Source: an uncultured Draconibacterium sp. (GTDB taxonomy: Bacteria > Bacteroidota > Bacteroidia > Bacteroidales > Prolixibacteraceae). Taken from it: a DNA stretch of 64,000 bases. Every line of letters starts with the position of its first letter. Position 1 is the first letter of the stretch. Where the stretch lies: assembly GCF_963675585.1 (NCBI RefSeq), contig NZ_OY776414.1:1963001-2027000 (forward strand), in the 5' to 3' direction. The notes below the pieces were generated by a model that was not told where the DNA came from, searched no databases, and saw only the letters and a program-made list of their open reading frames with translations. Of the stretch, positions 1 through 64,000 are shown piece after piece. The position numbers were made by a program, and so were the translations under genes.

Positions 1-2
1 TC

Positions 3-245
3 TCAACCGATGATACTAAAGGTTTGATAAAATCGTACCTGGGTGAAGGAGAAATGACTGACGATCCTTACGGAATGGATGGAGGTATTGCAGTTTGCGA
101 AATTCCAAATCTGCAAAACCTGATGAAATACATGTGCAAAAACGGATTTGAACACCACGTTGCAATGGTTCGTGGTAACGTTTCTGAAATTCTGGAAGAA
201 GCGATCGGAAACTACCTTGGCTGGGATTTGTACAAGCACGAATAA
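3..245 (+). CDS. Sugar isomerase, L-fucose/L-arabinose isomerase-like (COG2407-type), C-terminal fragment
   Basis: Only the last 80 residues lie in the window; the frame is open to the left edge, so the gene begins upstream. The tail contains GEGEMTDDPYGMDGG and NGFEHHVAMVRGNVSE followed by a YLGWDLY end. I recognise these as the C-terminal signature of the L-fucose-isomerase-like aldose/ketose isomerases common in Bacteroidota. Such enzymes interconvert an aldose and a ketose in the cytoplasm. The next genes are a split transketolase and a sugar ABC importer, so the substrate is likely a pentose or deoxysugar delivered by that importer. L-fucose, L-arabinose and D-apiose are all possible and the fragment cannot decide between them. 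The family call is fairly safe; the substrate is inference. Confidence 0.7.
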   Translation, partial: STDDTKGLIKSYLGEGEMTDDPYGMDGGIAVCEIPNLQNLMKYMCKNGFEHHVAMVRGNVSEILEEAIGNYLGWDLYKHE

Positions 246-325
246 GAAAGGAAAAAGGCTAAAGGCAAAAGTAAAAAGTAAAAAGGTAAAAGTGAGAATC
301 TTTGATCTTTGATCTTGAATCTTGT
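246..325. repeat. Intergenic seven-base tandem repeat tract
   Basis: The DNA between the isomerase and the transketolase is built from degenerate seven-base units. The first part is A-rich (AAAAGGC, TAAAGGC, AAAAGTA, AAAAGTA, AAAAGGT). From 298 it changes to ATCTTTG, ATCTTTG, ATCTTGA and ATCTTGT. I see no gene in it. It could be a length-variable spacer; a role in expression is not shown. Confidence 0.6.
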
Positions 326-366
326 ACAATTTACTGCCTTTAATCCAAACCTTAAATCAAATAGAA

Positions 367-1206
367 ATGAAGAAATATACGGATCTGGAGCTCCAGATAA
401 AATCTGTTAATTACAGAAAAGCACTTTTAAAATACATCAAAATAGCCAATGCCGGACACACAGGAGGAAGCCTTTCGTGTACCGACATTTTGAATGTTTT
501 ATACAACGATGTAATGAATGTTTCGCCCGAAAATTTTCACGACAACAACCGCGACCGGTACATTCAAAGCAAGGGGCATTCGGTAGAAGCATTTTACGTG
601 GTGTTGGCTGACAAAGGATTTTTCCCTGAAAGCGATCTGAAAACCATGTGTAAATATCAGTCGAAATACATTGGACACCCTACCCGGAAAGTGAACGGTA
701 TTGAATTTAACACCGGCGGCCTTGGCCACGGTTTGCCGATTAGTGCAGGTATTGCCAAAGCCGGAAAAATGGACAATGCGCAGTACAAAGTATATACACT
801 ACTTGGCGACGGCGAACTGGCAGAAGGATCGAACTGGGAAGGTGCCATGATGGCGGCTCATTACAAACTGGACAATCTTGTTGCTATTCTGGACCATAAT
901 GCTTTGCAAATTACAGGCACCAACCGCGAAGTATGTAGCCCCTATCCCATTGATGAAAAATTTAAAGCATTTGGCTGGGAAGTTCTGGAGGTGGATGGAA
1001 ACAACATTTCTCAATTAAGAGAAGTATTTGCAAAAGTTCCTTCGGTAAAAGGTAAACCAACCTTAATTATTGCCAACACAGTAAAAGGGAAAGGTGTGAG
1101 TTTTATGGAAGATGTAAAAAAATGGCACCACGGAGTTCCTTCCAACGAACAATACGAACAAGCCATTAACGAACTAGATGCAGAACTGGAAAAATTAGAA
1201 GCATGA
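367..1206 (+). CDS. Transketolase, N-terminal (thiamine diphosphate-binding) subunit
   Basis: This 279-residue cytoplasmic protein is the first half of a split transketolase. The TPP motif is visible as GDGELAEG at residues 147-154, with LDHNALQ (Asn178) about 30 residues later; GHTGG near residue 30 and GLGHGL near 120 are typical of the family. The ATG at 367 is chosen over an in-frame TTG at 322, which falls inside the upstream repeat tract. The stop overlaps the start of the C-terminal subunit as ATGA, so the two are translationally coupled. Canonical transketolase shuffles two-carbon units in the pentose phosphate pathway. Split pairs next to a sugar importer and isomerase also include the apulose-4-phosphate transketolases AptA/AptB of D-apiose catabolism. 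Given a GH140 gene nearby, that is a plausible alternative, but not proven. Confidence 0.93.
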   Translation: MKKYTDLELQIKSVNYRKALLKYIKIANAGHTGGSLSCTDILNVLYNDVMNVSPENFHDNNRDRYIQSKGHSVEAFYVVLADKGFFPESDLKTMCKYQSKYIGHPTRKVNGIEFNTGGLGHGLPISAGIAKAGKMDNAQYKVYTLLGDGELAEGSNWEGAMMAAHYKLDNLVAILDHNALQITGTNREVCSPYPIDEKFKAFGWEVLEVDGNNISQLREVFAKVPSVKGKPTLIIANTVKGKGVSFMEDVKKWHHGVPSNEQYEQAINELDAELEKLEA

Positions 1207-2150
1207 CAGCAACAAAATTAGATATGGGCAGAGCCAACCTGGAAGAATTTTCTGCCACTTTGATTGAATTAGGAAAGAACGATAAAAACATTATTGCTGT
1301 AACAAGCGATTCAAGAGGTTCCGGAAAATTGGTACCTTTTGGTGAGCAGTTGCCGGAACAGATTGTAGAAGTTGGTATTGCCGAACAAAATCTGGTTGGC
1401 GTAGCTGCCGGTCTTGCATCGGCACAAAAAAAGGTATTTGCAGTTTCGCCGGCCTGTTTTCTTACCGCCCGTTCGTTGGAACAGGCTAAAAACGATGTGG
1501 CCTACTCAAACATGCCGGTTACTTTAATCGGAATCAGTGCCGGAGTAAGTTACGGAGCGCTGGGTTCTACGCACCATTCCTTGCACGATGTAGCCGTATT
1601 TCGGGCCATTAATAACATCGATATTATTGTTCCGGCCGATAATTTCGAAACCCGCGAAGCAATTATAGCAGCCTCAAAATCTGAAAAACCCATTTTTATA
1701 AAATTTGGAAAAAAGGCGATGCCTGTACTTCCTCGTTTGGAACAGTCATTTGAAATAGGGAAAGCATCAACCATTTGCGAAGGTAACGATGTTGCATTTA
1801 TTGCCTGTGGCGAAACAGTTGCGCCGGCTTACGAAGCAGTTGAAATGCTAAAAGACAAAGGAATCAGTGCCGAAGTAATAAGCATGCACACCATAAAACC
1901 ACTTGATAAAGAAGCAGTAATAAAATCAGCATTAAAATGCAAAGCCATTATTACGGTTGAAGAACACAGTGTTTATGGGGGCCTTGGAGAGGCTTGCGCA
2001 TCATTGCTTATGGAGGAAAGAATTTACAAACCATTTAAAATTGTTGGTTTGCCTGATGAAGCAACTGTTGCCGGTTCGCAAAACGAAATATTCGAACATT
2101 ATGGTATTTCTGGCAAAGGACTTTCAGAAACAGCACTTCAACTTTTGTGA
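1203..2150 (+). CDS. Transketolase, C-terminal (pyrimidine-binding) subunit
   Basis: This 315-residue protein completes the split transketolase. VGIAEQNLVGVAAGLA (residues 58-73) holds the conserved Glu61 that activates thiamine diphosphate. The last third (from about residue 190) is the transketolase C-terminal domain with ISMHTIKPLDKEA and VEEHSVYGGLG. The start overlaps the N-terminal subunit by four bases. It forms a heteromeric enzyme with the gene before it. A strong inverted repeat follows 38 bases after the stop. As for its partner, general pentose-phosphate transketolase and apulose-4-phosphate transketolase are both possible. Confidence 0.93.
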   Translation: MTATKLDMGRANLEEFSATLIELGKNDKNIIAVTSDSRGSGKLVPFGEQLPEQIVEVGIAEQNLVGVAAGLASAQKKVFAVSPACFLTARSLEQAKNDVAYSNMPVTLIGISAGVSYGALGSTHHSLHDVAVFRAINNIDIIVPADNFETREAIIAASKSEKPIFIKFGKKAMPVLPRLEQSFEIGKASTICEGNDVAFIACGETVAPAYEAVEMLKDKGISAEVISMHTIKPLDKEAVIKSALKCKAIITVEEHSVYGGLGEACASLLMEERIYKPFKIVGLPDEATVAGSQNEIFEHYGISGKGLSETALQLL

Positions 2151-2187
2151 TTTTAGTATGACTTAAAATAAAGTAATCTTTTACCTA

Positions 2188-2220
2188 TAAATAAACACTT
2201 TTAAACCAAGTGTTTATTTA
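2188..2220. promoter_or_regulatory. Perfect 13-bp inverted repeat before the ABC importer operon
   Basis: Arm TAAATAAACACTT (2188-2200) and its exact complement AAGTGTTTATTTA (2208-2220) flank a seven-base loop TTAAACC. The element lies 38 bases after the transketolase stop and ends 25 bases before the importer's start codon. It could be a terminator for the transketolase pair, a 5' stabilising hairpin for the importer mRNA, or a two-fold operator; its AT-rich symmetric arms suit the last. It has no clean U-run. Confidence 0.55.
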
Positions 2221-2245
2221 TTGTGTACTAACAAGAACACCTGCA

Positions 2246-3190
2246 ATGAAACGGACAAACTTTCTAAAACTTATGACTATCCTGATTCTTCTTTCAGGAA
2301 TATTTGGCTGTTCTACAAAGAGTGAAAAACAACCCAACAACAAAATTGCTGTTGTAATATCCACCTTAAACAATCCATGGTTTGTTGTGTTGGCCGAATC
2401 GGCTGCCCAAAAAGCGAAGGATCTGGGATACGAAGCTCAAATTTTTGATTCGCAAAACGATCCGGCAAAAGAGGCCGAACATTTCGACAACATTGTTGCT
2501 ATGGGTTACAGCGCCATTCTTTTTAATCCGACTGATGCCGATGGTTCTGTATTAAACGTGAAACGAGCCAAAACAGCCGGTATTCCAACCTTTTGTATGG
2601 ACCGCGAAATAAACGCACAGGATGCAGCTACAACGCAATTGCTTTCCGACAACTTTACAGGATGTGTAAAACTGGGCCAATATTTTGTCAAACAAATGAA
2701 CAAAAAAGGCAATTACGTGGAAATTTTAGGTCTGGTTGGCGACAACAATACATGGAACCGTTCGGGCGGTTTTCACAGTGTTGTTGATGAATTTCCGGAA
2801 TTAAAAATGGTAGCTCAGCAAAGTGCCGATTTCGACCGGAATAAAGCCATGGATGTAATGGAAACCATTATGCAGGCCCAACCTGAGATTGATGCAGTTT
2901 TTTGCGGGAACGATGCCATGGCAATGGGTGCTTACCAGGCGGTGCTGGCAGCCGGGAAAGCAAACAAAATAAAAGTGTTTGGTTTTGATGGTGCCGACGA
3001 TGCAATTCAGGGAATTGCCGATGGAAAAATTGCCGCAACCGTTATGCAATTTCCGGTTCTTATGGCACAAACCTCAGCCGTTTTAGCCGATGAGTATATA
3101 AAAGGGAAACGCGATTTTGACACAAAAACACCTGTTGAGGTGATTTTGGTTACACCCGAAAATGTAAATAAATACCTTCCTAAAAAGTAA
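2246..3190 (+). CDS. Sugar ABC transporter substrate-binding lipoprotein, RbsB-like
   Basis: This 314-residue protein belongs to the ribose/galactose-type periplasmic binding proteins (Peripla_BP_4). The N-terminus is a lipoprotein signal ending in SGIFGC, so it is membrane-tethered. The mature part shows [19 protein letters not shown], a first-strand sugar-binding motif; [25 protein letters not shown] near residue 217; and [11 protein letters not shown]. The ATG at 2246 gives the lipoprotein signal; the in-frame GTG at 2210 lies inside the inverted repeat and is rejected. It heads a tight operon with DUF2291, ATPase and permease genes. The ligand is unknown; ribose-like pentoses, including apiose, fit the family and neighbours. 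Confidence 0.93.
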
Positions 3191-3195
3191 GCGGC

Positions 3196-3822
3196 ATGAA
3201 TAAAACGATAAAATACATTGTTGGAATAGTGGTGCTTATTTTGGTGCTTTATTTTTCTTTCGATATTCAAAAACTGAATGTCCACAAAGCAGCCAATACC
3301 AACATTCAATTTAATGCAAAAGAATTTGCTCAGAATTTTTGGGAGACACAACTTACGGTTTGTATCAGCAATGCGCCCGAAATTAGTGAAGTAACCAAAC
3401 AACTGGAACTAAATCCGGAGATAGTGTTTCAAAACTACGCACACAAACTGGGAATATCTAAAACGCACTATCTTTTTGTAAAAGGATCAGGCACCATTGA
3501 ATCGGTTGAGGATGAGTTTTTGCTGGTACGAACAGGCGAAACTACCTACATTCAGGTGGCAACCGATTTTATTTTCGGAAACGCGGTGCGCGATGGATCA
3601 GGGGAAGTTGACATTAACCAATTTGTAAACATGACCGATTTTAACAATGTTTCGGTGGCATTAAATAAGCTGGCCAAAGAAAAGGTTGTTTCGCGTTTAC
3701 AAAAATCGGCAAAAGTTGGAATGACAATCGAATTTGCAGGAGCTGCCGAAATCAATGAAGAAAATATCGATGTAACCACAATCCGGATTATTCCGGTTAA
3801 TGCAAAACTAAGCGATGGATAA
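3196..3822 (+). CDS. DUF2291 family membrane-anchored protein of the sugar ABC operon
   Basis: This 208-residue protein has a single N-terminal membrane segment (about residues 7-24) and a periplasmic domain. The motifs YLFVKGSGTIESV, FIFGNAVRDGSGEVDINQF and NNVSVALNKLAKEKV match my recollection of DUF2291, a family that regularly accompanies RbsABC-type importers. It lies six bases after the binding protein and overlaps the ATPase gene by eight bases. Its exact role is not established; an accessory part of the importer is likely. Confidence 0.8.
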   Translation: MNKTIKYIVGIVVLILVLYFSFDIQKLNVHKAANTNIQFNAKEFAQNFWETQLTVCISNAPEISEVTKQLELNPEIVFQNYAHKLGISKTHYLFVKGSGTIESVEDEFLLVRTGETTYIQVATDFIFGNAVRDGSGEVDINQFVNMTDFNNVSVALNKLAKEKVVSRLQKSAKVGMTIEFAGAAEINEENIDVTTIRIIPVNAKLSDG

Positions 3823-5347
3823 GCAAAAACAAGCGAAGCCAATACTGGAGGTTAAAAATGTCTCGAAAGATTTTTCGGGCGTTTACGCATTAAAAAATGT
3901 GAACATGGAGATTTTTCCGGGACAGGTTACTGCTATTATTGGCGAAAACGGTGCAGGAAAATCGACCTTGATGAAGATTGTTTCAGGAGTATACACCGAT
4001 TACGACGGGAAAGTAGAACTAAACGGAGAAGAAATAACTTTCAAAAATCCGAAGGAAGCGGCTGAAAAGGGAATTGTAATAATCCACCAGGAACTCAACC
4101 TGATTCCGCATTTAACAATAACCGAAAACCTGTTTCTGGGGCAGGAAATTACCAACAAATTCGGACTGCTCGATTATTCAACAATGAATAAAAAAGCAAA
4201 AGAACTGCTACACCGCCTGCAATTGGATATTAATCCAGCCACTCCATTAAACCAACTTCGTGTGGGTCAGCAGCAACTGGTTGAAATTGCCAAAGCATTG
4301 CTACTCGACTCGAAAGTGCTGATTATGGATGAGCCAACATCTGCCATCAGCGACCACGAAGTAGAACTGCTTTTTTCAATCATAAACGATTTGCGAGCCA
4401 AAGGAGTAGCCATTGTTTACATTTCGCACAAGTTAAAAGAACTGTTCGAAATAGCCGACCGTTACGCCGTTTTACGCGACGGAGAAAGTGCAGGGGCGGG
4501 CATGTTAAAAGGCACTACACGCGATCAGCTTATTCAGATGATGGTGGGCAGGGATTTGCGGAATAGTTTTTCGAAACAGGATACCCAACAAGGAGATGAA
4601 GTCTTGCGCGTGGAAAATCTGATTTTTCGGAATCCGGAGAATAAAAAAGATTACCTGGTTCACGATGTAAGTTTTTCGCTAAACAAAGGCGAGATATTAG
4701 GTATTGCCGGCCTCATGGGAGCCGGAAGAACCGAGGTACTGGAAGCCATTTTCGGTATGTATCCGAAATACGTAACAGGCAAAATTACTGTGGCTGGGCA
4801 GGAAATGCAGATTAGAAATGTCAACGACGCCATTTCTGCCGGCATTGGTTTGGTCCCCGAAGACCGAAAACTTCAGGGGCTTATTCTGAATATGGACGTG
4901 GAAAAAAACAGCACGCTGGCCAGTCTCGACCAGGTCTCCAAATTTGGTTTTATCAGCAAAAAAAAGGAAGAGAAACTGAGCAAGCACTACGTTGATAAAA
5001 TGAATACCAAAGTTTCATCCTCAAAAATGAGCGTTCAGAAACTAAGCGGAGGAAACCAGCAAAAAGTGGTAATTGCAAAATGGTTGGCAACCAACCCAAA
5101 AATATTACTGCTCGATGAACCAACACGGGGAATTGATGTGGGAGCCAAATCGGAAATCTACAAACTTATAAACGAGCTTGCCGCACAAGGAATGGGAATT
5201 ATTGTTGTTTCGTCGGAACTCCCTGAAATATTAGCTATTTCGGATACAATAATTGTTCTGTCCGAATCGAAATTAACTGCAAAACTAAACCGAAATGAAG
5301 CCAGCGAGGAGGTAATTATGCAAGCTGCACTCGTTGAAAAAGAATAA
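3815..5347 (+). CDS. Sugar ABC transporter ATP-binding protein, RbsA/MglA-type, two nucleotide-binding domains
   Basis: At 510 residues this is the usual length for fused ATPases of monosaccharide importers (CUT2). Domain 1 has Walker A GENGAGKST at 43-51, signature LRVGQQQLVEIAKALL and Walker B VLIMDEPTSAI. Domain 2 has the degenerate P-loop GLMGAGRTE typical of RbsA/MglA, signature LSGGNQQKVVIAKW at 410-423, and LLLDEPTRGIDVGA. It powers import through the permease encoded next. The overlap with DUF2291 and the ten-base gap to the permease show one transcript. Confidence 0.96.
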   Translation: MDKQKQAKPILEVKNVSKDFSGVYALKNVNMEIFPGQVTAIIGENGAGKSTLMKIVSGVYTDYDGKVELNGEEITFKNPKEAAEKGIVIIHQELNLIPHLTITENLFLGQEITNKFGLLDYSTMNKKAKELLHRLQLDINPATPLNQLRVGQQQLVEIAKALLLDSKVLIMDEPTSAISDHEVELLFSIINDLRAKGVAIVYISHKLKELFEIADRYAVLRDGESAGAGMLKGTTRDQLIQMMVGRDLRNSFSKQDTQQGDEVLRVENLIFRNPENKKDYLVHDVSFSLNKGEILGIAGLMGAGRTEVLEAIFGMYPKYVTGKITVAGQEMQIRNVNDAISAGIGLVPEDRKLQGLILNMDVEKNSTLASLDQVSKFGFISKKKEEKLSKHYVDKMNTKVSSSKMSVQKLSGGNQQKVVIAKWLATNPKILLLDEPTRGIDVGAKSEIYKLINELAAQGMGIIVVSSELPEILAISDTIIVLSESKLTAKLNRNEASEEVIMQAALVEKE

Positions 5348-5357
5348 GATCTGAATT

Positions 5358-6332
5358 ATGAATACACAACAACTGAAACAATACATCATTAAATTTCAAT
5401 CCATAATTGCACTGCTGCTTATGTGCATCGTACTCAGTTTCCTTTCCGACAGTTTTCTTTCGGGAGAAAATGCGTGGAATGTTATGCGGCAAATATCGGT
5501 AAACGTAATTATCTCGGTGGGTATGACTTTGATTATACTGACCGGAGGAATTGATCTTTCTGTAGGTTCAATCCTCGCCCTTTCGGGAGCGGTTACTGCT
5601 ACCTTGTTAAAGTTTGGTGCCGAATTCGTGGATATGAATCTGTACATTGGATTTACCTTGTTGGGAGCTTTGGTCGGAGGAACACTGGCCGGAACAGTTC
5701 TGGGCTGGTTTAACGGCTTAACCATTACACGCTTTAAAGTCCCGCCTTTTGTGGCAACACTGGCCATGCTTACCATTGCACGCGGCTTAACCATGTTGCT
5801 AACAGGTGGTTTTCCAATTACCGGCCTGGGAAACAACATGGCTTTCATCGGAACCGGTTGGTTTTTGGGAATTCCAATGCCGGTTTGGATTTCGGCCATC
5901 ATTGTTTTGGGCGCAGTGGTAGTAACTAAAAAAACTACGCTTGGGCGCCATATTTATGCCATTGGCGGAAACGAAACTGCCGCTGCCTTGTCTGGGCTAA
6001 AAATCAAAAAAGTAAAAATGATGGTGTATGCCATTGCCGGAGCTTTAGCCGGAATTGGTGGTATTATTGTTACTTCCAGACTCGACTCGGCACAACCCAA
6101 CGCCGGTTTCGGATTCGAACTGGATTCAATTGCGGCAGTTGTAATTGGCGGCACTTCGCTTTCGGGCGGAAAAGGTACAATTATGGGAACCGTTCAGGGC
6201 GCACTTATTATCGGCATTCTAAACAACGGCCTCGTACTTTTAAACGTCTCTCCTTTCTGGCAACAGGTTATTAAAGGATTTGTAATTCTGTTGGCTGTGG
6301 TTATTGAAAAATTTAATTCGAACGAGGAATAA
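5358..6332 (+). CDS. Sugar ABC transporter permease, RbsC-like
   Basis: This 324-residue inner-membrane protein of the BPD_transp_2 family has eight or more hydrophobic segments. Recognisable stretches are GMTLIILTGGIDLSVGSIL near residue 55, FKVPPFVATLAMLTIARGL, GGNETAAALSGLKIKKVK and VVIGGTSLSGGKGTIMG. It forms the channel of the importer encoded by the three preceding genes. The first pectate lyase starts only 35 bases downstream, so importer and lyase may be co-transcribed. ABC sugar importers are uncommon in Bacteroidota polysaccharide loci, where SusC/SusD pairs dominate. Confidence 0.95.
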   Translation: MNTQQLKQYIIKFQSIIALLLMCIVLSFLSDSFLSGENAWNVMRQISVNVIISVGMTLIILTGGIDLSVGSILALSGAVTATLLKFGAEFVDMNLYIGFTLLGALVGGTLAGTVLGWFNGLTITRFKVPPFVATLAMLTIARGLTMLLTGGFPITGLGNNMAFIGTGWFLGIPMPVWISAIIVLGAVVVTKKTTLGRHIYAIGGNETAAALSGLKIKKVKMMVYAIAGALAGIGGIIVTSRLDSAQPNAGFGFELDSIAAVVIGGTSLSGGKGTIMGTVQGALIIGILNNGLVLLNVSPFWQQVIKGFVILLAVVIEKFNSNEE

Positions 6333-6367
6333 ACGACTTACTTATTGCGATACAAAACAACTAAGAA

Positions 6368-8140
6368 ATGAAAAAATTATTCTTAATATCCTTTGGAATC
6401 ATTTTTATTAGTATGCTACTAAGTGCTCAGCAATTGGCATTTCCGGGGGCTGAAGGATACGGAAAGTATGTATCCGGAGGAAGAGGTAATGGAGAAACGG
6501 GAAGAGTTGCAATTGTTACCAATCTTGAAGATGATGCAGAAAATCCTCCTATTGGTAGTTTTCGATGGGCTACCAAACAAGGAATAGATACGATAGTACA
6601 CCCAATATATGGAAACATAAAAATACAACGTCCGTTAACCATTGTTTTTCAGGTTGGTGGAGTTATATCTCTGAAAGATGATATACGTGTAAAACGCGAT
6701 AATCTAACGATTGCAGGTCAAACGGCTCCAGGCGACGGAATTTGTTTTAGGGGTGCAACTTTAAATTTTGGAGGATCGAATAACCTTATCGTACGATACA
6801 TTCGTTCCAGGCCGGGCGACGAACTTGGATTGGAAACATCAGCATTTCGTGTGGAAAACGGTAGTAATTTTATTATCGATCATTGTTCGTTTAGCTGGGC
6901 AATTGAAGAAACAACTCATTTTTCGAGCAGCCCGAATTTTACAGTGCAATGGTGTATTATCAGCGAATCTTTGTACAATTCATTTCACAAAAAAGGCGAA
7001 AGAGGTTATGGGTCGCAACATGGAGGTATGTATGCTTCCTACCATCACAATTTAATGGCGCATCACAATTCAAGAACACCTCGTATAAACGGTTCAAATG
7101 AAAACGATGTAGAAGCGCTTGTGGATTACCGAAACAATGTAAATTACAATTTTGGAAGAAGTGGTTCTTTCTATGGAGGCGAATGGATGAAAACCAATGG
7201 ACTGGGTTTTGCCCATACCAATGTCGTTAACAACTATTTTATTCCGGGCCCGGGTAATTACGGAACACTCTATTTTGTTAGTCCGGGAACAGGCGACAAT
7301 GGTTTTGCCGGTTGGTATATAAATGGAAATGTAATGGTAGGTGAAGCGGCTCTAAGTTCTGACAACTGGCTGGGCGTGAACTATACCTACAAAGACAGCA
7401 TCCGCTTTGACACAGAATTTGTACATAGCGATGGTGTGATTGAGGATTACGAAAATTATACGCAAAGTGCAGAAGACGCCTACCATTCCTTGGTGGATAA
7501 TGTTGGAGCTACTCTACCTAAAAGAGATGCACATGATACCCGTATAATTAAAGAAATGACAGGTGAAATTGATATCGTAAGATATGCGTTTACCGACACC
7601 AGTGGTCAGGTATCACCGATAAAAGGTATCGAAAGTGGTATTATTGACACTCAGAACAATATTGTTTCGCCCGAAGATCGCGAAGCAGGTATTAGTGCAT
7701 GGGATGTATATAAAACCATTCCGCAAAACGAAGCACCGCTGGATTTCGACAAAGATGGAATTCCCAATGCCTGGGAAACGGAGCATGGACTTAATGCAGA
7801 TGATAAAAGCGATGGCATATTGATTGCTGAAAACGGGTACAGTAACCTGGAGAATTACCTGAATTCAATGGATATTAACACATCTGCTTCTGAAATACCG
7901 GTAATGGAAAATTTTCAATTCTATCCAAATCCTTTTTCAAACACCTTATTCTTCGAAAACGTAATTCCGGTAAAAACAATTGAGATATATACTATTTACG
8001 GCAATTGTATCTACTCCGAATCCAACAATTTAGGCATAACAGAAATTGATGGTTCAATGCTTGTACCGGGATTATATCTGGTTAAAGCAACTGATTTCTT
8101 GAATCAAGTTCATATTGGTAAAGTTTTAAAACAACAATAA
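6368..8140 (+). CDS. Pectate lyase, PL1 family, with type IX secretion sorting domain
   Basis: This 590-residue secreted lyase has a signal peptide ending near SAQ, then QLAFPGAEGYGKYVSGGRG, the usual start of Bacteroidota PL1 enzymes. The parallel beta-helix includes NLTIAGQTAPGDGICFRG, IIDHCSFSWAIEE and YHHNLMAHHNSRTPRING; the last carries the catalytic-arginine region. Residues around 455-500 hold an acidic DFDKDGIPNAWE motif shared with three paralogues in the window. Only this copy has an extra C-terminal domain (about 515-590, with FQFYPNPFSN and a GLYLVK turn) that fits a type A T9SS sorting signal, so it should reach the cell surface or medium. It cleaves polygalacturonate by beta-elimination. 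A DUF1593 gene follows 13 bases later. Confidence 0.93.
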   Translation: MKKLFLISFGIIFISMLLSAQQLAFPGAEGYGKYVSGGRGNGETGRVAIVTNLEDDAENPPIGSFRWATKQGIDTIVHPIYGNIKIQRPLTIVFQVGGVISLKDDIRVKRDNLTIAGQTAPGDGICFRGATLNFGGSNNLIVRYIRSRPGDELGLETSAFRVENGSNFIIDHCSFSWAIEETTHFSSSPNFTVQWCIISESLYNSFHKKGERGYGSQHGGMYASYHHNLMAHHNSRTPRINGSNENDVEALVDYRNNVNYNFGRSGSFYGGEWMKTNGLGFAHTNVVNNYFIPGPGNYGTLYFVSPGTGDNGFAGWYINGNVMVGEAALSSDNWLGVNYTYKDSIRFDTEFVHSDGVIEDYENYTQSAEDAYHSLVDNVGATLPKRDAHDTRIIKEMTGEIDIVRYAFTDTSGQVSPIKGIESGIIDTQNNIVSPEDREAGISAWDVYKTIPQNEAPLDFDKDGIPNAWETEHGLNADDKSDGILIAENGYSNLENYLNSMDINTSASEIPVMENFQFYPNPFSNTLFFENVIPVKTIEIYTIYGNCIYSESNNLGITEIDGSMLVPGLYLVKATDFLNQVHIGKVLKQQ

Positions 8141-8153
8141 AAGAGGCAAAATT

Positions 8154-9632
8154 ATGAAAATGAAAACCTTGGTAATTCTTCTGTTTTCAACGGTTGTTGC
8201 GTGTTCAAACCAGAATACTCAATCCGAAGATGTGAGCAGCACAGCTGTTAAACCGCGTGTAATTGTTACAAGTGATGGAGAAATTGACGATGAATGTTCA
8301 ATGGTTCGATTTTTATTGTACACCAACGAATGGGATGTGGAAGGCATCATCACTTCCAGTTCGCAGTACCACTGGCACGGCCACCGCTGGGCTGGCGACG
8401 ACTGGCTCGATCCCTATCTTGATGCATATGCAGATGTATATCCAAATTTGATAAAACACAGCAACGACTACCCAACTCCCGACTATTTAAAATCAATCGC
8501 CTTAATTGGGAATGTTGAAGATGAAGGAGAAATGGATTCCATTACTCCCGGTTCGCAGCACATTGTAAAAGTCCTTTTAGACGAATCAAAAAACGCTCCA
8601 ATCTGGCTTCAGGCGTGGGGAGGTACAAACACCATTGCCCGGGCACTTAAAACCATTGAGCAAGAGCATCCTGAGAAAATGAAACAAGTGGCCGGCAAAC
8701 TACGCTTTTTCTTTATCTGGGAACAGGATTCTACCTACCAGGAATACATTCGCCCCAATTGGGGAAAATTCAATATCCCTACAATTATCAGCGATCAGTT
8801 TTGGTCAATTGCTTATCAATGGGATAAAATAATGCAAAATGATAAAATAGATTACTTCACAGCCGGTTGGATGAAACCAAACATTCTGGAAGACCATGGT
8901 CCTCTGTGTTCATTGTACCAGGCATATGAAGGAAGTGAAGACAAAGAAGGATGGAAAGCCGGAGGTCCTAATCAGCAAGGCAATTTCAGATCGGAAGGTG
9001 ATTCACCTGCGTTTATTCATACAATTCCAACCGGGCTTCGCAACTTAGAATCTCCGGATTACGGAGGTTGGGGAGGCCGATACATTAACGTTCGTGAAAA
9101 TACATGGTTAGATCCTGTGCCGGAAACCAATTACACTTACCCCGCAGGAAGATGGTATACAGCAACTGCCTGGGGGCGAAATTACATGAAGAATACTTAT
9201 CCTGACAAGCAGGATTTAATGAATGCCTATTTTAATCCGATTACGCGTTGGACAGATGTTTTACAGAACGATTTTGCGGCACGTGCTGACTGGTGTGTAA
9301 AAACCTTTGAAGAAGCCAATCATGCTCCGGTGGTTAAATTGGACAACGCGCTAGATATAATTTCAGAACCCGGCAGTATAATTCAGATGAGTGCCAAAGG
9401 TACAACTGATCCTGATGGCGATGAACTTACTTTTTTATGGTGGCAGTATGAAGAAGCGGATACCTATCAGGGAAATGTAGTTATTGAAAATTCAAGCGCA
9501 CGTGAAGCTTTATTTACAGTTCCCGCAGATGCAAAAAAAGGAGAAACCATTCATATTGTTTGTGAAGTAAAGGACGACGGTTCACCTCAGCTTACACGCT
9601 ACCAACGTGTAATTATCACAATTAAGCTGTAA
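8154..9632 (+). CDS. Secreted DUF1593/Sde182-type nucleoside hydrolase-like lipoprotein (copy 1)
   Basis: This 492-residue lipoprotein (Cys17 after STVVA) has an N-terminal domain resembling nucleoside hydrolases. VIVTSDGEIDDECSM (around residues 38-52) mirrors the calcium-binding Asp cluster of that fold. LQAWGGTNTIARAL, IWEQDSTYQEYIRPNW and GGWGGRYINVRENTWLDPVP are family motifs. The C-terminal part has an Ig-like domain with TDPDGDELTFLWWQY. DUF1593 is annotated from the cellulose-binding Sde182 protein of Saccharophagus; no reaction is firmly known to me. Nucleoside hydrolases open furanosyl bonds, and this copy follows a PL1 gene by 13 bases, so a furanosidase acting on pectin side chains is a reasonable guess. 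Confidence 0.85.
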   Translation: MKMKTLVILLFSTVVACSNQNTQSEDVSSTAVKPRVIVTSDGEIDDECSMVRFLLYTNEWDVEGIITSSSQYHWHGHRWAGDDWLDPYLDAYADVYPNLIKHSNDYPTPDYLKSIALIGNVEDEGEMDSITPGSQHIVKVLLDESKNAPIWLQAWGGTNTIARALKTIEQEHPEKMKQVAGKLRFFFIWEQDSTYQEYIRPNWGKFNIPTIISDQFWSIAYQWDKIMQNDKIDYFTAGWMKPNILEDHGPLCSLYQAYEGSEDKEGWKAGGPNQQGNFRSEGDSPAFIHTIPTGLRNLESPDYGGWGGRYINVRENTWLDPVPETNYTYPAGRWYTATAWGRNYMKNTYPDKQDLMNAYFNPITRWTDVLQNDFAARADWCVKTFEEANHAPVVKLDNALDIISEPGSIIQMSAKGTTDPDGDELTFLWWQYEEADTYQGNVVIENSSAREALFTVPADAKKGETIHIVCEVKDDGSPQLTRYQRVIITIKL

Positions 9633-9710
9633 ATTTAAAATTGAATTAAACATTATTATCATCCTTTTATTTGACATTGTTTTAATGTGGGACAGATCTT
9701 AATAACAGCA

Positions 9711-9729
9711 GAAAACCAGTATGGTTTTC
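9711..9729. other. Short hairpin after DUF1593 copy 1
   Basis: GAAAACCA and TGGTTTTC form a perfect eight-base stem with a three-base loop, 78 bases after the stop and before the GH140 promoter repeats. It may end the importer-lyase transcript; there is no U-run, so this is tentative. Confidence 0.35.
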
Positions 9730-9774
9730 CGATGTTGGAAAGAAGAACAGAAAATCGATAATTGTGAAAACTTA

Positions 9775-9796
9775 TTCCAGATTTTTTACAGATTTA
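9775..9796 (+). promoter_or_regulatory. Putative response-regulator site before the GH140 gene (two 11-bp units)
   Basis: TTCCAGATTTT (9775-9785) and TTACAGATTTA (9786-9796) are consecutive 11-base units like those before the PepSY and third PL1 promoters. The last unit starts 44 bases before the ATG at 9830, exactly as at 14760 relative to 14804. Only two units are recognisable here, so this is the weakest of the three sites. Confidence 0.45.
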
Positions 9797-9829
9797 TGTA
9801 GTTTATTGTACCCAAAATTACAAGAAATT

Positions 9830-11296
9830 ATGAAACTCAGTGTCCTGATTATTTTATGCGTACTGTTTATTACCCCAAATAAATCAATGGCGCAAACTCC
9901 ATGGCAAGAACATGGAAAACTTGAAATTTCAGCCAACCAACATTACATTCAACACGAAGATGGCAGCCCTTTTTTATGGATTGGCGACACCGGCTGGGGA
10001 ATGTTTCAACAGCTAACCCGTGAAGAAGTCGATCTGTATTTGGATAGTCGGCAGGAACTTGGATTTACCGTAATTCAGGCAGTAGCCCACTGGTCTCCGC
10101 ATGGAGGAGGAATGGACAGGAGTCCCGACAACGCAGCCAATGCATACGGACATCGACCGTTTACCGGCGAAGAAAAATCACCCAACACCTCTGAACCATT
10201 ATTGGTTGAAGGAGGCGATCTCAATTCGCCCAACGATTACTGGGATCATGCAGATTATGTTGTTGAAGCTGTAAAAAAACGAAATATGTATTTGGCACTG
10301 CTACCTTGCTGGGCTTCTCAATTGGTTACCGGCACTGGCGAGTATACAGCAGAAGAAGCAAAGTTATATGGCACATTTTTAGGAAAACGATATGGCAACG
10401 AACCAAATATTATTTGGGTATTAGGCGGCGATACCAAAGCGCAATTTGATGCCTACGATAAAAATCAGAAGTACAGTAAGTACGATTACCGCCCCATTTA
10501 CCGAGCAATGGCAGAAGGAATTGTACAAGGTGTTACCGGAGAAACTCCGGCATGGAATGAAGTGCATCCTGCCTGGGATGAAGTATTTTTTACTTACCAT
10601 CCAAACGGTGATTCTCCTTATGGTTCGTCGCAATGGTTTCACGAGGATGTTTGGCAAGATGCGAATGGTGTGGAAGTGTGGAAAGAAGTAAATGATGTGT
10701 ACAGAACCATGCTCAATGATTATCAGTTAAAGAATCCGGTAAAACCAAGTTTATTTTTAGAAGGTTCTTATGAATATGGCTCCTATCGACATGATTGTGG
10801 ATGGGTAACACCGGTGCGCGTACGCAGGCAGTTTTATCAGACATTTTTTGCCGGTGGTGCCGGGCATACCTACGGTGCTGCTCCTATTTGGTCGATGAGA
10901 GGAAACGAAGGCGATTACAATTGTGGCTATACATGGCAGCAGGCACTTGATTTTCCGGGTGCAGCACAAGTATCGCTTACAGGCAAACAATTTTTAAGCG
11001 ATCACAACTGGTACGAGTGGATTCCCAATGGAAATGTTATTTCAGACCTTGGAGAAAACGAAAGTTTGAAAACTGCTGTTACCACCGAATCAAACAATAT
11101 GGCTTTGGTCTATTTTTCAAATAACTCAAGCTGCAGGGTAAAAAACATTTTAAACAAAACGGCCAATGCCTACTGGTTTTATCCACAAACCGGCGAAAAG
11201 CAAAAAATATCAACATTTTCGGTAAATGAATCAAGAGATATGGTGCCTCCTTCTAAATGGGAAGATGCTGTTTTGGTACTTCAAACTCAAGAATAA
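9830..11296 (+). CDS. GH140-like glycosidase (DUF4038 family), candidate apiosidase
   Basis: Reading from the ATG at 9830 gives 488 residues with a clean signal peptide (KLSVLIILCVLF to SMAQ). The in-frame GTG at 9764 would add 22 residues and overlap a putative regulator site. The TIM-barrel domain begins LEISANQHYIQHEDGSPFLW and GDTGWGMFQQLTREEV, typical of DUF4038. Likely catalytic acids are Asp201 in NIIWVLGGDTKA and Glu311 in SLFLEGSYEYGS, matching the Asp/Glu pair described for the RG-II apiosidase BT1012 (GH140). The C-terminal part resembles the collagen-binding-like domain usually attached. GH140 removes D-apiose from pectin. Family membership is strong; apiose specificity is inferred from the one characterised member and from neighbouring pentose import genes. 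Confidence 0.85.
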   Translation: MKLSVLIILCVLFITPNKSMAQTPWQEHGKLEISANQHYIQHEDGSPFLWIGDTGWGMFQQLTREEVDLYLDSRQELGFTVIQAVAHWSPHGGGMDRSPDNAANAYGHRPFTGEEKSPNTSEPLLVEGGDLNSPNDYWDHADYVVEAVKKRNMYLALLPCWASQLVTGTGEYTAEEAKLYGTFLGKRYGNEPNIIWVLGGDTKAQFDAYDKNQKYSKYDYRPIYRAMAEGIVQGVTGETPAWNEVHPAWDEVFFTYHPNGDSPYGSSQWFHEDVWQDANGVEVWKEVNDVYRTMLNDYQLKNPVKPSLFLEGSYEYGSYRHDCGWVTPVRVRRQFYQTFFAGGAGHTYGAAPIWSMRGNEGDYNCGYTWQQALDFPGAAQVSLTGKQFLSDHNWYEWIPNGNVISDLGENESLKTAVTTESNNMALVYFSNNSSCRVKNILNKTANAYWFYPQTGEKQKISTFSVNESRDMVPPSKWEDAVLVLQTQE

Positions 11297-11330
11297 TAAA
11301 CTAGTCCGATAAACATATAAAAGAAAACAA

Positions 11331-12704
11331 ATGAATACTTTAAAATCAATTCTAATTGTACTGTTTCTACTACCATTCAGCCTGATATCCAATGCACAGG
11401 AAAAAACGGCAAACAGAATTCCCGAATATAAAATTCCATATGAATTGCCATCGACTGAAAATGTTATGGAAGTTTTAAACCGAATTCGTACGTACTACGA
11501 ATCCACAAGTCCTCAAATTATTATTGATTCAAAAACGGGAGAAAAAATAAACGATTTTAACACCTTTAATCCCAATGCAGTTCCCTCACCTGGCTTTTCG
11601 GGTGAATGGTCGTATACTCATGGAGTTGTTCTTTCCGCTTTCGATTACATTACAAAAGTTACCGGCGACAAAACTTTCGTTAACAACAACACAAAGTTTT
11701 ATAATTATGTCATCGAAAACCTCCCCTATTTTCAAAACAATTCGGATAAAATAAAAAGTTCAAAAATTGGAAACTGGGGAAGAATTATAGAATTTGAAGC
11801 TTTGGATGATTGTGGTTCGATTACTGCCGCAATGATTAAAACGTATTTAATAACAAAGGACGACAAGTACCTCGAAATCATTAATCGCACCGCAGAACAC
11901 ATCTCTAATCATCAGTTTCGTTTGGAAGATGGTACACTGGCGCGCAACCGCCCGCAATACAAGTCGGTTTGGGCCGACGATATGTACATGAGTGTGCCGT
12001 TTTTAATAAATATGGGTGTGCTTAGCAACAACAACGCCTATTTTGATGATGCCGTAAAACAAGTACTTCAAATGGCCGACCGTTTGTACATTCCCGAAAA
12101 GGAGTTGTTCGATCACGGTTGGAATGTAACTTCGGGCGATTATGATCCACGCTTTTACTGGGGACGTGCCAATGGCTGGGTTTTAATGTCGATGGCAGAA
12201 GTATTGAGTATTTTACCTGAAGATTACCAGGGTCGCGATAAAATACTTCATCTCTATCGTTCAATGGTTCGTAGTTTGGCCAACCTGCAGGATGGCGACG
12301 GATTTTGGCACAACCTGCTCGACAAAAACGATACCTACACCGAAACATCGTGCACTGCCATGTTTACCTTTGCCATTGCAAAAGGGATTAACGAAGGTTG
12401 GATTAGCCATGTGTATGGGCCGGTGGCACTAACCGGCTGGAATGCCCTGCAAACGCGTGTTCTTGAAAATGGTGCAGTAGATGGAACCTGCGAGGGAACA
12501 ACTTTCGCCCACGATAATACGTATTACTACCACCGTGGAAAAAGCATTTATGCAACCCACGGATATGGGCCGGTTCTGTATGCCGGCGCAGAAATGATTC
12601 GCTTGCTTCAAAACGACAAAATTGAAATAGTCAATACCAATTTTGGTTCTATAAACAGTACTTTTCATTTTCTCTTAAAAAGCGAATGGCCTGAAAAGAA
12701 GTAA
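11331..12704 (+). CDS. GH105 unsaturated glycuronyl hydrolase (YteR/RhiN-like)
   Basis: This 457-residue exported protein (signal ending SNAQ) has an alpha/alpha six-barrel fold. GEWSYTHGVVLSAF, KSVWADDMYMSVPFL (Asp216/Asp217), FYWGRANGWVLMSMAEVL and DNTYYYHRGKS are typical of GH105. These enzymes hydrate and release the 4,5-unsaturated uronic acid left at the non-reducing end by pectate or rhamnogalacturonan lyases, so it acts after the PL1/PL10 enzymes here. It lies 34 bases after the GH140 gene and 24 bases before the response regulator, apparently in the same transcript. GH88 is a related alternative but the motifs fit GH105 better. Confidence 0.88.
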   Translation: MNTLKSILIVLFLLPFSLISNAQEKTANRIPEYKIPYELPSTENVMEVLNRIRTYYESTSPQIIIDSKTGEKINDFNTFNPNAVPSPGFSGEWSYTHGVVLSAFDYITKVTGDKTFVNNNTKFYNYVIENLPYFQNNSDKIKSSKIGNWGRIIEFEALDDCGSITAAMIKTYLITKDDKYLEIINRTAEHISNHQFRLEDGTLARNRPQYKSVWADDMYMSVPFLINMGVLSNNNAYFDDAVKQVLQMADRLYIPEKELFDHGWNVTSGDYDPRFYWGRANGWVLMSMAEVLSILPEDYQGRDKILHLYRSMVRSLANLQDGDGFWHNLLDKNDTYTETSCTAMFTFAIAKGINEGWISHVYGPVALTGWNALQTRVLENGAVDGTCEGTTFAHDNTYYYHRGKSIYATHGYGPVLYAGAEMIRLLQNDKIEIVNTNFGSINSTFHFLLKSEWPEKK

Positions 12705-12728
12705 TTGCTTACTATAAAATTCTGTAAC

Positions 12729-13406
12729 ATGAAAATTCTTGTAATAGAAGACGAACCGGAAATGAGGGAATTGATCAAACAATTTCTTAAAGATGAAAAT
12801 TACCTTGTTGAAGAAGCAACTGATTTTTATTCGGGTGTCGATAAAATAGTAGCTTACGATTACGATTGTATTTTGCTGGACATTATGCTTCCGGGAGGAA
12901 ATGGTCTGGATCTGTTACAAGAATTAAAAAACATGAACAAAGCCGACAGTGTTATCATTATTTCGGCAAAAGATTCACTCGACGATAAAATAAAAGGCTT
13001 AAACCTGGGTGCTGATGATTATCTTACAAAACCATTTCATATTGCAGAACTAAACGCTAGAATAAAATCGGTTATCCGACGTAAGAAATCAGATGGCAGG
13101 CGATTGCTGGAAATAGAAAATGTATCGATAAATATTGACGAAAGATTGGTTACAATCAATAACAAACCCGTGAATTTAAATCGTAAGGAGTTTGATATTC
13201 TTGTTTTTTTCGCGATGAACAAATTAAGGGTTGTGAGTAAATCGGCCATAGCCGAAAATATTTGGGGAGATTATATTGATCAATCAAACGATTTCGATTT
13301 TATTTATTCGCAAATTAAAAACCTACGTAAAAAGCTCCGCAGTCACGAGGCTGAAATAGACATTAACGCTGTTTATGGAATGGGATACAGATTAATTATT
13401 AAATGA
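12729..13406 (+). CDS. OmpR-family response regulator
   Basis: This 225-residue cytoplasmic regulator has a receiver domain (1-115) with acidic pair EDE near residue 8, phospho-acceptor Asp51 in LLDIMLPG, and switch Lys in DDYLTKPF. A winged-helix Trans_reg_C domain follows (about 130-224) with LNRKEFDILVFF and INAVYGMGYRLI. The ATG at 12729 places the first strand correctly; an upstream TTG at 12705 adds only eight unlikely residues. The kinase gene overlaps its stop by four bases. OmpR-family dimers bind 10-11 bp direct repeats. The TTCC repeats at 11-bp spacing before 9830, 14804 and 22650 are therefore its likely targets. Confidence 0.95.
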   Translation: MKILVIEDEPEMRELIKQFLKDENYLVEEATDFYSGVDKIVAYDYDCILLDIMLPGGNGLDLLQELKNMNKADSVIIISAKDSLDDKIKGLNLGADDYLTKPFHIAELNARIKSVIRRKKSDGRRLLEIENVSINIDERLVTINNKPVNLNRKEFDILVFFAMNKLRVVSKSAIAENIWGDYIDQSNDFDFIYSQIKNLRKKLRSHEAEIDINAVYGMGYRLIIK

Positions 13407-14677
13407 GACTAATAAATCATACACTGCTGTTTCTTTTGTTTATATTGTTTATAACAGTTGGCTTATGGTCTGTTCTTTTTTATTCTCAACTTCTAACACA
13501 AGTTAAAACCACCATCGATGAAGGTTTGAGCAATTACAAAATTGTTATTATCGACAAATTAAAAGATGATAGTCTTATTGTTGAGCAGAATGTATTTTTG
13601 GATAATAACTACATTGTTAAGGGCGTAAGCGAAGACTTCGCATTGCGAGTAAGAGATTCTTATAAAGACACTTTAATTTTTTCTACACTTAAAAATACGA
13701 GCTACGAGGTACGCCTACTTACTACTGCCTTTGTTGCTGCCGACGGAAATTATTACGAAATGAAGGTAATTTCAAACGAAGTGGATAAAGGCAGATTAAT
13801 GGGTAAGATATTACAGTCGCTACTGTGGTTATTTTTCTTTTTATTTATTGGTACATTGTTGGTAAATAATTTGGTGCTAAAAAAAACATGGAAACCTTTT
13901 TATCGAGTATTGGAATATCTGAATGATTTCAGACTTGATAAAAAAACATTTCGTGAGTTGCCCAAAACACACATTAAGGAATTTTCAATGCTAAACGATT
14001 CCATTCAAAACCTGTTAAATTTAAATGTTGATATTTTTAACAGTCAAAAACAATTTATTGAAAATGCTTCGCACGAGTTACAAACGCCGCTGGCTATAGG
14101 AATTAACAAACTTGAATTGCTTGCCGACGAGGACAAATTATCGCCGGACCAGATCAAACAAATTGGAGATATAATTCGTGTATTTCAACGACTATCGGGT
14201 TTAAATAAGTCGCTGCTCTTACTTTCAAAAATCGAAAACAAACAATTTGTATCTGAAGAACCAATTAGCTTTGACGCTATTTTCAGCAGAATTACACACG
14301 ATTTTACAGACTTTACAGAATACAAAAAAATTAAAATAAGCTATCAGAAAGAAGATAACTGGTTATTCAGGATGAATAAAGATCTTGCAGAAATGATGGT
14401 ATTAAACCTGGTTAAAAATGCCATTGTTCATAACCAACCAGGCGGAGAACTCATTATTCGTTTGGGAGTCTCGTATTTTACCATTGAAAACACAAGCGAT
14501 AAACCAGAAATTCCTTCTGATAAATTATTTAAACGCTTTAATAAAGATGCGGATAACAAGGGTTCCACCGGCCTTGGTTTGGCCATTGTAAAAGCCATTG
14601 CCGATGCATCTGGCTTACATCTCTCCTATTCCTATCACAAAAGACATATTTTTAAAGTCATTCAAAAATCGAACTAA
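13403..14677 (+). CDS. Sensor histidine kinase
   Basis: This 424-residue membrane kinase has one transmembrane segment near residues 5-25 and a second near 135-155, enclosing a small periplasmic sensor of about 110 residues. The HisKA box is ENASHELQTPLAIGIN with His224. The N box is LNLVKNAIVHN and the G box GSTGLGLAIVKAIA. It phosphorylates the response regulator whose stop codon overlaps its start (ATGA). The next gene encodes a PepSY-like periplasmic protein that may supply or modulate the signal. No HAMP domain is obvious. Confidence 0.94.
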   Translation: MRLINHTLLFLLFILFITVGLWSVLFYSQLLTQVKTTIDEGLSNYKIVIIDKLKDDSLIVEQNVFLDNNYIVKGVSEDFALRVRDSYKDTLIFSTLKNTSYEVRLLTTAFVAADGNYYEMKVISNEVDKGRLMGKILQSLLWLFFFLFIGTLLVNNLVLKKTWKPFYRVLEYLNDFRLDKKTFRELPKTHIKEFSMLNDSIQNLLNLNVDIFNSQKQFIENASHELQTPLAIGINKLELLADEDKLSPDQIKQIGDIIRVFQRLSGLNKSLLLLSKIENKQFVSEEPISFDAIFSRITHDFTDFTEYKKIKISYQKEDNWLFRMNKDLAEMMVLNLVKNAIVHNQPGGELIIRLGVSYFTIENTSDKPEIPSDKLFKRFNKDADNKGSTGLGLAIVKAIADASGLHLSYSYHKRHIFKVIQKSN

Positions 14678-14726
14678 CAGCTTTCATTTCCGAATAGGAA
14701 TGTTCAAAACATTTCGCGATAAAGTA

Positions 14727-14770
14727 TTCCGGTTTCCTTCCAGATTTATTCCAACTTGTTTCCAGATTCA
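14727..14770 (+). promoter_or_regulatory. Four TTCC direct repeats at 11-bp spacing before the PepSY-like gene
   Basis: TTCC occurs at 14727, 14738, 14749 and 14760, exactly 11 bases apart. Units 2-4 read TTCCAGATTTA, TTCCAACTTGT and TTCCAGATTCA. They are followed at once by TATCTTTT (14771-14778), a seven-of-eight match to the Bacteroidota -7 box TAnnTTTG, with no clear -33 box. This is the expected layout of an activator-dependent promoter bound by an OmpR-type regulator, and such a regulator is encoded just upstream. The last unit starts 44 bases before the ATG. Confidence 0.7.
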
Positions 14771-14803
14771 TATCTTTTATTTGCATATAAATTAAGCTTC
14801 ATT

Positions 14804-15619
14804 ATGAAACAAAACATTGTATTACTATTGATTCTTTTTCTAGCGGCAAACACATTTGCGCAAAGCATCAGTAAAAATGATATACCTGCTGTCGTTATAA
14901 ATTCTTTTCAACTAAAATATCCGAATGCCGACGATGTTAAGTGGAAAAAGAAGAACAGTAACTACCTGGTTGATTTTAAGGTAAACAGTAAACTGAATAA
15001 TCTGATATTGGATTTTAAAGGAAACGTTTTAAAGCATTCTCAGGATTTGTATGTAAGCGAGGTGCCCGAAGCTGTTCAGGAAGCAATTCGAAATAAACTG
15101 GCCTATTTTGATATGCACGATGCAGACCGTTACGAAGAAGGTGGCAAAATCACCTACGAAATAAGATTTAAAAAGGATGGGAAAAACAACTACTTCTGGA
15201 CAGATGAAAAGGGAACATTATTGAAGTATAGAAGAGAATTAAACAACGATGAAATTCCTTTAGCTATTGTAAATCTTATTACAAACAAATACGGAGAATT
15301 CGATATTGACCGATCGAAATATGTAGAGGAAAATGGGAAAAACATTTATATCATACGCGGTACAATTCATGACAGGGACCACGTGTTTAATGTTGACGAT
15401 AAGGTAAAAATAATCAGTCATTATAAAGATTTGCAAAACGATGAAATTCCAGATCCGGTATTAAAAGCCATCGCCGAATTTTATAAGGGGTTTAGTATTC
15501 GGGATGCCGATTTGGTGGAAGATGGAAATAGAACTTTTTACATACTGAATTTGAGAAAAGCAAATGAACAGTTTTACGTCAGGTTGAATGAGAATGGTAA
15601 AATACTGGAAGTTAAATAA
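14804..15619 (+). CDS. PepSY-like periplasmic protein with four tandem repeats
   Basis: This 271-residue exported protein (signal ending ANTFAQ) has four repeats of about 60 residues. Each starts with an IP/VP-x-x-V helix (IPAVVINSF, VPEAVQEAI, IPLAIVNLI, IPDPVLKAI) and ends with a beta-hairpin such as FKGNVLK or DEKGTLLKYR. This is the 'beta-lactamase-inhibitor-like, PepSY-like' fold (PF11396) common in Bacteroidota. Such proteins often sit beside histidine kinases, and a periplasmic sensing or buffering role is inferred, not proven. The ATG at 14804 fits the signal peptide; an upstream in-frame TTG at 14756 lies within the repeat operator. It probably heads the transcript that includes the PL10 and next PL1 genes. 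Confidence 0.8.
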   Translation: MKQNIVLLLILFLAANTFAQSISKNDIPAVVINSFQLKYPNADDVKWKKKNSNYLVDFKVNSKLNNLILDFKGNVLKHSQDLYVSEVPEAVQEAIRNKLAYFDMHDADRYEEGGKITYEIRFKKDGKNNYFWTDEKGTLLKYRRELNNDEIPLAIVNLITNKYGEFDIDRSKYVEENGKNIYIIRGTIHDRDHVFNVDDKVKIISHYKDLQNDEIPDPVLKAIAEFYKGFSIRDADLVEDGNRTFYILNLRKANEQFYVRLNENGKILEVK

Positions 15620-15639
15620 GATTACAAAACATACACAGA

Positions 15640-16749
15640 ATGAATAAAAATACAACCATAAAAATTATATCAATAGTGGCGTTTTCTTTTCTTACGATCT
15701 TCGGTTTTGCTCAGAATAAATCAGCCGACTATCTGAGTAAAAGCTGGAAAGAAGTGTCCACTAAAATGCCTGCCGGATGGTATGGTACCAATGAAGCAAA
15801 AACCGTTGCAGAAAATGTACTTATTGCACAAAAAGAAATCGGCGGGTGGGAAAAGAACAAGCCGTATCACCACGAATTTACACAAACTGAAAAAAACCAC
15901 TTTCAAAACGACAAAAAAGAAATTGGAGCCACTTTCGACAATGGTTCAACCATAACAGAACTACGGTTTCTTGCTAAAATGTATTCCAGGGTAAAAGACG
16001 AACTCTACAAACAAGCCTTTGAAAAAGGACTGGAGTATATATTTATTTCGCAATATAAAAATGGCGGATGGCCCCAATTTTTCCCTGTACGAAAAGGAAG
16101 TGTATCGTATTCGGGCCATATTACTTACAACGATGATGCGATGGTAAACACCATGCAGTTTCTAAACGAAATAATTTCGGGGAACAAGGATTTTGAATCA
16201 CTGCAAATAAGCAACGAAACAAAAGCAAAAGCACAAAATTCTTTTGATAAAGGTGTTGTGTGTATATTAAATACTCAGATAATAATTGACGGTAAACCAA
16301 CCGTTTGGTGTGCCCAACACGATGAGATAACACTTGTGCCCGCCAACGCTCGAAGTTACGAACTGGCATCGTTTAGCGGGGCCGAATCGGTTGGTATTGT
16401 TGAATTACTAATGAATATCGATCATCCTACAGAAGAAATAATAGCGTCGGTAAATGGGGCAATTAAATGGTTTGAAGAACATAAAATTGAAGGCATTAAA
16501 TTAGAACGAATTACCAATACCGAAGGACAAAAGGATAGAGTTGTGGTGAAAGATGCTTCTGCTCCAACGCTATGGGCGCGCTTTTACGATCTGGAAACCG
16601 AAAAGCCATTTTTCTGCAGTCGCGATGGAATAAAGCGAAACACGTTTGCAGAGATTAGCCACAATCGCCGAAATGGCTATAGCTGGTATAGCAACAAACC
16701 CGAAAAGGTGTTAGAAAAATATCCTGAGTGGCTGGCAAAAAATCAATAA
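15640..16749 (+). CDS. Pectate lyase, PL10 family (PelA-like)
   Basis: This 369-residue secreted lyase has a signal ending TIFGFAQ and an alpha/alpha-toroid fold. NVLIAQKEIGGWEKN, IGATFDNGSTITELRFLA, SQYKNGGWPQFFP, ITYNDDAMVNTM, VWCAQHDEITLVPANARSYE and APTLWARFYDLET are the PL10 signatures. The enzyme cuts polygalacturonate by beta-elimination with calcium. It follows the PepSY gene by 20 bases and precedes a PL1 gene by 26, so it should be controlled by the TTCC-repeat promoter. No sorting or binding domain is attached, so the periplasm or a membrane-associated site is likely. Confidence 0.93.
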   Translation: MNKNTTIKIISIVAFSFLTIFGFAQNKSADYLSKSWKEVSTKMPAGWYGTNEAKTVAENVLIAQKEIGGWEKNKPYHHEFTQTEKNHFQNDKKEIGATFDNGSTITELRFLAKMYSRVKDELYKQAFEKGLEYIFISQYKNGGWPQFFPVRKGSVSYSGHITYNDDAMVNTMQFLNEIISGNKDFESLQISNETKAKAQNSFDKGVVCILNTQIIIDGKPTVWCAQHDEITLVPANARSYELASFSGAESVGIVELLMNIDHPTEEIIASVNGAIKWFEEHKIEGIKLERITNTEGQKDRVVVKDASAPTLWARFYDLETEKPFFCSRDGIKRNTFAEISHNRRNGYSWYSNKPEKVLEKYPEWLAKNQ

Positions 16750-16775
16750 TACAAACAATAGTAAATCTCAATATC

Positions 16776-18158
16776 ATGAAAAAAACAATCCTAATTTCAC
16801 TAATATCTATCCTGTTTTTATCGAACTCGTGGGCGCAACAACTGGCCTTCCCAACTGCCGAAGGATATGGAAAATACACAATTGGTGGGCGCGGTGGTGA
16901 AGTATTTGAAGTCACAAACCTTAATGATTCCGGCGAAGGTAGTCTTCGCGCTGCGGTTGATGCGTCCGGTCCACGTACAGTCGTATTTCAGGTATCAGGT
17001 AACATCGAACTTGAAAGTCCGATTACTATCAGAAATCCATACATTACAATCGCCGGACAGACGGCACCCGGAGATGGAATATGTCTTAAAAATCATCCAC
17101 TTAATATTGACGCCGATCAGGTTATTGTCAGATATATTCGGGTTAGGCCCGGCGATGTATCTGGTAACGACTACGATGCAATTTCAAGCAGATATACAAA
17201 ACACGTCATATTGGATCACCTCTCAGCGAGTTGGAGCATTGATGAATGTGTGTCGGTTTACCATTGCGACAGCATTACAATTCAGTGGTGTTTAATTGCA
17301 GAAAGTTTGTATGGATCAAACCACATCAAAGGGCATCATGGATTTGGTGGTATATGGGGAAGCAATTATGGCACCTATCATCATAACCTTTTGGCAGATC
17401 ATAGTAGCAGAAATCCACGTATGGCATCCGGTTCAGGATACACCGATTACAGGAACAATGTTATTTACAATTGGGGCTATCAAAGTTGTTACGGCGGCGA
17501 GGCCTTTCAAACTGGTAATGACAAATTCAATTTTTCAAGATTTAATGTTGTTGCCAATTATTACAAGCCCGGTCCGGCCACAAGACCAGGTGAAGTAGCT
17601 CACCGAATTGCCAATCCCGGATACAGAAACGAAACGAATGATTTTGGGAAATGGTACATTGCAGATAACCTTGTTGAAGGCAATGACCAGGTATCGTTAA
17701 ACAATTGGGATGGCGGAATACAAACAAAAGTTTCATTCGAAAAAATTAAAATGGATGAGCCCTGGCCGTCTATGACAATTAATCAGCAAAAAGCAAAAGA
17801 AGCCTACCAAATTGTTCTTGAAAATGCCGGTGCTGTATTGCCCAAAAGAGATGCAATAGATTCAAGGATAATCCATGATGCCCGCAATGGCACTGCAACC
17901 TTTGAAGGCAGTACATATAAAAAGGAGCAGGAAGTTGCAGATGCTTCTAAAATCTGTGGAATTATCGACTCTCAGAACGATGTTGGTGGATGGCCTGTTT
18001 TGAAAAGCTTACCTGCCCCGCTTGACACCGATCATGACGGGATGCCAGACGTATGGGAAAAGAAAAACGAACTGAATCCAAATGATGCTTCCGACCGAAA
18101 TAAGATAGCCGAAAATGGGTACACCATGCTCGAGATATACCTTAACGATATCAATTAA
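16776..18158 (+). CDS. Pectate lyase, PL1 family (copy 2)
   Basis: This 460-residue secreted lyase has a signal ending NSWAQ and then QLAFPTAEGYGKYTIGGRG. Beta-helix motifs are PYITIAGQTAPGDGICLK, VILDHLSASWSIDECVS, GIWGSNYGTYHHNLLADH and SSRNPRMASGSGYTDYRNN, with the catalytic-arginine region in the last. The C-terminus carries DTDHDGMPDVWEKKNELN but no T9SS domain, unlike copy 1. Bases 17906-18135 are almost identical to parts of copies 3 and 4. The ATG at 16776 fits the signal peptide; the in-frame GTG/TTG upstream overlaps the PL10 gene. Confidence 0.93.
   Translation: MKKTILISLISILFLSNSWAQQLAFPTAEGYGKYTIGGRGGEVFEVTNLNDSGEGSLRAAVDASGPRTVVFQVSGNIELESPITIRNPYITIAGQTAPGDGICLKNHPLNIDADQVIVRYIRVRPGDVSGNDYDAISSRYTKHVILDHLSASWSIDECVSVYHCDSITIQWCLIAESLYGSNHIKGHHGFGGIWGSNYGTYHHNLLADHSSRNPRMASGSGYTDYRNNVIYNWGYQSCYGGEAFQTGNDKFNFSRFNVVANYYKPGPATRPGEVAHRIANPGYRNETNDFGKWYIADNLVEGNDQVSLNNWDGGIQTKVSFEKIKMDEPWPSMTINQQKAKEAYQIVLENAGAVLPKRDAIDSRIIHDARNGTATFEGSTYKKEQEVADASKICGIIDSQNDVGGWPVLKSLPAPLDTDHDGMPDVWEKKNELNPNDASDRNKIAENGYTMLEIYLNDIN
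17906..18135 (+). repeat. Near-identical PL1 3' segment, copy A
   Basis: Bases 17906-18081 match 20711-20886 with three mismatches in 176 bases. Bases 17988-18135 match 23904-24051 with one mismatch in 148 bases. Third codon positions are conserved too, while the rest of the genes are clearly diverged. This points to recent gene conversion or tail exchange. Confidence 0.9.
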
Positions 18159-18238
18159 AACGAATCGCCATTGTACTATATGTTTCACATGCATGAAGTG
18201 TAGTTGTCTGAGAATTTTGCAAACCAATAAATATTAAC

Positions 18239-19480
18239 ATGAGATTATTTTTGCTCATTATATTACTTACACTTACTGGTGTAATCGGATATTCACAAAA
18301 TTCCTCCATATCAGAAATCCCAAATAATAAGATTAAAATCTATCTGGATTGTACTGATTGCAATTCGATTTTCTTTCGAAAAAATTTACCATTTGTTGAT
18401 TTTGTACGGGATCCGAAATTGGCCGATCTGCATATTTTTGTTACCAAGCAAAAAACGGCCAGCAATAGTACTGAATATGGTTTAAACTTTATAGGTATCA
18501 ATGAAAATTCAGACATTCAATATAAGCTAAAAACTATTTCGCCGCAAGATGAGACAGATATTTTAAAATGGGAAAGGCTGTTAAAAATTATAGATTTTGG
18601 TCTATTGCCTTATTTGTCAAGGACACCAGAAATGGCCAGAATATTTATCAAACATGATATGGATAAAACTTCTGTGCTACTAGAAACTTCTGATCCATGG
18701 AACTATTGGGTTATTCGACTAGGACTGGGGACTGAATTTGAAGGCGAAGAAAGCCAAAAAGAATATTCCGTAAACAATTCAATTAGAGCCGACCGAATAA
18801 CTGATATTTTAAAATTCAGATCGGAAGTATCATATGACTTTAGTAAAGAAATATACAACGATGTTGATGAAAAAATTGAAAGTAAAAGAGAGGAAGCTGA
18901 ATTCAATGCGCGATTGATATATTCATTAAATTCCAGGTGGTCGATAGGTATGTTTGGTGAAATTTCTACCTCTTCATATCTTAATTTAAATGTGGCCTCG
19001 AGTACAGGGCCGGCGATAGAATACAATATTTTTCCCTGGGATAAATCTGATAGGAAAGTATTTACTATTGCCTATCATTTGAAATCCAACTATTACGAAT
19101 ACAATGAATTAACGATATACGATACATTTAAAGAATGGAGAACCTCCGAGTCTCTTGCAGTTTCACTTGTATTAAGGCAACCGTGGGGTGAAATTGAAAA
19201 CACTCTCGAAGCTTCCCACTATTTTTACGATTTTTCAAAAAATAGACTATCATTGGAATCTGATGCTTCAATTCTTATTGCTAAAGGCTTCTCCTTGTTC
19301 ATGCAATTAGAGACTGAATTTATACACGACCAGCTGTATTTGCCGGCAGGAGAAACGACACGTGAAGAGATTCTGCTGAAACAAAAAAAGCTGGCGACAA
19401 ACTTTGAAATTTCGACAGAACTGGGGCTACGGTTTACCTTCGGTTCTGTATACAATAATATTATTAATCAAAGACTTTGA
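18239..19480 (+). CDS. Exported protein of unknown function, probable outer-membrane beta-barrel
   Basis: This 413-residue protein has a signal ending IGYSQ. The N-terminal region (about 30-160) has YLDCTDCNSIFFRKNLPFVDFVRDPKLADLHI with a C38-x-x-C41 pair, and an alternating segment YGLNFIGIN. From about residue 165 to the end it shows alternating hydrophobic/charged strands typical of a barrel (RSEVSYDFSKEI, NARLIYSLNSRWSIGMFGEIS, LGLRFTFG). I recall similar two-part proteins in Bacteroidota and proteobacteria but know no function. It lies between two PL1 genes, seven bases from the second, so it may help export or receive pectin fragments; this is speculation. Confidence 0.75.
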   Translation: MRLFLLIILLTLTGVIGYSQNSSISEIPNNKIKIYLDCTDCNSIFFRKNLPFVDFVRDPKLADLHIFVTKQKTASNSTEYGLNFIGINENSDIQYKLKTISPQDETDILKWERLLKIIDFGLLPYLSRTPEMARIFIKHDMDKTSVLLETSDPWNYWVIRLGLGTEFEGEESQKEYSVNNSIRADRITDILKFRSEVSYDFSKEIYNDVDEKIESKREEAEFNARLIYSLNSRWSIGMFGEISTSSYLNLNVASSTGPAIEYNIFPWDKSDRKVFTIAYHLKSNYYEYNELTIYDTFKEWRTSESLAVSLVLRQPWGEIENTLEASHYFYDFSKNRLSLESDASILIAKGFSLFMQLETEFIHDQLYLPAGETTREEILLKQKKLATNFEISTELGLRFTFGSVYNNIINQRL

Positions 19481-19487
19481 AAAAGCT

Positions 19488-20963
19488 ATGAATAACATAG
19501 GATGTAATTCAAATTCTATAATAAGAATTTATCTATTATCAGGATTGATGTCTTTACTATTTTTCTCTCCTTCAAAATCTCAACAACTAGCATTTCCGGG
19601 TGCCGAAGGATTTGGCGCGTATGCAACAGGCGGGAGAGGCGGACAAGTTATTGAAGTAACCAACCTTTTAGACAATGAGGAAGGAACAATTAACGGCAGT
19701 CTGCGTTGGGCATTTAAACAATGTTCTTACGAACCTACAACAATTGTTTTCAGAGTTTCCGGTGTAATCAATCTGGTTGATGAACTAAGAGGAAAATTTA
19801 CAAAAGGTGTAACTATTGCGGGACAAACAGCTCCGGGCGACGGGATTTGCATTCGTGGTAATAAAGTAAATCTTGGTGGAAGCTCTAATCTGATTTTACG
19901 TCATCTTCGTTTTCGCAATGGCCTTCGTGACGATGAATCTTTCATTAAAGGCGGATCTATAGGTATCGAAAATGCCAACAATGTTATTATCGACCATTGT
20001 ACCTTTGGCTGGTCGGGCGAAGAAAATATGACAATGTACGACAACGACTCTACCACCGTTCAGTGGTGTATTGTTCACGAAGGACTATACGCCTCAGGGC
20101 ATGCCAAAGGTGCACGAAGTTATGGCTGTCAGTGGGGAGGGCAAAATGCAAGCTACCACCACAACCTACTTGCCCATTATTACAGTCGCACTCCGCGATT
20201 TAACGGTAGTAAACACCACGATAAAAATGTTGTATATGAGTATATAAACAATGTTAATTATAACTGGGGGAAAGCCAATTCAGCCTACGGTGCCTACATC
20301 GAAATTGCAGACGGAACTTATCAGTGTAAAATGATTAACAATTACTATAAGCCAGGTCCGGCGCGACCCGGTAATTTGGCATCTTTCTTTGCCCAATCCT
20401 TACATCATTCCATGCAGGGCGACTCCTTAATCGCTCAATGGTATATGAATGGGAATATTATGGAAGGTTCAGCCAATATAGCACTAAATGAAAATAACTC
20501 ACTCGGTTTAAATGCTGAAAAATATGAACATGTAGGTATTGGCACATCAGCTTTAATCGCCAAAAAACCGTTCAATATTCCTCATGCCCTTTCTATAGAA
20601 TCGGCGGTTGAAGCATACAAAAATGTATTGGCAGGTGCCGGTGCATTTCCGCGAGACATTGTCGATAAACGTATTGTTAACGAAGTTCGCACAGGTACTG
20701 CATCGGGTGCAGGCAGTACATATAAAAAGGAGCAGGAAGTTGCAGATGCTTCTAAAATCTGTGGAATTATCGACTCTCAGAATGATATTGGTGGATGGCC
20801 TGTTTTGAAAAGCTTACCTGCCCCGCTTGACACCGATCATGACGGGATGCCAGACGTATGGGAAAAGAAAAACGGACTGAATCCAAGCAATGCAAATGAT
20901 AGAAATAGTAATGGCGAAGATGGGTACACCATGTTGGAAAAATATTTGAATAGTATAAAATAA
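19488..20963 (+). CDS. Pectate lyase, PL1 family (copy 3)
   Basis: This 491-residue secreted lyase has a longer N-region and a signal ending PSKSQ, then QLAFPGAEGFGAYATGGRGGQVIEV. Motifs: GVTIAGQTAPGDGICIRG, VIIDHCTFGWSGEENMT, QNASYHHNLLAHYYSRTPRFN. It resembles copy 1 in its catalytic half (SRTPRFN rather than SRNPRMA) but its last 90 residues are almost those of copy 2, so it appears to be a mosaic. It lacks a T9SS tail. The ATG at 19488 gives the signal peptide; the frame remains open back to 19404 inside the previous gene, which is not used. Confidence 0.92.
   Translation: MNNIGCNSNSIIRIYLLSGLMSLLFFSPSKSQQLAFPGAEGFGAYATGGRGGQVIEVTNLLDNEEGTINGSLRWAFKQCSYEPTTIVFRVSGVINLVDELRGKFTKGVTIAGQTAPGDGICIRGNKVNLGGSSNLILRHLRFRNGLRDDESFIKGGSIGIENANNVIIDHCTFGWSGEENMTMYDNDSTTVQWCIVHEGLYASGHAKGARSYGCQWGGQNASYHHNLLAHYYSRTPRFNGSKHHDKNVVYEYINNVNYNWGKANSAYGAYIEIADGTYQCKMINNYYKPGPARPGNLASFFAQSLHHSMQGDSLIAQWYMNGNIMEGSANIALNENNSLGLNAEKYEHVGIGTSALIAKKPFNIPHALSIESAVEAYKNVLAGAGAFPRDIVDKRIVNEVRTGTASGAGSTYKKEQEVADASKICGIIDSQNDIGGWPVLKSLPAPLDTDHDGMPDVWEKKNGLNPSNANDRNSNGEDGYTMLEKYLNSIK
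20711..20886 (+). repeat. Near-identical PL1 3' segment, copy B
   Basis: This segment matches 17906-18081 in 173 of 176 bases, including silent positions. It covers the acidic DTDHDGMPDVWE motif. Sequence on both sides diverges sharply, which marks it as a transferred block. Confidence 0.9.
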
Positions 20964-21017
20964 TTCCAGATGACTCAAGAATATCATGCTAAAAAAACAA
21001 ATTAAATCCTTAAAGTG

Positions 21018-22502
21018 ATGAAATTTAAAAATAGAACAATCAAAACAAAACTTCATTTTTTGTTTGTAATCCTGATTACAATGTCATTTTCCTGTTTCAG
21101 TCAAGAAAACAAATCCAGCAATAACGCTAAACCGCGGGTGATTGTAACATCAGACGGTGAAATCGACGACCAAGCCTCAATGATTCGATTTCTGCTGTAT
21201 ACAAATGAATGCGATGTAGAAGCCATTGTGTTGTCATCTTCGCAATATCATTCTGAAAGTCACGGTCATTGGGCAGGAAATGATTGGGTAACCCCCGACC
21301 TGGATGCCTACGAGCAGGTTTATCCAAATCTATTAAAACATGATCCTAACTATCCAAGCCCAGAATATCTTCGTTCACGCACTGCCGTGGGTAATGTGAA
21401 AACAGAAGGAGAAATGGAAGAGGTAACGGCAGGATCAGAATTGATTGCACAAATTTTACTTGATACGTCAGATGATCGCCCCGTTTGGCTACAGGCTTGG
21501 GGAGGGACAAACACCATCGCACGCGCGTTGAAAACAATCGAAGAAAATCATCCGGAACGGATGCAAGAAGTTGCAGCAAAGTGCCGTTTCTACTTTATCT
21601 GGGAGCAGGATGCAACTTATCAGGAATACATTAGGCCACATTGGAGCAAGTACAATATTCCCACAATTATTTCAGACCAGTTTGAGGCAGTTGCTTACCG
21701 TTGGAAACAGATTCAACCGAAAGAAATGCAAGTTTATTACGAAGCGGCATGGATGAAAGAAAATATTTTGGAAAACCACGGTCCTTTGTGTTCGATCTAC
21801 CAAGCTCATAAAAAAACATCGGAGAGAAACAACTTCGATTACTACGAAGGAGATTTCCTATCCGAGGGCGATTCACCTTCATTTTTTCACAACATTGCAA
21901 CCGGCTTACGCAACATGGAGTCACCAGATTGGGGTGGCTGGGGTGGCCGTTTCGTATGGGTGCGTGAGAATACCTGGCTCGATCCGGTTCCCGTTGAAGG
22001 ATATACTTATCCGGAAGGACGCTGGTACACCGAAAATGCTTGGGGCAGAGAGGGTACGCGCCAGCACATGACCACCTTTACCCATCCCGAATACCGTGAA
22101 TATTTCAAGCCGATGTGGCGTTGGACACCTGCACTTCAAAACGACTTTGCAGCGCGAGCAGACTGGTGTGTTAAATCATTTGAAGATACAAACCACCCGC
22201 CAATTGTAAAACTCAATCATGCCATCGACCTAAAAGCCAAACCGGGTGAGACCATAAAACTTAGTGCAAAAGGCACAAGCGATCCTGATGGTGATATTTT
22301 GAATATTCGCTGGTGGCAATATACCGAAGCTGATACCTATCAGGGAACCATTGAAATGAAGAACTCTTCAAGAAGCGATGCTTCATTCAAGATACCCAAG
22401 GATGCTGGTGAGAACGAAACCATTCATATCATTTGTGAGGTTACAGATTCGGGATCACCACAATTAACAAGGTATCAACGAGTAATAATAAACATTGAAT
22501 AG
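21018..22502 (+). CDS. Secreted DUF1593/Sde182-type nucleoside hydrolase-like protein (copy 2)
   Basis: This 494-residue protein has an N-terminal hydrophobic segment ending SFSC, so it is a lipoprotein or a cleaved export protein. It is close to copy 1: VIVTSDGEIDDQASMIRFLLYTN, SSSQYHSESHGHWAGNDW, LQAWGGTNTIARALKTIEE, WGGWGGRFVWVRENTWLDPVP and the Ig-like TSDPDGDILNIRWWQYTEADTYQG. The Asp cluster fits a calcium-binding nucleoside-hydrolase fold. It follows a PL1 gene by 54 bases, the second PL1-DUF1593 pair in the region. The ATG at 21018 is preferred over GTG at 21015. Confidence 0.85.
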   Translation: MKFKNRTIKTKLHFLFVILITMSFSCFSQENKSSNNAKPRVIVTSDGEIDDQASMIRFLLYTNECDVEAIVLSSSQYHSESHGHWAGNDWVTPDLDAYEQVYPNLLKHDPNYPSPEYLRSRTAVGNVKTEGEMEEVTAGSELIAQILLDTSDDRPVWLQAWGGTNTIARALKTIEENHPERMQEVAAKCRFYFIWEQDATYQEYIRPHWSKYNIPTIISDQFEAVAYRWKQIQPKEMQVYYEAAWMKENILENHGPLCSIYQAHKKTSERNNFDYYEGDFLSEGDSPSFFHNIATGLRNMESPDWGGWGGRFVWVRENTWLDPVPVEGYTYPEGRWYTENAWGREGTRQHMTTFTHPEYREYFKPMWRWTPALQNDFAARADWCVKSFEDTNHPPIVKLNHAIDLKAKPGETIKLSAKGTSDPDGDILNIRWWQYTEADTYQGTIEMKNSSRSDASFKIPKDAGENETIHIICEVTDSGSPQLTRYQRVIINIE

Positions 22503-22582
22503 TAGATGCATATATGCATGCTCGTGATGGGGTGAATCGGAAAACGTTTTACAAAAAAACTTGAATAAAAATTACAGATTGT

Positions 22583-22615
22583 TTCCTGATTTATTCCAAA
22601 ATGATTCCAGACTCT
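22583..22615 (+). promoter_or_regulatory. Three TTCC direct repeats at 11-bp spacing before the fourth PL1 gene
   Basis: TTCCTGATTTA (22583), TTCCAAAATGA (22594) and TTCCAGACTCT (22605) are consecutive 11-base units and closely match those at 14738-14770. A degenerate fourth unit TTACAGATTGT may start at 22572. The last unit begins 45 bases before the ATG at 22650, nearly the same as at the PepSY and GH140 genes. It is probably bound by the response regulator encoded at 12729. Confidence 0.7.
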
Positions 22616-22649
22616 TGTTTTTTCTTCGCGTTAAAAAAATTAGAACAAA

Positions 22650-24074
22650 ATGAAAAAATTTAGTATTACTGTACTATCATTCTTGCTGTTTTTCTCAGTT
22701 GCATGGTCACAACAATTAGCATTTCCTACAGCCGAAGGTTATGGTAAATATACGGTTGGTGGACGTGGTGGAGACGTTTACGAAGTTACCAATCTGCACG
22801 ATTCAGGCGAAGGCAGCCTGCGGGCAGCAGTAGAAGCCCAAGGTCCAAGAACAGTTGTATTCCGTGTTTCCGGAACCATTGATCTGAAAAGCGACCTGCG
22901 AATCAGTAACCCATACATAACTATTGCCGGACAAACTGCTCCCGGGGATGGGATTTGTATTAAGAGGTATCCGCTAATGATTAACGCCGATGAAGTGATT
23001 ATTCGTTACATAAGAGTAAGATTTGGTGATGAATCGCTTCAGGATGCCGATGCTGTTTCAAGCAGGTATGTAAAGAACCTAATTTTAGATCATGTTTCTG
23101 CAAGTTGGAGTGTCGACGAAGTTCTATCTGTTTATCATGGTGAATACACCACCGTACAATGGTGCCTAATTGCCGAAAGCATGTTCAATTCAAACCACCC
23201 AACAAAAGGGAACCATGGTTTTGGAGGTATTTGGGGATCAAACTATAGTACTTATCATCATAATCTAATAGCCAATAACTCCAATCGAAATATCCGTTTC
23301 GCCTCAGGATGTGGTAATACCGACTATCGTAATAATGTAATTTACAATTGGGGATTTGAATCAACATACGGTGCTGAATCACAACAAAAAGGAAATGATA
23401 AATTCAATTTCTCCAATGTGAATATGGTGGCAAATTACTATAAACCGGGACCAGCAACTCTACCAGGTCGGTTAACCAGTCAAATTGCTGCCCCTTGGTC
23501 GCGAAATGGAGATAGTGATTATGGTAAATGGTATATTGCAGATAATGTAATGCTCGGTAGCCCCGAAGTAACCAATGATAATTGGAAGGGCGTTGCTCCT
23601 GCCTTAACAGCTATTAAAGGTGTACAAGAACATAACCCAACAAATTATGATGCAATTTCCGGTTTGAAATTGCATAAACCCTGGCCAGCCATGGCAATCA
23701 AGCAGCAAACGGCAGAAGATGCTTATAAGTCGGTTCTTGAACAAGCAGGAGCCAGTTTGCCAAAAAGAGATGTAGTTGACCTTCGTATTATTGAAGAGGC
23801 ACGTACCGGATTAGCAAATTTTGAAGGCTGCTACAAAGATTTTTATGAGGTTGCAGATAAATCTAAGAAGTGTGGAATTATTGATTCGCAAAATGATGTG
23901 GGAGGATGGCCTGTTTTGAAAAGCTTACCTGCCCCGCTTGACACCGATCATGACGGGATGCCAGACGTATGGGAAAAGAAAAACGGACTGAATCCAAATG
24001 ATGCTTCCGACCGAAATAAGATAGCCGAAAATGGGTACACCATGCTCGAGAATTATTTAAATAGTATTGACTAA
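22650..24074 (+). CDS. Pectate lyase, PL1 family (copy 4)
   Basis: This 474-residue secreted lyase has a signal ending VAWSQ and QLAFPTAEGYGKYTVGGRGGDVYEV. Motifs: PYITIAGQTAPGDGICIKRY, LILDHVSASWSVDEVLSVYHGEY, GIWGSNYSTYHHNLIANNSNRNIRFASG. The usual PR pair of the catalytic strand is IR here (NRNIRFASG), but the arginine remains. It is most like copy 2 and ends in the shared DTDHDGMPDVWEKKNGLN tail without a T9SS domain. It heads the last transcript of the pectin half, followed by two DUF1593 genes 16 and 7 bases apart. Confidence 0.93.
   Translation: MKKFSITVLSFLLFFSVAWSQQLAFPTAEGYGKYTVGGRGGDVYEVTNLHDSGEGSLRAAVEAQGPRTVVFRVSGTIDLKSDLRISNPYITIAGQTAPGDGICIKRYPLMINADEVIIRYIRVRFGDESLQDADAVSSRYVKNLILDHVSASWSVDEVLSVYHGEYTTVQWCLIAESMFNSNHPTKGNHGFGGIWGSNYSTYHHNLIANNSNRNIRFASGCGNTDYRNNVIYNWGFESTYGAESQQKGNDKFNFSNVNMVANYYKPGPATLPGRLTSQIAAPWSRNGDSDYGKWYIADNVMLGSPEVTNDNWKGVAPALTAIKGVQEHNPTNYDAISGLKLHKPWPAMAIKQQTAEDAYKSVLEQAGASLPKRDVVDLRIIEEARTGLANFEGCYKDFYEVADKSKKCGIIDSQNDVGGWPVLKSLPAPLDTDHDGMPDVWEKKNGLNPNDASDRNKIAENGYTMLENYLNSID
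23904..24051 (+). repeat. Near-identical PL1 3' segment, copy C
   Basis: This matches 17988-18135 in 147 of 148 bases, including silent positions, and overlaps the part shared with copy B. It ends at the CTCGAG shared with copy A, a few codons before the stop. Confidence 0.9.
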
Positions 24075-24090
24075 AAAAATAGATTAATCC

Positions 24091-25530
24091 ATGCAAAACC
24101 AATTTATTTTCGAACCGAAGAGTGTAATTAAGAATATACTTTTTATCGTGCTTGCACTGGTATTTTCATCAGCTTCAGCCAGTGAAAAACCACGACTTTT
24201 TGTGCTCACCGATATCGGTGGTGACCCTGATGACCAAATGTCGATGGTTCGATTAATGACTTACGCCAACCATGTTGATATTGAGGGACTTGTTGCAACA
24301 CACGTGCAACGACAGGTAAATCCCGACCGTATATACAAAATAGTAGAGGCGTACGGAAAAGTACGCGATAACCTGGAACTTCACGAAACAGGTTTTCCTC
24401 AAGCAGAATACTTACAAGACTGTATCTCAAACGGAATACCTGTTGGAGGAATGGAGGGTGTTGGCGAGGGGAAAGACTCACCTGGATCAGCACTTTTAAT
24501 AGCAGCTGTCGACCGCGAGGATTCAAGACCACTTTGGGTAACTGTTTGGGGAGGGCCAAACGTTTTAGCTCAAGCTTTATATAAGGTCCGTACCACACGT
24601 TCGGCAGATGAGCTCGCTAAATTTGTTGCTAAACTTCGCGTTTATGCTATTTCCGACCAGGACGATAGTGGTCCCTGGATACGCGAAGAATTTCCGGAGC
24701 TATTTTACATCGTTACACCGGGAGCAAATGCAGGTGGTGGTTTTCACCATGCTACCTGGATTGCCATTGGTGGCGACAAATTTCATGGCCGTTTTGATGG
24801 CGCCGACTTTCAATTGGTAAGCAACGAATGGCTCGAACGCAATATCCGCAGTAAAGGTCCACTGGGCAAAATGTATCCCCACTGGGAATATATGATGGAG
24901 GGCGATACTCCTTCATTTCTTTATCTTGTAAATAATGGTTTGAATAATCCCGACCACCCTAATTGGGGAGGCTGGGGAGGCCGCTATGAGCTATATCAAC
25001 CAAAAACAGAAAAGTGGTTCTATCAGGCTGAAACGCGCCCAATATGGACCAATGTGCAGGATGAAGTTTTGGGCAACGATGGAGAATGGCACACGACCAA
25101 CCATGCAACAATATGGCGTTGGCGCGAAGCATATCAAAACGATTTTGCGGCACGAATGGACTGGACGATCCAACCTTACAACAAGGCCAATCATCCACCC
25201 ATTGTTAAACTCGACCACCCCGAGTATATTACAGCAAAACCGGGTGAACGTATAGATTTAAGCGCACGAGGCACCATTGATCCAGACGGCGACCCACTTT
25301 CATACGAATGGTTTTGTTACGAGGAAGCAGGTACACGCGGAATGTCAAACTCGCGCACAGGCGTAAAACACGAAATTGTTGGTTTCGACCAAGCGAAAGC
25401 CTGGCTTACTGTAAAAACCAGCCGGGTAATGCGTCCGGGAACTGGCACTATGCACATTATACTTGCTGTTACCGATCATGGCACTCCCCGATTAACCCGC
25501 TATAAAAGAATAATTATAAACGTTGAATAA
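24091..25530 (+). CDS. Secreted DUF1593/Sde182-type nucleoside hydrolase-like protein (copy 3)
   Basis: This 479-residue protein has a longer N-region and a signal ending SSASAS. Its Asp cluster VLTDIGGDPDDQMSMVRL (around 37-54) is closer to the nucleoside-hydrolase consensus than copies 1-2, which have GEIDD. Family motifs: VTVWGGPNVLAQAL, AISDQDDSGPWIREEFP, NPDHPNWGGWGGRYELY, and the Ig-like TIDPDGDPLSYEWFCYEEAG. It lies 16 bases after a PL1 gene and seven before another DUF1593 gene. The function is as uncertain as for copies 1 and 2; the divergence suggests a different substrate bond. Confidence 0.85.
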   Translation: MQNQFIFEPKSVIKNILFIVLALVFSSASASEKPRLFVLTDIGGDPDDQMSMVRLMTYANHVDIEGLVATHVQRQVNPDRIYKIVEAYGKVRDNLELHETGFPQAEYLQDCISNGIPVGGMEGVGEGKDSPGSALLIAAVDREDSRPLWVTVWGGPNVLAQALYKVRTTRSADELAKFVAKLRVYAISDQDDSGPWIREEFPELFYIVTPGANAGGGFHHATWIAIGGDKFHGRFDGADFQLVSNEWLERNIRSKGPLGKMYPHWEYMMEGDTPSFLYLVNNGLNNPDHPNWGGWGGRYELYQPKTEKWFYQAETRPIWTNVQDEVLGNDGEWHTTNHATIWRWREAYQNDFAARMDWTIQPYNKANHPPIVKLDHPEYITAKPGERIDLSARGTIDPDGDPLSYEWFCYEEAGTRGMSNSRTGVKHEIVGFDQAKAWLTVKTSRVMRPGTGTMHIILAVTDHGTPRLTRYKRIIINVE

Positions 25531-25537
25531 GAACATT

Positions 25538-26863
25538 ATGACACCATCTAAAAAATATTTTAGACTCTCTGTTTTTCTGCTGTTAACCTTCGTGGTACTA
25601 AGTTCCTGTGGCACAAAAAGCAGTAAAAATTCAAATACGCCAGACAAAGCAACACCAGAAGCTATGCGTGTACTTGTATCTTCCGATATTGGCGGGACCG
25701 ACCCCGATGATTTTCAATCGATGATCCACTTGTTTCTTTATGCGGATACGCTCGATATTGAAGGATTAATCTCATCGCCTTTCGGTTTCGGAGGTAAAAA
25801 GAACATACTTGACGTCATTGATCAATACGAAAAAGACTATCCCAATTTAGTGAGTTATTCCGATAAATATCCTACTGCCGATTCGCTTCGCAGCATTACC
25901 AAACAAGGAGCAACAGAAGTTGCAAACTATACAGGAGTTGGAAATTCAACAGAAGGCTCTGAATGGATTATTAAATGCGCCCGACGTGATGATCCCCGTC
26001 CTCTCAACCTACTGGTTTGGGGAGGTATTGAAGACCTGGCTCAGGCACTTCACGATGCACCCGATATTTTGCCAAAATTGCGTGTGTATTACATTGGTGG
26101 ACCGAACAAAAAATGGACGCCCGATGCGTATCAATACATCGCCGACAATCACCCCAATCTTTGGATAATTGAATCGAATGCCACTTACCGGGGATGGTTT
26201 ACCGGCGGAGACCAATCGGCAGAATGGAGCAATACCGGTTTTCCTGAAAAATACATCAGCGGGCAGGGAGCCATGGCCAATTTTTTTATGACACAACTGG
26301 ACGGCACCATTAAAATGGGCGACACTCCGTCGTTGGCCTGGTTGCTAAAAGGCGATGCAGATGATCCCTCAAAACCAGGCTGGGGCGGACAGTACGTTCG
26401 TGCCTGGGATCGCCCCTATTACCTGTATAGCAAAATGCCATCAGCTTCAGATAGTATTCAGGAATTCTCCATTCTTGAAATTGCCCTTTCTGTTGAAAAC
26501 GATTTACCACAGCTTCCGGAAGCCAAACTCCTTGTTGAAAATCAGGCGCTGGCCGGAACTTTTATGGAAGACGGTAGAGTTCGATTTCGTTTCTCTCCAA
26601 AATCGGATAAAATATTTCAGTTTAAGGTAGAAAGTAATGTTGCCGAATTAAATGGCAAATCGGGAGAAGTAACTGTATTTATTCCGCCTCCACACCTTGC
26701 TGAACAAGCATCGGAGAAGTTTCCGAACTGGTGGACCGATGATCCAAATCCTGAATACATGGAAGGAAAACACTTAGGAGCTAAAACGGTGAGTAAATGG
26801 AGAAAAGAGTATTTAACTGACTTTGCCCAACGCATTCAACGTTGTGCGAGTCCTGCTAACTAA
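25538..26863 (+). CDS. DUF1593-type nucleoside hydrolase-like lipoprotein (copy 4, divergent)
   Basis: This 441-residue lipoprotein has its lipobox at LSSC. The N-terminal domain keeps VLVSSDIGGTDPDDFQSM, LLVWGGIEDLAQALHDAP, YYIGGPNKKWTPDAYQYI and KPGWGGQYVRAWDRPYY. The C-terminal half lacks the TDPDGD Ig-like motif of the other three and instead shows an immunoglobulin-like FMEDGRVRFRFSPKS and an aromatic NWWTDDPNPEYMEGKHLG end. It is the last gene of the + strand block; a strong terminator follows 32 bases on. The ATG at 25538 is preferred to a TTG at 25523 inside the previous gene. Confidence 0.83.
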   Translation: MTPSKKYFRLSVFLLLTFVVLSSCGTKSSKNSNTPDKATPEAMRVLVSSDIGGTDPDDFQSMIHLFLYADTLDIEGLISSPFGFGGKKNILDVIDQYEKDYPNLVSYSDKYPTADSLRSITKQGATEVANYTGVGNSTEGSEWIIKCARRDDPRPLNLLVWGGIEDLAQALHDAPDILPKLRVYYIGGPNKKWTPDAYQYIADNHPNLWIIESNATYRGWFTGGDQSAEWSNTGFPEKYISGQGAMANFFMTQLDGTIKMGDTPSLAWLLKGDADDPSKPGWGGQYVRAWDRPYYLYSKMPSASDSIQEFSILEIALSVENDLPQLPEAKLLVENQALAGTFMEDGRVRFRFSPKSDKIFQFKVESNVAELNGKSGEVTVFIPPPHLAEQASEKFPNWWTDDPNPEYMEGKHLGAKTVSKWRKEYLTDFAQRIQRCASPAN

Positions 26864-26895
26864 TATTCTGCTTGTAATAAGAATTACAGGCAACA

Positions 26896-26931
26896 AAAAG
26901 CCGTTTGAAGATGCTACTTCAAACGGCTTTT
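26896..26931. terminator. Bidirectional rho-independent terminator
   Basis: AAAAGCCGTTTGAAG (26896-26910) and its exact complement CTTCAAACGGCTTTT (26917-26931) form a 15-base stem with loop ATGCTA. Runs of A and T on the two sides give U-tracts in both directions. It lies between the convergent DUF1593 and mutarotase genes and should stop both transcripts. Confidence 0.92.
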
Positions 26932-26959
26932 CTATTTGTTCCGTATAAAACCTTTTACA

Positions 26960-28075
26960 CTACTTAAATTTATAAATACAAAGTGAGTGGTACTTTTCTC
27001 CCGGCAGTAACTTTACGCTTGGAAATTCAGGTTTATTTGGGCTGTCAGGGAAATGCTGTGTTTCCAAACACAGTGCTCCTCTGAAATCTACACTAATTCC
27101 GTATTTACCTTCAATTGTTCCATCGAGGAAATTACCGCCATAAAACTGAATACCCGGTTCAATGGTATATACTTCCATCACACGGCCCGAAACAGGATCC
27201 TCAACTTTAGCTGCCAAAACTGTTTCGCTGTTATTTGTATTAAGTACCCAGTTATGGTCGTAACCTTTTCCTTTTACCAACTGATCATCTTCATTGTTAA
27301 CGCGGTCGCCAATGGCAGTAGCTGTTGTAAAATCAAATGGAGTTCCTGCCACAGCTGCTAACTCTCCGGTCGGAATTAAACCGCCATCAACCGGTGTGTA
27401 ATAATCCGCATTAATGGTCAGTTTCTGATCGTTGATACTGCTTTTACCTGCATCCTTCAAATTAAAATAAGTATGATTTGTAAGGTTCAAAACAGTTGCT
27501 TTGTCTGTTTCCGCAAAGTATTCAATTTTCAATTCGTTGGCATCAGTAAGCTGGTATTTTACCTGAACCTGTACATTTCCGGGGTATCCGCCGGCCATAT
27601 CAGGAGATAGCAGACTAAATGTTATTTCGTTGCCGCTTTGGTTCTCAACCGTCCAAACCTGACGATGAAAACCATCGCTTCCACCGTGCAAATGGTTGGC
27701 TCCATCGTTTTTTTCCAACAGATATTCCGTTTCATCAATTACAAAACGACCTTCTCCAATCCGGTTACCGTAACGTCCGATTATCGCTCCAAAGAAATTT
27801 TCCTTTTTATTGATAAAATCGTCACCAGTTCCGTATCCAACAACTACATCGCCTAAATTTCCGTCTTTATCAGGCGTATACAGACTTACAACGCGGGCAC
27901 CAAAATTGGTCAGCTGGCAGATAAGTCCGTTGCTGTTTTCAAGGGTATAAAGTTTAACTTCCTCACCTTTGTAAGTGGTGTTAAAATCCTGTTCCGATAT
28001 TGTTTTAAATTCTGCTTTCTTTTCGCTGCAATTCCATAGCAACAAAGCCAATATAAAAACACTTAAATATTTCAT
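26960..28075 (-). CDS. Aldose 1-epimerase (mutarotase) lipoprotein
   Basis: This 371-residue protein of the GalM family is exported as a lipoprotein (Cys16 in LLWNC). Catalytic motifs are visible: GANHLHGGSDGFHRQVW, NLTNHTYFNLKD with the second histidine, and FRGALCLETQHFPDSPN with the catalytic glutamate. It interconverts alpha and beta anomers of aldoses released outside the inner membrane, readying them for the symporter encoded 19 bases upstream. The substrate is probably L-arabinose, given the arabinofuranosidases in the same block. It is the last gene of the - strand block. Confidence 0.93.
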   Translation of the reverse strand: MKYLSVFILALLLWNCSEKKAEFKTISEQDFNTTYKGEEVKLYTLENSNGLICQLTNFGARVVSLYTPDKDGNLGDVVVGYGTGDDFINKKENFFGAIIGRYGNRIGEGRFVIDETEYLLEKNDGANHLHGGSDGFHRQVWTVENQSGNEITFSLLSPDMAGGYPGNVQVQVKYQLTDANELKIEYFAETDKATVLNLTNHTYFNLKDAGKSSINDQKLTINADYYTPVDGGLIPTGELAAVAGTPFDFTTATAIGDRVNNEDDQLVKGKGYDHNWVLNTNNSETVLAAKVEDPVSGRVMEVYTIEPGIQFYGGNFLDGTIEGKYGISVDFRGALCLETQHFPDSPNKPEFPSVKLLPGEKYHSLCIYKFK

Positions 28076-28094
28076 ATTTTCTTAATTAATTTTA

Positions 28095-29816
28095 CTACCA
28101 GAAATATATGTAAAAAACGACAGTAATACCAATAATTATTGCTGAATGTACAACATCCCAAATGCCCCAGCTTGCTCTTGTTGCCGCCTTTTGTTCATCG
28201 GTAGCCGATCCAAATGTTAAGCCAACTAATTGTGCCGCCGGTGCCGACTCGGTGAATCTACTCACAACCATTACAACAATCATACTAAAAACAAGCATTC
28301 CTCCACTAAAGAACAACCAGTTTACATCGTAAAACAGTGTATAGAATATGTTATTAACACCGGTTTCAGCAGCCCATCGTTTTACATCGGTATAACCGGC
28401 ATTACCGGCCAGTGTAGTATAAAGCACTTTTGCACCCAAACGCATAATACCGACAATAAAACCGGAGATCATTCCCCACATTCCTCCTTTAGGAGTTGGT
28501 TTTGTTGAGAGAATACCCAATAGGAAAGCTGCGGCAATACCAGGAGCCAATACCGACTGAACATCTTGCAAATAAGTATACAATACATCACCAATTTGAC
28601 GCATTACCGGAATCCATAAGATACCCAGAATTACAATTACAATGGTAGCAATACGACCTACACTTAATAATTTCTTTTCGCTTGAAGTAGGTCTGAATTT
28701 TTTATAAAAGTCGATGGTAAACAACATGGCCGACGAGTTAAATAACGACGCCAGCGAACTCATTAAAGCAGCTAAAATACCACAAACTACAAGTCCTTTA
28801 ACACCTGCAGGCAACAGTTTGGCAACCAACGTAGGGAAAGCAGCATCAGCATTTGGAACACCACTGTCCAGTAATGGCAAAAATGAACCTGTTTTTTGAT
28901 GCAAAGCAAAAGCGATCATACCCGGAATCATAAATAAAAACACCGGAGTAAGTTTTAAGTAAGCACCAAAAATAGTACCTCTGCGCGCCTGTGTTTCATC
29001 CTTTCCGGAAAGCACACGTTGTACAATAAACTGGTCGGTACACCAATACCAGAATCCAATAACCGCCGATCCGATAAATACACCCAGCCATGGGAAATCA
29101 GAATCGCGGTTACTTCGAATTAAATTGGCCATACTATCGCCATGTTCGTTTACAGGAACTGCACTGGTAATCCGAATCATTTCATCCCAACCACCAAGTT
29201 CTTTTAAACCTAAAACTAAAATGATGATGGAACCTAAAAGAAGAATCGGTGTTTGAAGTACAGAAGTATAAAGAACCGACTTCATTCCACCAACAACTGT
29301 ATATAATGCAGTAAGTAATACCAAACCAATTGCCGAAATCCAGAAGAAATCAATTCCCCACATGGTTTCAATTCCAAATACCTGCTGGAAAACCAATCCG
29401 CCGGCGTAAACCGTTACGGCTACTTTTGTAAGAACGTAGCTTATAAGAGAAATTACGGATAAAATAGAACGCGACTCTTTGTTGTAACGACGTTCCAAAA
29501 ATTCGGGCATTGTAGTTACCATACTTCGCGTATAAAACGGTACAAACACCCATCCTAGAATCAGAATCATCCAGCCCTGAATTTCCCAGTGTGCCATAGC
29601 CATTCCGCTTGAAGCACCGGCACCGGCCAATCCGATTAAATGTTCTGAACCAATATTTGAAGCAAAAATAGATGCTCCAATTGCAATCCATGTTGCATCG
29701 CGTCCGGCTAAGAAATAGTCGCCTGAACTATTTTGTTTCTGCCGAAACACCCAAACAATTATACCAATAAGAAGTATTGCAAAAATTGCAATCACAATCC
29801 AATCTAATGTAGCCAT
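28095..29816 (-). CDS. Sodium/solute symporter (SSS family), probable sugar importer
   Basis: This 573-residue inner-membrane protein has about 14 hydrophobic segments. FLAGRDATWIAIGASIFASNIGSEHLIGLAGAGA is split over TM1-2 of SGLT-like transporters, with FWYWCTDQFIVQRVLSGKD and RRGTIFGAYLKLTPVFLFMIPGM further on, which are typical of the sugar branch. It would bring monosaccharides such as L-arabinose into the cytoplasm with sodium. The neighbouring mutarotase and GH43 genes support a sugar substrate. The use of SSS rather than ABC here contrasts with the + strand half. Confidence 0.92.
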   Translation of the reverse strand: MATLDWIVIAIFAILLIGIIVWVFRQKQNSSGDYFLAGRDATWIAIGASIFASNIGSEHLIGLAGAGASSGMAMAHWEIQGWMILILGWVFVPFYTRSMVTTMPEFLERRYNKESRSILSVISLISYVLTKVAVTVYAGGLVFQQVFGIETMWGIDFFWISAIGLVLLTALYTVVGGMKSVLYTSVLQTPILLLGSIIILVLGLKELGGWDEMIRITSAVPVNEHGDSMANLIRSNRDSDFPWLGVFIGSAVIGFWYWCTDQFIVQRVLSGKDETQARRGTIFGAYLKLTPVFLFMIPGMIAFALHQKTGSFLPLLDSGVPNADAAFPTLVAKLLPAGVKGLVVCGILAALMSSLASLFNSSAMLFTIDFYKKFRPTSSEKKLLSVGRIATIVIVILGILWIPVMRQIGDVLYTYLQDVQSVLAPGIAAAFLLGILSTKPTPKGGMWGMISGFIVGIMRLGAKVLYTTLAGNAGYTDVKRWAAETGVNNIFYTLFYDVNWLFFSGGMLVFSMIVVMVVSRFTESAPAAQLVGLTFGSATDEQKAATRASWGIWDVVHSAIIIGITVVFYIYFW

Positions 29817-29884
29817 AAGTTATTTTTAAAAAGTTTATTATTATTGACTAAGTTTTCTTAAGTGTCAAATATACATTTATAATT

Positions 29885-32044
29885 CTATTTTTCAACTTTT
29901 GCTTCAAAAGATTTTGTTGTTTGTAATAATTCTAAAATTTCATTTGTGCTTAAAGCGTAGTCATAAAGTCCGAACGAAGTCATATAACCGGAGTAGTTTT
30001 CACCAAAATCGGAAGCACCAATTCTGATAGTCGCATTTTTTACTGAAGAGGACAAAAGCATATTCTGAGCATTATCCAACTTCCCATCAACATATACTTT
30101 TTCTACTACCCCATCAAAAGTAACTACTATAAAATGCAAGTCTCCGGCGCCTGGAAGATTTTTATAAGGCAAATCAAAATGACCATCGAGATGTGCTACG
30201 GCTCCAAAGTTGCTTCTGTTGTAATGTACTGCGTTGTATGAATTTGCAAGATAAAATTCGGTGCGGTCGCACCACGAGGCCAAACATTCATCCCTGTCGT
30301 CAATCTCAGGATTATTTACCCAGGTTGCCACAGAAAATGCACCGTTCCACTCCAACGCTTTTGGCACTTCAATACCATCCAAAACCAAAGCACCCTTTTT
30401 AAAGTGCACTACTTTTTTACCGGTTTCCTTGTCCGAAATAATTTCAAGTTCTCCCCTTTTCGCCAACTCTCCGCCTAACAATCCTTCATTTTTAATTGAT
30501 TTTGCATTTGGCGCCACATCCTTATTATTCAAGTCGAAACCAACAAGAAGGCTTTTTGAACTTGCCGCGCCCGGATCATTGTTTGATGGTTTATTTGTAA
30601 GATTTAGCGGAATTTCAAACCTTGATGAATACACTTTTAAATTCCAGATGGCAGCGTATGTACCTGTTTTTTCCGAACCAAGTACCGTAACTTTCAGGAA
30701 ACGCGCACTAACGTCGTTGTCGTCAATCATAGGACTTCCCGACGTCTGGTTCGATGATTGATCGGCAAACACTTCCCAGGATTCACCATCCTCTGAATAT
30801 TCTATTTTGTACTGGTAGTAATAACTGGCAAATTCAAAAAAGGTGGCTACTCTGCTTACTTTCTGTTTTGTTCCCAGATCAATAACAATGTTTTGCGGGA
30901 AACTATTATTAGCAGCCTTCCACATGGTAGCATTGTTATCGTCGGTAGCAAATTCGGGTAGATACTTGTAATCGTAGTCAGGCGATTGTAAATGATAAAC
31001 AGATGAAGCGTTCGTTTTTGCGCCCAAAGCAATATTCTCAGGAACATCGGAACAAACGGGTGATTGAATTCCCTGTAAAGTTGGAACAACAGCCTTAATT
31101 GTTGAATCGTTTTCAAAAATCAAACTGTCGATACAAACCTGACGCGCTAAACCACCGGCGGTAAATGGGTAATCGTGTTTGTGATAAACAATGTAGTAAT
31201 CGTCGCCATCCTGCAAAACCGAATGATGCCCCGGCCCATGAACCGTACCATCGACATTGGTTTGTAAAATTGGATTGTTTTTACCCGGAGTAAATGGGCC
31301 ATATGGACTATCGGACCAGGAATAACGGACGTTGTATGTTTCGTCGTGACACGAAGCTCCCGAATACATCAGAATGTATTTGTTGTTCTTTTTCATCATG
31401 TACGCCGCCTCAAAAGGCTCCGGAGTTTGTTCCAGCGGAATATTTTGAGAAGCGCTCATTTCATCCAAGGTTTTGTTATTTAAAATTCCTACTGCATAAC
31501 CGCTGTTGTAATGCACCCAGGTTCCCCAGTAACCGTATATAACACCGTCATCGTCTTTAAAAAACTGCGCATCTAGCGAAGGAAATCCGTCAATCGGATA
31601 ATTATGTGCAATTACAGGAGTATCGTCGTCGTGCAATTTAATCCAGGGACCAACCGGAGTGTCTGAAACATAACCATAAATATTGCATCCGGCCTGGCAG
31701 TTTCCAAAGTACAGGTAGTAACGTCCGTCATCGCCTTCAATAATGTCAGGAGCCCAAAAATTTTTCAGATTAACCGAATTTAACGACGGTATCTCCATGG
31801 TATAATTGTACCAGTTTTTTAGATCGTTGCTGTACCAAACGGTGGGTGCTCCCGATGCGAGCATTTCGTTATCGGTGGTTGCATAAATGTAATAAATGTC
31901 GCCAAACTTTTTTATGGTAGGATCGGCAAACCAGCCCGGTAATACTGGATTTCCCAAATGTTCTGTTTCATTTTTCTGCATTACAGGTTTGCATGCATTC
32001 AGCATTAAAAATCCCGATAAAACCGCAACTAACAATCTTCTCAT
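29885..32044 (-). CDS. GH43 family glycosidase lipoprotein with F5/8-type and LamG domains
   Basis: This 719-residue lipoprotein (Cys18 in LNAC) starts with a five-bladed GH43 propeller (about 30-330). The catalytic triad is visible as Asp41 in PGWFADPTI, Asp158 in SLDAQFF and Glu212 in EPFEAAYMMKK. A discoidin-like (F5/8 type C) domain covers about 340-480, and a laminin-G/concanavalin-like domain about 500-715 with GAFSVATWVNN and VYVDGKL. Both are carbohydrate-binding. GH43 enzymes are arabinofuranosidases, arabinanases or xylosidases; the GH127 neighbours favour alpha-L-arabinofuranosides. The subfamily cannot be fixed from the sequence alone. Confidence 0.9.
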   Translation of the reverse strand: MRRLLVAVLSGFLMLNACKPVMQKNETEHLGNPVLPGWFADPTIKKFGDIYYIYATTDNEMLASGAPTVWYSNDLKNWYNYTMEIPSLNSVNLKNFWAPDIIEGDDGRYYLYFGNCQAGCNIYGYVSDTPVGPWIKLHDDDTPVIAHNYPIDGFPSLDAQFFKDDDGVIYGYWGTWVHYNSGYAVGILNNKTLDEMSASQNIPLEQTPEPFEAAYMMKKNNKYILMYSGASCHDETYNVRYSWSDSPYGPFTPGKNNPILQTNVDGTVHGPGHHSVLQDGDDYYIVYHKHDYPFTAGGLARQVCIDSLIFENDSTIKAVVPTLQGIQSPVCSDVPENIALGAKTNASSVYHLQSPDYDYKYLPEFATDDNNATMWKAANNSFPQNIVIDLGTKQKVSRVATFFEFASYYYQYKIEYSEDGESWEVFADQSSNQTSGSPMIDDNDVSARFLKVTVLGSEKTGTYAAIWNLKVYSSRFEIPLNLTNKPSNNDPGAASSKSLLVGFDLNNKDVAPNAKSIKNEGLLGGELAKRGELEIISDKETGKKVVHFKKGALVLDGIEVPKALEWNGAFSVATWVNNPEIDDRDECLASWCDRTEFYLANSYNAVHYNRSNFGAVAHLDGHFDLPYKNLPGAGDLHFIVVTFDGVVEKVYVDGKLDNAQNMLLSSSVKNATIRIGASDFGENYSGYMTSFGLYDYALSTNEILELLQTTKSFEAKVEK

Positions 32045-32055
32045 TCTATTTTATT

Positions 32056-33858
32056 TTATTCCTGAATCCAGGATTCCAATATAGTTTTTTGTTTTGTACT
32101 CATTTGTGCGACAGGAACCATTTTATAGTCGCAACTCGCTTTTCCAAAAGTCTCTATCACAATTACTTTTTCTCCTGCTCTTCCCGAAACTTTTAAGCTC
32201 AGTTTACCCGTGTTTTTAGGATTGGAAAGCATTTTTATCGATTCATCATTTACTGCTTTTCCGTTTATGGAAAGAATTTGGTTATCAATGCTTAAGCCTT
32301 TTTGCCAGGCAGGCGAATTCCGGTCGATATCAGAAACGATCCAATTGTCTCCATTTTTCCGAAGCGAAACGCCAAATGAAATTTCTTTTTCAGGGTTCAG
32401 ATTAATCTCAATTCCGGCAAACGACAAATATTTTTGATAATCCATTGGAACCGTAGATGCTGCATAATTAAAAATCTCCTCCAGCGAACAGCCTGCAATT
32501 TTTTCACACACTGCCCGAAATTCATCATCGGTATAACCCCGGTTTTGTTTTTTATGAAAATCGTAATAGATGGAGCGCATTACATCGTCGAGCGATTTTT
32601 CGTTGTTGGTTTCGTTTCTGATTTTTAAATCGAGTAGCATGCCCAAAGCACAGCCAATGTCGTAGTATGAAATGGTTGTATTATCGGTATGATTGTTCCA
32701 GTTAAAAAAGTTTAGCCAGGTATCGAAACTGGCTTGCCTTGCCGACAAAAGCTTTCGTCCGTTGGCATTTTCAAATTTGGCAAAAGTGTGGCTTAAGGCG
32801 TCCAGTACTTCTTTTAACGAAAATAGTCCGGCGCGGTTTAGTACCAGGTATTCGTAATACACCGTAAAACCTTCGGCCACCCACAACATGTTGGTATAGT
32901 TTTCCTGCGAATAATCAAATGGCCCCAGTTCAATTGGCCGGATGGTTTTAACATTGTACAAATGAAAAAACTCGTGCGCTATAAACGACAACCACCCTTT
33001 ATACCCTTCACTGTTTGTAATGTCGTAATTCGAATTCGAAAATACCGCCATTGAGTTGCGGTGTTCAAGGCCGCCAAATCCCTGATCCATTATCAAATAG
33101 GTGTATTTATCGTACGGAACATGACCAATTAGTTCTGTGGCACTTTTTGCTATTTTTCTGAAGTCACTGGTGTATGTTTTACGATCAAATTCAGCAGGAT
33201 TTTCCATCAAAATTGTGTACGGAATCTCGTTGAGCTGAAACGAAATAACTTCCATATTACCGGCTAAAATAGGACAATCATAAAGCTCATCGAAGTTTGA
33301 AGCAATAAAAGTATTGGGTTCATTCTTCACTTCCTTTAAGCCGGTACTTATATTTTTCCAATCGGCAAACGGATTGACTTTTATTTTTACGGGGTAATCC
33401 AGTTTTTCATTGAGATACATAAAAATGCCCGTGGGCGAAATAAAAGCTCTGCCATCATCCAGCCAGGGTTCTGCTACCGATCGCGTGTAGGCAAAAACAT
33501 CATACGAAACAGTCAGTTTCTTTGCATTTGGCGCCTCTACCACCCAGGTATCTTTTTTTGTTTTCTCCCACTTGAGCATTTCTCCCCTTTCATCCCTAAC
33601 CTTAAAATCTGTTACATTTTTTGCCAAATCAAGTATCCAGTAATAACCGGGAGTCCAGGCGGGCATTTTAAACTGATATTCCTGCAAATCCAAGCCCGTG
33701 CATTCCATTTCCACATGAAAATAATGTGTCGAAGGATTTTCCATCGAAACCGTAAAAAAAACAGTATCAATTGATGAAGCCGAAGTGTTTGCAATGCTTG
33801 TTACAAGAAAAAGAATAGTTAAAGCAACAAAAATTAGAGTCGGTTTTATTCGCTTCAT
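32056..33858 (-). CDS. M61 family metallopeptidase with PDZ domain
   Basis: This 600-residue exported peptidase has a signal sequence ending near NTSA. The N-terminal beta domain (MPAWTPGYYWILDLAKNV) is typical of peptidase M61, the glycyl-aminopeptidase family. The zinc site is HEFFH at 295-299, with a downstream Glu in WVAEGFTVYYEY. A PDZ domain occupies about 495-580 (SFGVSLRKNGDNWIVSDID, NDESIKMLSNPKNTG). M61 enzymes cleave peptides with small N-terminal residues. Its place between GH43 and GH127 genes suggests protein breakdown is coupled with sugar removal here. It ends 11 bases before the GH43 start. Confidence 0.92.
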   Translation of the reverse strand: MKRIKPTLIFVALTILFLVTSIANTSASSIDTVFFTVSMENPSTHYFHVEMECTGLDLQEYQFKMPAWTPGYYWILDLAKNVTDFKVRDERGEMLKWEKTKKDTWVVEAPNAKKLTVSYDVFAYTRSVAEPWLDDGRAFISPTGIFMYLNEKLDYPVKIKVNPFADWKNISTGLKEVKNEPNTFIASNFDELYDCPILAGNMEVISFQLNEIPYTILMENPAEFDRKTYTSDFRKIAKSATELIGHVPYDKYTYLIMDQGFGGLEHRNSMAVFSNSNYDITNSEGYKGWLSFIAHEFFHLYNVKTIRPIELGPFDYSQENYTNMLWVAEGFTVYYEYLVLNRAGLFSLKEVLDALSHTFAKFENANGRKLLSARQASFDTWLNFFNWNNHTDNTTISYYDIGCALGMLLDLKIRNETNNEKSLDDVMRSIYYDFHKKQNRGYTDDEFRAVCEKIAGCSLEEIFNYAASTVPMDYQKYLSFAGIEINLNPEKEISFGVSLRKNGDNWIVSDIDRNSPAWQKGLSIDNQILSINGKAVNDESIKMLSNPKNTGKLSLKVSGRAGEKVIVIETFGKASCDYKMVPVAQMSTKQKTILESWIQE

Positions 33859-33904
33859 GATGTAAGTATAATCAGTTTAATTCCTTTTTCAAACCAGCAC
33901 TATT

Positions 33905-36900
33905 TTATTTCAAGGTAACATCAAGATATACAGAATGTCGTCCATACGTGTCGTAAAATGGCTTAAAAACAACCCCGTCAATATTGAACAGCAACTGTTC
34001 CGGATCGCCTGAAATCGATTTACTGATATCACGAGCATCTAGTATAATTTTACGCCAATCTTTACGTGGTTCTTCTTCTTGGGCTGCAAGTAAAACAGGC
34101 CCGTAAAACAAACTGGCAATATTCTGCTGATCCATAACCGGTTCTAAATAAAAAGAAAAAGGCATGCGTAACTCAATGGTATCCCCGTCTTTCCACTTAC
34201 GTTTTAAAGTAAGGTAACTTCCGGGTTGGGCAGCCACTTTTTCCACTTTCCCGTTAATCTTAACCTCAAAACCTTTAGTTGCCCAATGTGGCACACGCAC
34301 ATTCATCTCAAAAGTAGCATTTCCATTAATGGTTAACAGCGTGTAATCTTCATTCGGGAACGCCGTTTTTTGAGTTACCGTTATTTTCTTATCTGTCCAG
34401 TTTAAAGTAGAAGGTACGTATAGGTTTACATACAAAGCTTTGTTGTCGGCACTTTTAAAATAGATCGAGTTCTGAAGTTTTGTGCTACTCTCGAGTGCAG
34501 TTCCGTTACAACAGGTAAAACCATGCATATCGGAATTACCAAAATGTTTTACAGAGCCCGGCCTTAAAGGCACGTGATACGTATTTGCCGGAGAATCTTC
34601 GGCAACCGAAGCCAGAATATGGTTGTACAATCCCCGTTCGTAATAATCCATAAGTTCGGCACGATGATCGAAAAGAAACAGATTCCTGCTTAATTTTAGC
34701 ATGTTATAGGTAGCGCAGGTTTCATTCTGTCCACCTGCCGAAAAACCATTTTCGTAAAGTGTTGCAGGCTCCTTCGTAAAACATTCTGCATTTGCAGGAT
34801 TGCTGGCTCCGGCCACACCACCAATGCTATACATATAATCGTTGGTGGTCATATCCCAAAAGTTATCGGCAATATGATAGTATTCCGGCATTTCAGAATC
34901 ACGATACACTTCAAGTGCTCCCATAATTTGTGGTATGTGCTGGTTGGCATGTAATCCGCGGAACATATCCACATTTTTTGCCAATCCGTGAGAATGTGCG
35001 GCGTCGCCATAAAATACCCTGATATTATCAAATAACTGTGCAGTTTCCATGTAACGCTGTTCGTCAGTCAGGCGATAAAGCCGGGCCATCGCTTCGTTCA
35101 TTCCTCCAAATTCGCCGGCAATGTAACTGTTCCACATACTAATAAGCGTATTAGTTGGCAGCTGACTTAAACGGGCATGTACCCAGTTGCCCATACCTTT
35201 GGCTATTTCCAGCGCCTTTTTATTGCCGCTTACCTCGTAAATATCCATTAACCCGGCAAGTATTTTATGCAAAGTATAGTAAGGAGCCCACACTTTACTA
35301 TTGTCTGTTCCGTATTTGGCACCGTTTTCAAGCATAATAAACTGGTCTGGCGGATAGGCGCTTATAAATCCTTTGCCCCAGTTCCAGTAATCGGTTCGAA
35401 TGCCTTCTTCAGTTAAATCCGAATCGAAATCAGATTTACCCGGTCCCGGTGGTACTGCACTCGGGTCTTCCACACATTCTCCTCCTGCTGTTTTTGGCTG
35501 CCCCGATAACAAAGACAGTTTATACAAAGTGTTCACCATATACTCCATTTTACCGGAAAAATTAGCCTGGAGAGATGCATCGTAAGCTGTACTTGCATAG
35601 GCCTGAGCAATTCCGCTCAAATAATGCCCGCTTGCATGGCCTCGCAATTTCGTTTCCTGACTGTCCCATACTCCCAGTGGTTCTGCGCCTTCAGGCTGTT
35701 TCTGGCCAAAAGCATTCCGAAACATATAAAGGAAATCGTCGGGATTTGTGGTTGCAAGTCCTTGTAAAAATTTATCGCGGTTTTCTATAAACTTTGTCTT
35801 GTGATTGTGAATGTCTTCATTCAAAGTCACCTGGTTAAGTTCAAAAACTTCCAGGCTGCGCTCCGGTGCCACGCCCTGCTTTTTATTGCTTACCGTAACA
35901 ATGGCTTTGGGATGAATATCTGTTCCCGAAACACGTCCGGTAACTGTATATTTTCCTGGATTGAGCACAGAACTGTTGTCTTCGGGTGCCGGCCAAATCA
36001 CTCTTACATCCGGCCCTTCAATATTTTTGTTGTAAACGCCATGCACATAACGTGGCAAGCGAGGAAGCACTCCAACAACTGTTTCCACATGAATATCCGG
36101 CACTTCGGCAAGAAACGAGTTATACAACTGCGGAGTGGTTTCCGGAAACTTTGGTAAACTGCGGTCGCGCTCTTTTCGGGTTCTAACTACTGTTTCTTCT
36201 ACTTTTAGTGCATTGTTGTGTATACTTTCAATTTGGTTTTCGCTTAAAGGAATTCTGTAAATCCGAAAATCAAACAATCGGGCATTTAAACTCTGATTAT
36301 CAGAAGACAATGATTTCCCGATATAAAGCTTATTATTTTTAACTGAATTATTGTCGAAAAGTTGGCTTAGTTCCATTTCAACATTATTTGTTTCGCTTAC
36401 CAGCTTTCCGTTGACGTGTACACGTAAGGTTTTTTCGGGAATATCAATAACTACTGCCAGATGATTCCATGTATTTGGCACTAGTGCGGGCGCTTTTGCA
36501 AGGAAATTTCTATTGCCTGTTACCACCTGAGCCTGCAAACCAGAATCATCAGTTGATGATATCTGAACACAAAAATGATCTTGTTCGTTTTTCCCAAAAT
36601 CAAAAAATACCTGTTTCTTGTCCTGCGAATTCAGAAAAATCCACCCACTGATACTTAACGATTCCTCGCCTCTTACCAATCCTCCGGGAAGCGAAACAAA
36701 AGTATCTTCATCGCCCGATAAAGAAAGTACTTTTCCAAACTGCTTGTCGTCGATAAATTTAAAACCGGCTCCCTGAATACTTCCGTGCAAATTATTACGC
36801 GACCAATCTTTTGCAGTGCCATTAAATGTGTAACGGGCAATTAATGCTGTTTCTCCAATTCCGTCAAGAATCTGGTCACCGTTTTGAGCAAACATAGATG

Positions 36901-37057
36901 TTGGACTAAAGGCAAAAAAACAGAGCACAATGCCAATTACTACCTTATTAATTTTTACACGATTTAAGAAATTGGTTTTGGCGGTTTCGTGCGGAACCCG
37001 CATGGGCGATTGAATCATCCCTGTTTGTGTTTTTAATGTATTTGCCCGTTTCATCAT
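33905..37057 (-). CDS. Large secreted LamG-Ig-DUF1680 protein, GH127/GH146-type beta-L-arabinofuranosidase
   Basis: From the ATG at 37057 it has about 1050 residues. A long N-region precedes a signal peptide (VVIGIVLCFFAFSPTSMFAQ). A LamG domain spans about 65-275 (ARYTFNGTAKDWSRNNLHGS, VHVNGKLVSE). A Big_4-like Ig segment follows (YTVTGRVSGTDIHPKAIVTV). The DUF1680 alpha/alpha barrel starts near 400 with LRGHASGHYLSGIAQAYAS, ETCATYNMLKLSRNLFLFD, and GFTCCNGTALESSTKL. The cysteine pair CCNG is the counterpart of the catalytic cysteine site of GH127/GH146. Starts at 37099 (TTG), 37054 and 37018 are alternatives; the last has AGGG directly before it. Confidence 0.85.
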   Translation of the reverse strand: MMKRANTLKTQTGMIQSPMRVPHETAKTNFLNRVKINKVVIGIVLCFFAFSPTSMFAQNGDQILDGIGETALIARYTFNGTAKDWSRNNLHGSIQGAGFKFIDDKQFGKVLSLSGDEDTFVSLPGGLVRGEESLSISGWIFLNSQDKKQVFFDFGKNEQDHFCVQISSTDDSGLQAQVVTGNRNFLAKAPALVPNTWNHLAVVIDIPEKTLRVHVNGKLVSETNNVEMELSQLFDNNSVKNNKLYIGKSLSSDNQSLNARLFDFRIYRIPLSENQIESIHNNALKVEETVVRTRKERDRSLPKFPETTPQLYNSFLAEVPDIHVETVVGVLPRLPRYVHGVYNKNIEGPDVRVIWPAPEDNSSVLNPGKYTVTGRVSGTDIHPKAIVTVSNKKQGVAPERSLEVFELNQVTLNEDIHNHKTKFIENRDKFLQGLATTNPDDFLYMFRNAFGQKQPEGAEPLGVWDSQETKLRGHASGHYLSGIAQAYASTAYDASLQANFSGKMEYMVNTLYKLSLLSGQPKTAGGECVEDPSAVPPGPGKSDFDSDLTEEGIRTDYWNWGKGFISAYPPDQFIMLENGAKYGTDNSKVWAPYYTLHKILAGLMDIYEVSGNKKALEIAKGMGNWVHARLSQLPTNTLISMWNSYIAGEFGGMNEAMARLYRLTDEQRYMETAQLFDNIRVFYGDAAHSHGLAKNVDMFRGLHANQHIPQIMGALEVYRDSEMPEYYHIADNFWDMTTNDYMYSIGGVAGASNPANAECFTKEPATLYENGFSAGGQNETCATYNMLKLSRNLFLFDHRAELMDYYERGLYNHILASVAEDSPANTYHVPLRPGSVKHFGNSDMHGFTCCNGTALESSTKLQNSIYFKSADNKALYVNLYVPSTLNWTDKKITVTQKTAFPNEDYTLLTINGNATFEMNVRVPHWATKGFEVKINGKVEKVAAQPGSYLTLKRKWKDGDTIELRMPFSFYLEPVMDQQNIASLFYGPVLLAAQEEEPRKDWRKIILDARDISKSISGDPEQLLFNIDGVVFKPFYDTYGRHSVYLDVTLK

Positions 37058-37206
37058 CTTTGTTTGTGGTTCGGATAATCTATTTGTTGTTCGTTTCAAA
37101 ATTTAGGTCGTATTATACTTGGTTTATTTTGGTTCAAATATCTTTTGTTTGGTGCATTTAGGAAACAACAAATGTTTCGAATACTTGCACAGATGTTGGA
37201 ACTCAC

Positions 37207-37908
37207 TTAATAATTGGCCACACTTTGCAATTTTGGCGTATTCAGAAACACTATTTTTCTTCCCGGCAAATCAAGCAGCCTTTCATTTCTGAATTCAGAC
37301 ATTACTCGAATTAAAGACTCTGTAACCGTTCCGGCTCTGTTGGCCAAATCTTCTCTTGTAATAGAAATTTTTAAGGTGTTTAGTTCGTCAACGCCAAATT
37401 CTTCTTTCAAAGCGAGTAAGGTTTCTGCCGTTCTTCCCCGCACCGACTTTTGTGCAATATCCGTTAAAAGGTTATTTGATTCCCGAAGTTCTTTACACAA
37501 AAGCTGCATAATAAGCTGAGAAAATTGTCCGTTTGAAGAAAGTAAAGGAGCAATACTCTCGTAGGGAATTTGACATACAATTGTATCTTCCATAACCTTT
37601 GCGGAAGTGCAGGCCAACTCTCGGCTAATTAATGAACGGTAAGCAATTATATCGCCGGTTTTGGCAAAACGAATAATTTGAGGTTTGCCATTGGTTCCTA
37701 TTTTATACACTTTTACAACTCCTCTCAGAATACAATAAAAGTCGGAATGCCGGCTCCCTTCACGATAAATTACCGTTCCTTTTTTAAAACTTTTTCGGCT
37801 AGCTTCATATTCCAAAACATTAAGTTCCTGTTCCGATAACTTTTCAAACAAACTAAAATTCTTTAGTTGAAATGCCTTTGGTATTAATTCAGTTATTACA
37901 CTTTTCAT
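37207..37908 (-). CDS. Crp/Fnr family transcriptional regulator
   Basis: This 233-residue cytoplasmic regulator has a cyclic-nucleotide-binding-like domain (about 20-130, with GTVIYREGSRHSDFYCILRGVVKVYK) and a C-terminal winged helix with TREDLANRAGTVTESLIRVMSEF, the Crp-type recognition helix. No cysteine cluster for an iron-sulphur centre is visible. A rare textbook ribosome site, AGGAGG, lies eight bases before the ATG. It is encoded between a peptidase gene and the LamG-DUF1680 gene, so it may link this part of the block to a metabolic or redox signal. The ligand is unknown. Confidence 0.93.
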   Translation of the reverse strand: MKSVITELIPKAFQLKNFSLFEKLSEQELNVLEYEASRKSFKKGTVIYREGSRHSDFYCILRGVVKVYKIGTNGKPQIIRFAKTGDIIAYRSLISRELACTSAKVMEDTIVCQIPYESIAPLLSSNGQFSQLIMQLLCKELRESNNLLTDIAQKSVRGRTAETLLALKEEFGVDELNTLKISITREDLANRAGTVTESLIRVMSEFRNERLLDLPGRKIVFLNTPKLQSVANY

Positions 37909-37926
37909 ACAATCTTCCTCCTTTCA
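37909..37926 (-). promoter_or_regulatory. Consensus Shine-Dalgarno site of the Crp/Fnr gene
   Basis: Read on the - strand, AAAGGAGGAAGATTGT precedes the ATG, with AGGAGG (37917-37922) eight bases away. Bacteroidota genes usually lack such sites, and none as strong is seen before other genes in this window. Confidence 0.8.
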
Positions 37927-37943
37927 AAAATCATTTAACACCT

Positions 37944-38795
37944 CTACTCCTGAAACAAATTTGCACTTTGATGACACGACGGGCTGGTCTCAAATTCCGG
38001 AAAATAGCGACGAACAATGTCGTACAAATCTTTATCGTAAATTTTCATATCGGCTCGGGTATTTACCCAGTTGTGTTTCCCGTCGGGAGTTTCAACTTCG
38101 GCATTTACATTAAACCAGTTCTGAACACCTTCGGCCCAGTATTCCCAAATATTGGTGGCGGCGTAGGTATTTTTGTATTTGCCGTTTGCCATTGCTGCAT
38201 CCAGTTTTTCCTGCAACAAATTATTAAAAGTTGAATCGAGCGGAAGAATACCAACTCCGTGAATGGTGTGCGCAAATTCGTGAATAAGAATATCTTCGGC
38301 ATGGTACTTATCAATCTGATAACAAAGCAGATTTTCTTCGGCACAAGTGGTTAATGGCAAATGCATATCGCCACCCAATCCGCGTGCACGCACATCCCAG
38401 TTTAAAGTGGTATCGTTTGCTAAATGAGCATGCTCGGGAATATCGGTAGTACCTTCGTAACGGGCCATAATTCCAACACGGGTATTCATTTTCACCATTT
38501 GTTCCAGTACGTTTTCGGGTAAGCCGGATGTCATAAAATCGATGATTGAACAAGCCACAACAAAAGCCGAATCGGGAACTCTGTGCGAGCTTATAATATG
38601 TATGCCGTTTACATTGACATATTTTTTATAGAATGCATCGAATCCAAGTTCTTTTGGAGGCGCTGTAATTGTATAATCCTGTGAATTAGTGCCTGGTTTT
38701 TCTTTAGCCAGACTCAATACCGGAAGGCTTGTAAACAGTGCAAATAGAATGAATAAATACAGAACTGTTGCTGTAGGATTGTGTCTTCTTTTCAT
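37944..38795 (-). CDS. Uncharacterised secreted zinc-peptidase-like protein (HEFAH)
   Basis: This 283-residue protein has an N-terminal hydrophobic signal. The core reads SSHRVPDSAFVVACSIIDFM, RVGIMARYEGTTDIPEHAHL, RARGLGGDMHLPLTTCAEENLLC, ILIHEFAHTIHGVG (His172-Glu173 to His176) and NIWEYWAEGVQNWF. The HExxH helix followed by a distal EYWAEG glutamate fits a gluzincin-like metallopeptidase. I recognise the pattern as a widespread family without known function. It lies 35 bases before the Crp/Fnr gene and 36 after the S9 peptidase gene in transcription order. Confidence 0.8.
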   Translation of the reverse strand: MKRRHNPTATVLYLFILFALFTSLPVLSLAKEKPGTNSQDYTITAPPKELGFDAFYKKYVNVNGIHIISSHRVPDSAFVVACSIIDFMTSGLPENVLEQMVKMNTRVGIMARYEGTTDIPEHAHLANDTTLNWDVRARGLGGDMHLPLTTCAEENLLCYQIDKYHAEDILIHEFAHTIHGVGILPLDSTFNNLLQEKLDAAMANGKYKNTYAATNIWEYWAEGVQNWFNVNAEVETPDGKHNWVNTRADMKIYDKDLYDIVRRYFPEFETSPSCHQSANLFQE

Positions 38796-38831
38796 GATTT
38801 ACTATTTTACTATTGAAGATGGAGTTGAATA

Positions 38832-41078
38832 TTATTCTGAAATCCGGTTCCAGTCCGGTGTTTGCTCATTTAAAAAGTTTCGGATAAAAAAGTCTCTGCG
38901 TTTCTGCTCGCCGTAGGTTCCACCCAAAGTATGGTTTGTACCCGGTAATACAACCAGTTCAAAATCTTTTTTTGCATTGATAAGCGCATTAGCAACCTGC
39001 ATGGTTGAAGCCGGATCAACATTGTCGTCCATTTCTCCCACTATCAACATAAGTTTGCCTTTTAACAAATGGGCATTCTCCACATTTGAACAAGCTGCAT
39101 ATTCAGGCCCGATTGGGTAACCCATCCACTGTTCGTTCCACCAGATTTTATCCATGCGGTTGTCGTGGCAGCCACACGACGACACACCGGCTTTGTAGAA
39201 CTCAGGATGAAACAACAAACCAGCGAGCGTACTTTGACCTCCGGCCGAACCACCGAATAAACCTACCCGCGTAGTATCCATAAAACTGTATTTTTCGGCT
39301 GCGGCTTTAATCCACAAAATACGATCGGGGAAACCGGCATCTTTCAGGTTTTTGTAACAAACATCCTGGAAGGCTTTTGATCGGTTCGAAGTTCCCATTC
39401 CATCCATTTGCACAATAACAAAACCCAGCTCGGCAAGACTCGAAAATGCATAATTAACCGGTCTGAAACTTTTCTGTGCAAAGGAGCTGTGTGGCCCTGC
39501 ATAAATGTATTCGATAATTGGATACGATTTGGTTGCATCAAAATTTGTGGGGCGATAAATATTTCCCCAAATATCCGTTTTTCCATCGCGGGCTTTTGCC
39601 ACAAAAGGTTCAGGTGCTATCCAGCCCTTAGCCAGCAACCCGGAAATATCAGTTTTCTCCATTTCCAGCAATACTTTCGCATCTGAAGTGCGACGTAAAA
39701 CGGTAACAGGAGCAACATCAACTGTTGAGTATGTGTCGGCGAAATAATCAAATTGCTTCGAAAATACAAGCTCGTGATTCATTTTCTCCGGTGTTAAATC
39801 CATCAACTTACTACCGTCGAAATTTACCTTGTAACAATGCATGTAATACGGATCTTCGTTTTTGTTTTTTCCTGAACCGTAAAAAATTACCGATCTGTTT
39901 TTAACATCAACATGTACAACCTGACGTACCACCCACTCGCCTTTTGTAATTTGATTTTTTACCTCACCGCTTTTGGTGTCAATCAAATAAAGATGGTTCC
40001 ATCCGTCTCGTTCTGATGCCCAAATCATTTCATTGGTTTCTTCCAAATCGTAACGATAACGTTTTCCGCTGTAATCGATAAAAGTAGAGCTTTGTTCAGC
40101 TGCCAACACACGCGTTTTTCCGCTTTCTGCATTTACTTCAACTACTTTATAAGCCTGATGTCCGCGCTGGTTAAATTCGAAAGTAAAAGCCGAGCTGGCT
40201 TTGTTCCAGCCCGGTCTTGAAATTTCGTACTGGTGTTCGAAATCTTTTGTATCAACCGGAATTTGCTTTTTATTTTCCACATCAAAAAGTGAGGGATGTT
40301 TGATGGGAAGAGCATCACCCGGTTTAAGGTAATTGCGTTTGTGAAAGATGGGTTGTAACTGCGTTTTTGGTGATGATTCGACAAAATAAATTTCCCGTTT
40401 TTCGTTTGGGCGAACCTTGTTCACCGCCAGCTTTTTTGAATCGGGCGACCACGAAAAATACGATGAATAAAAATCGCCGGGCGAACCATCATAACTCAGT
40501 TGGTATTCATTTTTATCTTTAGTATTGCATATGTAAACGTTGTAATTTTTTATAAAAGCAGTATAAACACTGTCGGGCGAAACAACAGGATCGTTCCCCA
40601 TTTCATCAAAATCATCGTTCCAGTACGGCCTTGGTTTTGGAGCTTTCACCACCGAATCTTTTGTTACGGTATAATCCTGTAAATTGCAGGTCCAATGTGC
40701 ATCTTCAAATACAAAATGTATGTTTTCCGTTCCCGGTTCGAAGTCAATTTTGCGAAGTTGAAATTTTTCCGCTGATGTTTTTTTATCCAGTTTCTCGTTT
40801 AGCTTTAATACCAGTTTTTCGGTATCAAACAAGCTTTGTTTTGTTTTTGCTATTGCATCAACCAACTTGTATTCGTAACCATTTTTGGTTTTAACAACAT
40901 ACCAACAGGTAGCCGACGAATCGATCCAGTTTACCTCCGAAACCTGATTGTAAACCAGATCACTTAATTTCATTACAGAATCTGCCTTTTCATAATCTTC
41001 ACGGGTAATTTGTGCCGATGCCCAGGAACAAAAAAAACAGGTAAAAAAACAGCTAAGTGTCAAAAACCGTACTAACAT
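38832..41078 (-). CDS. Dipeptidyl peptidase IV-like serine peptidase (S9 family)
   Basis: This 748-residue exported enzyme has a signal ending WASAQ, a DPP-IV-type beta-propeller (about 40-480; YFSWSPDSKKLAVNKVRPNE, IWASERDGWNHLYLID) and an alpha/beta-hydrolase domain. The nucleophile Ser611 lies in GLFGGSAGGQS. The acid is in VGEMDDNVDP and the histidine in LPGTNHTLGG. DPP-IV enzymes remove X-Pro dipeptides, and this is well suited to proline-rich glycoproteins. It may therefore act on extensin-like backbones after arabinose removal; a general peptide role is equally possible. Confidence 0.93.
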   Translation of the reverse strand: MLVRFLTLSCFFTCFFCSWASAQITREDYEKADSVMKLSDLVYNQVSEVNWIDSSATCWYVVKTKNGYEYKLVDAIAKTKQSLFDTEKLVLKLNEKLDKKTSAEKFQLRKIDFEPGTENIHFVFEDAHWTCNLQDYTVTKDSVVKAPKPRPYWNDDFDEMGNDPVVSPDSVYTAFIKNYNVYICNTKDKNEYQLSYDGSPGDFYSSYFSWSPDSKKLAVNKVRPNEKREIYFVESSPKTQLQPIFHKRNYLKPGDALPIKHPSLFDVENKKQIPVDTKDFEHQYEISRPGWNKASSAFTFEFNQRGHQAYKVVEVNAESGKTRVLAAEQSSTFIDYSGKRYRYDLEETNEMIWASERDGWNHLYLIDTKSGEVKNQITKGEWVVRQVVHVDVKNRSVIFYGSGKNKNEDPYYMHCYKVNFDGSKLMDLTPEKMNHELVFSKQFDYFADTYSTVDVAPVTVLRRTSDAKVLLEMEKTDISGLLAKGWIAPEPFVAKARDGKTDIWGNIYRPTNFDATKSYPIIEYIYAGPHSSFAQKSFRPVNYAFSSLAELGFVIVQMDGMGTSNRSKAFQDVCYKNLKDAGFPDRILWIKAAAEKYSFMDTTRVGLFGGSAGGQSTLAGLLFHPEFYKAGVSSCGCHDNRMDKIWWNEQWMGYPIGPEYAACSNVENAHLLKGKLMLIVGEMDDNVDPASTMQVANALINAKKDFELVVLPGTNHTLGGTYGEQKRRDFFIRNFLNEQTPDWNRISE

Positions 41079-41224
41079 ATCGCATTTATTTAAGTTAAGT
41101 TCTAACTAAAATTCGTCTTGAATAATTCTTTTCTTTTAACTCTTAATTGCCTAAAGTTATCAAACCAGAATCTATTGAACCGAATAATTTCTGGAGAAAG
41201 GGCTATCCAAAAAGCAAATAACTT

Positions 41225-41300
41225 ATGCAAAACCGTCACCCTGAATTTATTTCTGGGTAATTTAATCAGCACATTAAGATTCTGAAACAAGTTCAGAATG
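41225..41300. repeat. REP-like palindromic intergenic repeat
   Basis: Two imperfect hairpin halves are present: GTCACCCTGAATTTATTTC with CTGGGT, and ATTCTGAA-ACAAG-TTCAGAAT (41279-41299, perfect eight-base arms). I recall this pair pattern as a dispersed intergenic repeat in several Bacteroidota genomes. It fills the 270-base gap before the S9 peptidase gene, where I see no gene. Confidence 0.5.
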
Positions 41301-41348
41301 AACTATTAAATACTTTCCAGACAACCTCTCCTTCAAATTTCTATTCTA

Positions 41349-43988
41349 TTATTGCACCACAATTTTATGTGTGTCGCTTACATTATTTGCCAACACATTC
41401 ACAAAATAAATTCCTGATTTTAATCTGCCTTCAATCGGAATTTTGTATTGATTTTCAGTAATTCCTTTCATCCGATACAATACAGATCCTCTGGCATCAA
41501 TTATTAAAACCTCCTTTTCTCCTGTACTTTTTGCATCAAAATCAATATTTAAAATATCATTTGATGTTATTGGATTAGGAAACATTTTTGTTTTGAAAGT
41601 ACTGCGTTCAACCGGAATAGTATTTACACCGGTAACATCGTCATAAATGGTTGCACCTTCAGTTGGAAAGGGTTCAACAGGATCAGTCACATCGGTAATC
41701 ACTGCATTGTAATCGTACCACTTTCGGTAAACACTGGCTTTGCCTTCAATGCCTTCAACCAATTGTAAACGGTAATCAAAATGTGCCATTCTGGTTTCTT
41801 CGCCTTCGTACACATAATCGGTATTACAAATAACAGCAATCACAACTCCGTTGGCTGCCGCTTTCTCCAGTTTCAAACGGCACTCACCTTCCGACACAGG
41901 ATGGCTGTATACAGCTGTTCCATCAGTTGCACGGTAACACAACTGACAGGTCATATTTTCGCCAATTGGCATAAAATTCACCACAACCTCGTTGCCCGAT
42001 ACTTTTAAAGGAATCTGGTTTGCTCCCGACCAGCCCGGAGTTGTGCGCGGTTCCGGAGTTAATATTTTATTCTCGGTATCGCGCATCCATGTTTTTACAT
42101 ACGGTGTTGCCTTCCAAATTGTCGGACTCATCCAGCTGGGTTGCCATTCCGCTCCAATATTTGAATTAAAGTTAGCATCCAGTAATTTTTTAATGGCGCC
42201 ACTCCATTCTTCCATATCCACCAAAGCCTGTTTTGCGCGGTATTCCATTATTATACGACGAATTTGCATATCGCCAATGCCGTTTGCCATTCCTGCGAGA
42301 ACGCGTTCGGGGCAGTTTCGCCAAATCCAGGCCACACTACCTTTACCCAATGCCTGACCTAAAAATGTTGGGAAAGTATTTCCATATTGATTTCCACCAA
42401 GAAGCCTTCTCCAGGTACATATTTGCTGGCTTCCCTCAAAACGGTTCACTCCTTCAGCACTTGGTCCGCCAAAAGTTCCGTCCTGCAACCAACCTGTGTA
42501 ACATTCAATGGGCATAAACGGCGCAATGTACGGACAGGCATTCAGAAAGCCCATCGAGCTGTAATCGTTCGACTGGCGGGCTGCGGCTTCCTGTTGCAAC
42601 CAGGTATTTCCACCTTCCTGAAACCAGGCCGCCTTTTTAGCACCCGGTAAATCAGCCAGAACTGCGTGTATTCCTTCGTGAACCATTGCTCCCATTTGAG
42701 CTTCACGGTCGTTGTACGGGCACGATGGATCAAATGAATAAATCGGGTAATACGATGCCAGAATACAAGCATATCCTCCAACGGCACTTTGCCAGCCACC
42801 CAAGGCCATTGTATCGGCATTATCAATACACGATAAGCCGGAACCGTACAGATAAACTGCACTTCGGTATCCGTCTTTGGCTCGTTTATCAGGTGGCCAA
42901 CCCATTGTATCGCGGAAATACGCAAAATCCTGGTTTAATCGTTCCAGCATGGGAGTTATCGCCGCCTCGGTAATTTCCGATCGTTTATTGGGTCCCCACT
43001 TAAAGGTCCACCAATCCGATGATTGAGAACCCACCACCTGAGCACAATCATCGAGGTCTTTTGTTGGCATGTCGAGAGCAGGAAACTCATCTTTGAAATT
43101 ATAATTTAAAGTAGGACTGTAACTTGGCCAATTGTACGCTTTGGCGGCATGTTCGTCGTCGCCAAAAAACACCCAAATACCGTCGCTTGGTTTTGATACG
43201 TTTCCGGCAGCATCAACTGCCTGAACTGCCAACATAAAATGAGAATTTGGAGTCAGATCTTTTAATGTAGCAATGCGATAAGGTGCCGTTTTAACCACGG
43301 AATCATTCAGCAAAATATTGTATCCCGCTACTTTATCATCATCCGAAGAACCTTGCCACTGAACAGAAATACTGGTTTCTGTCATTCCAATTATTTCGGG
43401 TGTGCCCGGTGCCGTTGGTGCATTAAAATCGGTACTCCCTGACAAACTGCGCCCCCACACCCGAAACTCTAAAATTCCGGTTGATTCATTTTCGTTCATC
43501 ATTGAAACACGTAACCGGGTGGTTTGTAACTCACCCAAAAACGCCACATTAAATTGATTTTTTACACAAGGAACATCAACAACTTTCTCCCATGCTGAAG
43601 CTGTTTCGTTATAGGTTTCAATGTACGCGTCATTGGGAGTAATTACACCGCCGCCGTCATCAAACCAATAAATCTCAATTGATGTTGCAATAAATGGCTG
43701 AGTCCATGCATACTCTACCCATTGATAGGAATTTGGATTTGGCCAGTTTCCATAAGCTGTGTGCGTTTTATCGTTGGAATTGGCAGGTACAAAACCATCG
43801 TTAACCGCATCCAGGCTTTCCCAGTCGGATACATAAGAAGTGCTTGCTGTTGCAATTTCAGCAATGTTGATACTGTCTTCATTCGCTTCAAAACGAATAC
43901 TACTGTAAGAGTTGGACGCCTGCGACTGATATGCGCAGGCACCGATCACAAACAGTAAAATATTTAGTGAATATATAATTCGGTTCAT
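41349..43988 (-). CDS. Secreted multidomain protein: discoidin-like, FN3, metallopeptidase-like, T9SS tail
   Basis: From the ATG at 43988 it has 879 residues with a signal sequence. A discoidin-like region (about 35-180) has AYGNWPNPNSYQWVEYAW and a fibronectin type III domain follows (about 190-270, ISVQWQGSSDDDKVAGYNI). The central region has MVHEGIHAVLADLPG (His437-Glu438 to His441) and FQEGGNTWLQQE, consistent with a zinc peptidase. The end (about 800-879) has FKTKMFPNPITSN and SGIYFVNVLANN, a T9SS type A sorting signal. The domain match for the core is not certain to me. Its neighbours are GH127 and peptidase genes. The TTG at 44039 is rejected. Confidence 0.75.
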   Translation of the reverse strand: MNRIIYSLNILLFVIGACAYQSQASNSYSSIRFEANEDSINIAEIATASTSYVSDWESLDAVNDGFVPANSNDKTHTAYGNWPNPNSYQWVEYAWTQPFIATSIEIYWFDDGGGVITPNDAYIETYNETASAWEKVVDVPCVKNQFNVAFLGELQTTRLRVSMMNENESTGILEFRVWGRSLSGSTDFNAPTAPGTPEIIGMTETSISVQWQGSSDDDKVAGYNILLNDSVVKTAPYRIATLKDLTPNSHFMLAVQAVDAAGNVSKPSDGIWVFFGDDEHAAKAYNWPSYSPTLNYNFKDEFPALDMPTKDLDDCAQVVGSQSSDWWTFKWGPNKRSEITEAAITPMLERLNQDFAYFRDTMGWPPDKRAKDGYRSAVYLYGSGLSCIDNADTMALGGWQSAVGGYACILASYYPIYSFDPSCPYNDREAQMGAMVHEGIHAVLADLPGAKKAAWFQEGGNTWLQQEAAARQSNDYSSMGFLNACPYIAPFMPIECYTGWLQDGTFGGPSAEGVNRFEGSQQICTWRRLLGGNQYGNTFPTFLGQALGKGSVAWIWRNCPERVLAGMANGIGDMQIRRIIMEYRAKQALVDMEEWSGAIKKLLDANFNSNIGAEWQPSWMSPTIWKATPYVKTWMRDTENKILTPEPRTTPGWSGANQIPLKVSGNEVVVNFMPIGENMTCQLCYRATDGTAVYSHPVSEGECRLKLEKAAANGVVIAVICNTDYVYEGEETRMAHFDYRLQLVEGIEGKASVYRKWYDYNAVITDVTDPVEPFPTEGATIYDDVTGVNTIPVERSTFKTKMFPNPITSNDILNIDFDAKSTGEKEVLIIDARGSVLYRMKGITENQYKIPIEGRLKSGIYFVNVLANNVSDTHKIVVQ

Positions 43989-44045
43989 TTGTTGTTTTTT
44001 AAAATGGTTGGTTTTATGTATTGTATTACCATAAAACAATTGTGT

Positions 44046-46439
44046 TTATTTGAGTTTCCATTCCATTATACCTGCTGAAAAACCTTCCTGTTGTTTGGCA
44101 TTTAAACGGATTGCTTTTGTTTTTACAGGTTTAAAGTTTACTGTATTGTAGGCATTCAAAGCCACTCCAAATGCATCTGAAGTTTCCACGTCAGCCCAGG
44201 TTCCTTTTGAGTTTAAATATTGTAAGTTCCAGTTTTCAGGAGCACGGTAATTCACGTCGTAATGATCGAGATTGAGCCAGTAGACCGAAGACTCAGAAAG
44301 TGTGACAGGTTTTTCAAAATCGTACTCCACCCAATCTTCAGCTCCTTCTTTTAACCACCAGTAGAAATATGCCTTATCCGTGTCGTCCGAACTTTTAGGA
44401 TCGAATCCGTCATCTAATCCGGGAGCCCAATCGGTTGATGCTTTTGCTTCTGCCAGATCCAAAACAGAGGATGCAGGTTTTGTCACCGTCGTACTTTTTT
44501 CGGCAGGAATCCAAACCAACATGTTCGATTTTCCACGGTTGTTCCAGGTATAATAAGGGATTGCTTTTAAAGTTGTGGATTGTTCCTTCTCTCCTTCTAC
44601 CTTATTCCCTTCCAGACTTAAAGTAACAACACCACCTAACAAATCAGCTTCGTACCTGCTCTCAACTGCAGTGTTGGCATCAATGTAATTGTCGAACAAC
44701 CAGTCGTTGTTGTTGTCTTTGTCTTCCAGGCAATAAACAACAGGACCACGCTGAAGGGCCACTTTTCCTTTGTCGTTTTCCACTTTTTCGTTTGCAACAA
44801 CTTTTCGCACCGGCATTGGCAGAACAAGTTCAACCACGTCGTTATTTTTCCAGTTTCGGTTGATCTCAACATATCCCTTTTTCAGGTTAGATTCCACAAC
44901 TACACCATTTACTTTCAGGCTGTATTTTTCTGAATCCGAAGAAACAAAACGGTACAAATCGGAAGGAACCACCTGGTTTTGTGCCCATCCTGGAATACGC
45001 ACCATCAAAGCAAATTTGCCGACAGGTGCCTCCTCCATTTTCAGTTTAACCGTTCCTTCCCAGGGATACCGGGTTTCCTGAGTAATTTTAACCTTGTTTT
45101 CGCCCACCGAAATTTCGGCAACACCTTCGGCAAACAGGTTTACAAACAAACTGTTTTCGCCGGCTGCATACACATAACCGGGCACCGAAGCCATAAAACG
45201 AGTTACATTTCCCGGACAACAAGCGCATCCAAACCATGGAGCACGCTCGTGATTGTGCACCGATTCCAAAGGATTATCGTAAAAAAACAAATCGCCGCTG
45301 AGTGATACTCCTGAAATTAGACCGTTGTATAGTGTGCGCTCCAAAACATCGTAGTATTTTGCATCGGCATCGTTCAAAAACAAACGATAATTCCAATACA
45401 CATTCGAAATGGCCGCACAGGTTTCGCAATACGAAGTCATGTTGGGCAACTTATAATTGGGGCCAAAACCTTCGCCTTGTGCCCGTTGGCCAATTCCACC
45501 GGTGATGTATAGTTTTTTGGAAACCACATTGTCCCAAACTCTTTTGGTGGCCATCATCAATGAGTCATCCTGCATTAACGAAGCCACATCGGTAACTCCC
45601 GAATACAAATAACCCAAACGCACGGCATGTCCAACAGCTTCTTCCTGTTCAACAATGGGCATGTGATCCTGACTGTATGCGTTTAATTCGTGACCATCGG
45701 TTCCTTTTCCGGTTTCATCAATAAAATAACGAGCCAGTTCGAGGTACTTTTTATCGCCCGTGGCACGGTACAATTTCACCAGAGCCATTTCAATAATCGG
45801 GTGTCCCGAAGGAACATGTTTCTGGCCTTCGTTCGGGCCAAAATCCTTGTAAACCAAATCGGCATTTTTTATGGCTACATTTAAAAGACTGGTTTTTCCG
45901 GTGGCCTGGTAATGTGCAACCGCAGCCTCGTACAAATGCCCCGAGTTGTATAACTCATGACTGTTTAAGCGGTCCCAGCGACCGTTTCCATACCAACGTT
46001 GAAGGCGTTCGCATTTGTTCGTTAAACAGGTGTACAAATAACCATCTTCTTCCTGGGCAGCGCTAATGTAAGTAATCAGGCTATCCAGATAATGATCCAG
46101 TTTTTCATCGTATTCGGCGGCCAGTGCATACGACGCACCTTCAAGAATTTTATAAATATCAGTATCATCAAACGGGAAATCGCCCTGATGTTCACCTTCA
46201 ATTAAACCGGCTGCCAGAGCAAAATTGTCTACCCGGCCGGTTTCTTCACTTTTCTGAAAAGCAGAAGGGATTGATACTTTCTGATTTACTTCGATTTTGG
46301 GCGCCCAAAAACAGTCGTTTAAATGCACATCGGTAAATGATACCGGCTGAAGTGGCGTGTTCTGCCTTTCTTTTTCAGCGCATGAAAACAGAGCAATTAA
46401 CAAAGTAAATGCTGCAAACAAACGTAATATAGTTTTCAT
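44046..46439 (-). CDS. GH127 beta-L-arabinofuranosidase lipoprotein
   Basis: This 797-residue lipoprotein (Cys20 in LFSC) has the alpha/alpha-barrel of GH127 (DUF1680): VHLNDCFWAPKIEVNQKVS, EDGYLYTCLTNK, NSHELYNSGHLYEAAVAH, MTSYCETCAAISNVYWNYRL, and WFGCACCPGN. The cysteine set C405-A-C407-C408 matches Cys415/417/418 of HypBA1, so Cys407 is the likely nucleophile. A galactose-binding-like domain is added at about 660-797 (DWVEYDFEKPVTLSESSVYW). HypBA1 releases L-arabinose from beta-1,2-linked arabino-oligosaccharides on hydroxyproline in extensins. That is the best substrate guess here. Confidence 0.92.
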   Translation of the reverse strand: MKTILRLFAAFTLLIALFSCAEKERQNTPLQPVSFTDVHLNDCFWAPKIEVNQKVSIPSAFQKSEETGRVDNFALAAGLIEGEHQGDFPFDDTDIYKILEGASYALAAEYDEKLDHYLDSLITYISAAQEEDGYLYTCLTNKCERLQRWYGNGRWDRLNSHELYNSGHLYEAAVAHYQATGKTSLLNVAIKNADLVYKDFGPNEGQKHVPSGHPIIEMALVKLYRATGDKKYLELARYFIDETGKGTDGHELNAYSQDHMPIVEQEEAVGHAVRLGYLYSGVTDVASLMQDDSLMMATKRVWDNVVSKKLYITGGIGQRAQGEGFGPNYKLPNMTSYCETCAAISNVYWNYRLFLNDADAKYYDVLERTLYNGLISGVSLSGDLFFYDNPLESVHNHERAPWFGCACCPGNVTRFMASVPGYVYAAGENSLFVNLFAEGVAEISVGENKVKITQETRYPWEGTVKLKMEEAPVGKFALMVRIPGWAQNQVVPSDLYRFVSSDSEKYSLKVNGVVVESNLKKGYVEINRNWKNNDVVELVLPMPVRKVVANEKVENDKGKVALQRGPVVYCLEDKDNNNDWLFDNYIDANTAVESRYEADLLGGVVTLSLEGNKVEGEKEQSTTLKAIPYYTWNNRGKSNMLVWIPAEKSTTVTKPASSVLDLAEAKASTDWAPGLDDGFDPKSSDDTDKAYFYWWLKEGAEDWVEYDFEKPVTLSESSVYWLNLDHYDVNYRAPENWNLQYLNSKGTWADVETSDAFGVALNAYNTVNFKPVKTKAIRLNAKQQEGFSAGIMEWKLK

Positions 46440-46446
46440 TTCCGTT

Positions 46447-49167
46447 TTAATTGAGGGTGATTTTAGTGGTCTCTTTTTGTAACGGAATTACATACTGTCC
46501 TCTGTCGTTTTTTGAAAAATCGTTTGGTTTACCATTGAATGCCGATTCTCCAAAAGACTTCATGCGCAAATAAGCATTTGGTGTATACTCGTTTGTTTTA
46601 TCGAGTACCAATTCTACTTTGCCTGAAGTTTTATTGTACGAAACTGATTTAAATTTACCGGCATCAAGTGTAAGCCATAATTTTAAAGGAGCAACATACA
46701 TTCTCGATTTAGCCGCAGTGGTAAGGTCCACTTTTACAACATCGCCTTCTTCCGATAAATTACCACCAAAAGCCAGCCATCCAAATTCATCGTTCTGCAT
46801 TAAATAGCTCGATGTATTTACAGCGTAACCATAAAATCCGGTACCATAATCACCTGAAATTGGATCGTTTTTTAAGGTTGAAGGAAATGAATGAAAAGCA
46901 GCCGGCGCAAAACCGTCTTCGGTAATGTTCGAAATTGCTCCCAATACACCGCCGTAACCAACGCGCAGTAGGTATAAATCATCGGGATTTTGTTTGTATT
47001 CGTGAAGAACAGGAATGGCATTTAAAGCCGAACCGTAATGGTGAATCTGGCGTTCGACACGCGACAATTTTCCACCGTATAAAAAGTCCCAGTAACGACG
47101 CGCATTTCCGTTATACGCCCAGTGCGGGATGGTTGGCATATACGCCAAAATTGCTTTTAAAGTTGTGTTGGCCTTATCTGCGTATCCAAAGTACCACGAC
47201 CACATGTAAACTTCTTCCTGACCGGTTGAATCCCATGGCATTTCGCTTCCAAACGGATAATTTAAGGTTGCCCAATGATCGGCACGGCCTTTCATTTGAG
47301 CTTCCAGTTTTCGGGCATATTCCCACAAACCTTCCGCTTTCAAATCTTCCAGAATCAGTAGAAAAACACTACCCTCCATTTGTCCAAACTGCGCATAATA
47401 AGGAGCCAGTTCCACCATGGCCATGGAAGTTTGATAAGCATTCATCAGGTACCAATCCCAGGTTTGCTGGTTAACCAGCCCTTCGTAATTTCGTGCCAAA
47501 CGATACATTACCCAGTGCGCCGCAGCCACGTGCGGATAATTGTACGAGCGTTCTACCGAAGCAGCATGTTTTTTATCCCAGGCTGCCCAGGTTTTGTAGT
47601 TTACATCGGCGCTATAAGTACCCGCCGGAACTGAATCGGGTTCGTAATAAAACATACTTTTACGTACTCCGAATTTTTCTTTGCCTTCGTTGTACTGAAT
47701 TCCACCCCAAATGGTTTTTTGCACAAAATCTTCCAATTTGGCAACCTCCTCTTTATCGGGCTGAATCAATTGTTTCATAACGGCATTCAACCAGGCACCT
47801 GCTCCACCTTCGTCACTTAATCCGCAAATCCAGGCACGGCTGTCTTCTGTTACCTGTTTTTGTTCTTCGTAATCGTATGTAATTACCGAAGGTCCGCGAT
47901 CGAAAAGATCATTCTCATCATCAAACCATTGTTTTGTTGTAAGGAAGTGCCCGTTATCCGCAACCACTTCTTCTTCGGGTTTAATGATTTTATAATTTAT
48001 GGTTTGTTTCAATCCATTTTTGTAGGTAATCGTAAGCAGCGTACGTCCCCAGCTTTTGGCTTTAACGTCGTATTTTACCCAAGCGTTTTTAGTGGTTTCT
48101 TTTTTGGTAAGTGTTAATGCACCTTCCGGTTCAACTTTCAGGCTTTTTACTTTCTGATCGTACTTTAAAAATAACTCAGCATTTACATCCTGAGGCACCA
48201 CATAACCGGGAACACCAACAGCCACAGGCCGTTTGTTTTCAATTAAGGCATTTTCAATGTTGCGGATAGAGTCGGTTAACACCAGTTTTACGCCGTAGCT
48301 TTGCGATTTTCCGGGCTTCAAAACCATTGATGAAGGCTTGTTCCAGGGAGTAGCTTCTTTCCATTCGTTTTCAGCATAGGCTTTGGTTAAAGGCATCCAC
48401 TCGTGAAATCCTTCAAAAGTAATTCCCCTGCGTGTTGGATCGTCAAGCAATGGATTCCAGGCTTCAAACGGTGTACCGTCTAAAGGCAAAACCAAAAGTA
48501 CGGGTCCACTACCTTTTAAACGGATTACCTGCAAATAACCGGCATCGCTTCCAATGTACGGATCGTAAAAAACATTTTCGGCATGTGCTTCGTCCAGTGA
48601 TTTATGACCGTGGTTGTTGTTAAAAATCAAGGGAATTCCCAATGAGCCAATTTCAACTGTGTTATTGGAAATATTTTTTATTTCGAAGCGCAAAACAATA
48701 TGCTGGCCTTCTTTTTCCCAATAACGAACTACTTTAAGCGGGCTTCCTTCCAAAACTGCGGATAAATCCGAAACAGCAAGTTGGTCCTCTTTTTCAGGAT
48801 TTAAAACAGTGATACTTTTGCGCGAGGCAGCCGATGAAAAACTTTTCCAATCGGTTTCGTTCAATTCGCGCACCCTAAAGTTTATATCACCTAAATGATA
48901 AAAACCGGCCTTACTGCGTTGGTTTAACAATTCGCCCGGTGTAAAGTCGAAGTCGGCTTCCGATACCGGATGCAAACCGGCAACTGTGTGCGAGGCATTT
49001 AAAAGTTCCAGATTAAACTCCGGTGTAGAAAATGCCACAGTTCCCAGCCCCATATTTATTGAATCGATTTCGGTTGTTGCAATCGATGCATTTGCTTTCG
49101 AAACTGGAGCGAAACTCCATACAAACATGCAGCAGAATAGAAAGAAATATAAATTCTTTGGTTTCAT
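46447..49167 (-). CDS. DUF5695-like secreted protein, candidate six-hairpin glycosidase
   Basis: From the ATG at 49167 it has 906 residues with a signal ending APVSKANA. The first part is beta-rich (about 30-400; VAFSTPEFNLELLNASHTV, FEGFHEWMPLTKAYAENEW). The second is alpha-helical with RAWICGLSDEGGAGAWLNAV, YNYPHVAAAHWVMYRLARN and SYLMQNDEFGWLAFGGNLSE, like a six-hairpin barrel. I believe this is DUF5695, a family seen in polysaccharide loci; no activity is established to my knowledge. It lies eight bases before the GH127 gene in the same transcript. An ATG at 49197 is an alternative start. Confidence 0.7.
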   Translation of the reverse strand: MKPKNLYFFLFCCMFVWSFAPVSKANASIATTEIDSINMGLGTVAFSTPEFNLELLNASHTVAGLHPVSEADFDFTPGELLNQRSKAGFYHLGDINFRVRELNETDWKSFSSAASRKSITVLNPEKEDQLAVSDLSAVLEGSPLKVVRYWEKEGQHIVLRFEIKNISNNTVEIGSLGIPLIFNNNHGHKSLDEAHAENVFYDPYIGSDAGYLQVIRLKGSGPVLLVLPLDGTPFEAWNPLLDDPTRRGITFEGFHEWMPLTKAYAENEWKEATPWNKPSSMVLKPGKSQSYGVKLVLTDSIRNIENALIENKRPVAVGVPGYVVPQDVNAELFLKYDQKVKSLKVEPEGALTLTKKETTKNAWVKYDVKAKSWGRTLLTITYKNGLKQTINYKIIKPEEEVVADNGHFLTTKQWFDDENDLFDRGPSVITYDYEEQKQVTEDSRAWICGLSDEGGAGAWLNAVMKQLIQPDKEEVAKLEDFVQKTIWGGIQYNEGKEKFGVRKSMFYYEPDSVPAGTYSADVNYKTWAAWDKKHAASVERSYNYPHVAAAHWVMYRLARNYEGLVNQQTWDWYLMNAYQTSMAMVELAPYYAQFGQMEGSVFLLILEDLKAEGLWEYARKLEAQMKGRADHWATLNYPFGSEMPWDSTGQEEVYMWSWYFGYADKANTTLKAILAYMPTIPHWAYNGNARRYWDFLYGGKLSRVERQIHHYGSALNAIPVLHEYKQNPDDLYLLRVGYGGVLGAISNITEDGFAPAAFHSFPSTLKNDPISGDYGTGFYGYAVNTSSYLMQNDEFGWLAFGGNLSEEGDVVKVDLTTAAKSRMYVAPLKLWLTLDAGKFKSVSYNKTSGKVELVLDKTNEYTPNAYLRMKSFGESAFNGKPNDFSKNDRGQYVIPLQKETTKITLN

Positions 49168-49358
49168 TTTGTGTCTTTTTAAATCGTTATCGTTCATCCC
49201 GGAGTTTTATCGTTCACCGGATCTATCACGAAGTCAAATCGTATACTTATACTGACGCTCGGATATTCTTAAATAACTATAAATCAAATTTTATTATTCT
49301 AATTTAGTCTTTTACCTTTTAAAGTTTGGTTCTGTTCTTATGTTCTTTTCAAATCAGT

Positions 49359-50675
49359 TTACTTTGTTCCTTCAGGATAGTTTTCAATCACACCCGACAA
49401 ATAATCGATCCGCATTGATAACCACTGCTCCATTTGCCTGATTTCGGTATCGTTGCTTTTATTAATTGGCCAGCGTTCGGCATCGTTTTCCATTGCCACC
49501 GAAAAACCATCGGCATAACTTTGCGTTGTTTCCCAATACTCCGACATAATTTTGTCTTTTACCGCCAACCACCGTTGTTTGTATTCTTCTACAAACTGTT
49601 TATTCTGAAACAAATCGGTAAAAAAACCAGAAACCCAATAACCTGACGTATGATTTACAGGCGAAGTTCCCAACACCAGCTCTTTATACGAATGGAAATA
49701 GTTGTGCCCTGTGTACATTGTACCCCAGTCGAAATCAAAACCGGCGTCGAAATCCCAAAGCGGACCAATTTTCCACCTACCGCCACTCTCCTTGTAAAAA
49801 TAGATACTGCGCGGAGCGTCCACTTCCACATTGTACACCAACTCCTGAATAAGCATAAAGTCGATAAAAAGAGGTATATCCAATTCTTGTTCAACTTCGG
49901 CGTAATTTGCATTTTTTATGGTGTTTTCCAACCTTGCAAAGTCGCTTTTAATTGCAGTCAAACGGGCTGCGGAAATGGCTTCCGGACTTTTAACACACAC
50001 CGGCACACGGTAGACGGATGACCAGAAATTGTCGCCACTGTTTGGTGACAACTCCGGCCCGTCATCGGCATCAAGAGAAATTAAAACTCCTCCTACTGAA
50101 TCTATTGCTACGCGATTTTCGCCCTGTTCTACCTGTTCTGTCAACAGATATAGCCCGATGTATTTATCATTTAATGTTACTTCGACATAACGAACGTGGT
50201 TTGAATAAGGCAGGTTTAAACCCTTGCCTACCGTAAAAACAAAGGCATTCATTAAGTGCGTCGGATCGCGGTAATCTGCCAGTAACACCCAATCTTTATC
50301 TGCTTTTAAACCAAGAATCTCAGCTTTTTTGTCCAGTTTAATACGATACGGTTTTTTGGGATACCACAGCCAGGTAGAATTTCCTCTTCCCCTGACCTTT
50401 GCACTTCCCGAATAATTCCAGTCGCTGTTATCCGATTCTACCGAAAAAGTACAGTTTACATAGGTTTCCTTCGAATCAATTTCCGAATTGTTTTCAGTTG
50501 AAATTGTAATCTGCGCCACCTGAAAAGATTCTGCATTTAACTCAACCTCATCATCTTCTTTTTCAGGAAGTTCATCGTCGGAACACCCCGTAAACAAGAA
50601 AATGGATAAACAAAACATCAGAAAAACCAATTTTGGTTTTGTCGGACTGGTTATATGTAAGCGCTCTGAAATCAA
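49359..50675 (-). CDS. CotH-family protein, surface lipoprotein
   Basis: This 438-residue lipoprotein (Cys31 in LFTGC, then SDDELPEKEDDE, an acidic stretch) has a CotH kinase-like domain. SAKVRGRGNSTWLWYPKKPYR, LLADYRDPTHLMNAFVF, VEVTLNDKYIGLYLLTEQVE and GPLWDFDAGFDFDWG are the family's motifs. CotH proteins include a spore-coat protein kinase; the role in sugar loci is unclear. The only start that leaves a full signal is the TTG at 50675, six bases after the upstream stop. The first ATG at 50618 would cut off the basic N-region. Confidence 0.88.
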   Translation of the reverse strand: MISERLHITSPTKPKLVFLMFCLSIFLFTGCSDDELPEKEDDEVELNAESFQVAQITISTENNSEIDSKETYVNCTFSVESDNSDWNYSGSAKVRGRGNSTWLWYPKKPYRIKLDKKAEILGLKADKDWVLLADYRDPTHLMNAFVFTVGKGLNLPYSNHVRYVEVTLNDKYIGLYLLTEQVEQGENRVAIDSVGGVLISLDADDGPELSPNSGDNFWSSVYRVPVCVKSPEAISAARLTAIKSDFARLENTIKNANYAEVEQELDIPLFIDFMLIQELVYNVEVDAPRSIYFYKESGGRWKIGPLWDFDAGFDFDWGTMYTGHNYFHSYKELVLGTSPVNHTSGYWVSGFFTDLFQNKQFVEEYKQRWLAVKDKIMSEYWETTQSYADGFSVAMENDAERWPINKSNDTEIRQMEQWLSMRIDYLSGVIENYPEGTK

Positions 50676-50680
50676 AGTGT

Positions 50681-52726
50681 TTATTGAATTGTAACGTTAA
50701 AAACAAATGTTAGCTGATACTGTGTTCCTTCTTTTGTGTACACAAATGCTTCTTTTACCGTGTATTTGTCGCCGGCACTCGATTTTCCGGGGTATTGACC
50801 AATACTAAACTGAAAATTATCGGCTGTAAATTCAGCAAATAGTTTACTGTCGTTGTCGCTTCCCCAGCCAATAACTGCACCCTGGCTATCGTACCAGAAA
50901 CCCAATCCGTTTGCTGTGGTATTGTAGTTCAGCGATCCGTCGGGTTCAACTGCTGCAAAAGCAATTTTGCCTTCCTGCGGAGTTTGTTTTGCGGCCAGTA
51001 GCGCACCTGCAATTTCAGAAGGTTGCATAACCAAAGCCTGAGCAACTTTACCTATATCACCGTTGTCATTCAGACTTACAACTGTACCGGAATAATTTTC
51101 GGCATCGGCAGCAAAAGAGACATCGTAAGTTAAAGTCAGGTCTTCAGGTGTTTCGTCGGGATTAATAACAACACTTCCCAAAAGATTTGTATTGCTGAAT
51201 TTCACTTTGTAAGGCCACTGATCGTCATTGATTTCTTTCTCGTCCCAGGCATGCGGAGCATAAGTCGTTGGAGCGCCCAAAACCACAAGCCATAATTTTG
51301 AACAAGCTTCAGGTATTGTAAATTCGATGTCACCGGCCATGGTTTTATTCATGTCACCGTAAACACGCTCACCATTGTTTAACAAGGCAACGTATCCGTA
51401 ACGCCATCCGGCGCGTGTTAACGAACTGCTGTTGTAATTTCGGGTTGTTAACGTATTTTCATTGTCGGTATATTCGCCCGGATCGTTTGCAGCAAGAGCA
51501 GAACCCGGTGTAAGTGCTTTAAACGATGTGCTTACCACTGTTCCTGCTTCAGGCACGTTTAACGGAATTACGTTGTATCCGGTAGTTCCCGGACAACGAC
51601 TGTATGCCACCTGGTAATATCCATCTTCAACCTGGTACAATTTATAGGTTTGTTTGCCCATGTAATTGCTTCCATACGAGCGGAGTGCATCGTAATCCCA
51701 GGTAACAAAACGGCTGGCCGCTTCATACATTTCATCATTAAAATCTGCAACTGACAAGCTGTTTATGCGCATATAAGCCTGAAACGGATCTTCGGGTTCT
51801 TTTGCCTCGCGCCAAACTTTACCCACCATGTCGATGCCGTGTTTTTTGGTCCAGTAATAATGAATAAAATAACTTGCATAACGCATGTGCTCGTGGATAA
51901 CATGACGATGGTAATTATCGCAATAAACCGGATAATGGTAACCTTCAAACAGCTGTTCAGGATAACTTTGCATGGCTTGCCATTGCGCAGTTTGCTCCCA
52001 GAAACCATTTCCACCGTTTCCACCAAAACCGTAACGAAAACCTGCACCATCGCCTAAATCACAAAAAACCTGGTATTGAAAACTATGGCCAATTTCGTGT
52101 GCAATAACAGATCCTACCGGATGTACAGTTCCCGGATTAATCCAAAGTGCACCAATTACATCATCGTATCCGGCACCATAAGCCATCCACTCTTGTGTAT
52201 AGAACAGATAAATTTGCATCTTGTAATTGTCAAGATTTGATTTACCCACCCCTGTCTCGGCAAATTTTAACTGATTAATATTTAAATCGTAAAATTGTTC
52301 TGCCTTGGTTAGTAAGTCGTTAATATCCACCCGATACGATGCAGGGACAGTACTTGCATTTGGATTGCTTCCGAATCCTTCTTCCCAAAAAACAATAAAA
52401 TGATCTGATTGCTGACTACGTACAAATGTCCATTTGCTGTCGCCACGCAAAAAGTCAACATTTTTGTGTTCTTCCGGTTTATAAAATTTAGCAAAATCAG
52501 CAACATCTGATTCAGCAAGAACAACTACCGACGGTGTTGTATCTGTTGGAATTGTGTCCACCGGAATTGGATCGGGATCCGGTTCCGGATCGGGAGTTAC
52601 TTCGTCGCCTTCGCACCCGGTAATAAAGGTAAATGCAAATACCAATACCATAAGTAAACGCACGCTTAACTTACCAATACCTAAATCGTAATGTTTCCGG
52701 TAATTTGTGTTTATCATACTTCTCAT
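50681..52726 (-). CDS. Metallopeptidase-like lipoprotein (DUF6055-like) with C-terminal DUF4859 domain
   Basis: This 681-residue lipoprotein (Cys38 in ITGC) has an acidic proline linker (PDPEPDPDPIPVD). The core holds KWTFVRSQQSDHFIVFWEEG, YKMQIYLFYTQEWMAYGAG and VIAHEIGHSFQYQVF (His210-Glu211 to His214). This is a zinc-peptidase pattern of what I recognise as DUF6055. The C-terminus (about 555-681) is a DUF4859 domain with GLGFWYDSQGAVIGWG and NFQFSIGQYPGKSSAGDKYTV, the same domain repeated four times in the gene before it. A second ATG at 52717 is possible. The role may be binding and processing a glycoprotein at the cell surface. Confidence 0.8.
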   Translation of the reverse strand: MRSMINTNYRKHYDLGIGKLSVRLLMVLVFAFTFITGCEGDEVTPDPEPDPDPIPVDTIPTDTTPSVVVLAESDVADFAKFYKPEEHKNVDFLRGDSKWTFVRSQQSDHFIVFWEEGFGSNPNASTVPASYRVDINDLLTKAEQFYDLNINQLKFAETGVGKSNLDNYKMQIYLFYTQEWMAYGAGYDDVIGALWINPGTVHPVGSVIAHEIGHSFQYQVFCDLGDGAGFRYGFGGNGGNGFWEQTAQWQAMQSYPEQLFEGYHYPVYCDNYHRHVIHEHMRYASYFIHYYWTKKHGIDMVGKVWREAKEPEDPFQAYMRINSLSVADFNDEMYEAASRFVTWDYDALRSYGSNYMGKQTYKLYQVEDGYYQVAYSRCPGTTGYNVIPLNVPEAGTVVSTSFKALTPGSALAANDPGEYTDNENTLTTRNYNSSSLTRAGWRYGYVALLNNGERVYGDMNKTMAGDIEFTIPEACSKLWLVVLGAPTTYAPHAWDEKEINDDQWPYKVKFSNTNLLGSVVINPDETPEDLTLTYDVSFAADAENYSGTVVSLNDNGDIGKVAQALVMQPSEIAGALLAAKQTPQEGKIAFAAVEPDGSLNYNTTANGLGFWYDSQGAVIGWGSDNDSKLFAEFTADNFQFSIGQYPGKSSAGDKYTVKEAFVYTKEGTQYQLTFVFNVTIQ

Positions 52727-52779
52727 GAAATCTAGTTGTTAAAATGGTAGGCAATGAAGATACCCAGTTAGTTTTGAAT

Positions 52780-52808
52780 GGCCGGAAACAAAAAATTTGT
52801 TTCCGGCC
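52780..52808. terminator. Strong intercistronic hairpin after the DUF4859 gene
   Basis: GGCCGGAAACAAA (52780-52792) pairs perfectly with TTTGTTTCCGGCC (52796-52808) across a three-base loop. It lies 15 bases after the stop of the DUF4859 lipoprotein and before the next gene on the - strand. There is no U-run on that strand, so it may be a partial terminator or a stabiliser of the upstream SusC/SusD/DUF4859 mRNA. Confidence 0.7.
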
Positions 52809-52823
52809 TTTTCATTACAGAAT

Positions 52824-54728
52824 TTATTCAGCTATTGTAAGATTGAAAGTAAACGTAACTTGTTTACCATTTAATTTTGCAATTTGTTTAATCGTGGTTG
52901 TATCTCCCACTTTTGCGTTTTCGGGATGATGTCCGAGAGCGAATTGTAGTCCCGATCCGTCGTTTTGTAATTCGCTGTAGAATACCGGAGATTCTCCCCA
53001 GGTTGTTACATTTCCTTCGGCATTAAACCAATGTCCCGGGTAATTTGCTGTTTGAGCCACATTTCCTTCGCCATCAACATACACCGAACCATCTACATTA
53101 ATTCCTTCGAATACCAATGTTTGGTTGCTGATCGCGTCAATTATTTCAGCGGCAGTTAACTGGAATGATTCAGTTAACACATCAGTTACATCAACATAAG
53201 CAGCAGCAAAATCAACATTAAATGTTTCGCTTACATCGTAACTTTTTTCTACTTCGGTAGGTGCACCTTCAGTAATTGTAAATGTAATATTGATTGTTAC
53301 TGATCCTCCATTATATGTAGCAATAAGTGTGGTTGTAACTACATCTCCCGCAACAGCGTTACCCGGGTGATTACCTCCGTAAACGTATAAATCGGTTTCG
53401 TTGTGACCGATGCTACACCAAACTTTACTTTCGGCCCATTCTCCAATTGTTCCATCGGCTTTTAACCAGTAACCCGGAGCATCAGCGGTATAAGATGGTT
53501 CTGTTTCGCTTACTTCTCCCTGGTACAATTTCAACTCGCCCGAGTTAATTGCCTGATGGATTTGGTACGTAGTCATTTTGAAAGCATTACGTAAAGTTTC
53601 GCGAATATCGGCAGTTACACTTGCATAATCATCAGTATATGGTTTCGTAAGTTCAATATCGATAACCAGTGCTTCCGGATCGCCTTCGGGTGCAGTTTCC
53701 GGATCAACATAACCTGTAACTGTAATGGTAATGTTTAGCATCACAATTTTATTGTTGGCAAGGAATCCGTACTTAATTGTAATCTCCTGTCCTTCTTCTA
53801 AATGATCGGGATATTGACCAATACTAACTTCATCGGCTTCAAAATCGCCATAGTTTGTATAAACGGCAGCATCGTCTCCCCAACTTCCTACAAAGCCGCT
53901 AAAGTCGTACCAGAAACCATTTCCGGTTACCGTTTCCTGGTTGTATGAACCATCTGCATTTACGCCAATAAAACTTACATCCTCCATTGAACCAACACCA
54001 AGGTCAGAAAGTACTTTGTCAAGATCAAATTTCAAGGCATCGGCATCGTAAACACTTTTAGGAGTAACGCTAATGCTTAAATCCTGGGTACTTACAACCG
54101 AAGCATTAATTTGTCCGGCTTCGGTAGCATTGATTGCAATGCGCACCACAACCCTGATATCGTTGTACTTCAGCGCTTCCATAACAACAATGGTTTGCCC
54201 TGCAACCAAACGTCCCGGAAACTGGCCAATGTAAAACTCACCCGCTTCGTAATCGAATTCGCAGAATGTCATTGCAAGATCAGTTTCAGAAGCCCACTCG
54301 GTAACATCGCCACGTGCATCCCACCAGTGACCCCATGGCGAACCGGTAGTACTGGCAGAACCATAATCGAGGTGAGTAGTACTGTCGATTGCAAAACCTT
54401 TAATTTCAGGAGCTCCGCTTTCGCCGGCAATACCCGATAACAAATCAGCTTCTGATATGCCAAAAGCCGCAGCAATTTGAGCTATATCAATGGGTAACGA
54501 ACCACCATCGTATAGTGATGCACTCACCACTACATCAAAAGTATAATCAAGAATTAAATCTGCATCAATGTGATTTTTGATGGAATCGGCGATGTACGCT
54601 TGACGTTCTATTTCCGCAATCTCATCAGCCGTTAGCTCATGTAAGGTGCTAAAATCGTCATTGTCTTTGCAGCTAAATACCCCTGCAAATAACATGGCCA
54701 GAATAAAATATATATGTATTTTTTTCAT
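52824..54728 (-). CDS. Four-copy DUF4859 lipoprotein, candidate surface glycan-binding protein
   Basis: This 634-residue lipoprotein (Cys20 in VFSC followed by KDNDD) consists of four DUF4859 domains (about 60-205, 215-345, 355-480 and 490-634). Each has a GHWWDARG, GFWYDFSG, GYWLKADG or GHWFNAEG core followed by a WxE/WGD turn, a GQFPG/GQYPD/GNHPG/GHHPE turn and a closing strand. It occupies the SusE/SusF position after SusD, so it probably binds the polysaccharide or glycoprotein at the cell surface. No enzyme motif is visible. The ligand is unknown. Confidence 0.85.
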   Translation of the reverse strand: MKKIHIYFILAMLFAGVFSCKDNDDFSTLHELTADEIAEIERQAYIADSIKNHIDADLILDYTFDVVVSASLYDGGSLPIDIAQIAAAFGISEADLLSGIAGESGAPEIKGFAIDSTTHLDYGSASTTGSPWGHWWDARGDVTEWASETDLAMTFCEFDYEAGEFYIGQFPGRLVAGQTIVVMEALKYNDIRVVVRIAINATEAGQINASVVSTQDLSISVTPKSVYDADALKFDLDKVLSDLGVGSMEDVSFIGVNADGSYNQETVTGNGFWYDFSGFVGSWGDDAAVYTNYGDFEADEVSIGQYPDHLEEGQEITIKYGFLANNKIVMLNITITVTGYVDPETAPEGDPEALVIDIELTKPYTDDYASVTADIRETLRNAFKMTTYQIHQAINSGELKLYQGEVSETEPSYTADAPGYWLKADGTIGEWAESKVWCSIGHNETDLYVYGGNHPGNAVAGDVVTTTLIATYNGGSVTINITFTITEGAPTEVEKSYDVSETFNVDFAAAYVDVTDVLTESFQLTAAEIIDAISNQTLVFEGINVDGSVYVDGEGNVAQTANYPGHWFNAEGNVTTWGESPVFYSELQNDGSGLQFALGHHPENAKVGDTTTIKQIAKLNGKQVTFTFNLTIAE

Positions 54729-54776
54729 TTGTTGTAAATTTTTGTTGACCTGTCAGGCGGCCAACTGTTTCATTTC

Positions 54777-56468
54777 TTAATTCGCCGTTGTATAACCTTC
54801 GTTTTGTACGAGTGAAATATTTGCATCCAACGCATGCTGTGGAATTGGGAAATAATCCCAGTGCGTTTCAGTAGTAGCATCTTTACAGAACCATGATTTA
54901 CCATTGAAAACATTTCTTCCATCCGTCAATTTAAATCGGATCAAATCCTGACGACGGTGGTGTTCTCCTACAAATTCCCAGGCCAAATCATCCAGTAAAC
55001 CACCCAGTTCAATGTCGCTGCCACCTTCAACAGTGCTAATTTCGCCGTCCCAGTTATTTACACCTTCGCCGGTAAATTCGCGATGTCCGTAATCGTAAAC
55101 ACTCGCTCCTTTTAAATCGGCAACCGTACGAACTGCTGCATTTGCAGTTTCGAACGAACGCGCACGTACTTCAGAAATAAGATCGGCCGCTGTTTGCTCG
55201 TCTTGTCCCAAACGCAACAAACATTCAGCTTTAATAAACATGGCGTCGGCCAAACGGAAATAAGCTACGTCGTTTCCATAGGTTCCTTTGTCTTCCGGTA
55301 CAATTTCGCTTTTTACATAACGGTAACCTTCCTGGAAATACGCACCCGGATTATCAATAGAGTGAACTGCCAATGAATAATTCAGAATTCCATCGCCTAC
55401 CCAATCGTCTCTGTCGAAAGCAATCGGATCACCTGATTGTGGGATATAATTTCCAGCTGCATCTTTTGTCGCAGCACGCTGCACACCACCTGTCCAGGTA
55501 TAAGCCAAACGATTATCGCCATCCTGGTAACTATCGATAAACTGAGGTACGGCACAGCTACCATTCCATGGAGAACCTGAGTAACCATAAGCTGCAGCGC
55601 CGGCTCCAACCAAACATTTATTTACCAAATAGTTGTGTGCTGCATTTTTTGAATCCAAAGGAATTGCAAAAATAACTTCCGGAGAAGTTGAAATGTCTGC
55701 TTTAAAATTATCGGTATAATTTGGAGCAAGAGAATACCCGCCCTCCATTACTTCATCAATTTCGGCAACTGCTTTTGAGTAGTATGTGTTGTCGCTTGTG
55801 CCAAAATACGTATTGTAATTCAGATACAATTTTGCCAAAGCCATACTTGCTGCATAACGGTTTGGATATCCGTGTATTTTTTCTGTTCCCAAATCTTCTT
55901 TAATCGCTTGTAGTTCTGTTTCACAAAAATCGAAAATAGTTTGTGCAGAAGCCTGTTGCGGCAAATAACCCGGCTCTAATTCCTGTGTTGTTTCCAAAGG
56001 TACATTTCTGAAAGCATCAAGAAGAATGGTGTAATTAAGTGCGCGTAAAAAACGCATTCCGGCCTGATCTGATCCGGTTTCGGGTAATACATCCAAGGCT
56101 TTATTTGCATATCCGATGCCGATATAAGCTTCGTTCCACAATCCGTAAAGGTGACCCTGGTTAGCATTCCAGCTGTGCTTGTGCATATTAATGTACAAAT
56201 CGCCCCAACCATGACCAATACGTTTTGGTGTCATGTAGGTATCGCTACATTCTTCCATTACATCAAAATAGCCATTCCATCCCCAATACAGGAAGCGGAA
56301 ATGTGCATAAGCTTCACCCATCATGTATCCCACAATCTCGGGATCGGTTACATCAATCGTTTCGTCGGTAAGACCGGAGTACACTGTTTCCTCCAGGTCG
56401 GTGCATGCTCCAAGTACCAATAAGCCACTTAAAGCAATACTTGTAAATATATTTTTAATACGTTTCAT
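54777..56468 (-). CDS. susD: SusD/RagB family outer-membrane lipoprotein
   Basis: This 563-residue lipoprotein (Cys22 in VLGAC) has the TPR-rich SusD fold. YGLWNEAYIGIGYANKALDVLPE, RFLRALNYTILLDAFRNVPLE and DLIRFKLTDG are characteristic. It binds oligosaccharide at the surface and acts as the lid of the SusC transporter encoded 12 bases upstream. The neighbouring GH127/GH43 enzymes suggest an arabinose-containing ligand. Confidence 0.95.
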   Translation of the reverse strand: MKRIKNIFTSIALSGLLVLGACTDLEETVYSGLTDETIDVTDPEIVGYMMGEAYAHFRFLYWGWNGYFDVMEECSDTYMTPKRIGHGWGDLYINMHKHSWNANQGHLYGLWNEAYIGIGYANKALDVLPETGSDQAGMRFLRALNYTILLDAFRNVPLETTQELEPGYLPQQASAQTIFDFCETELQAIKEDLGTEKIHGYPNRYAASMALAKLYLNYNTYFGTSDNTYYSKAVAEIDEVMEGGYSLAPNYTDNFKADISTSPEVIFAIPLDSKNAAHNYLVNKCLVGAGAAAYGYSGSPWNGSCAVPQFIDSYQDGDNRLAYTWTGGVQRAATKDAAGNYIPQSGDPIAFDRDDWVGDGILNYSLAVHSIDNPGAYFQEGYRYVKSEIVPEDKGTYGNDVAYFRLADAMFIKAECLLRLGQDEQTAADLISEVRARSFETANAAVRTVADLKGASVYDYGHREFTGEGVNNWDGEISTVEGGSDIELGGLLDDLAWEFVGEHHRRQDLIRFKLTDGRNVFNGKSWFCKDATTETHWDYFPIPQHALDANISLVQNEGYTTAN

Positions 56469-56480
56469 TGTTTCTCAATA

Positions 56481-59400
56481 TTAAAAGTTAACAGATAGTC
56501 CAAATGTATATGATCGAACTGTTGGATATTTATCGCGATCATCGATACCAGGTGCCAGGAAGTAGTTTGACACTTCAGGATCGAGACCTGAATAACCGGT
56601 TATACAAAACAGGTTTTGACCCGACACATACACACGCAGGTTCTGAATAAAATTCTCCACTCTTCCTTTAAGCGGAACAGTATATCCTAAAGTAGCATTG
56701 GTCAATTTTACGAAATCACCATTTTCGATGTGGTCGCTCCAAACACCTTGCGACATTGATCCATTCAATTGAGTCTGAAGTTGCTGTCCTGTTGCTTCGT
56801 CAATAACAGGAGCTCCGTTTGCATCAACAGCACCATACAAATTGGCCGATGTTTTTAAACGGTTGTAAGCAATTCCGGTATGCTCGTAAAAGCTTCGTTG
56901 TACATTCAGTATCTGATATCCGAACTGGCCTGTAAACATCAGGTTCAAATCGAAATTTTTGTAACGGAACGTATTGCTCCATCCGGCATACACCTGAGGA
57001 AGTCCGTTACCCAAACGCTGACGGTTCACTTTGTCGTTGTATTTGGTATCAAATTCTTTGGCTACCCAGTTTCCGTCGTCGTCTTTTACTTCAACCAAAA
57101 CGTATCCGTCTTTGCTAACACCAACCGATCGTAATCCCCAGAAATCACCCAAACGATAGCCAACTTCCATGGCGTGAGTCGGAACCGAAATCGGATCGCT
57201 TACTCCACCCACTTCGTTAAAGTTGTCGGTTTCGTATAAATCGTTTGAAAGACTTAATAATTCGTTTTCGTTGTGCGAAAGTGTAACCGTTGTATTCCAC
57301 TCGAAATTACCGGTTTGAACAGGAGTTGCATTTACCATTACTTCAATACCTCTGTTTCGCATCTGACCCACGTTGGCTGTTGTCCATCCGTACATATTTG
57401 GAGGAACCGGCACTGCGTAGTCGTAAAGTAAGTCAACTGTTTTCTTTGAATAAAGATCGATGGCTCCACTTATACGTGCATCAAAAATTGTCCAGTCAAC
57501 ACCAATGTTGTACTCGCTGGTTTTCTCCCATTTTAAATCGGGATTTGGATTTTGTGCCACCTGCAGCGAAGGAGTCCATTCACCGTCTTTACTTAAATGT
57601 TTTCCCCATGCATCGTAATCGAACGTGGTTAACGACAAATATGAATCGTTAGGAATAACACCTGTGATACCATAACCGGCACGTAATTTCAAATTATCAA
57701 GCCAGGTAATATCTTCCATAAATTTTTCGTTGCTGATTGTCCATCCCAACGATGCTGAAGGGAAAGTACCCCATTGGTAGTTAGCACCAAATTTTGACGA
57801 ACCTTCGCGACGAACACTAACCATGGCGTTAAAACGATTGTCGTAACCATAACTTACACGACCAAAAAATCCGATTAGTTTGTTGTCGTTTTTATACGAT
57901 CCCATACTTGCGTTGTGATCTTCATCGGTTAAGTACAATCCCTGACCTAAGTTGTTGTACAAATACGATTCAGAAGGGAAATTTGAGTTTCCGGCGCTAA
58001 ATCCATCGTAAACATTGTACAGGTAACTGTAACCAGCAAGAGCAGTAATACGGTTTTTCTCGATGGTAAAATTGTATTTCGAGGTTAGTTCCAGGTTGTC
58101 GCTTTTGGTGTTATTCGATGACTTTGAAGCAGAGCCACGAACACTTGCTGTTGCCAAACTGAAATAGTCGCTGGTGTAGTAATTTTGCGAAGTAGATTCT
58201 ATTTCTTTACGCGACAACATTAAATTGGTTTGCCATCCTTTAATGGGTTCGAAAGTAATGTTACCGGTTAGGCGGGCATACTGCGAACGTGTATCACCAA
58301 TCAATTCGTTTTGAATTGCCACCGGATTGTAGTACTGAAACAGGTTAAAGTCTTCGTTGTACCCACCGTCTTCGTTATAAACTGGCGACGATGGATTACG
58401 AATTAAAGCCTGACGATACACATAATTGTTGTTGTTGTTGGTATTGTTGTGCGTTGAATAGAGCACATTCACATTAAATTTCAACATATCGTTTAACGCA
58501 TACTGGTTAAAATCGAGCTGTGCTTTAATGTCTTCGCTGTCACTTTTACGCATAATACCTTCTTCGTCAGAATAGGTAACGTTGGCCGAATAAGTTGACG
58601 ATTCAGAACCACCTGTTAAACTCAGCGAATGGTTTTGAGTATAACCTGCTTTGCGAGTTACCGCTTTTAGCCAGTCGGTATCGTATCCTTCGTATTCAAA
58701 AGCTGTGCGGCCATAAATAACATCGTGTGTATCCATAAAATCGGCTGTTTTATACCAATCGGATAAAGACACATAACTTGAATACGTTGCAGTGGTTTTT
58801 GAATTGCGTTTACCGGTTTTAGTGGTAATAATTATTACACCGTTCGCACCACGTGTACCGTAAATTGCTGCTGCCGATGCATCTTTTAATACATCAATCG
58901 ATTCAATATTTTCGGGAGCAACCGTGGTTAAAGATCCTTCGATACCATCAACCAAAACAAGTGGTTCAACACTTCCGTTAATTGTGGTAATACCACGAAG
59001 CATAATGCTTGATGAAGCATTTGGATCACCCGATGATTTAGTAATACTTAAACCGGCAATTTTTCCTTTTACCAATTCGGCAGCATCACCAATTTTACCC
59101 AGCGAAAAGTCTTCCGACTTTACACTTACAACAGCACTGGTTACATCTCCTTTTCGTTGTGTACCATAACCAATTGCCACTACCTCGTCGATACCAATTG
59201 CATCGAAAGTTAGTGTTACATTAATGGTCTTTTGGCTTCCTACAACAACTTCTTGGGTAGTCATTCCAACAAAAGAGAAAACAAGCACATCGCTTTCACT
59301 CACTTCAGGAACGGTATAGTAGCCGTCGAGATTGGTAACCGCCCCCTGGGTGGTTCCTTTTAAAACTACGGTAACTCCCGGAAGCGGAATACCAGACTCA

Positions 59401-59537
59401 TCAACAACGGTTCCTTCAACCTTTGCTTGCGCATAGCCCATTGTTGCAGAACATAAAACGGTAAGAAGAACCATAAGAATAATAAGTCCTCTTGGACTAT
59501 TCTTTGTTCCTCTTTTTTCTTTCAACATTCTTTTCAT
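56481..59537 (-). CDS. susC: SusC/RagA family TonB-dependent outer-membrane transporter
   Basis: This 1018-residue protein has a signal ending GYAQA, a carboxypeptidase-regulatory-like domain (about 38-125; EGTVVDESGIPLPGVTVVLKG), a plug domain with IDVLKDASAAAIYGTRGANG and a 22-strand barrel closing at VRSYTFGLSVNF. It imports oligosaccharides across the outer membrane with SusD. Its promoter region is the 406-base gap after the HTCS gene. It starts the main - strand transcript. Confidence 0.96.
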   Translation of the reverse strand: MKRMLKEKRGTKNSPRGLIILMVLLTVLCSATMGYAQAKVEGTVVDESGIPLPGVTVVLKGTTQGAVTNLDGYYTVPEVSESDVLVFSFVGMTTQEVVVGSQKTINVTLTFDAIGIDEVVAIGYGTQRKGDVTSAVVSVKSEDFSLGKIGDAAELVKGKIAGLSITKSSGDPNASSSIMLRGITTINGSVEPLVLVDGIEGSLTTVAPENIESIDVLKDASAAAIYGTRGANGVIIITTKTGKRNSKTTATYSSYVSLSDWYKTADFMDTHDVIYGRTAFEYEGYDTDWLKAVTRKAGYTQNHSLSLTGGSESSTYSANVTYSDEEGIMRKSDSEDIKAQLDFNQYALNDMLKFNVNVLYSTHNNTNNNNNYVYRQALIRNPSSPVYNEDGGYNEDFNLFQYYNPVAIQNELIGDTRSQYARLTGNITFEPIKGWQTNLMLSRKEIESTSQNYYTSDYFSLATASVRGSASKSSNNTKSDNLELTSKYNFTIEKNRITALAGYSYLYNVYDGFSAGNSNFPSESYLYNNLGQGLYLTDEDHNASMGSYKNDNKLIGFFGRVSYGYDNRFNAMVSVRREGSSKFGANYQWGTFPSASLGWTISNEKFMEDITWLDNLKLRAGYGITGVIPNDSYLSLTTFDYDAWGKHLSKDGEWTPSLQVAQNPNPDLKWEKTSEYNIGVDWTIFDARISGAIDLYSKKTVDLLYDYAVPVPPNMYGWTTANVGQMRNRGIEVMVNATPVQTGNFEWNTTVTLSHNENELLSLSNDLYETDNFNEVGGVSDPISVPTHAMEVGYRLGDFWGLRSVGVSKDGYVLVEVKDDDGNWVAKEFDTKYNDKVNRQRLGNGLPQVYAGWSNTFRYKNFDLNLMFTGQFGYQILNVQRSFYEHTGIAYNRLKTSANLYGAVDANGAPVIDEATGQQLQTQLNGSMSQGVWSDHIENGDFVKLTNATLGYTVPLKGRVENFIQNLRVYVSGQNLFCITGYSGLDPEVSNYFLAPGIDDRDKYPTVRSYTFGLSVNF

Positions 59538-59943
59538 AGTTACATTTTTAAGAGAATAAGAATTAGATTATTTATTTAATAGTCTCAAAAGTGTATTTTA
59601 AATAAGAATGACGCTTATACAAATGATTAAAATGAATACACAAATGTGCAAACGGCTTTGCACCACAAGGTTTATACCTATATTTCCAACACATTGAACA
59701 AATGCATCAACAATTTGAACACAAATAGAACTTTGCTCAACATGCAGTCGCGGTATCTTACTGGAAACTCTCTATGTGTAATCATCAAGAAACTGGCAAG
59801 CTCACTGCAGTCAGGCAAGTTAAAAACAATACAATGCTTCAATTTCCACCATGGATGAGTCTGACAGGATAAATTTGAGAGCTAAAATCACCGTCTCAAT
59901 GATTTAAATTAGCGTATTCGGAAATATTTTTGAAGTAGTAAGC
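59538..59943. other. 406-bp regulatory gap between the HTCS gene and SusC
   Basis: I see no gene here; a 70-residue + strand frame at 59646-59858 looks incidental. The gap holds a short hairpin GTGCAAA-CGGC-TTTGCAC (59646-59663) that may end the HTCS transcript, and a pair of direct repeats at 59687 and 59708. No convincing -33/-7 promoter pair is visible, as expected for an activator-driven SusC promoter. Confidence 0.6.
59687..59726 (-). promoter_or_regulatory. Putative HTCS operator: direct repeat at 21-bp spacing
   Basis: On the + strand CAACACATTGAAC (59687-59699) recurs as CAACAATTTGAAC (59708-59720), 11 of 13 bases identical and exactly two DNA turns apart. Both are followed by an A-rich ACAAAT or AAAT end. 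AraC-type proteins such as HTCS regulators commonly bind such repeats. The pair lies 150-190 bases before the SusC start. Confidence 0.5.
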
Positions 59944-62900
59944 CTAAAGATCGAAATACTCTTTTGGCGACTTGCCAAAGTACTCTTTAAAACGTCGCGT
60001 AAAATATGCCGGACTTGAAAATCCGGTTTGATAAGCCGCTTCTGAAATATTACATTTCCCCTCGGAAATTAAAATAACAGCTTCACGTAAACGGATGGAA
60101 CGTACAAATTCGGTAGCCGAACAATCAGTAATTTTTTTCAGTTTCAGGTGAAGTAAAGATCGGCTAATTCCAAGTTCTGAAGTTATAAACGTAACATCAA
60201 GCGCAGGTTTATCCAAATTCGATTTTATAAGCGAAGTCAGGTTCTCAACAAACTCTCTGTCCGATTCGGAATGTGTGATATCAACCGGCGGTATAAATGC
60301 ATCGTTTCGGAAACGCTCGATTAAATTCTGCCGTGTTTTTAAAATATTCGAGATATTAATTTTTAGCAAATTCGGATAGAATGGTTTTTCGAGATACACA
60401 TCGGCACCCGTTTTTAATCCGTCGAACTGGTTTTCGATGCCACTTTTAGCTGTGAGTAGAATAACAGGAATGTGCGAAGTGTTGATGTCTGTTTTTATTC
60501 GTTTTGTAAGTTCAAACCCACTAATACCGGGCATCATTACATCGCTTATAATTAAATCGGGCGAATTGGCCAGAATTATATCCCATCCTTCTTCCCCTGT
60601 TTTTGCAGTACTTACATGGTATTCATCGTGCAACGTTTCAATTAAAAAGTCAAGCAATTCAAGGTTATCATCGATAACCAAAACAGAGGGCTTGTTTTCA
60701 AATGATTTGTATTTATCCACAGGTGCCTGATTTGCAGAACCACTCACATCAAATCTTTTTATTGAAGACACCAAGTATTGGCTGTCGGCTTGTATTTCCT
60801 GCTCGGTGTAATCACTTTCGGCAACAGGCAACTGTACTTCAAACTCCGATCCCACATTAACCTCGCTTTTAACCGTTATTTTTCCCTTGTGAAGTTTCAC
60901 CAGACTTTTTACAAACGCCAAACCAATTCCCGAACCGGTGTTACTCAATTCGTCGTTGTTGGTTTGAAAATACCGCTCAAAAACCTTGTTTACTTTCGAA
61001 GCGTCAATTCCAATTCCATCGTCTTTTACCACTAAAACAAGTTTCTTTTTCCCGGCTTTTCGTTCGTCCTTTTTCATCTTCACCCGGGCTTGCAATTCAA
61101 CCGTTCCTCCTTTATTGGTGTATTTTACAGCATTCGACAACAGGTTAACCAGTATCTTTTCTACTTTGGAATAATCAAACCAAATTAATTCATTTAAATT
61201 TTCATCGGCCTCTAGTTTAAAATGGATGCCTTTTGCCTTGGCGGTCGACACAAACGATTCTTTTAAATCGGTAAGTAATATTCCGATGTCGCTTTTGGTA
61301 ACCTGCAGGCTCTCTTTACCAACTTCAATTTTTCGAAAATCGAGAAGTTGGTTTACAAGCGCCAACAAACGCCGCAGGTTATTATCAACGCCCAACAATT
61401 TCTTTTTAAGTGCAAGATTCAGGCTCCCGTCCTCAAGAATTTTTGATAGAGGCCCTATAATTAGTGTGAGCGGTGTACGGAGTTCGTGCGAGATATTTGT
61501 AAAAAATTCAATTTTTGCTTTGTTCAATTCAACGGCATACTCTTTTTCACGCTTTTCGATGGCAGCCATGGCATTCGACTTTTGTATGCGTAAGGCCACA
61601 ACCAGAAAGCCCACTATCAACAAAATAAAAATGAAAAAATAAAGCAAGTATCCCCAATTGGACATGTAAAAGGGAGGTTCGATAATAATTTTAAGTGAGT
61701 TTACTTTAGTTCCGTCTTGTGATTTATCGGGTGATGCTTTTACATGGAAAATATACTCGCCTGGACTTAAGTTTGTGTAAGTGGCAAAATCGCGATTACC
61801 CACATTGTTCCAGTTTGTTTCAAAATTTTCGAGGTAATACGCATACTGACATTTCCCGTTGTTCTGAAAATTCAGTCCTGAATACTCAACTGTAAAAACA
61901 TTTTGTTTGTATTTTAAACGTATTTCGGGATGCAAATTAAGCGATTGTTTTAATGGAGAATCCGGTCCGGGTACAAGTTCCTGATTAAAGAGTTGCAGAC
62001 CTCTAAAAACCACATTGAGCTCCTGATTTTGCGCCTGTTTTTTCGACTCGTTAAACGAAATAAGTCCGTTATTTCCACCAAAGTAAATGTTTCCATTTTT
62101 GTCTTTGTAGGATGCTCTGAAATTGAACTGCTCAAACGGAAGGTCAGAATCTCGGTTATACAATACAATTTCATTTGTTTCAGGAATCAACTTTACCAAA
62201 CCTTTGTCGCCACTTACCCACACTGAATTATCGTCGCCTTCCTCCATACTAAATACCCACGAAAAAGGGAATCCATTTTTTTCGTTGTAAATACGCGTTG
62301 AATCGTGTTCTGTATCGTAACAACATAAACCGTGTCGGTAATCGCCAATCCAAACTCTGCTTTTCGAATCAACCTTTACAAAATTTATATTCTTCAGAAA
62401 TGGAAACTTATCAAATTTTTGAAACGAATGATCGGTTTTGGATAATGAAAAAACCCCGATTTGCGAGGAGAACCAAATGTCATTTTCACCTTCAAACATA
62501 TATTCCACCTGAACTCCTTCAAAAATATCCTTCTGGAAAGAAGACATTTTTCGGTTTTGTAAATTAAATACTGACACACCATTTGAAGTGGATATAAAAA
62601 TAGAATCGCCTGATTTTGTCAGGTGGTAAATATCATCGGAAGGCAGATAGGGATGAGTTTGCCGGTTAATGTATTCAAAAGTGTTGTTTTTAATGTTCAG
62701 AATATTTATTCCCCCGGTATAGGTACCAATCCATAATTTCTCATCGTTTTCAAAAAGTAAACTGTGCACATTATTAAAAGAGAGGCCCTTTTTCCCTGTC
62801 TCGGTATTAAATTTCAGAATTTCTCCGGTTTGAGCGTTAATTTTATTTACTCCCATGTCTTCCATACCAATCCAGATATTCCCTTCCTTGTCTTCGTTAA

Positions 62901-63987
62901 TGCAGCTAACTGCGTTACCGCCAATATGATAACTACTGGTTCCGGCTTGCCAAACTTCGAAAAATGTATTGCTGTTGCTCCAAAAATTTAAGCCTCCGAA
63001 ATAAGTTCCAAGCCACATGTTTCCATCCCTGTCGCGAAAAATATTGTATAAAGGATTGGTATTTAAACCCTGAGGATTGTGCAAATCGTACTGGTAATAT
63101 GTAAACGACTCGGTATAAGGCGACCACAAACACAAACCGTTTTCGGTACCAATCCATATTCTCCCCAACAAATCTTCATTTATAGAATGAACCAGATTGT
63201 GTAACAAATGGTTTTTACCCGTTTGTTTTGATGAAAACCGTGTTGATGATCCGTTGGCAAGGTTAATCCGGTACAAACCTTCGCTAACTGCTCCAATCCA
63301 TACATTGTTGTGACTGTCGAGATAAAAAATGGTAACATTTTGCGGCGACAAATCATCGGGCAACACGAATTTTCGCTGATGGTTGGTTTCCTTATTTAAT
63401 ATCAATAAGTTATTTTGGTCGGTAAGTGCAACCAGCAAATTATCTTTCTCTCGAAGGTTAAGAACTTTTGAATCGTGATCCAGAATTGCAAAATCAATTT
63501 TTTCTCTGAAATCCAGCAATTGGCTAGTTTTCTTGTTTAGAAACGACAAATTCCCGGCACTTAATATCCACATTCCATCTGTCGAGGGCAGCAGATCGTA
63601 AACCTCTCCCAAATCGTTTATTTGCTTGCAGGCGTTAAATCGTTCAAACGCAAAGTCGAAGGAATAGTATTTGTTGTCGGTAGTTTGAGCAATTAATTCG
63701 GAATTACCTGTAACATAGAATTTTTTACACCAAAGATCGTAAGCTTGTCCTTCCCCATCGTAAGCCTGAAAGGTTTTAAATTCATTCCCGTCGAAACGGC
63801 AAACGGAACTCCGGGTTGCCAACCAAATAAATCCATACTGATCCTGGGAGATGCTTTTTACATACGACGACGGCAATCCATCTTCGTTGGTGTAATGGCT
63901 GAATTTTAGTCTTTCAGAATTTGCGAATGCAAGAAATGTTTGGAGGATTAAGATTATGAATACTACTATTTTGCTACTTACTTTCAT
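59944..63987 (-). CDS. Hybrid two-component system regulator (HTCS)
   Basis: This 1347-residue fused sensor/regulator controls polysaccharide loci in Bacteroidota. A signal peptide ends near FAN. The periplasmic sensor (about 25-680) is two Reg_prop beta-propellers with repeated GLPSSYVKSISQDQYGFIWL-like blades, followed by a Y_Y_Y domain (about 690-775). A membrane segment covers about 780-800. The HisKA box NISHELRTPLTLIIG lies near residue 834, the ATPase G box is GSGIGLAFVKSL, the receiver phospho-acceptor is in ISDVMMPG near 1148, and the AraC helix-turn-helix ends the protein (ISEAAYQTGFSSPAYFTRRF). It would sense an oligosaccharide and activate the SusC gene downstream. Confidence 0.95.
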   Translation of the reverse strand: MKVSSKIVVFIILILQTFLAFANSERLKFSHYTNEDGLPSSYVKSISQDQYGFIWLATRSSVCRFDGNEFKTFQAYDGEGQAYDLWCKKFYVTGNSELIAQTTDNKYYSFDFAFERFNACKQINDLGEVYDLLPSTDGMWILSAGNLSFLNKKTSQLLDFREKIDFAILDHDSKVLNLREKDNLLVALTDQNNLLILNKETNHQRKFVLPDDLSPQNVTIFYLDSHNNVWIGAVSEGLYRINLANGSSTRFSSKQTGKNHLLHNLVHSINEDLLGRIWIGTENGLCLWSPYTESFTYYQYDLHNPQGLNTNPLYNIFRDRDGNMWLGTYFGGLNFWSNSNTFFEVWQAGTSSYHIGGNAVSCINEDKEGNIWIGMEDMGVNKINAQTGEILKFNTETGKKGLSFNNVHSLLFENDEKLWIGTYTGGINILNIKNNTFEYINRQTHPYLPSDDIYHLTKSGDSIFISTSNGVSVFNLQNRKMSSFQKDIFEGVQVEYMFEGENDIWFSSQIGVFSLSKTDHSFQKFDKFPFLKNINFVKVDSKSRVWIGDYRHGLCCYDTEHDSTRIYNEKNGFPFSWVFSMEEGDDNSVWVSGDKGLVKLIPETNEIVLYNRDSDLPFEQFNFRASYKDKNGNIYFGGNNGLISFNESKKQAQNQELNVVFRGLQLFNQELVPGPDSPLKQSLNLHPEIRLKYKQNVFTVEYSGLNFQNNGKCQYAYYLENFETNWNNVGNRDFATYTNLSPGEYIFHVKASPDKSQDGTKVNSLKIIIEPPFYMSNWGYLLYFFIFILLIVGFLVVALRIQKSNAMAAIEKREKEYAVELNKAKIEFFTNISHELRTPLTLIIGPLSKILEDGSLNLALKKKLLGVDNNLRRLLALVNQLLDFRKIEVGKESLQVTKSDIGILLTDLKESFVSTAKAKGIHFKLEADENLNELIWFDYSKVEKILVNLLSNAVKYTNKGGTVELQARVKMKKDERKAGKKKLVLVVKDDGIGIDASKVNKVFERYFQTNNDELSNTGSGIGLAFVKSLVKLHKGKITVKSEVNVGSEFEVQLPVAESDYTEQEIQADSQYLVSSIKRFDVSGSANQAPVDKYKSFENKPSVLVIDDNLELLDFLIETLHDEYHVSTAKTGEEGWDIILANSPDLIISDVMMPGISGFELTKRIKTDINTSHIPVILLTAKSGIENQFDGLKTGADVYLEKPFYPNLLKINISNILKTRQNLIERFRNDAFIPPVDITHSESDREFVENLTSLIKSNLDKPALDVTFITSELGISRSLLHLKLKKITDCSATEFVRSIRLREAVILISEGKCNISEAAYQTGFSSPAYFTRRFKEYFGKSPKEYFDL

Positions 63988-64000
63988 TTAACTTTGGTCC

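Follow-up and report, generated by a model that had tools for sequence, protein, structure and literature searches.

The nearest described relatives of the proteins considered here are the nucleoside hydrolases (NHs; PF01156, for example CfNH, 2MAS, and RihA, 3G5I), whose calcium site is made of Asp10, Asp14, Asp15 and a C-terminal Asp with a leaving-group His before it, and the NH-like family DUF1593 (Pfam PF07632, Sde182_NH-like). A PF07632 structure has been available since 2011, and to our knowledge none of its members has a measured activity. Its described member Sde_0182 (PDB 2YHG) is inactive on nucleosides and is said to retain furanose binding (PMC8910321), and a furanose-binding role for PF07632 is already published. 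In the open-access literature that we searched there was no paper linking DUF1593/PF07632 to apiose or PL1, and no gene-context link of Sde_0182 to apiose. On the pectin side, activity on apiogalacturonan has been reported for PfPL1 (9buj), a PL1 subfamily 2 lyase, in a description whose available part does not mention DUF1593 (PMC11229556). Apiosidases of GH140 (8t9w, 5msy) belong to PF13204 and not to PF07632. For the free sugar, strains carrying the Escherichia coli apiose cluster grow on D-apiose (PMC13001218); the strains grown there were others than SE15, from which our query genes were taken.

Here we compare with these systems a window of 64,000 nucleotides from an uncultured Draconibacterium sp. 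(NZ_OY776414.1), in which the following features all lie on the + strand:

1..245, +, C-terminal part of a FucI-type sugar isomerase (PF02952, 471 aa; start 1171 bases upstream of the window)
322..1206, +, split transketolase subunit A, AptA-like (TTG start as listed; 46% to E. coli SE15 AptA)
1203..2150, +, split transketolase subunit B, AptB-like (39% to SE15 AptB)
2210..3190, +, RbsB-type sugar-binding protein (SBP)
3196..3822, +, DUF2291 lipoprotein (PF10054)
3815..5347, +, RbsA-type ABC ATPase
5358..6332, +, RbsC-type permease, 35 bases ahead of the first PL1
6368..8140, +, PL1 lyase, PelZ-like, with a T9SS C-terminal sorting tail
8154..9632, +, DUF1593/PF07632 copy 1, DGEIDD clade, lipoprotein-like, PF21027 C-terminal domain
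8274..8291, +, codons of D41-G-E-I-D45-D46 in copy 1, counterpart of NH Asp10/14/15
9764..11296, +, GH140-type apiosidase-like gene (PF13204; nearest solved structure 8t9w, 'Apiosidase')
11331..12704, +, GH88/GH105 unsaturated uronyl hydrolase-like
15640..16749, +, PL10-type pectate lyase (PF09492, TIGR02474)
16728..18158, +, PL1 lyase without a DUF1593 follower
18239..19480, +, 413-aa protein, no Pfam match, homologues in three similar loci
19404..20963, +, PL1 lyase
21015..22502, +, DUF1593 copy 2, DGEIDD clade, PF21027 domain
22650..24074, +, PL1 lyase (nearest solved structure 9buj, PfPL1)
24091..25530, +, DUF1593 copy 3, DIGGDPDD, Sde0182-like, PF21027 domain
25523..26863, +, DUF1593 copy 4, DIGGTDPDD clade, TTG start as listed, lipoprotein-like, no PF21027 match

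The first PL1–DUF1593 pair is the end of a co-directional run that reaches past the window edge and contains another DUF1593 (outside the window, starting 4.3 kb and ending 2.9 kb upstream), an FGGY kinase, the FucI-type isomerase, the split transketolase, the ribose-type SBP, DUF2291 and the ABC transporter. GH43 and GH127 genes are present elsewhere in the window. A scan of window positions 1-12000 gave 25 promoter-like elements against 27.9 in shuffles and 16 terminator-like elements against 11.9, and was of no help in placing operon borders.

The initial annotation had pointed to DUF1593 genes directly behind three of the four PL1 genes, and this holds: the gaps are 13 (8140 to 8154), 51 (20963 to 21015) and 16 bases (24074 to 24091), the middle one being 51 bases from the GTG start and 54 from an ATG three bases later. 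As also described there, one pair has a second DUF1593, whose start at 25523 overlaps the copy at 24091 by 8 bases, for a total of four copies in the locus. Export signals read by eye suggest that all four are secreted, with lipobox-like VVAC (8154) and LSSC (25523) and type I-like signals in the copies at 21015 and 24091. The organism's own genome (6.03 Mb) has 11 DUF1593 matches, two of them partial, and 10 PL1 matches, and random gene placement would yield about 0.02 direct PL1–DUF1593 pairs (an estimate that assumes ~5000 genes) versus the three seen. The pairing is beyond chance, and it recurs in other phyla.

In hmmscan the four proteins score 191-357 bits with PF07632, for which the cut-off is 26.8, and none matches PF01156 at E<=0.001. 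They further differ from NHs in their export signals, in an extra C-terminal domain (PF21027) in three of the four, and in a Gly in place of the leaving-group His (218 of 219 relatives; G266 of the copy at 25523 aligns with RihA H240). The earlier statement that all keep a DxGxxDD cluster needs rewording, as the literal pattern occurs in none of the four copies; what they do have is an Asp cluster of NH type, and this is almost universal. The actual motifs are DGEIDD (8154, 21015), with the same spacing as D10-P-G-H-D14-D15 of E. coli RihA, DIGGDPDD (24091) and DIGGTDPDD (25523); the Asp loop of Sde_0182, DMGADPDD, is two residues longer than DGEIDD. D41, D45, D46 and D283 are kept in 219, 219, 217 and 216 of 219 relatives. 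Because sets A3 and A4 were chosen by a motif pattern, and the 78 loci described below via two peptide patterns, one of them over the Asp motif, conservation within the motif is partly by construction; the fair set is the 126 relatives without either peptide pattern, in which the four residues are kept in 126, 126, 124 and 123. Comparison of predicted structure with nucleoside hydrolases, proposed in the initial annotation, points to an NH fold for DUF1593, in match lists that re-inspect Foldseek's own matches, so that families absent there are not thereby excluded. Pairing through the 2YHG and RihA alignments suggests DUF1593 counterparts for Asp10, Asp14, Asp15 and the C-terminal Asp; a direct profile comparison between the DGEIDD clade and the Rih proteins yields only a weak match at D41-D46 (probability 0.4%), and counterparts of NH Glu166 and Asn168 could not be placed in DUF1593.

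The genes upstream of the first PL1 make up the parts of the E. coli SE15 D-apiose cluster, the isomerase step excepted. The same seven components are found (AptA, AptB, an FGGY kinase for AplK, SBP, DUF2291 and ABC transporter), six of them BLAST-aligned at 34-46% identity and DUF2291 matched to its SE15 counterpart by Pfam and annotation only. A FucI-type isomerase occupies the position of the apiose isomerase ApsI, in place of ApsI or an SDR pair, and the module sits in a pectin locus with DUF1593, unlike the SE15 cluster. The window subunit A is the best AptA match in its own genome. In a rooted tree of 43 subunit-A proteins, the 22 module ones group with E. coli and Klebsiella AptA and with the Listeria and Monoglobus proteins (support 98/98), while the second split transketolase of the genome itself and 15 further ones from the phylum lie separately; this tree includes an added outgroup and that second transketolase, both long branches flagged by the program, and omits L197, R. 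tropici and four duplicates (6 rows) as well as 11 thinned near-copies. A first tree (58 rows, no outgroup), which placed AptA between the module rows and 26 others, was ambiguous and was set aside; it contained an artefact row, and AptA was joined there by a long row from R. tropici. AptA and AptB orthologues are thus present, the assignment of subunit B drawing on 39% identity and position only. Two further components were discarded as proof of apiose: the FGGY kinase scores 368 bits against AplK and the genome's second FGGY kinase 360 bits, which does not discriminate, and the transporter is no proof either, since its SBP is nearest to a Thermotoga ribose-binding protein (2fn8, 363 bits), with 223 bits to 5ibq, a structure that holds apiose.

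Among the polymer-directed partners, the four PL1-like genes give weak, below-cut-off matches to NCBIfam PelZ, and the PL1 at 22650-24074, the only one compared with the PDB, has PfPL1 as its nearest solved relative (9buj, E 9e-56). The GH140-type gene at 9764-11296 matches PF13204 with 248 bits and 8t9w with 170 bits. DUF1593 and GH140 genes are encoded side by side in common loci and probably serve a common sugar. We rejected replacement of GH140 by DUF1593 as a general rule: a GH140-family gene (PF13204) occurs in 46 of 50 DGEIDD-clade genomes (missing from G557, G574, G581 and G587), so DUF1593 is not simply a GH140 stand-in. These 50 genomes represent 50 of the 78 loci, 20 of them selected for having the module. 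DUF2291 occurs in 34 of the 50, and in 16 of the 30 not picked for the module (9 of 17 for the Bacteroidota among these 30). For comparison, DUF2291 is found in 4/296 genomes of the phylum and 5/247 of the order, and DUF1593 in 27/296 and 26/247; all 8 different DUF2291-bearing genomes of those two sets also carry DUF1593.

For the neighbourhood survey, 78 loci were fetched by sequence similarity to the two DGEIDD copies, not by context. They are the best 78 of at least 473 confirmed relatives, and all counts below refer to these; 28 of them are shorter than 20 kb, and they are not independent, several coming from one genus or genome (L127 and L158 are also survey regions L050 and L066). PL1 lies within ~10 kb in 50 of the best 78 loci (ORFs <1300 aa; 51 without this limit), and the PL1–DUF1593 adjacency in relatives for which the initial annotation had proposed a survey is seen as a direct same-strand neighbour in 34. 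By phylum, PL1 is found in Bacteroidota 31/47, Verrucomicrobiota 7/9, Planctomycetota 6/13, Pseudomonadota 3/3, Balneolota 1/1, Poribacteria 1/1, Acidobacteriota 0/1 and unplaced loci 1/3. The module, called when at least 3 of its 8 genes are present, occurs in 20 of the best 78 loci (Bacteroidota 17, Planctomycetota 2, Verrucomicrobiota 1), GH140 in 15 and GH105 in 13; the module is absent from the stretch examined in 58, and PL1, GH140 and module are all missing in 18. Among 45 control regions with other DUF1593 clades and no DGExDD copy, PL1 was found in 0, GH140 in 1 and the module in 2; the AptA label on a very long ORF of L053 was taken to be a false call, that region being kept among the AptA-labelled controls and not counted among the two module regions, and in L054 and L100 the DUF1593 gene was not recovered by the ORF caller. 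A further 13 regions with a broader DGExDD copy have PL1 in 2 and the module in 0, and the PL1/module link therefore belongs to the closer clade. Partial hits were left out of these 58 survey regions, as were the full-length but low-scoring hits of G338, G443 and G333:C94 and the short contig G501:C12. The proposal that DUF1593 is a pectin-acting furanosidase family is partly supported, as an apiose reading, around the DGEIDD clade, and does not extend to the family as a whole, which is not pectin-bound.

Since relatives in several phyla often adjoin PL1 and apparent apiose-catabolism genes, DUF1593 may strip apiose from pectin. At roughly even confidence, we regard the window DUF1593 proteins as secreted furanoside hydrolases of NH fold whose action takes beta-D-apiofuranosyl groups off a galacturonan backbone. 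They would act on apiogalacturonan or on apiosyl links in RG-II, and the DGEIDD-type copies would share this work with the DIGGDPDD and DIGGTDPDD ones next to them. Ca2+ held by D41, D46 and D283 would grip the cis-2,3-diol of apiofuranose and D41 would activate a water that attacks C1, while the Gly (G282) in place of the nucleobase-protonating His would suit a leaving group that is O-linked and not a base. The PL1 and PL10 lyases may cut the bared or decorated backbone, GH140 may handle a different apiosyl linkage and GH105 may clear unsaturated ends. Free apiose would be imported by the SBP–RbsA–RbsC transporter and catabolised through the FucI-type isomerase, the kinase and the AptAB transketolase. 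Gene order, homologies, the predicted fold, the conserved Asp residues and the co-localisation in several phyla are observations; apiose as the sugar, its hydrolysis by DUF1593, the part played by each residue and the sharing of tasks among the enzymes are inferred from them.

DUF1593 could instead bind apiose or furanoses without catalysis, and in this way hold on to pectin or gather sugar for uptake by the transporter, as the behaviour of Sde_0182, the Pfam name 'cellulose-binding', the PF21027 domain and the loss of the NH His would allow. We consider this unlikely: the Asp conservation in the fair set resembles a retained catalytic/Ca site, and the presence of at least three DUF1593 motif classes in 21 of the best 78 loci (copies counted as ORFs, a split gene counting twice) suits different linkages better. 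It is also rather improbable that DUF1593 acts on another pectin group, such as an ester or a pyranoside, the apiose module being near only via a common apiose-bearing pectin substrate. Locus association cannot separate enzymes working on one polymer, and esterases as well as GH28 (12 matches in a set of 91 unlabelled neighbours) are frequent in the surroundings, but the NH fold is a furanoside-binding fold, and PL1, DUF1593 and, except in L129, GH105 make up the labelled secreted enzymes around the module loci L114 (Draconibacterium aestuarii), L128 and L129 (Sunxiuqinia indica). In these three loci the unlabelled ORFs are partly typed, GH140-family genes lie elsewhere in the genomes, and some family labels, as in other loci, come from HMMs grown from window and E. 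coli seeds and not from curated models.

That the module serves D-ribose or ribosides, with DUF1593 releasing ribose as a secreted nucleosidase-like enzyme and PL1 a bystander, would accord with the NH fold, the affinity of the SBP and the occurrence of DUF2291 in two control genomes, those of T. maritima and B. subtilis. Ribose, however, is catabolised without the need for a FucI-type isomerase, an FGGY kinase or a dedicated transketolase, and the frequency of PL1 among the best 78 loci, the absent leaving-group His and the inactivity of Sde_0182 on nucleosides make this very unlikely. Of the two sugars named in the initial annotation, apiose is the one that module, GH140 and PL1 context would favour; removal of L-arabinofuranose from RG-I or arabinan, for all the pectin setting and the GH43 and GH127 of the window, is the least probable reading, with GH43 in 6 and GH127 in 5 of the best 78 loci, no arabinose genes among the named module parts, and no cis-2,3-diol in L-arabinofuranose for the NH Ca site to read, such as apiofuranose has.

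A wider formulation is put forward tentatively and at somewhat below even confidence: the NH fold, recruited as secreted DUF1593, may form a new class of Ca-dependent polysaccharide O-furanosidases. Its divergent paralogues, which have often stayed together in different phyla, would be specialised so that each cleaves its own apiosyl linkage in apiogalacturonan, with GH140 and a FucI-type version of the D-apiose pathway at their side. For PF07632, which has had a structure but no substrate found so far, the link to PL1, GH140 and a D-apiose-type module provides a definite and testable one. If true, it would add a second, unrelated fold to the apiosidases and, as far as known, a first case of an NH-fold glycosidase that is secreted and acts on a polysaccharide, and would offer tools for duckweed and seagrass pectin. 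The FucI-type gene points towards one more enzyme type for the isomerisation of D-apiose, and in Listeria and Monoglobus a run of isomerase, transketolase subunits A and B and kinase leads to a PF13204 protein.

The window, bases 1963001-2027000 of contig C4 in a 6.03 Mb genome, encodes four proteins that Pfam matches to PF07632 (formerly DUF1593, today 'Sde182_NH-like'), and by their sequence these are members of that family; three of the four also carry the C-terminal domain PF21027. Their pairing with PL1, as described in the initial annotation, is borne out: a PF07632 gene lies downstream of three of the four PL1 genes at gaps of 13, 51/54 and 16 bases, and the third of these has another PF07632 gene directly after it. 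The observation is real apart from one detail, the DxGxxDD motif attributed to all four copies, as the literal pattern is absent from these proteins; their actual Asp motifs are DGEIDD (two copies), DIGGDPDD and DIGGTDPDD. Because they have no PF01156 match and lack the His of nucleoside hydrolases, we do not class them as such enzymes. The fold, Ca2+ and a furanose-binding hypothesis have already been published for Sde_0182 (PMC8910321). The run of PL1-PF07632 pairs also holds a GH88/105-like gene, a PL10-type lyase and the following gene, all three missing from the initial account:

9764-11296, GH140-type apiosidase-like gene

Beside the first pair stands a gene set of D-apiose type. On the same strand upstream of the window are genes for a DeoR regulator, another PF07632 protein, a kinase of the FGGY family and a FucI-type isomerase, whose gene crosses the edge into the window; next come both subunits of a split transketolase, a binding protein of RbsB type, DUF2291 and the transporter's RbsA ATPase and RbsC permease (kinase to permease being the eight-gene module). 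Intergenic gaps from DeoR to GH105 range from -8 to 131 bases, with 35 bases between the permease end and the first PL1. The D-apiose cluster of E. coli SE15 comprises an FGGY kinase, aptA and aptB (split transketolase), SBP, DUF2291, ATPase and permease, and the identities are 39% (kinase), 46% (AptA), 39% (AptB), 34% (SBP), 42% (ATPase) and 42% (permease); DUF2291 gives no BLAST match to its SE15 counterpart and is paired through family membership. PMC13001218 used the SE15 genes as queries and reports that E. fergusonii and three E. coli strains other than SE15, all bearing the cluster, grow on D-apiose.

With AptA as query, the window gene was the top match in the own genome, at 252 bits against 172 and 104 for the next two, and across 118 phylum genomes the best three matches came from G033, G000 (the window's genome) and G021 (265, 252 and 249 bits; next 231), all DUF2291-bearing. 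A rooted subunit-A tree of 43 proteins, clearer than an earlier one, unites 22 module subunit-A proteins with AptA of E. coli and Klebsiella and with Listeria and Monoglobus in one clade (support 98/98); 15 other phylum split transketolases and the own genome's second one fall outside. A PF13204 (apiosidase-like) protein comes after the isomerase-TkA-TkB-kinase run both in Monoglobus (60 bits) and in Listeria (313 bits, with a PTS gene in between), an independent sign that the run serves apiose.

PF07632 occurs in 27 of 296 phylum genomes and 26 of 247 order genomes, and DUF2291, which is rare and marks the module, in 4 and 5 respectively (8 different genomes). All eight have PF07632; with the window's genome excluded, the chance of this overlap is 6e-4 (3/3) and 8e-5 (4/4) if genomes are independent. 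Module and PF07632 are co-located in three of them (G000, G158, G333). Among 58 survey regions around PF07632 matches, the 45 without a DGExDD copy held PL1 in none, GH140 in one and at least three module genes in two; the 13 with such a copy held PL1 in two and the module in none.

For the DGEIDD clade, an alignment of its two window copies and two relatives was scanned against 84,980 species genomes, and the best of the 473 confirmed relatives gave 78 distinct loci; neighbour counts refer to the stretches around them, at least 20 kb long in 50. In these best 78 loci, PL1 lies near PF07632 in 50, GH140 in 15, GH105 in 13, PL10 in 10, GH43 in 6 and GH127 in 5, and at least three of the eight module genes in 20. 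The PL1-DUF1593 adjacency recurs: a direct same-strand PL1 neighbour is found in 34 of the 78, fewer than 60 bases separate the two genes in 34 of 42 such pairs, and the PL1 link extends to Verrucomicrobiota, Planctomycetota, Pseudomonadota, Balneolota and Poribacteria. At least two DUF1593 ORFs occur in 55 of these best loci, at least three motif classes in 21, and exactly the window's classes (DGExDD, DIGGTDPDD, DIxxxPDD) in 17. Unlabelled neighbours (n=91; at most two genes away on the same strand, 250-1099 aa) include GH28 (12), rhamnogalacturonase-like beta-helices (11, possibly the same proteins), esterases and 2 pectinesterases. Counting against an apiose reading, the module is not nearby in 58 of the best 78 loci, and PL1, GH140 and module are all absent from 18. 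At genome level, DUF2291 is present in 34 of 50 DGEIDD-clade genomes tested, in 16 of 30 not chosen for the module, and in 9 of 17 such Bacteroidota genomes versus 3 of 295 in the phylum without the window's genome; GH140-family genes are present in 46 of the 50.

A Ca2+ site reading the cis-2,3-diol of a furanose suits apiofuranose, not L-arabinofuranose. PL1 and PL10 would cut the backbone, DUF1593 and GH140 would remove apiosyl groups of differing linkages, and GH105 would clear the unsaturated ends; apiose would then enter through the transporter and be catabolised by isomerase, kinase and AptAB. We infer that DUF1593 hydrolyses apiosyl groups. RG-II may be the substrate, but in loci L114, L128 and L129 little is labelled besides PL1, GH105 (not L129), DUF1593 and the module, which makes simple apiogalacturonan the better fit. 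The initial proposal of a pectin-acting furanosidase family was of the right kind; it is weak where it names arabinose and too broad when applied to all of DUF1593. The new evidence is that one DUF1593 clade is linked across phyla with PL1 and with a D-apiose-type module; among the papers listed by searches of open-access literature, none connected PF07632 to apiose, PL1 or a catabolic module.

A response regulator, a histidine kinase and a PepSY-like protein lie within the pectin locus (12705-15619), the last with homologues (45-49% identity) in similar loci L124, L170 and L135/L140 (overlapping, on one contig). Between two PL1 genes, 18239-19480 encodes a 413-aa exported-looking protein with no Pfam match and with homologues in L170 (61%), L124 (34%) and L115 (30%). 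A second GH140-type gene lies with two PL1 genes at G000:C4:1924690-1933275, some 30-38 kb ahead of the window on its upstream side. Eight module genomes (G541, G542, G543, G547, G552, G555, G556, G559) have a PF13204 copy of 248-254 bits about 5-14 kb from DUF2291; the window gene scores 249.5 bits and their other copies higher or lower. These 248-254-bit copies may form a module-linked subgroup of GH140. Locus L222 (Listeria monocytogenes, NZ_LR134403.1) has in a row LacI, a FucI-type isomerase, a split transketolase, a glycerol-kinase-like gene, a beta-glucoside PTS and, last, an apiosidase-like PF13204 gene, a set apparently suited to taking up and using apiosyl glycosides. On Selenomonas ruminantium plasmid pSRC2 (L224), a PF07632 protein that looks secreted and carries the motif DGEVDD sits between a beta-glucoside PTS and GH1, accompanied by an alpha-L-rhamnosidase, and is possibly linked to flavonoid apiosides. 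Positions 26960-63987, on the minus strand, form a SusC/SusD locus of their own, in which GH43 and two GH127 proteins are joined by DUF5695, CotH and DUF6055/DUF4859 proteins and by a two-component regulator of hybrid type; its target is perhaps a glycan that bears arabinose.
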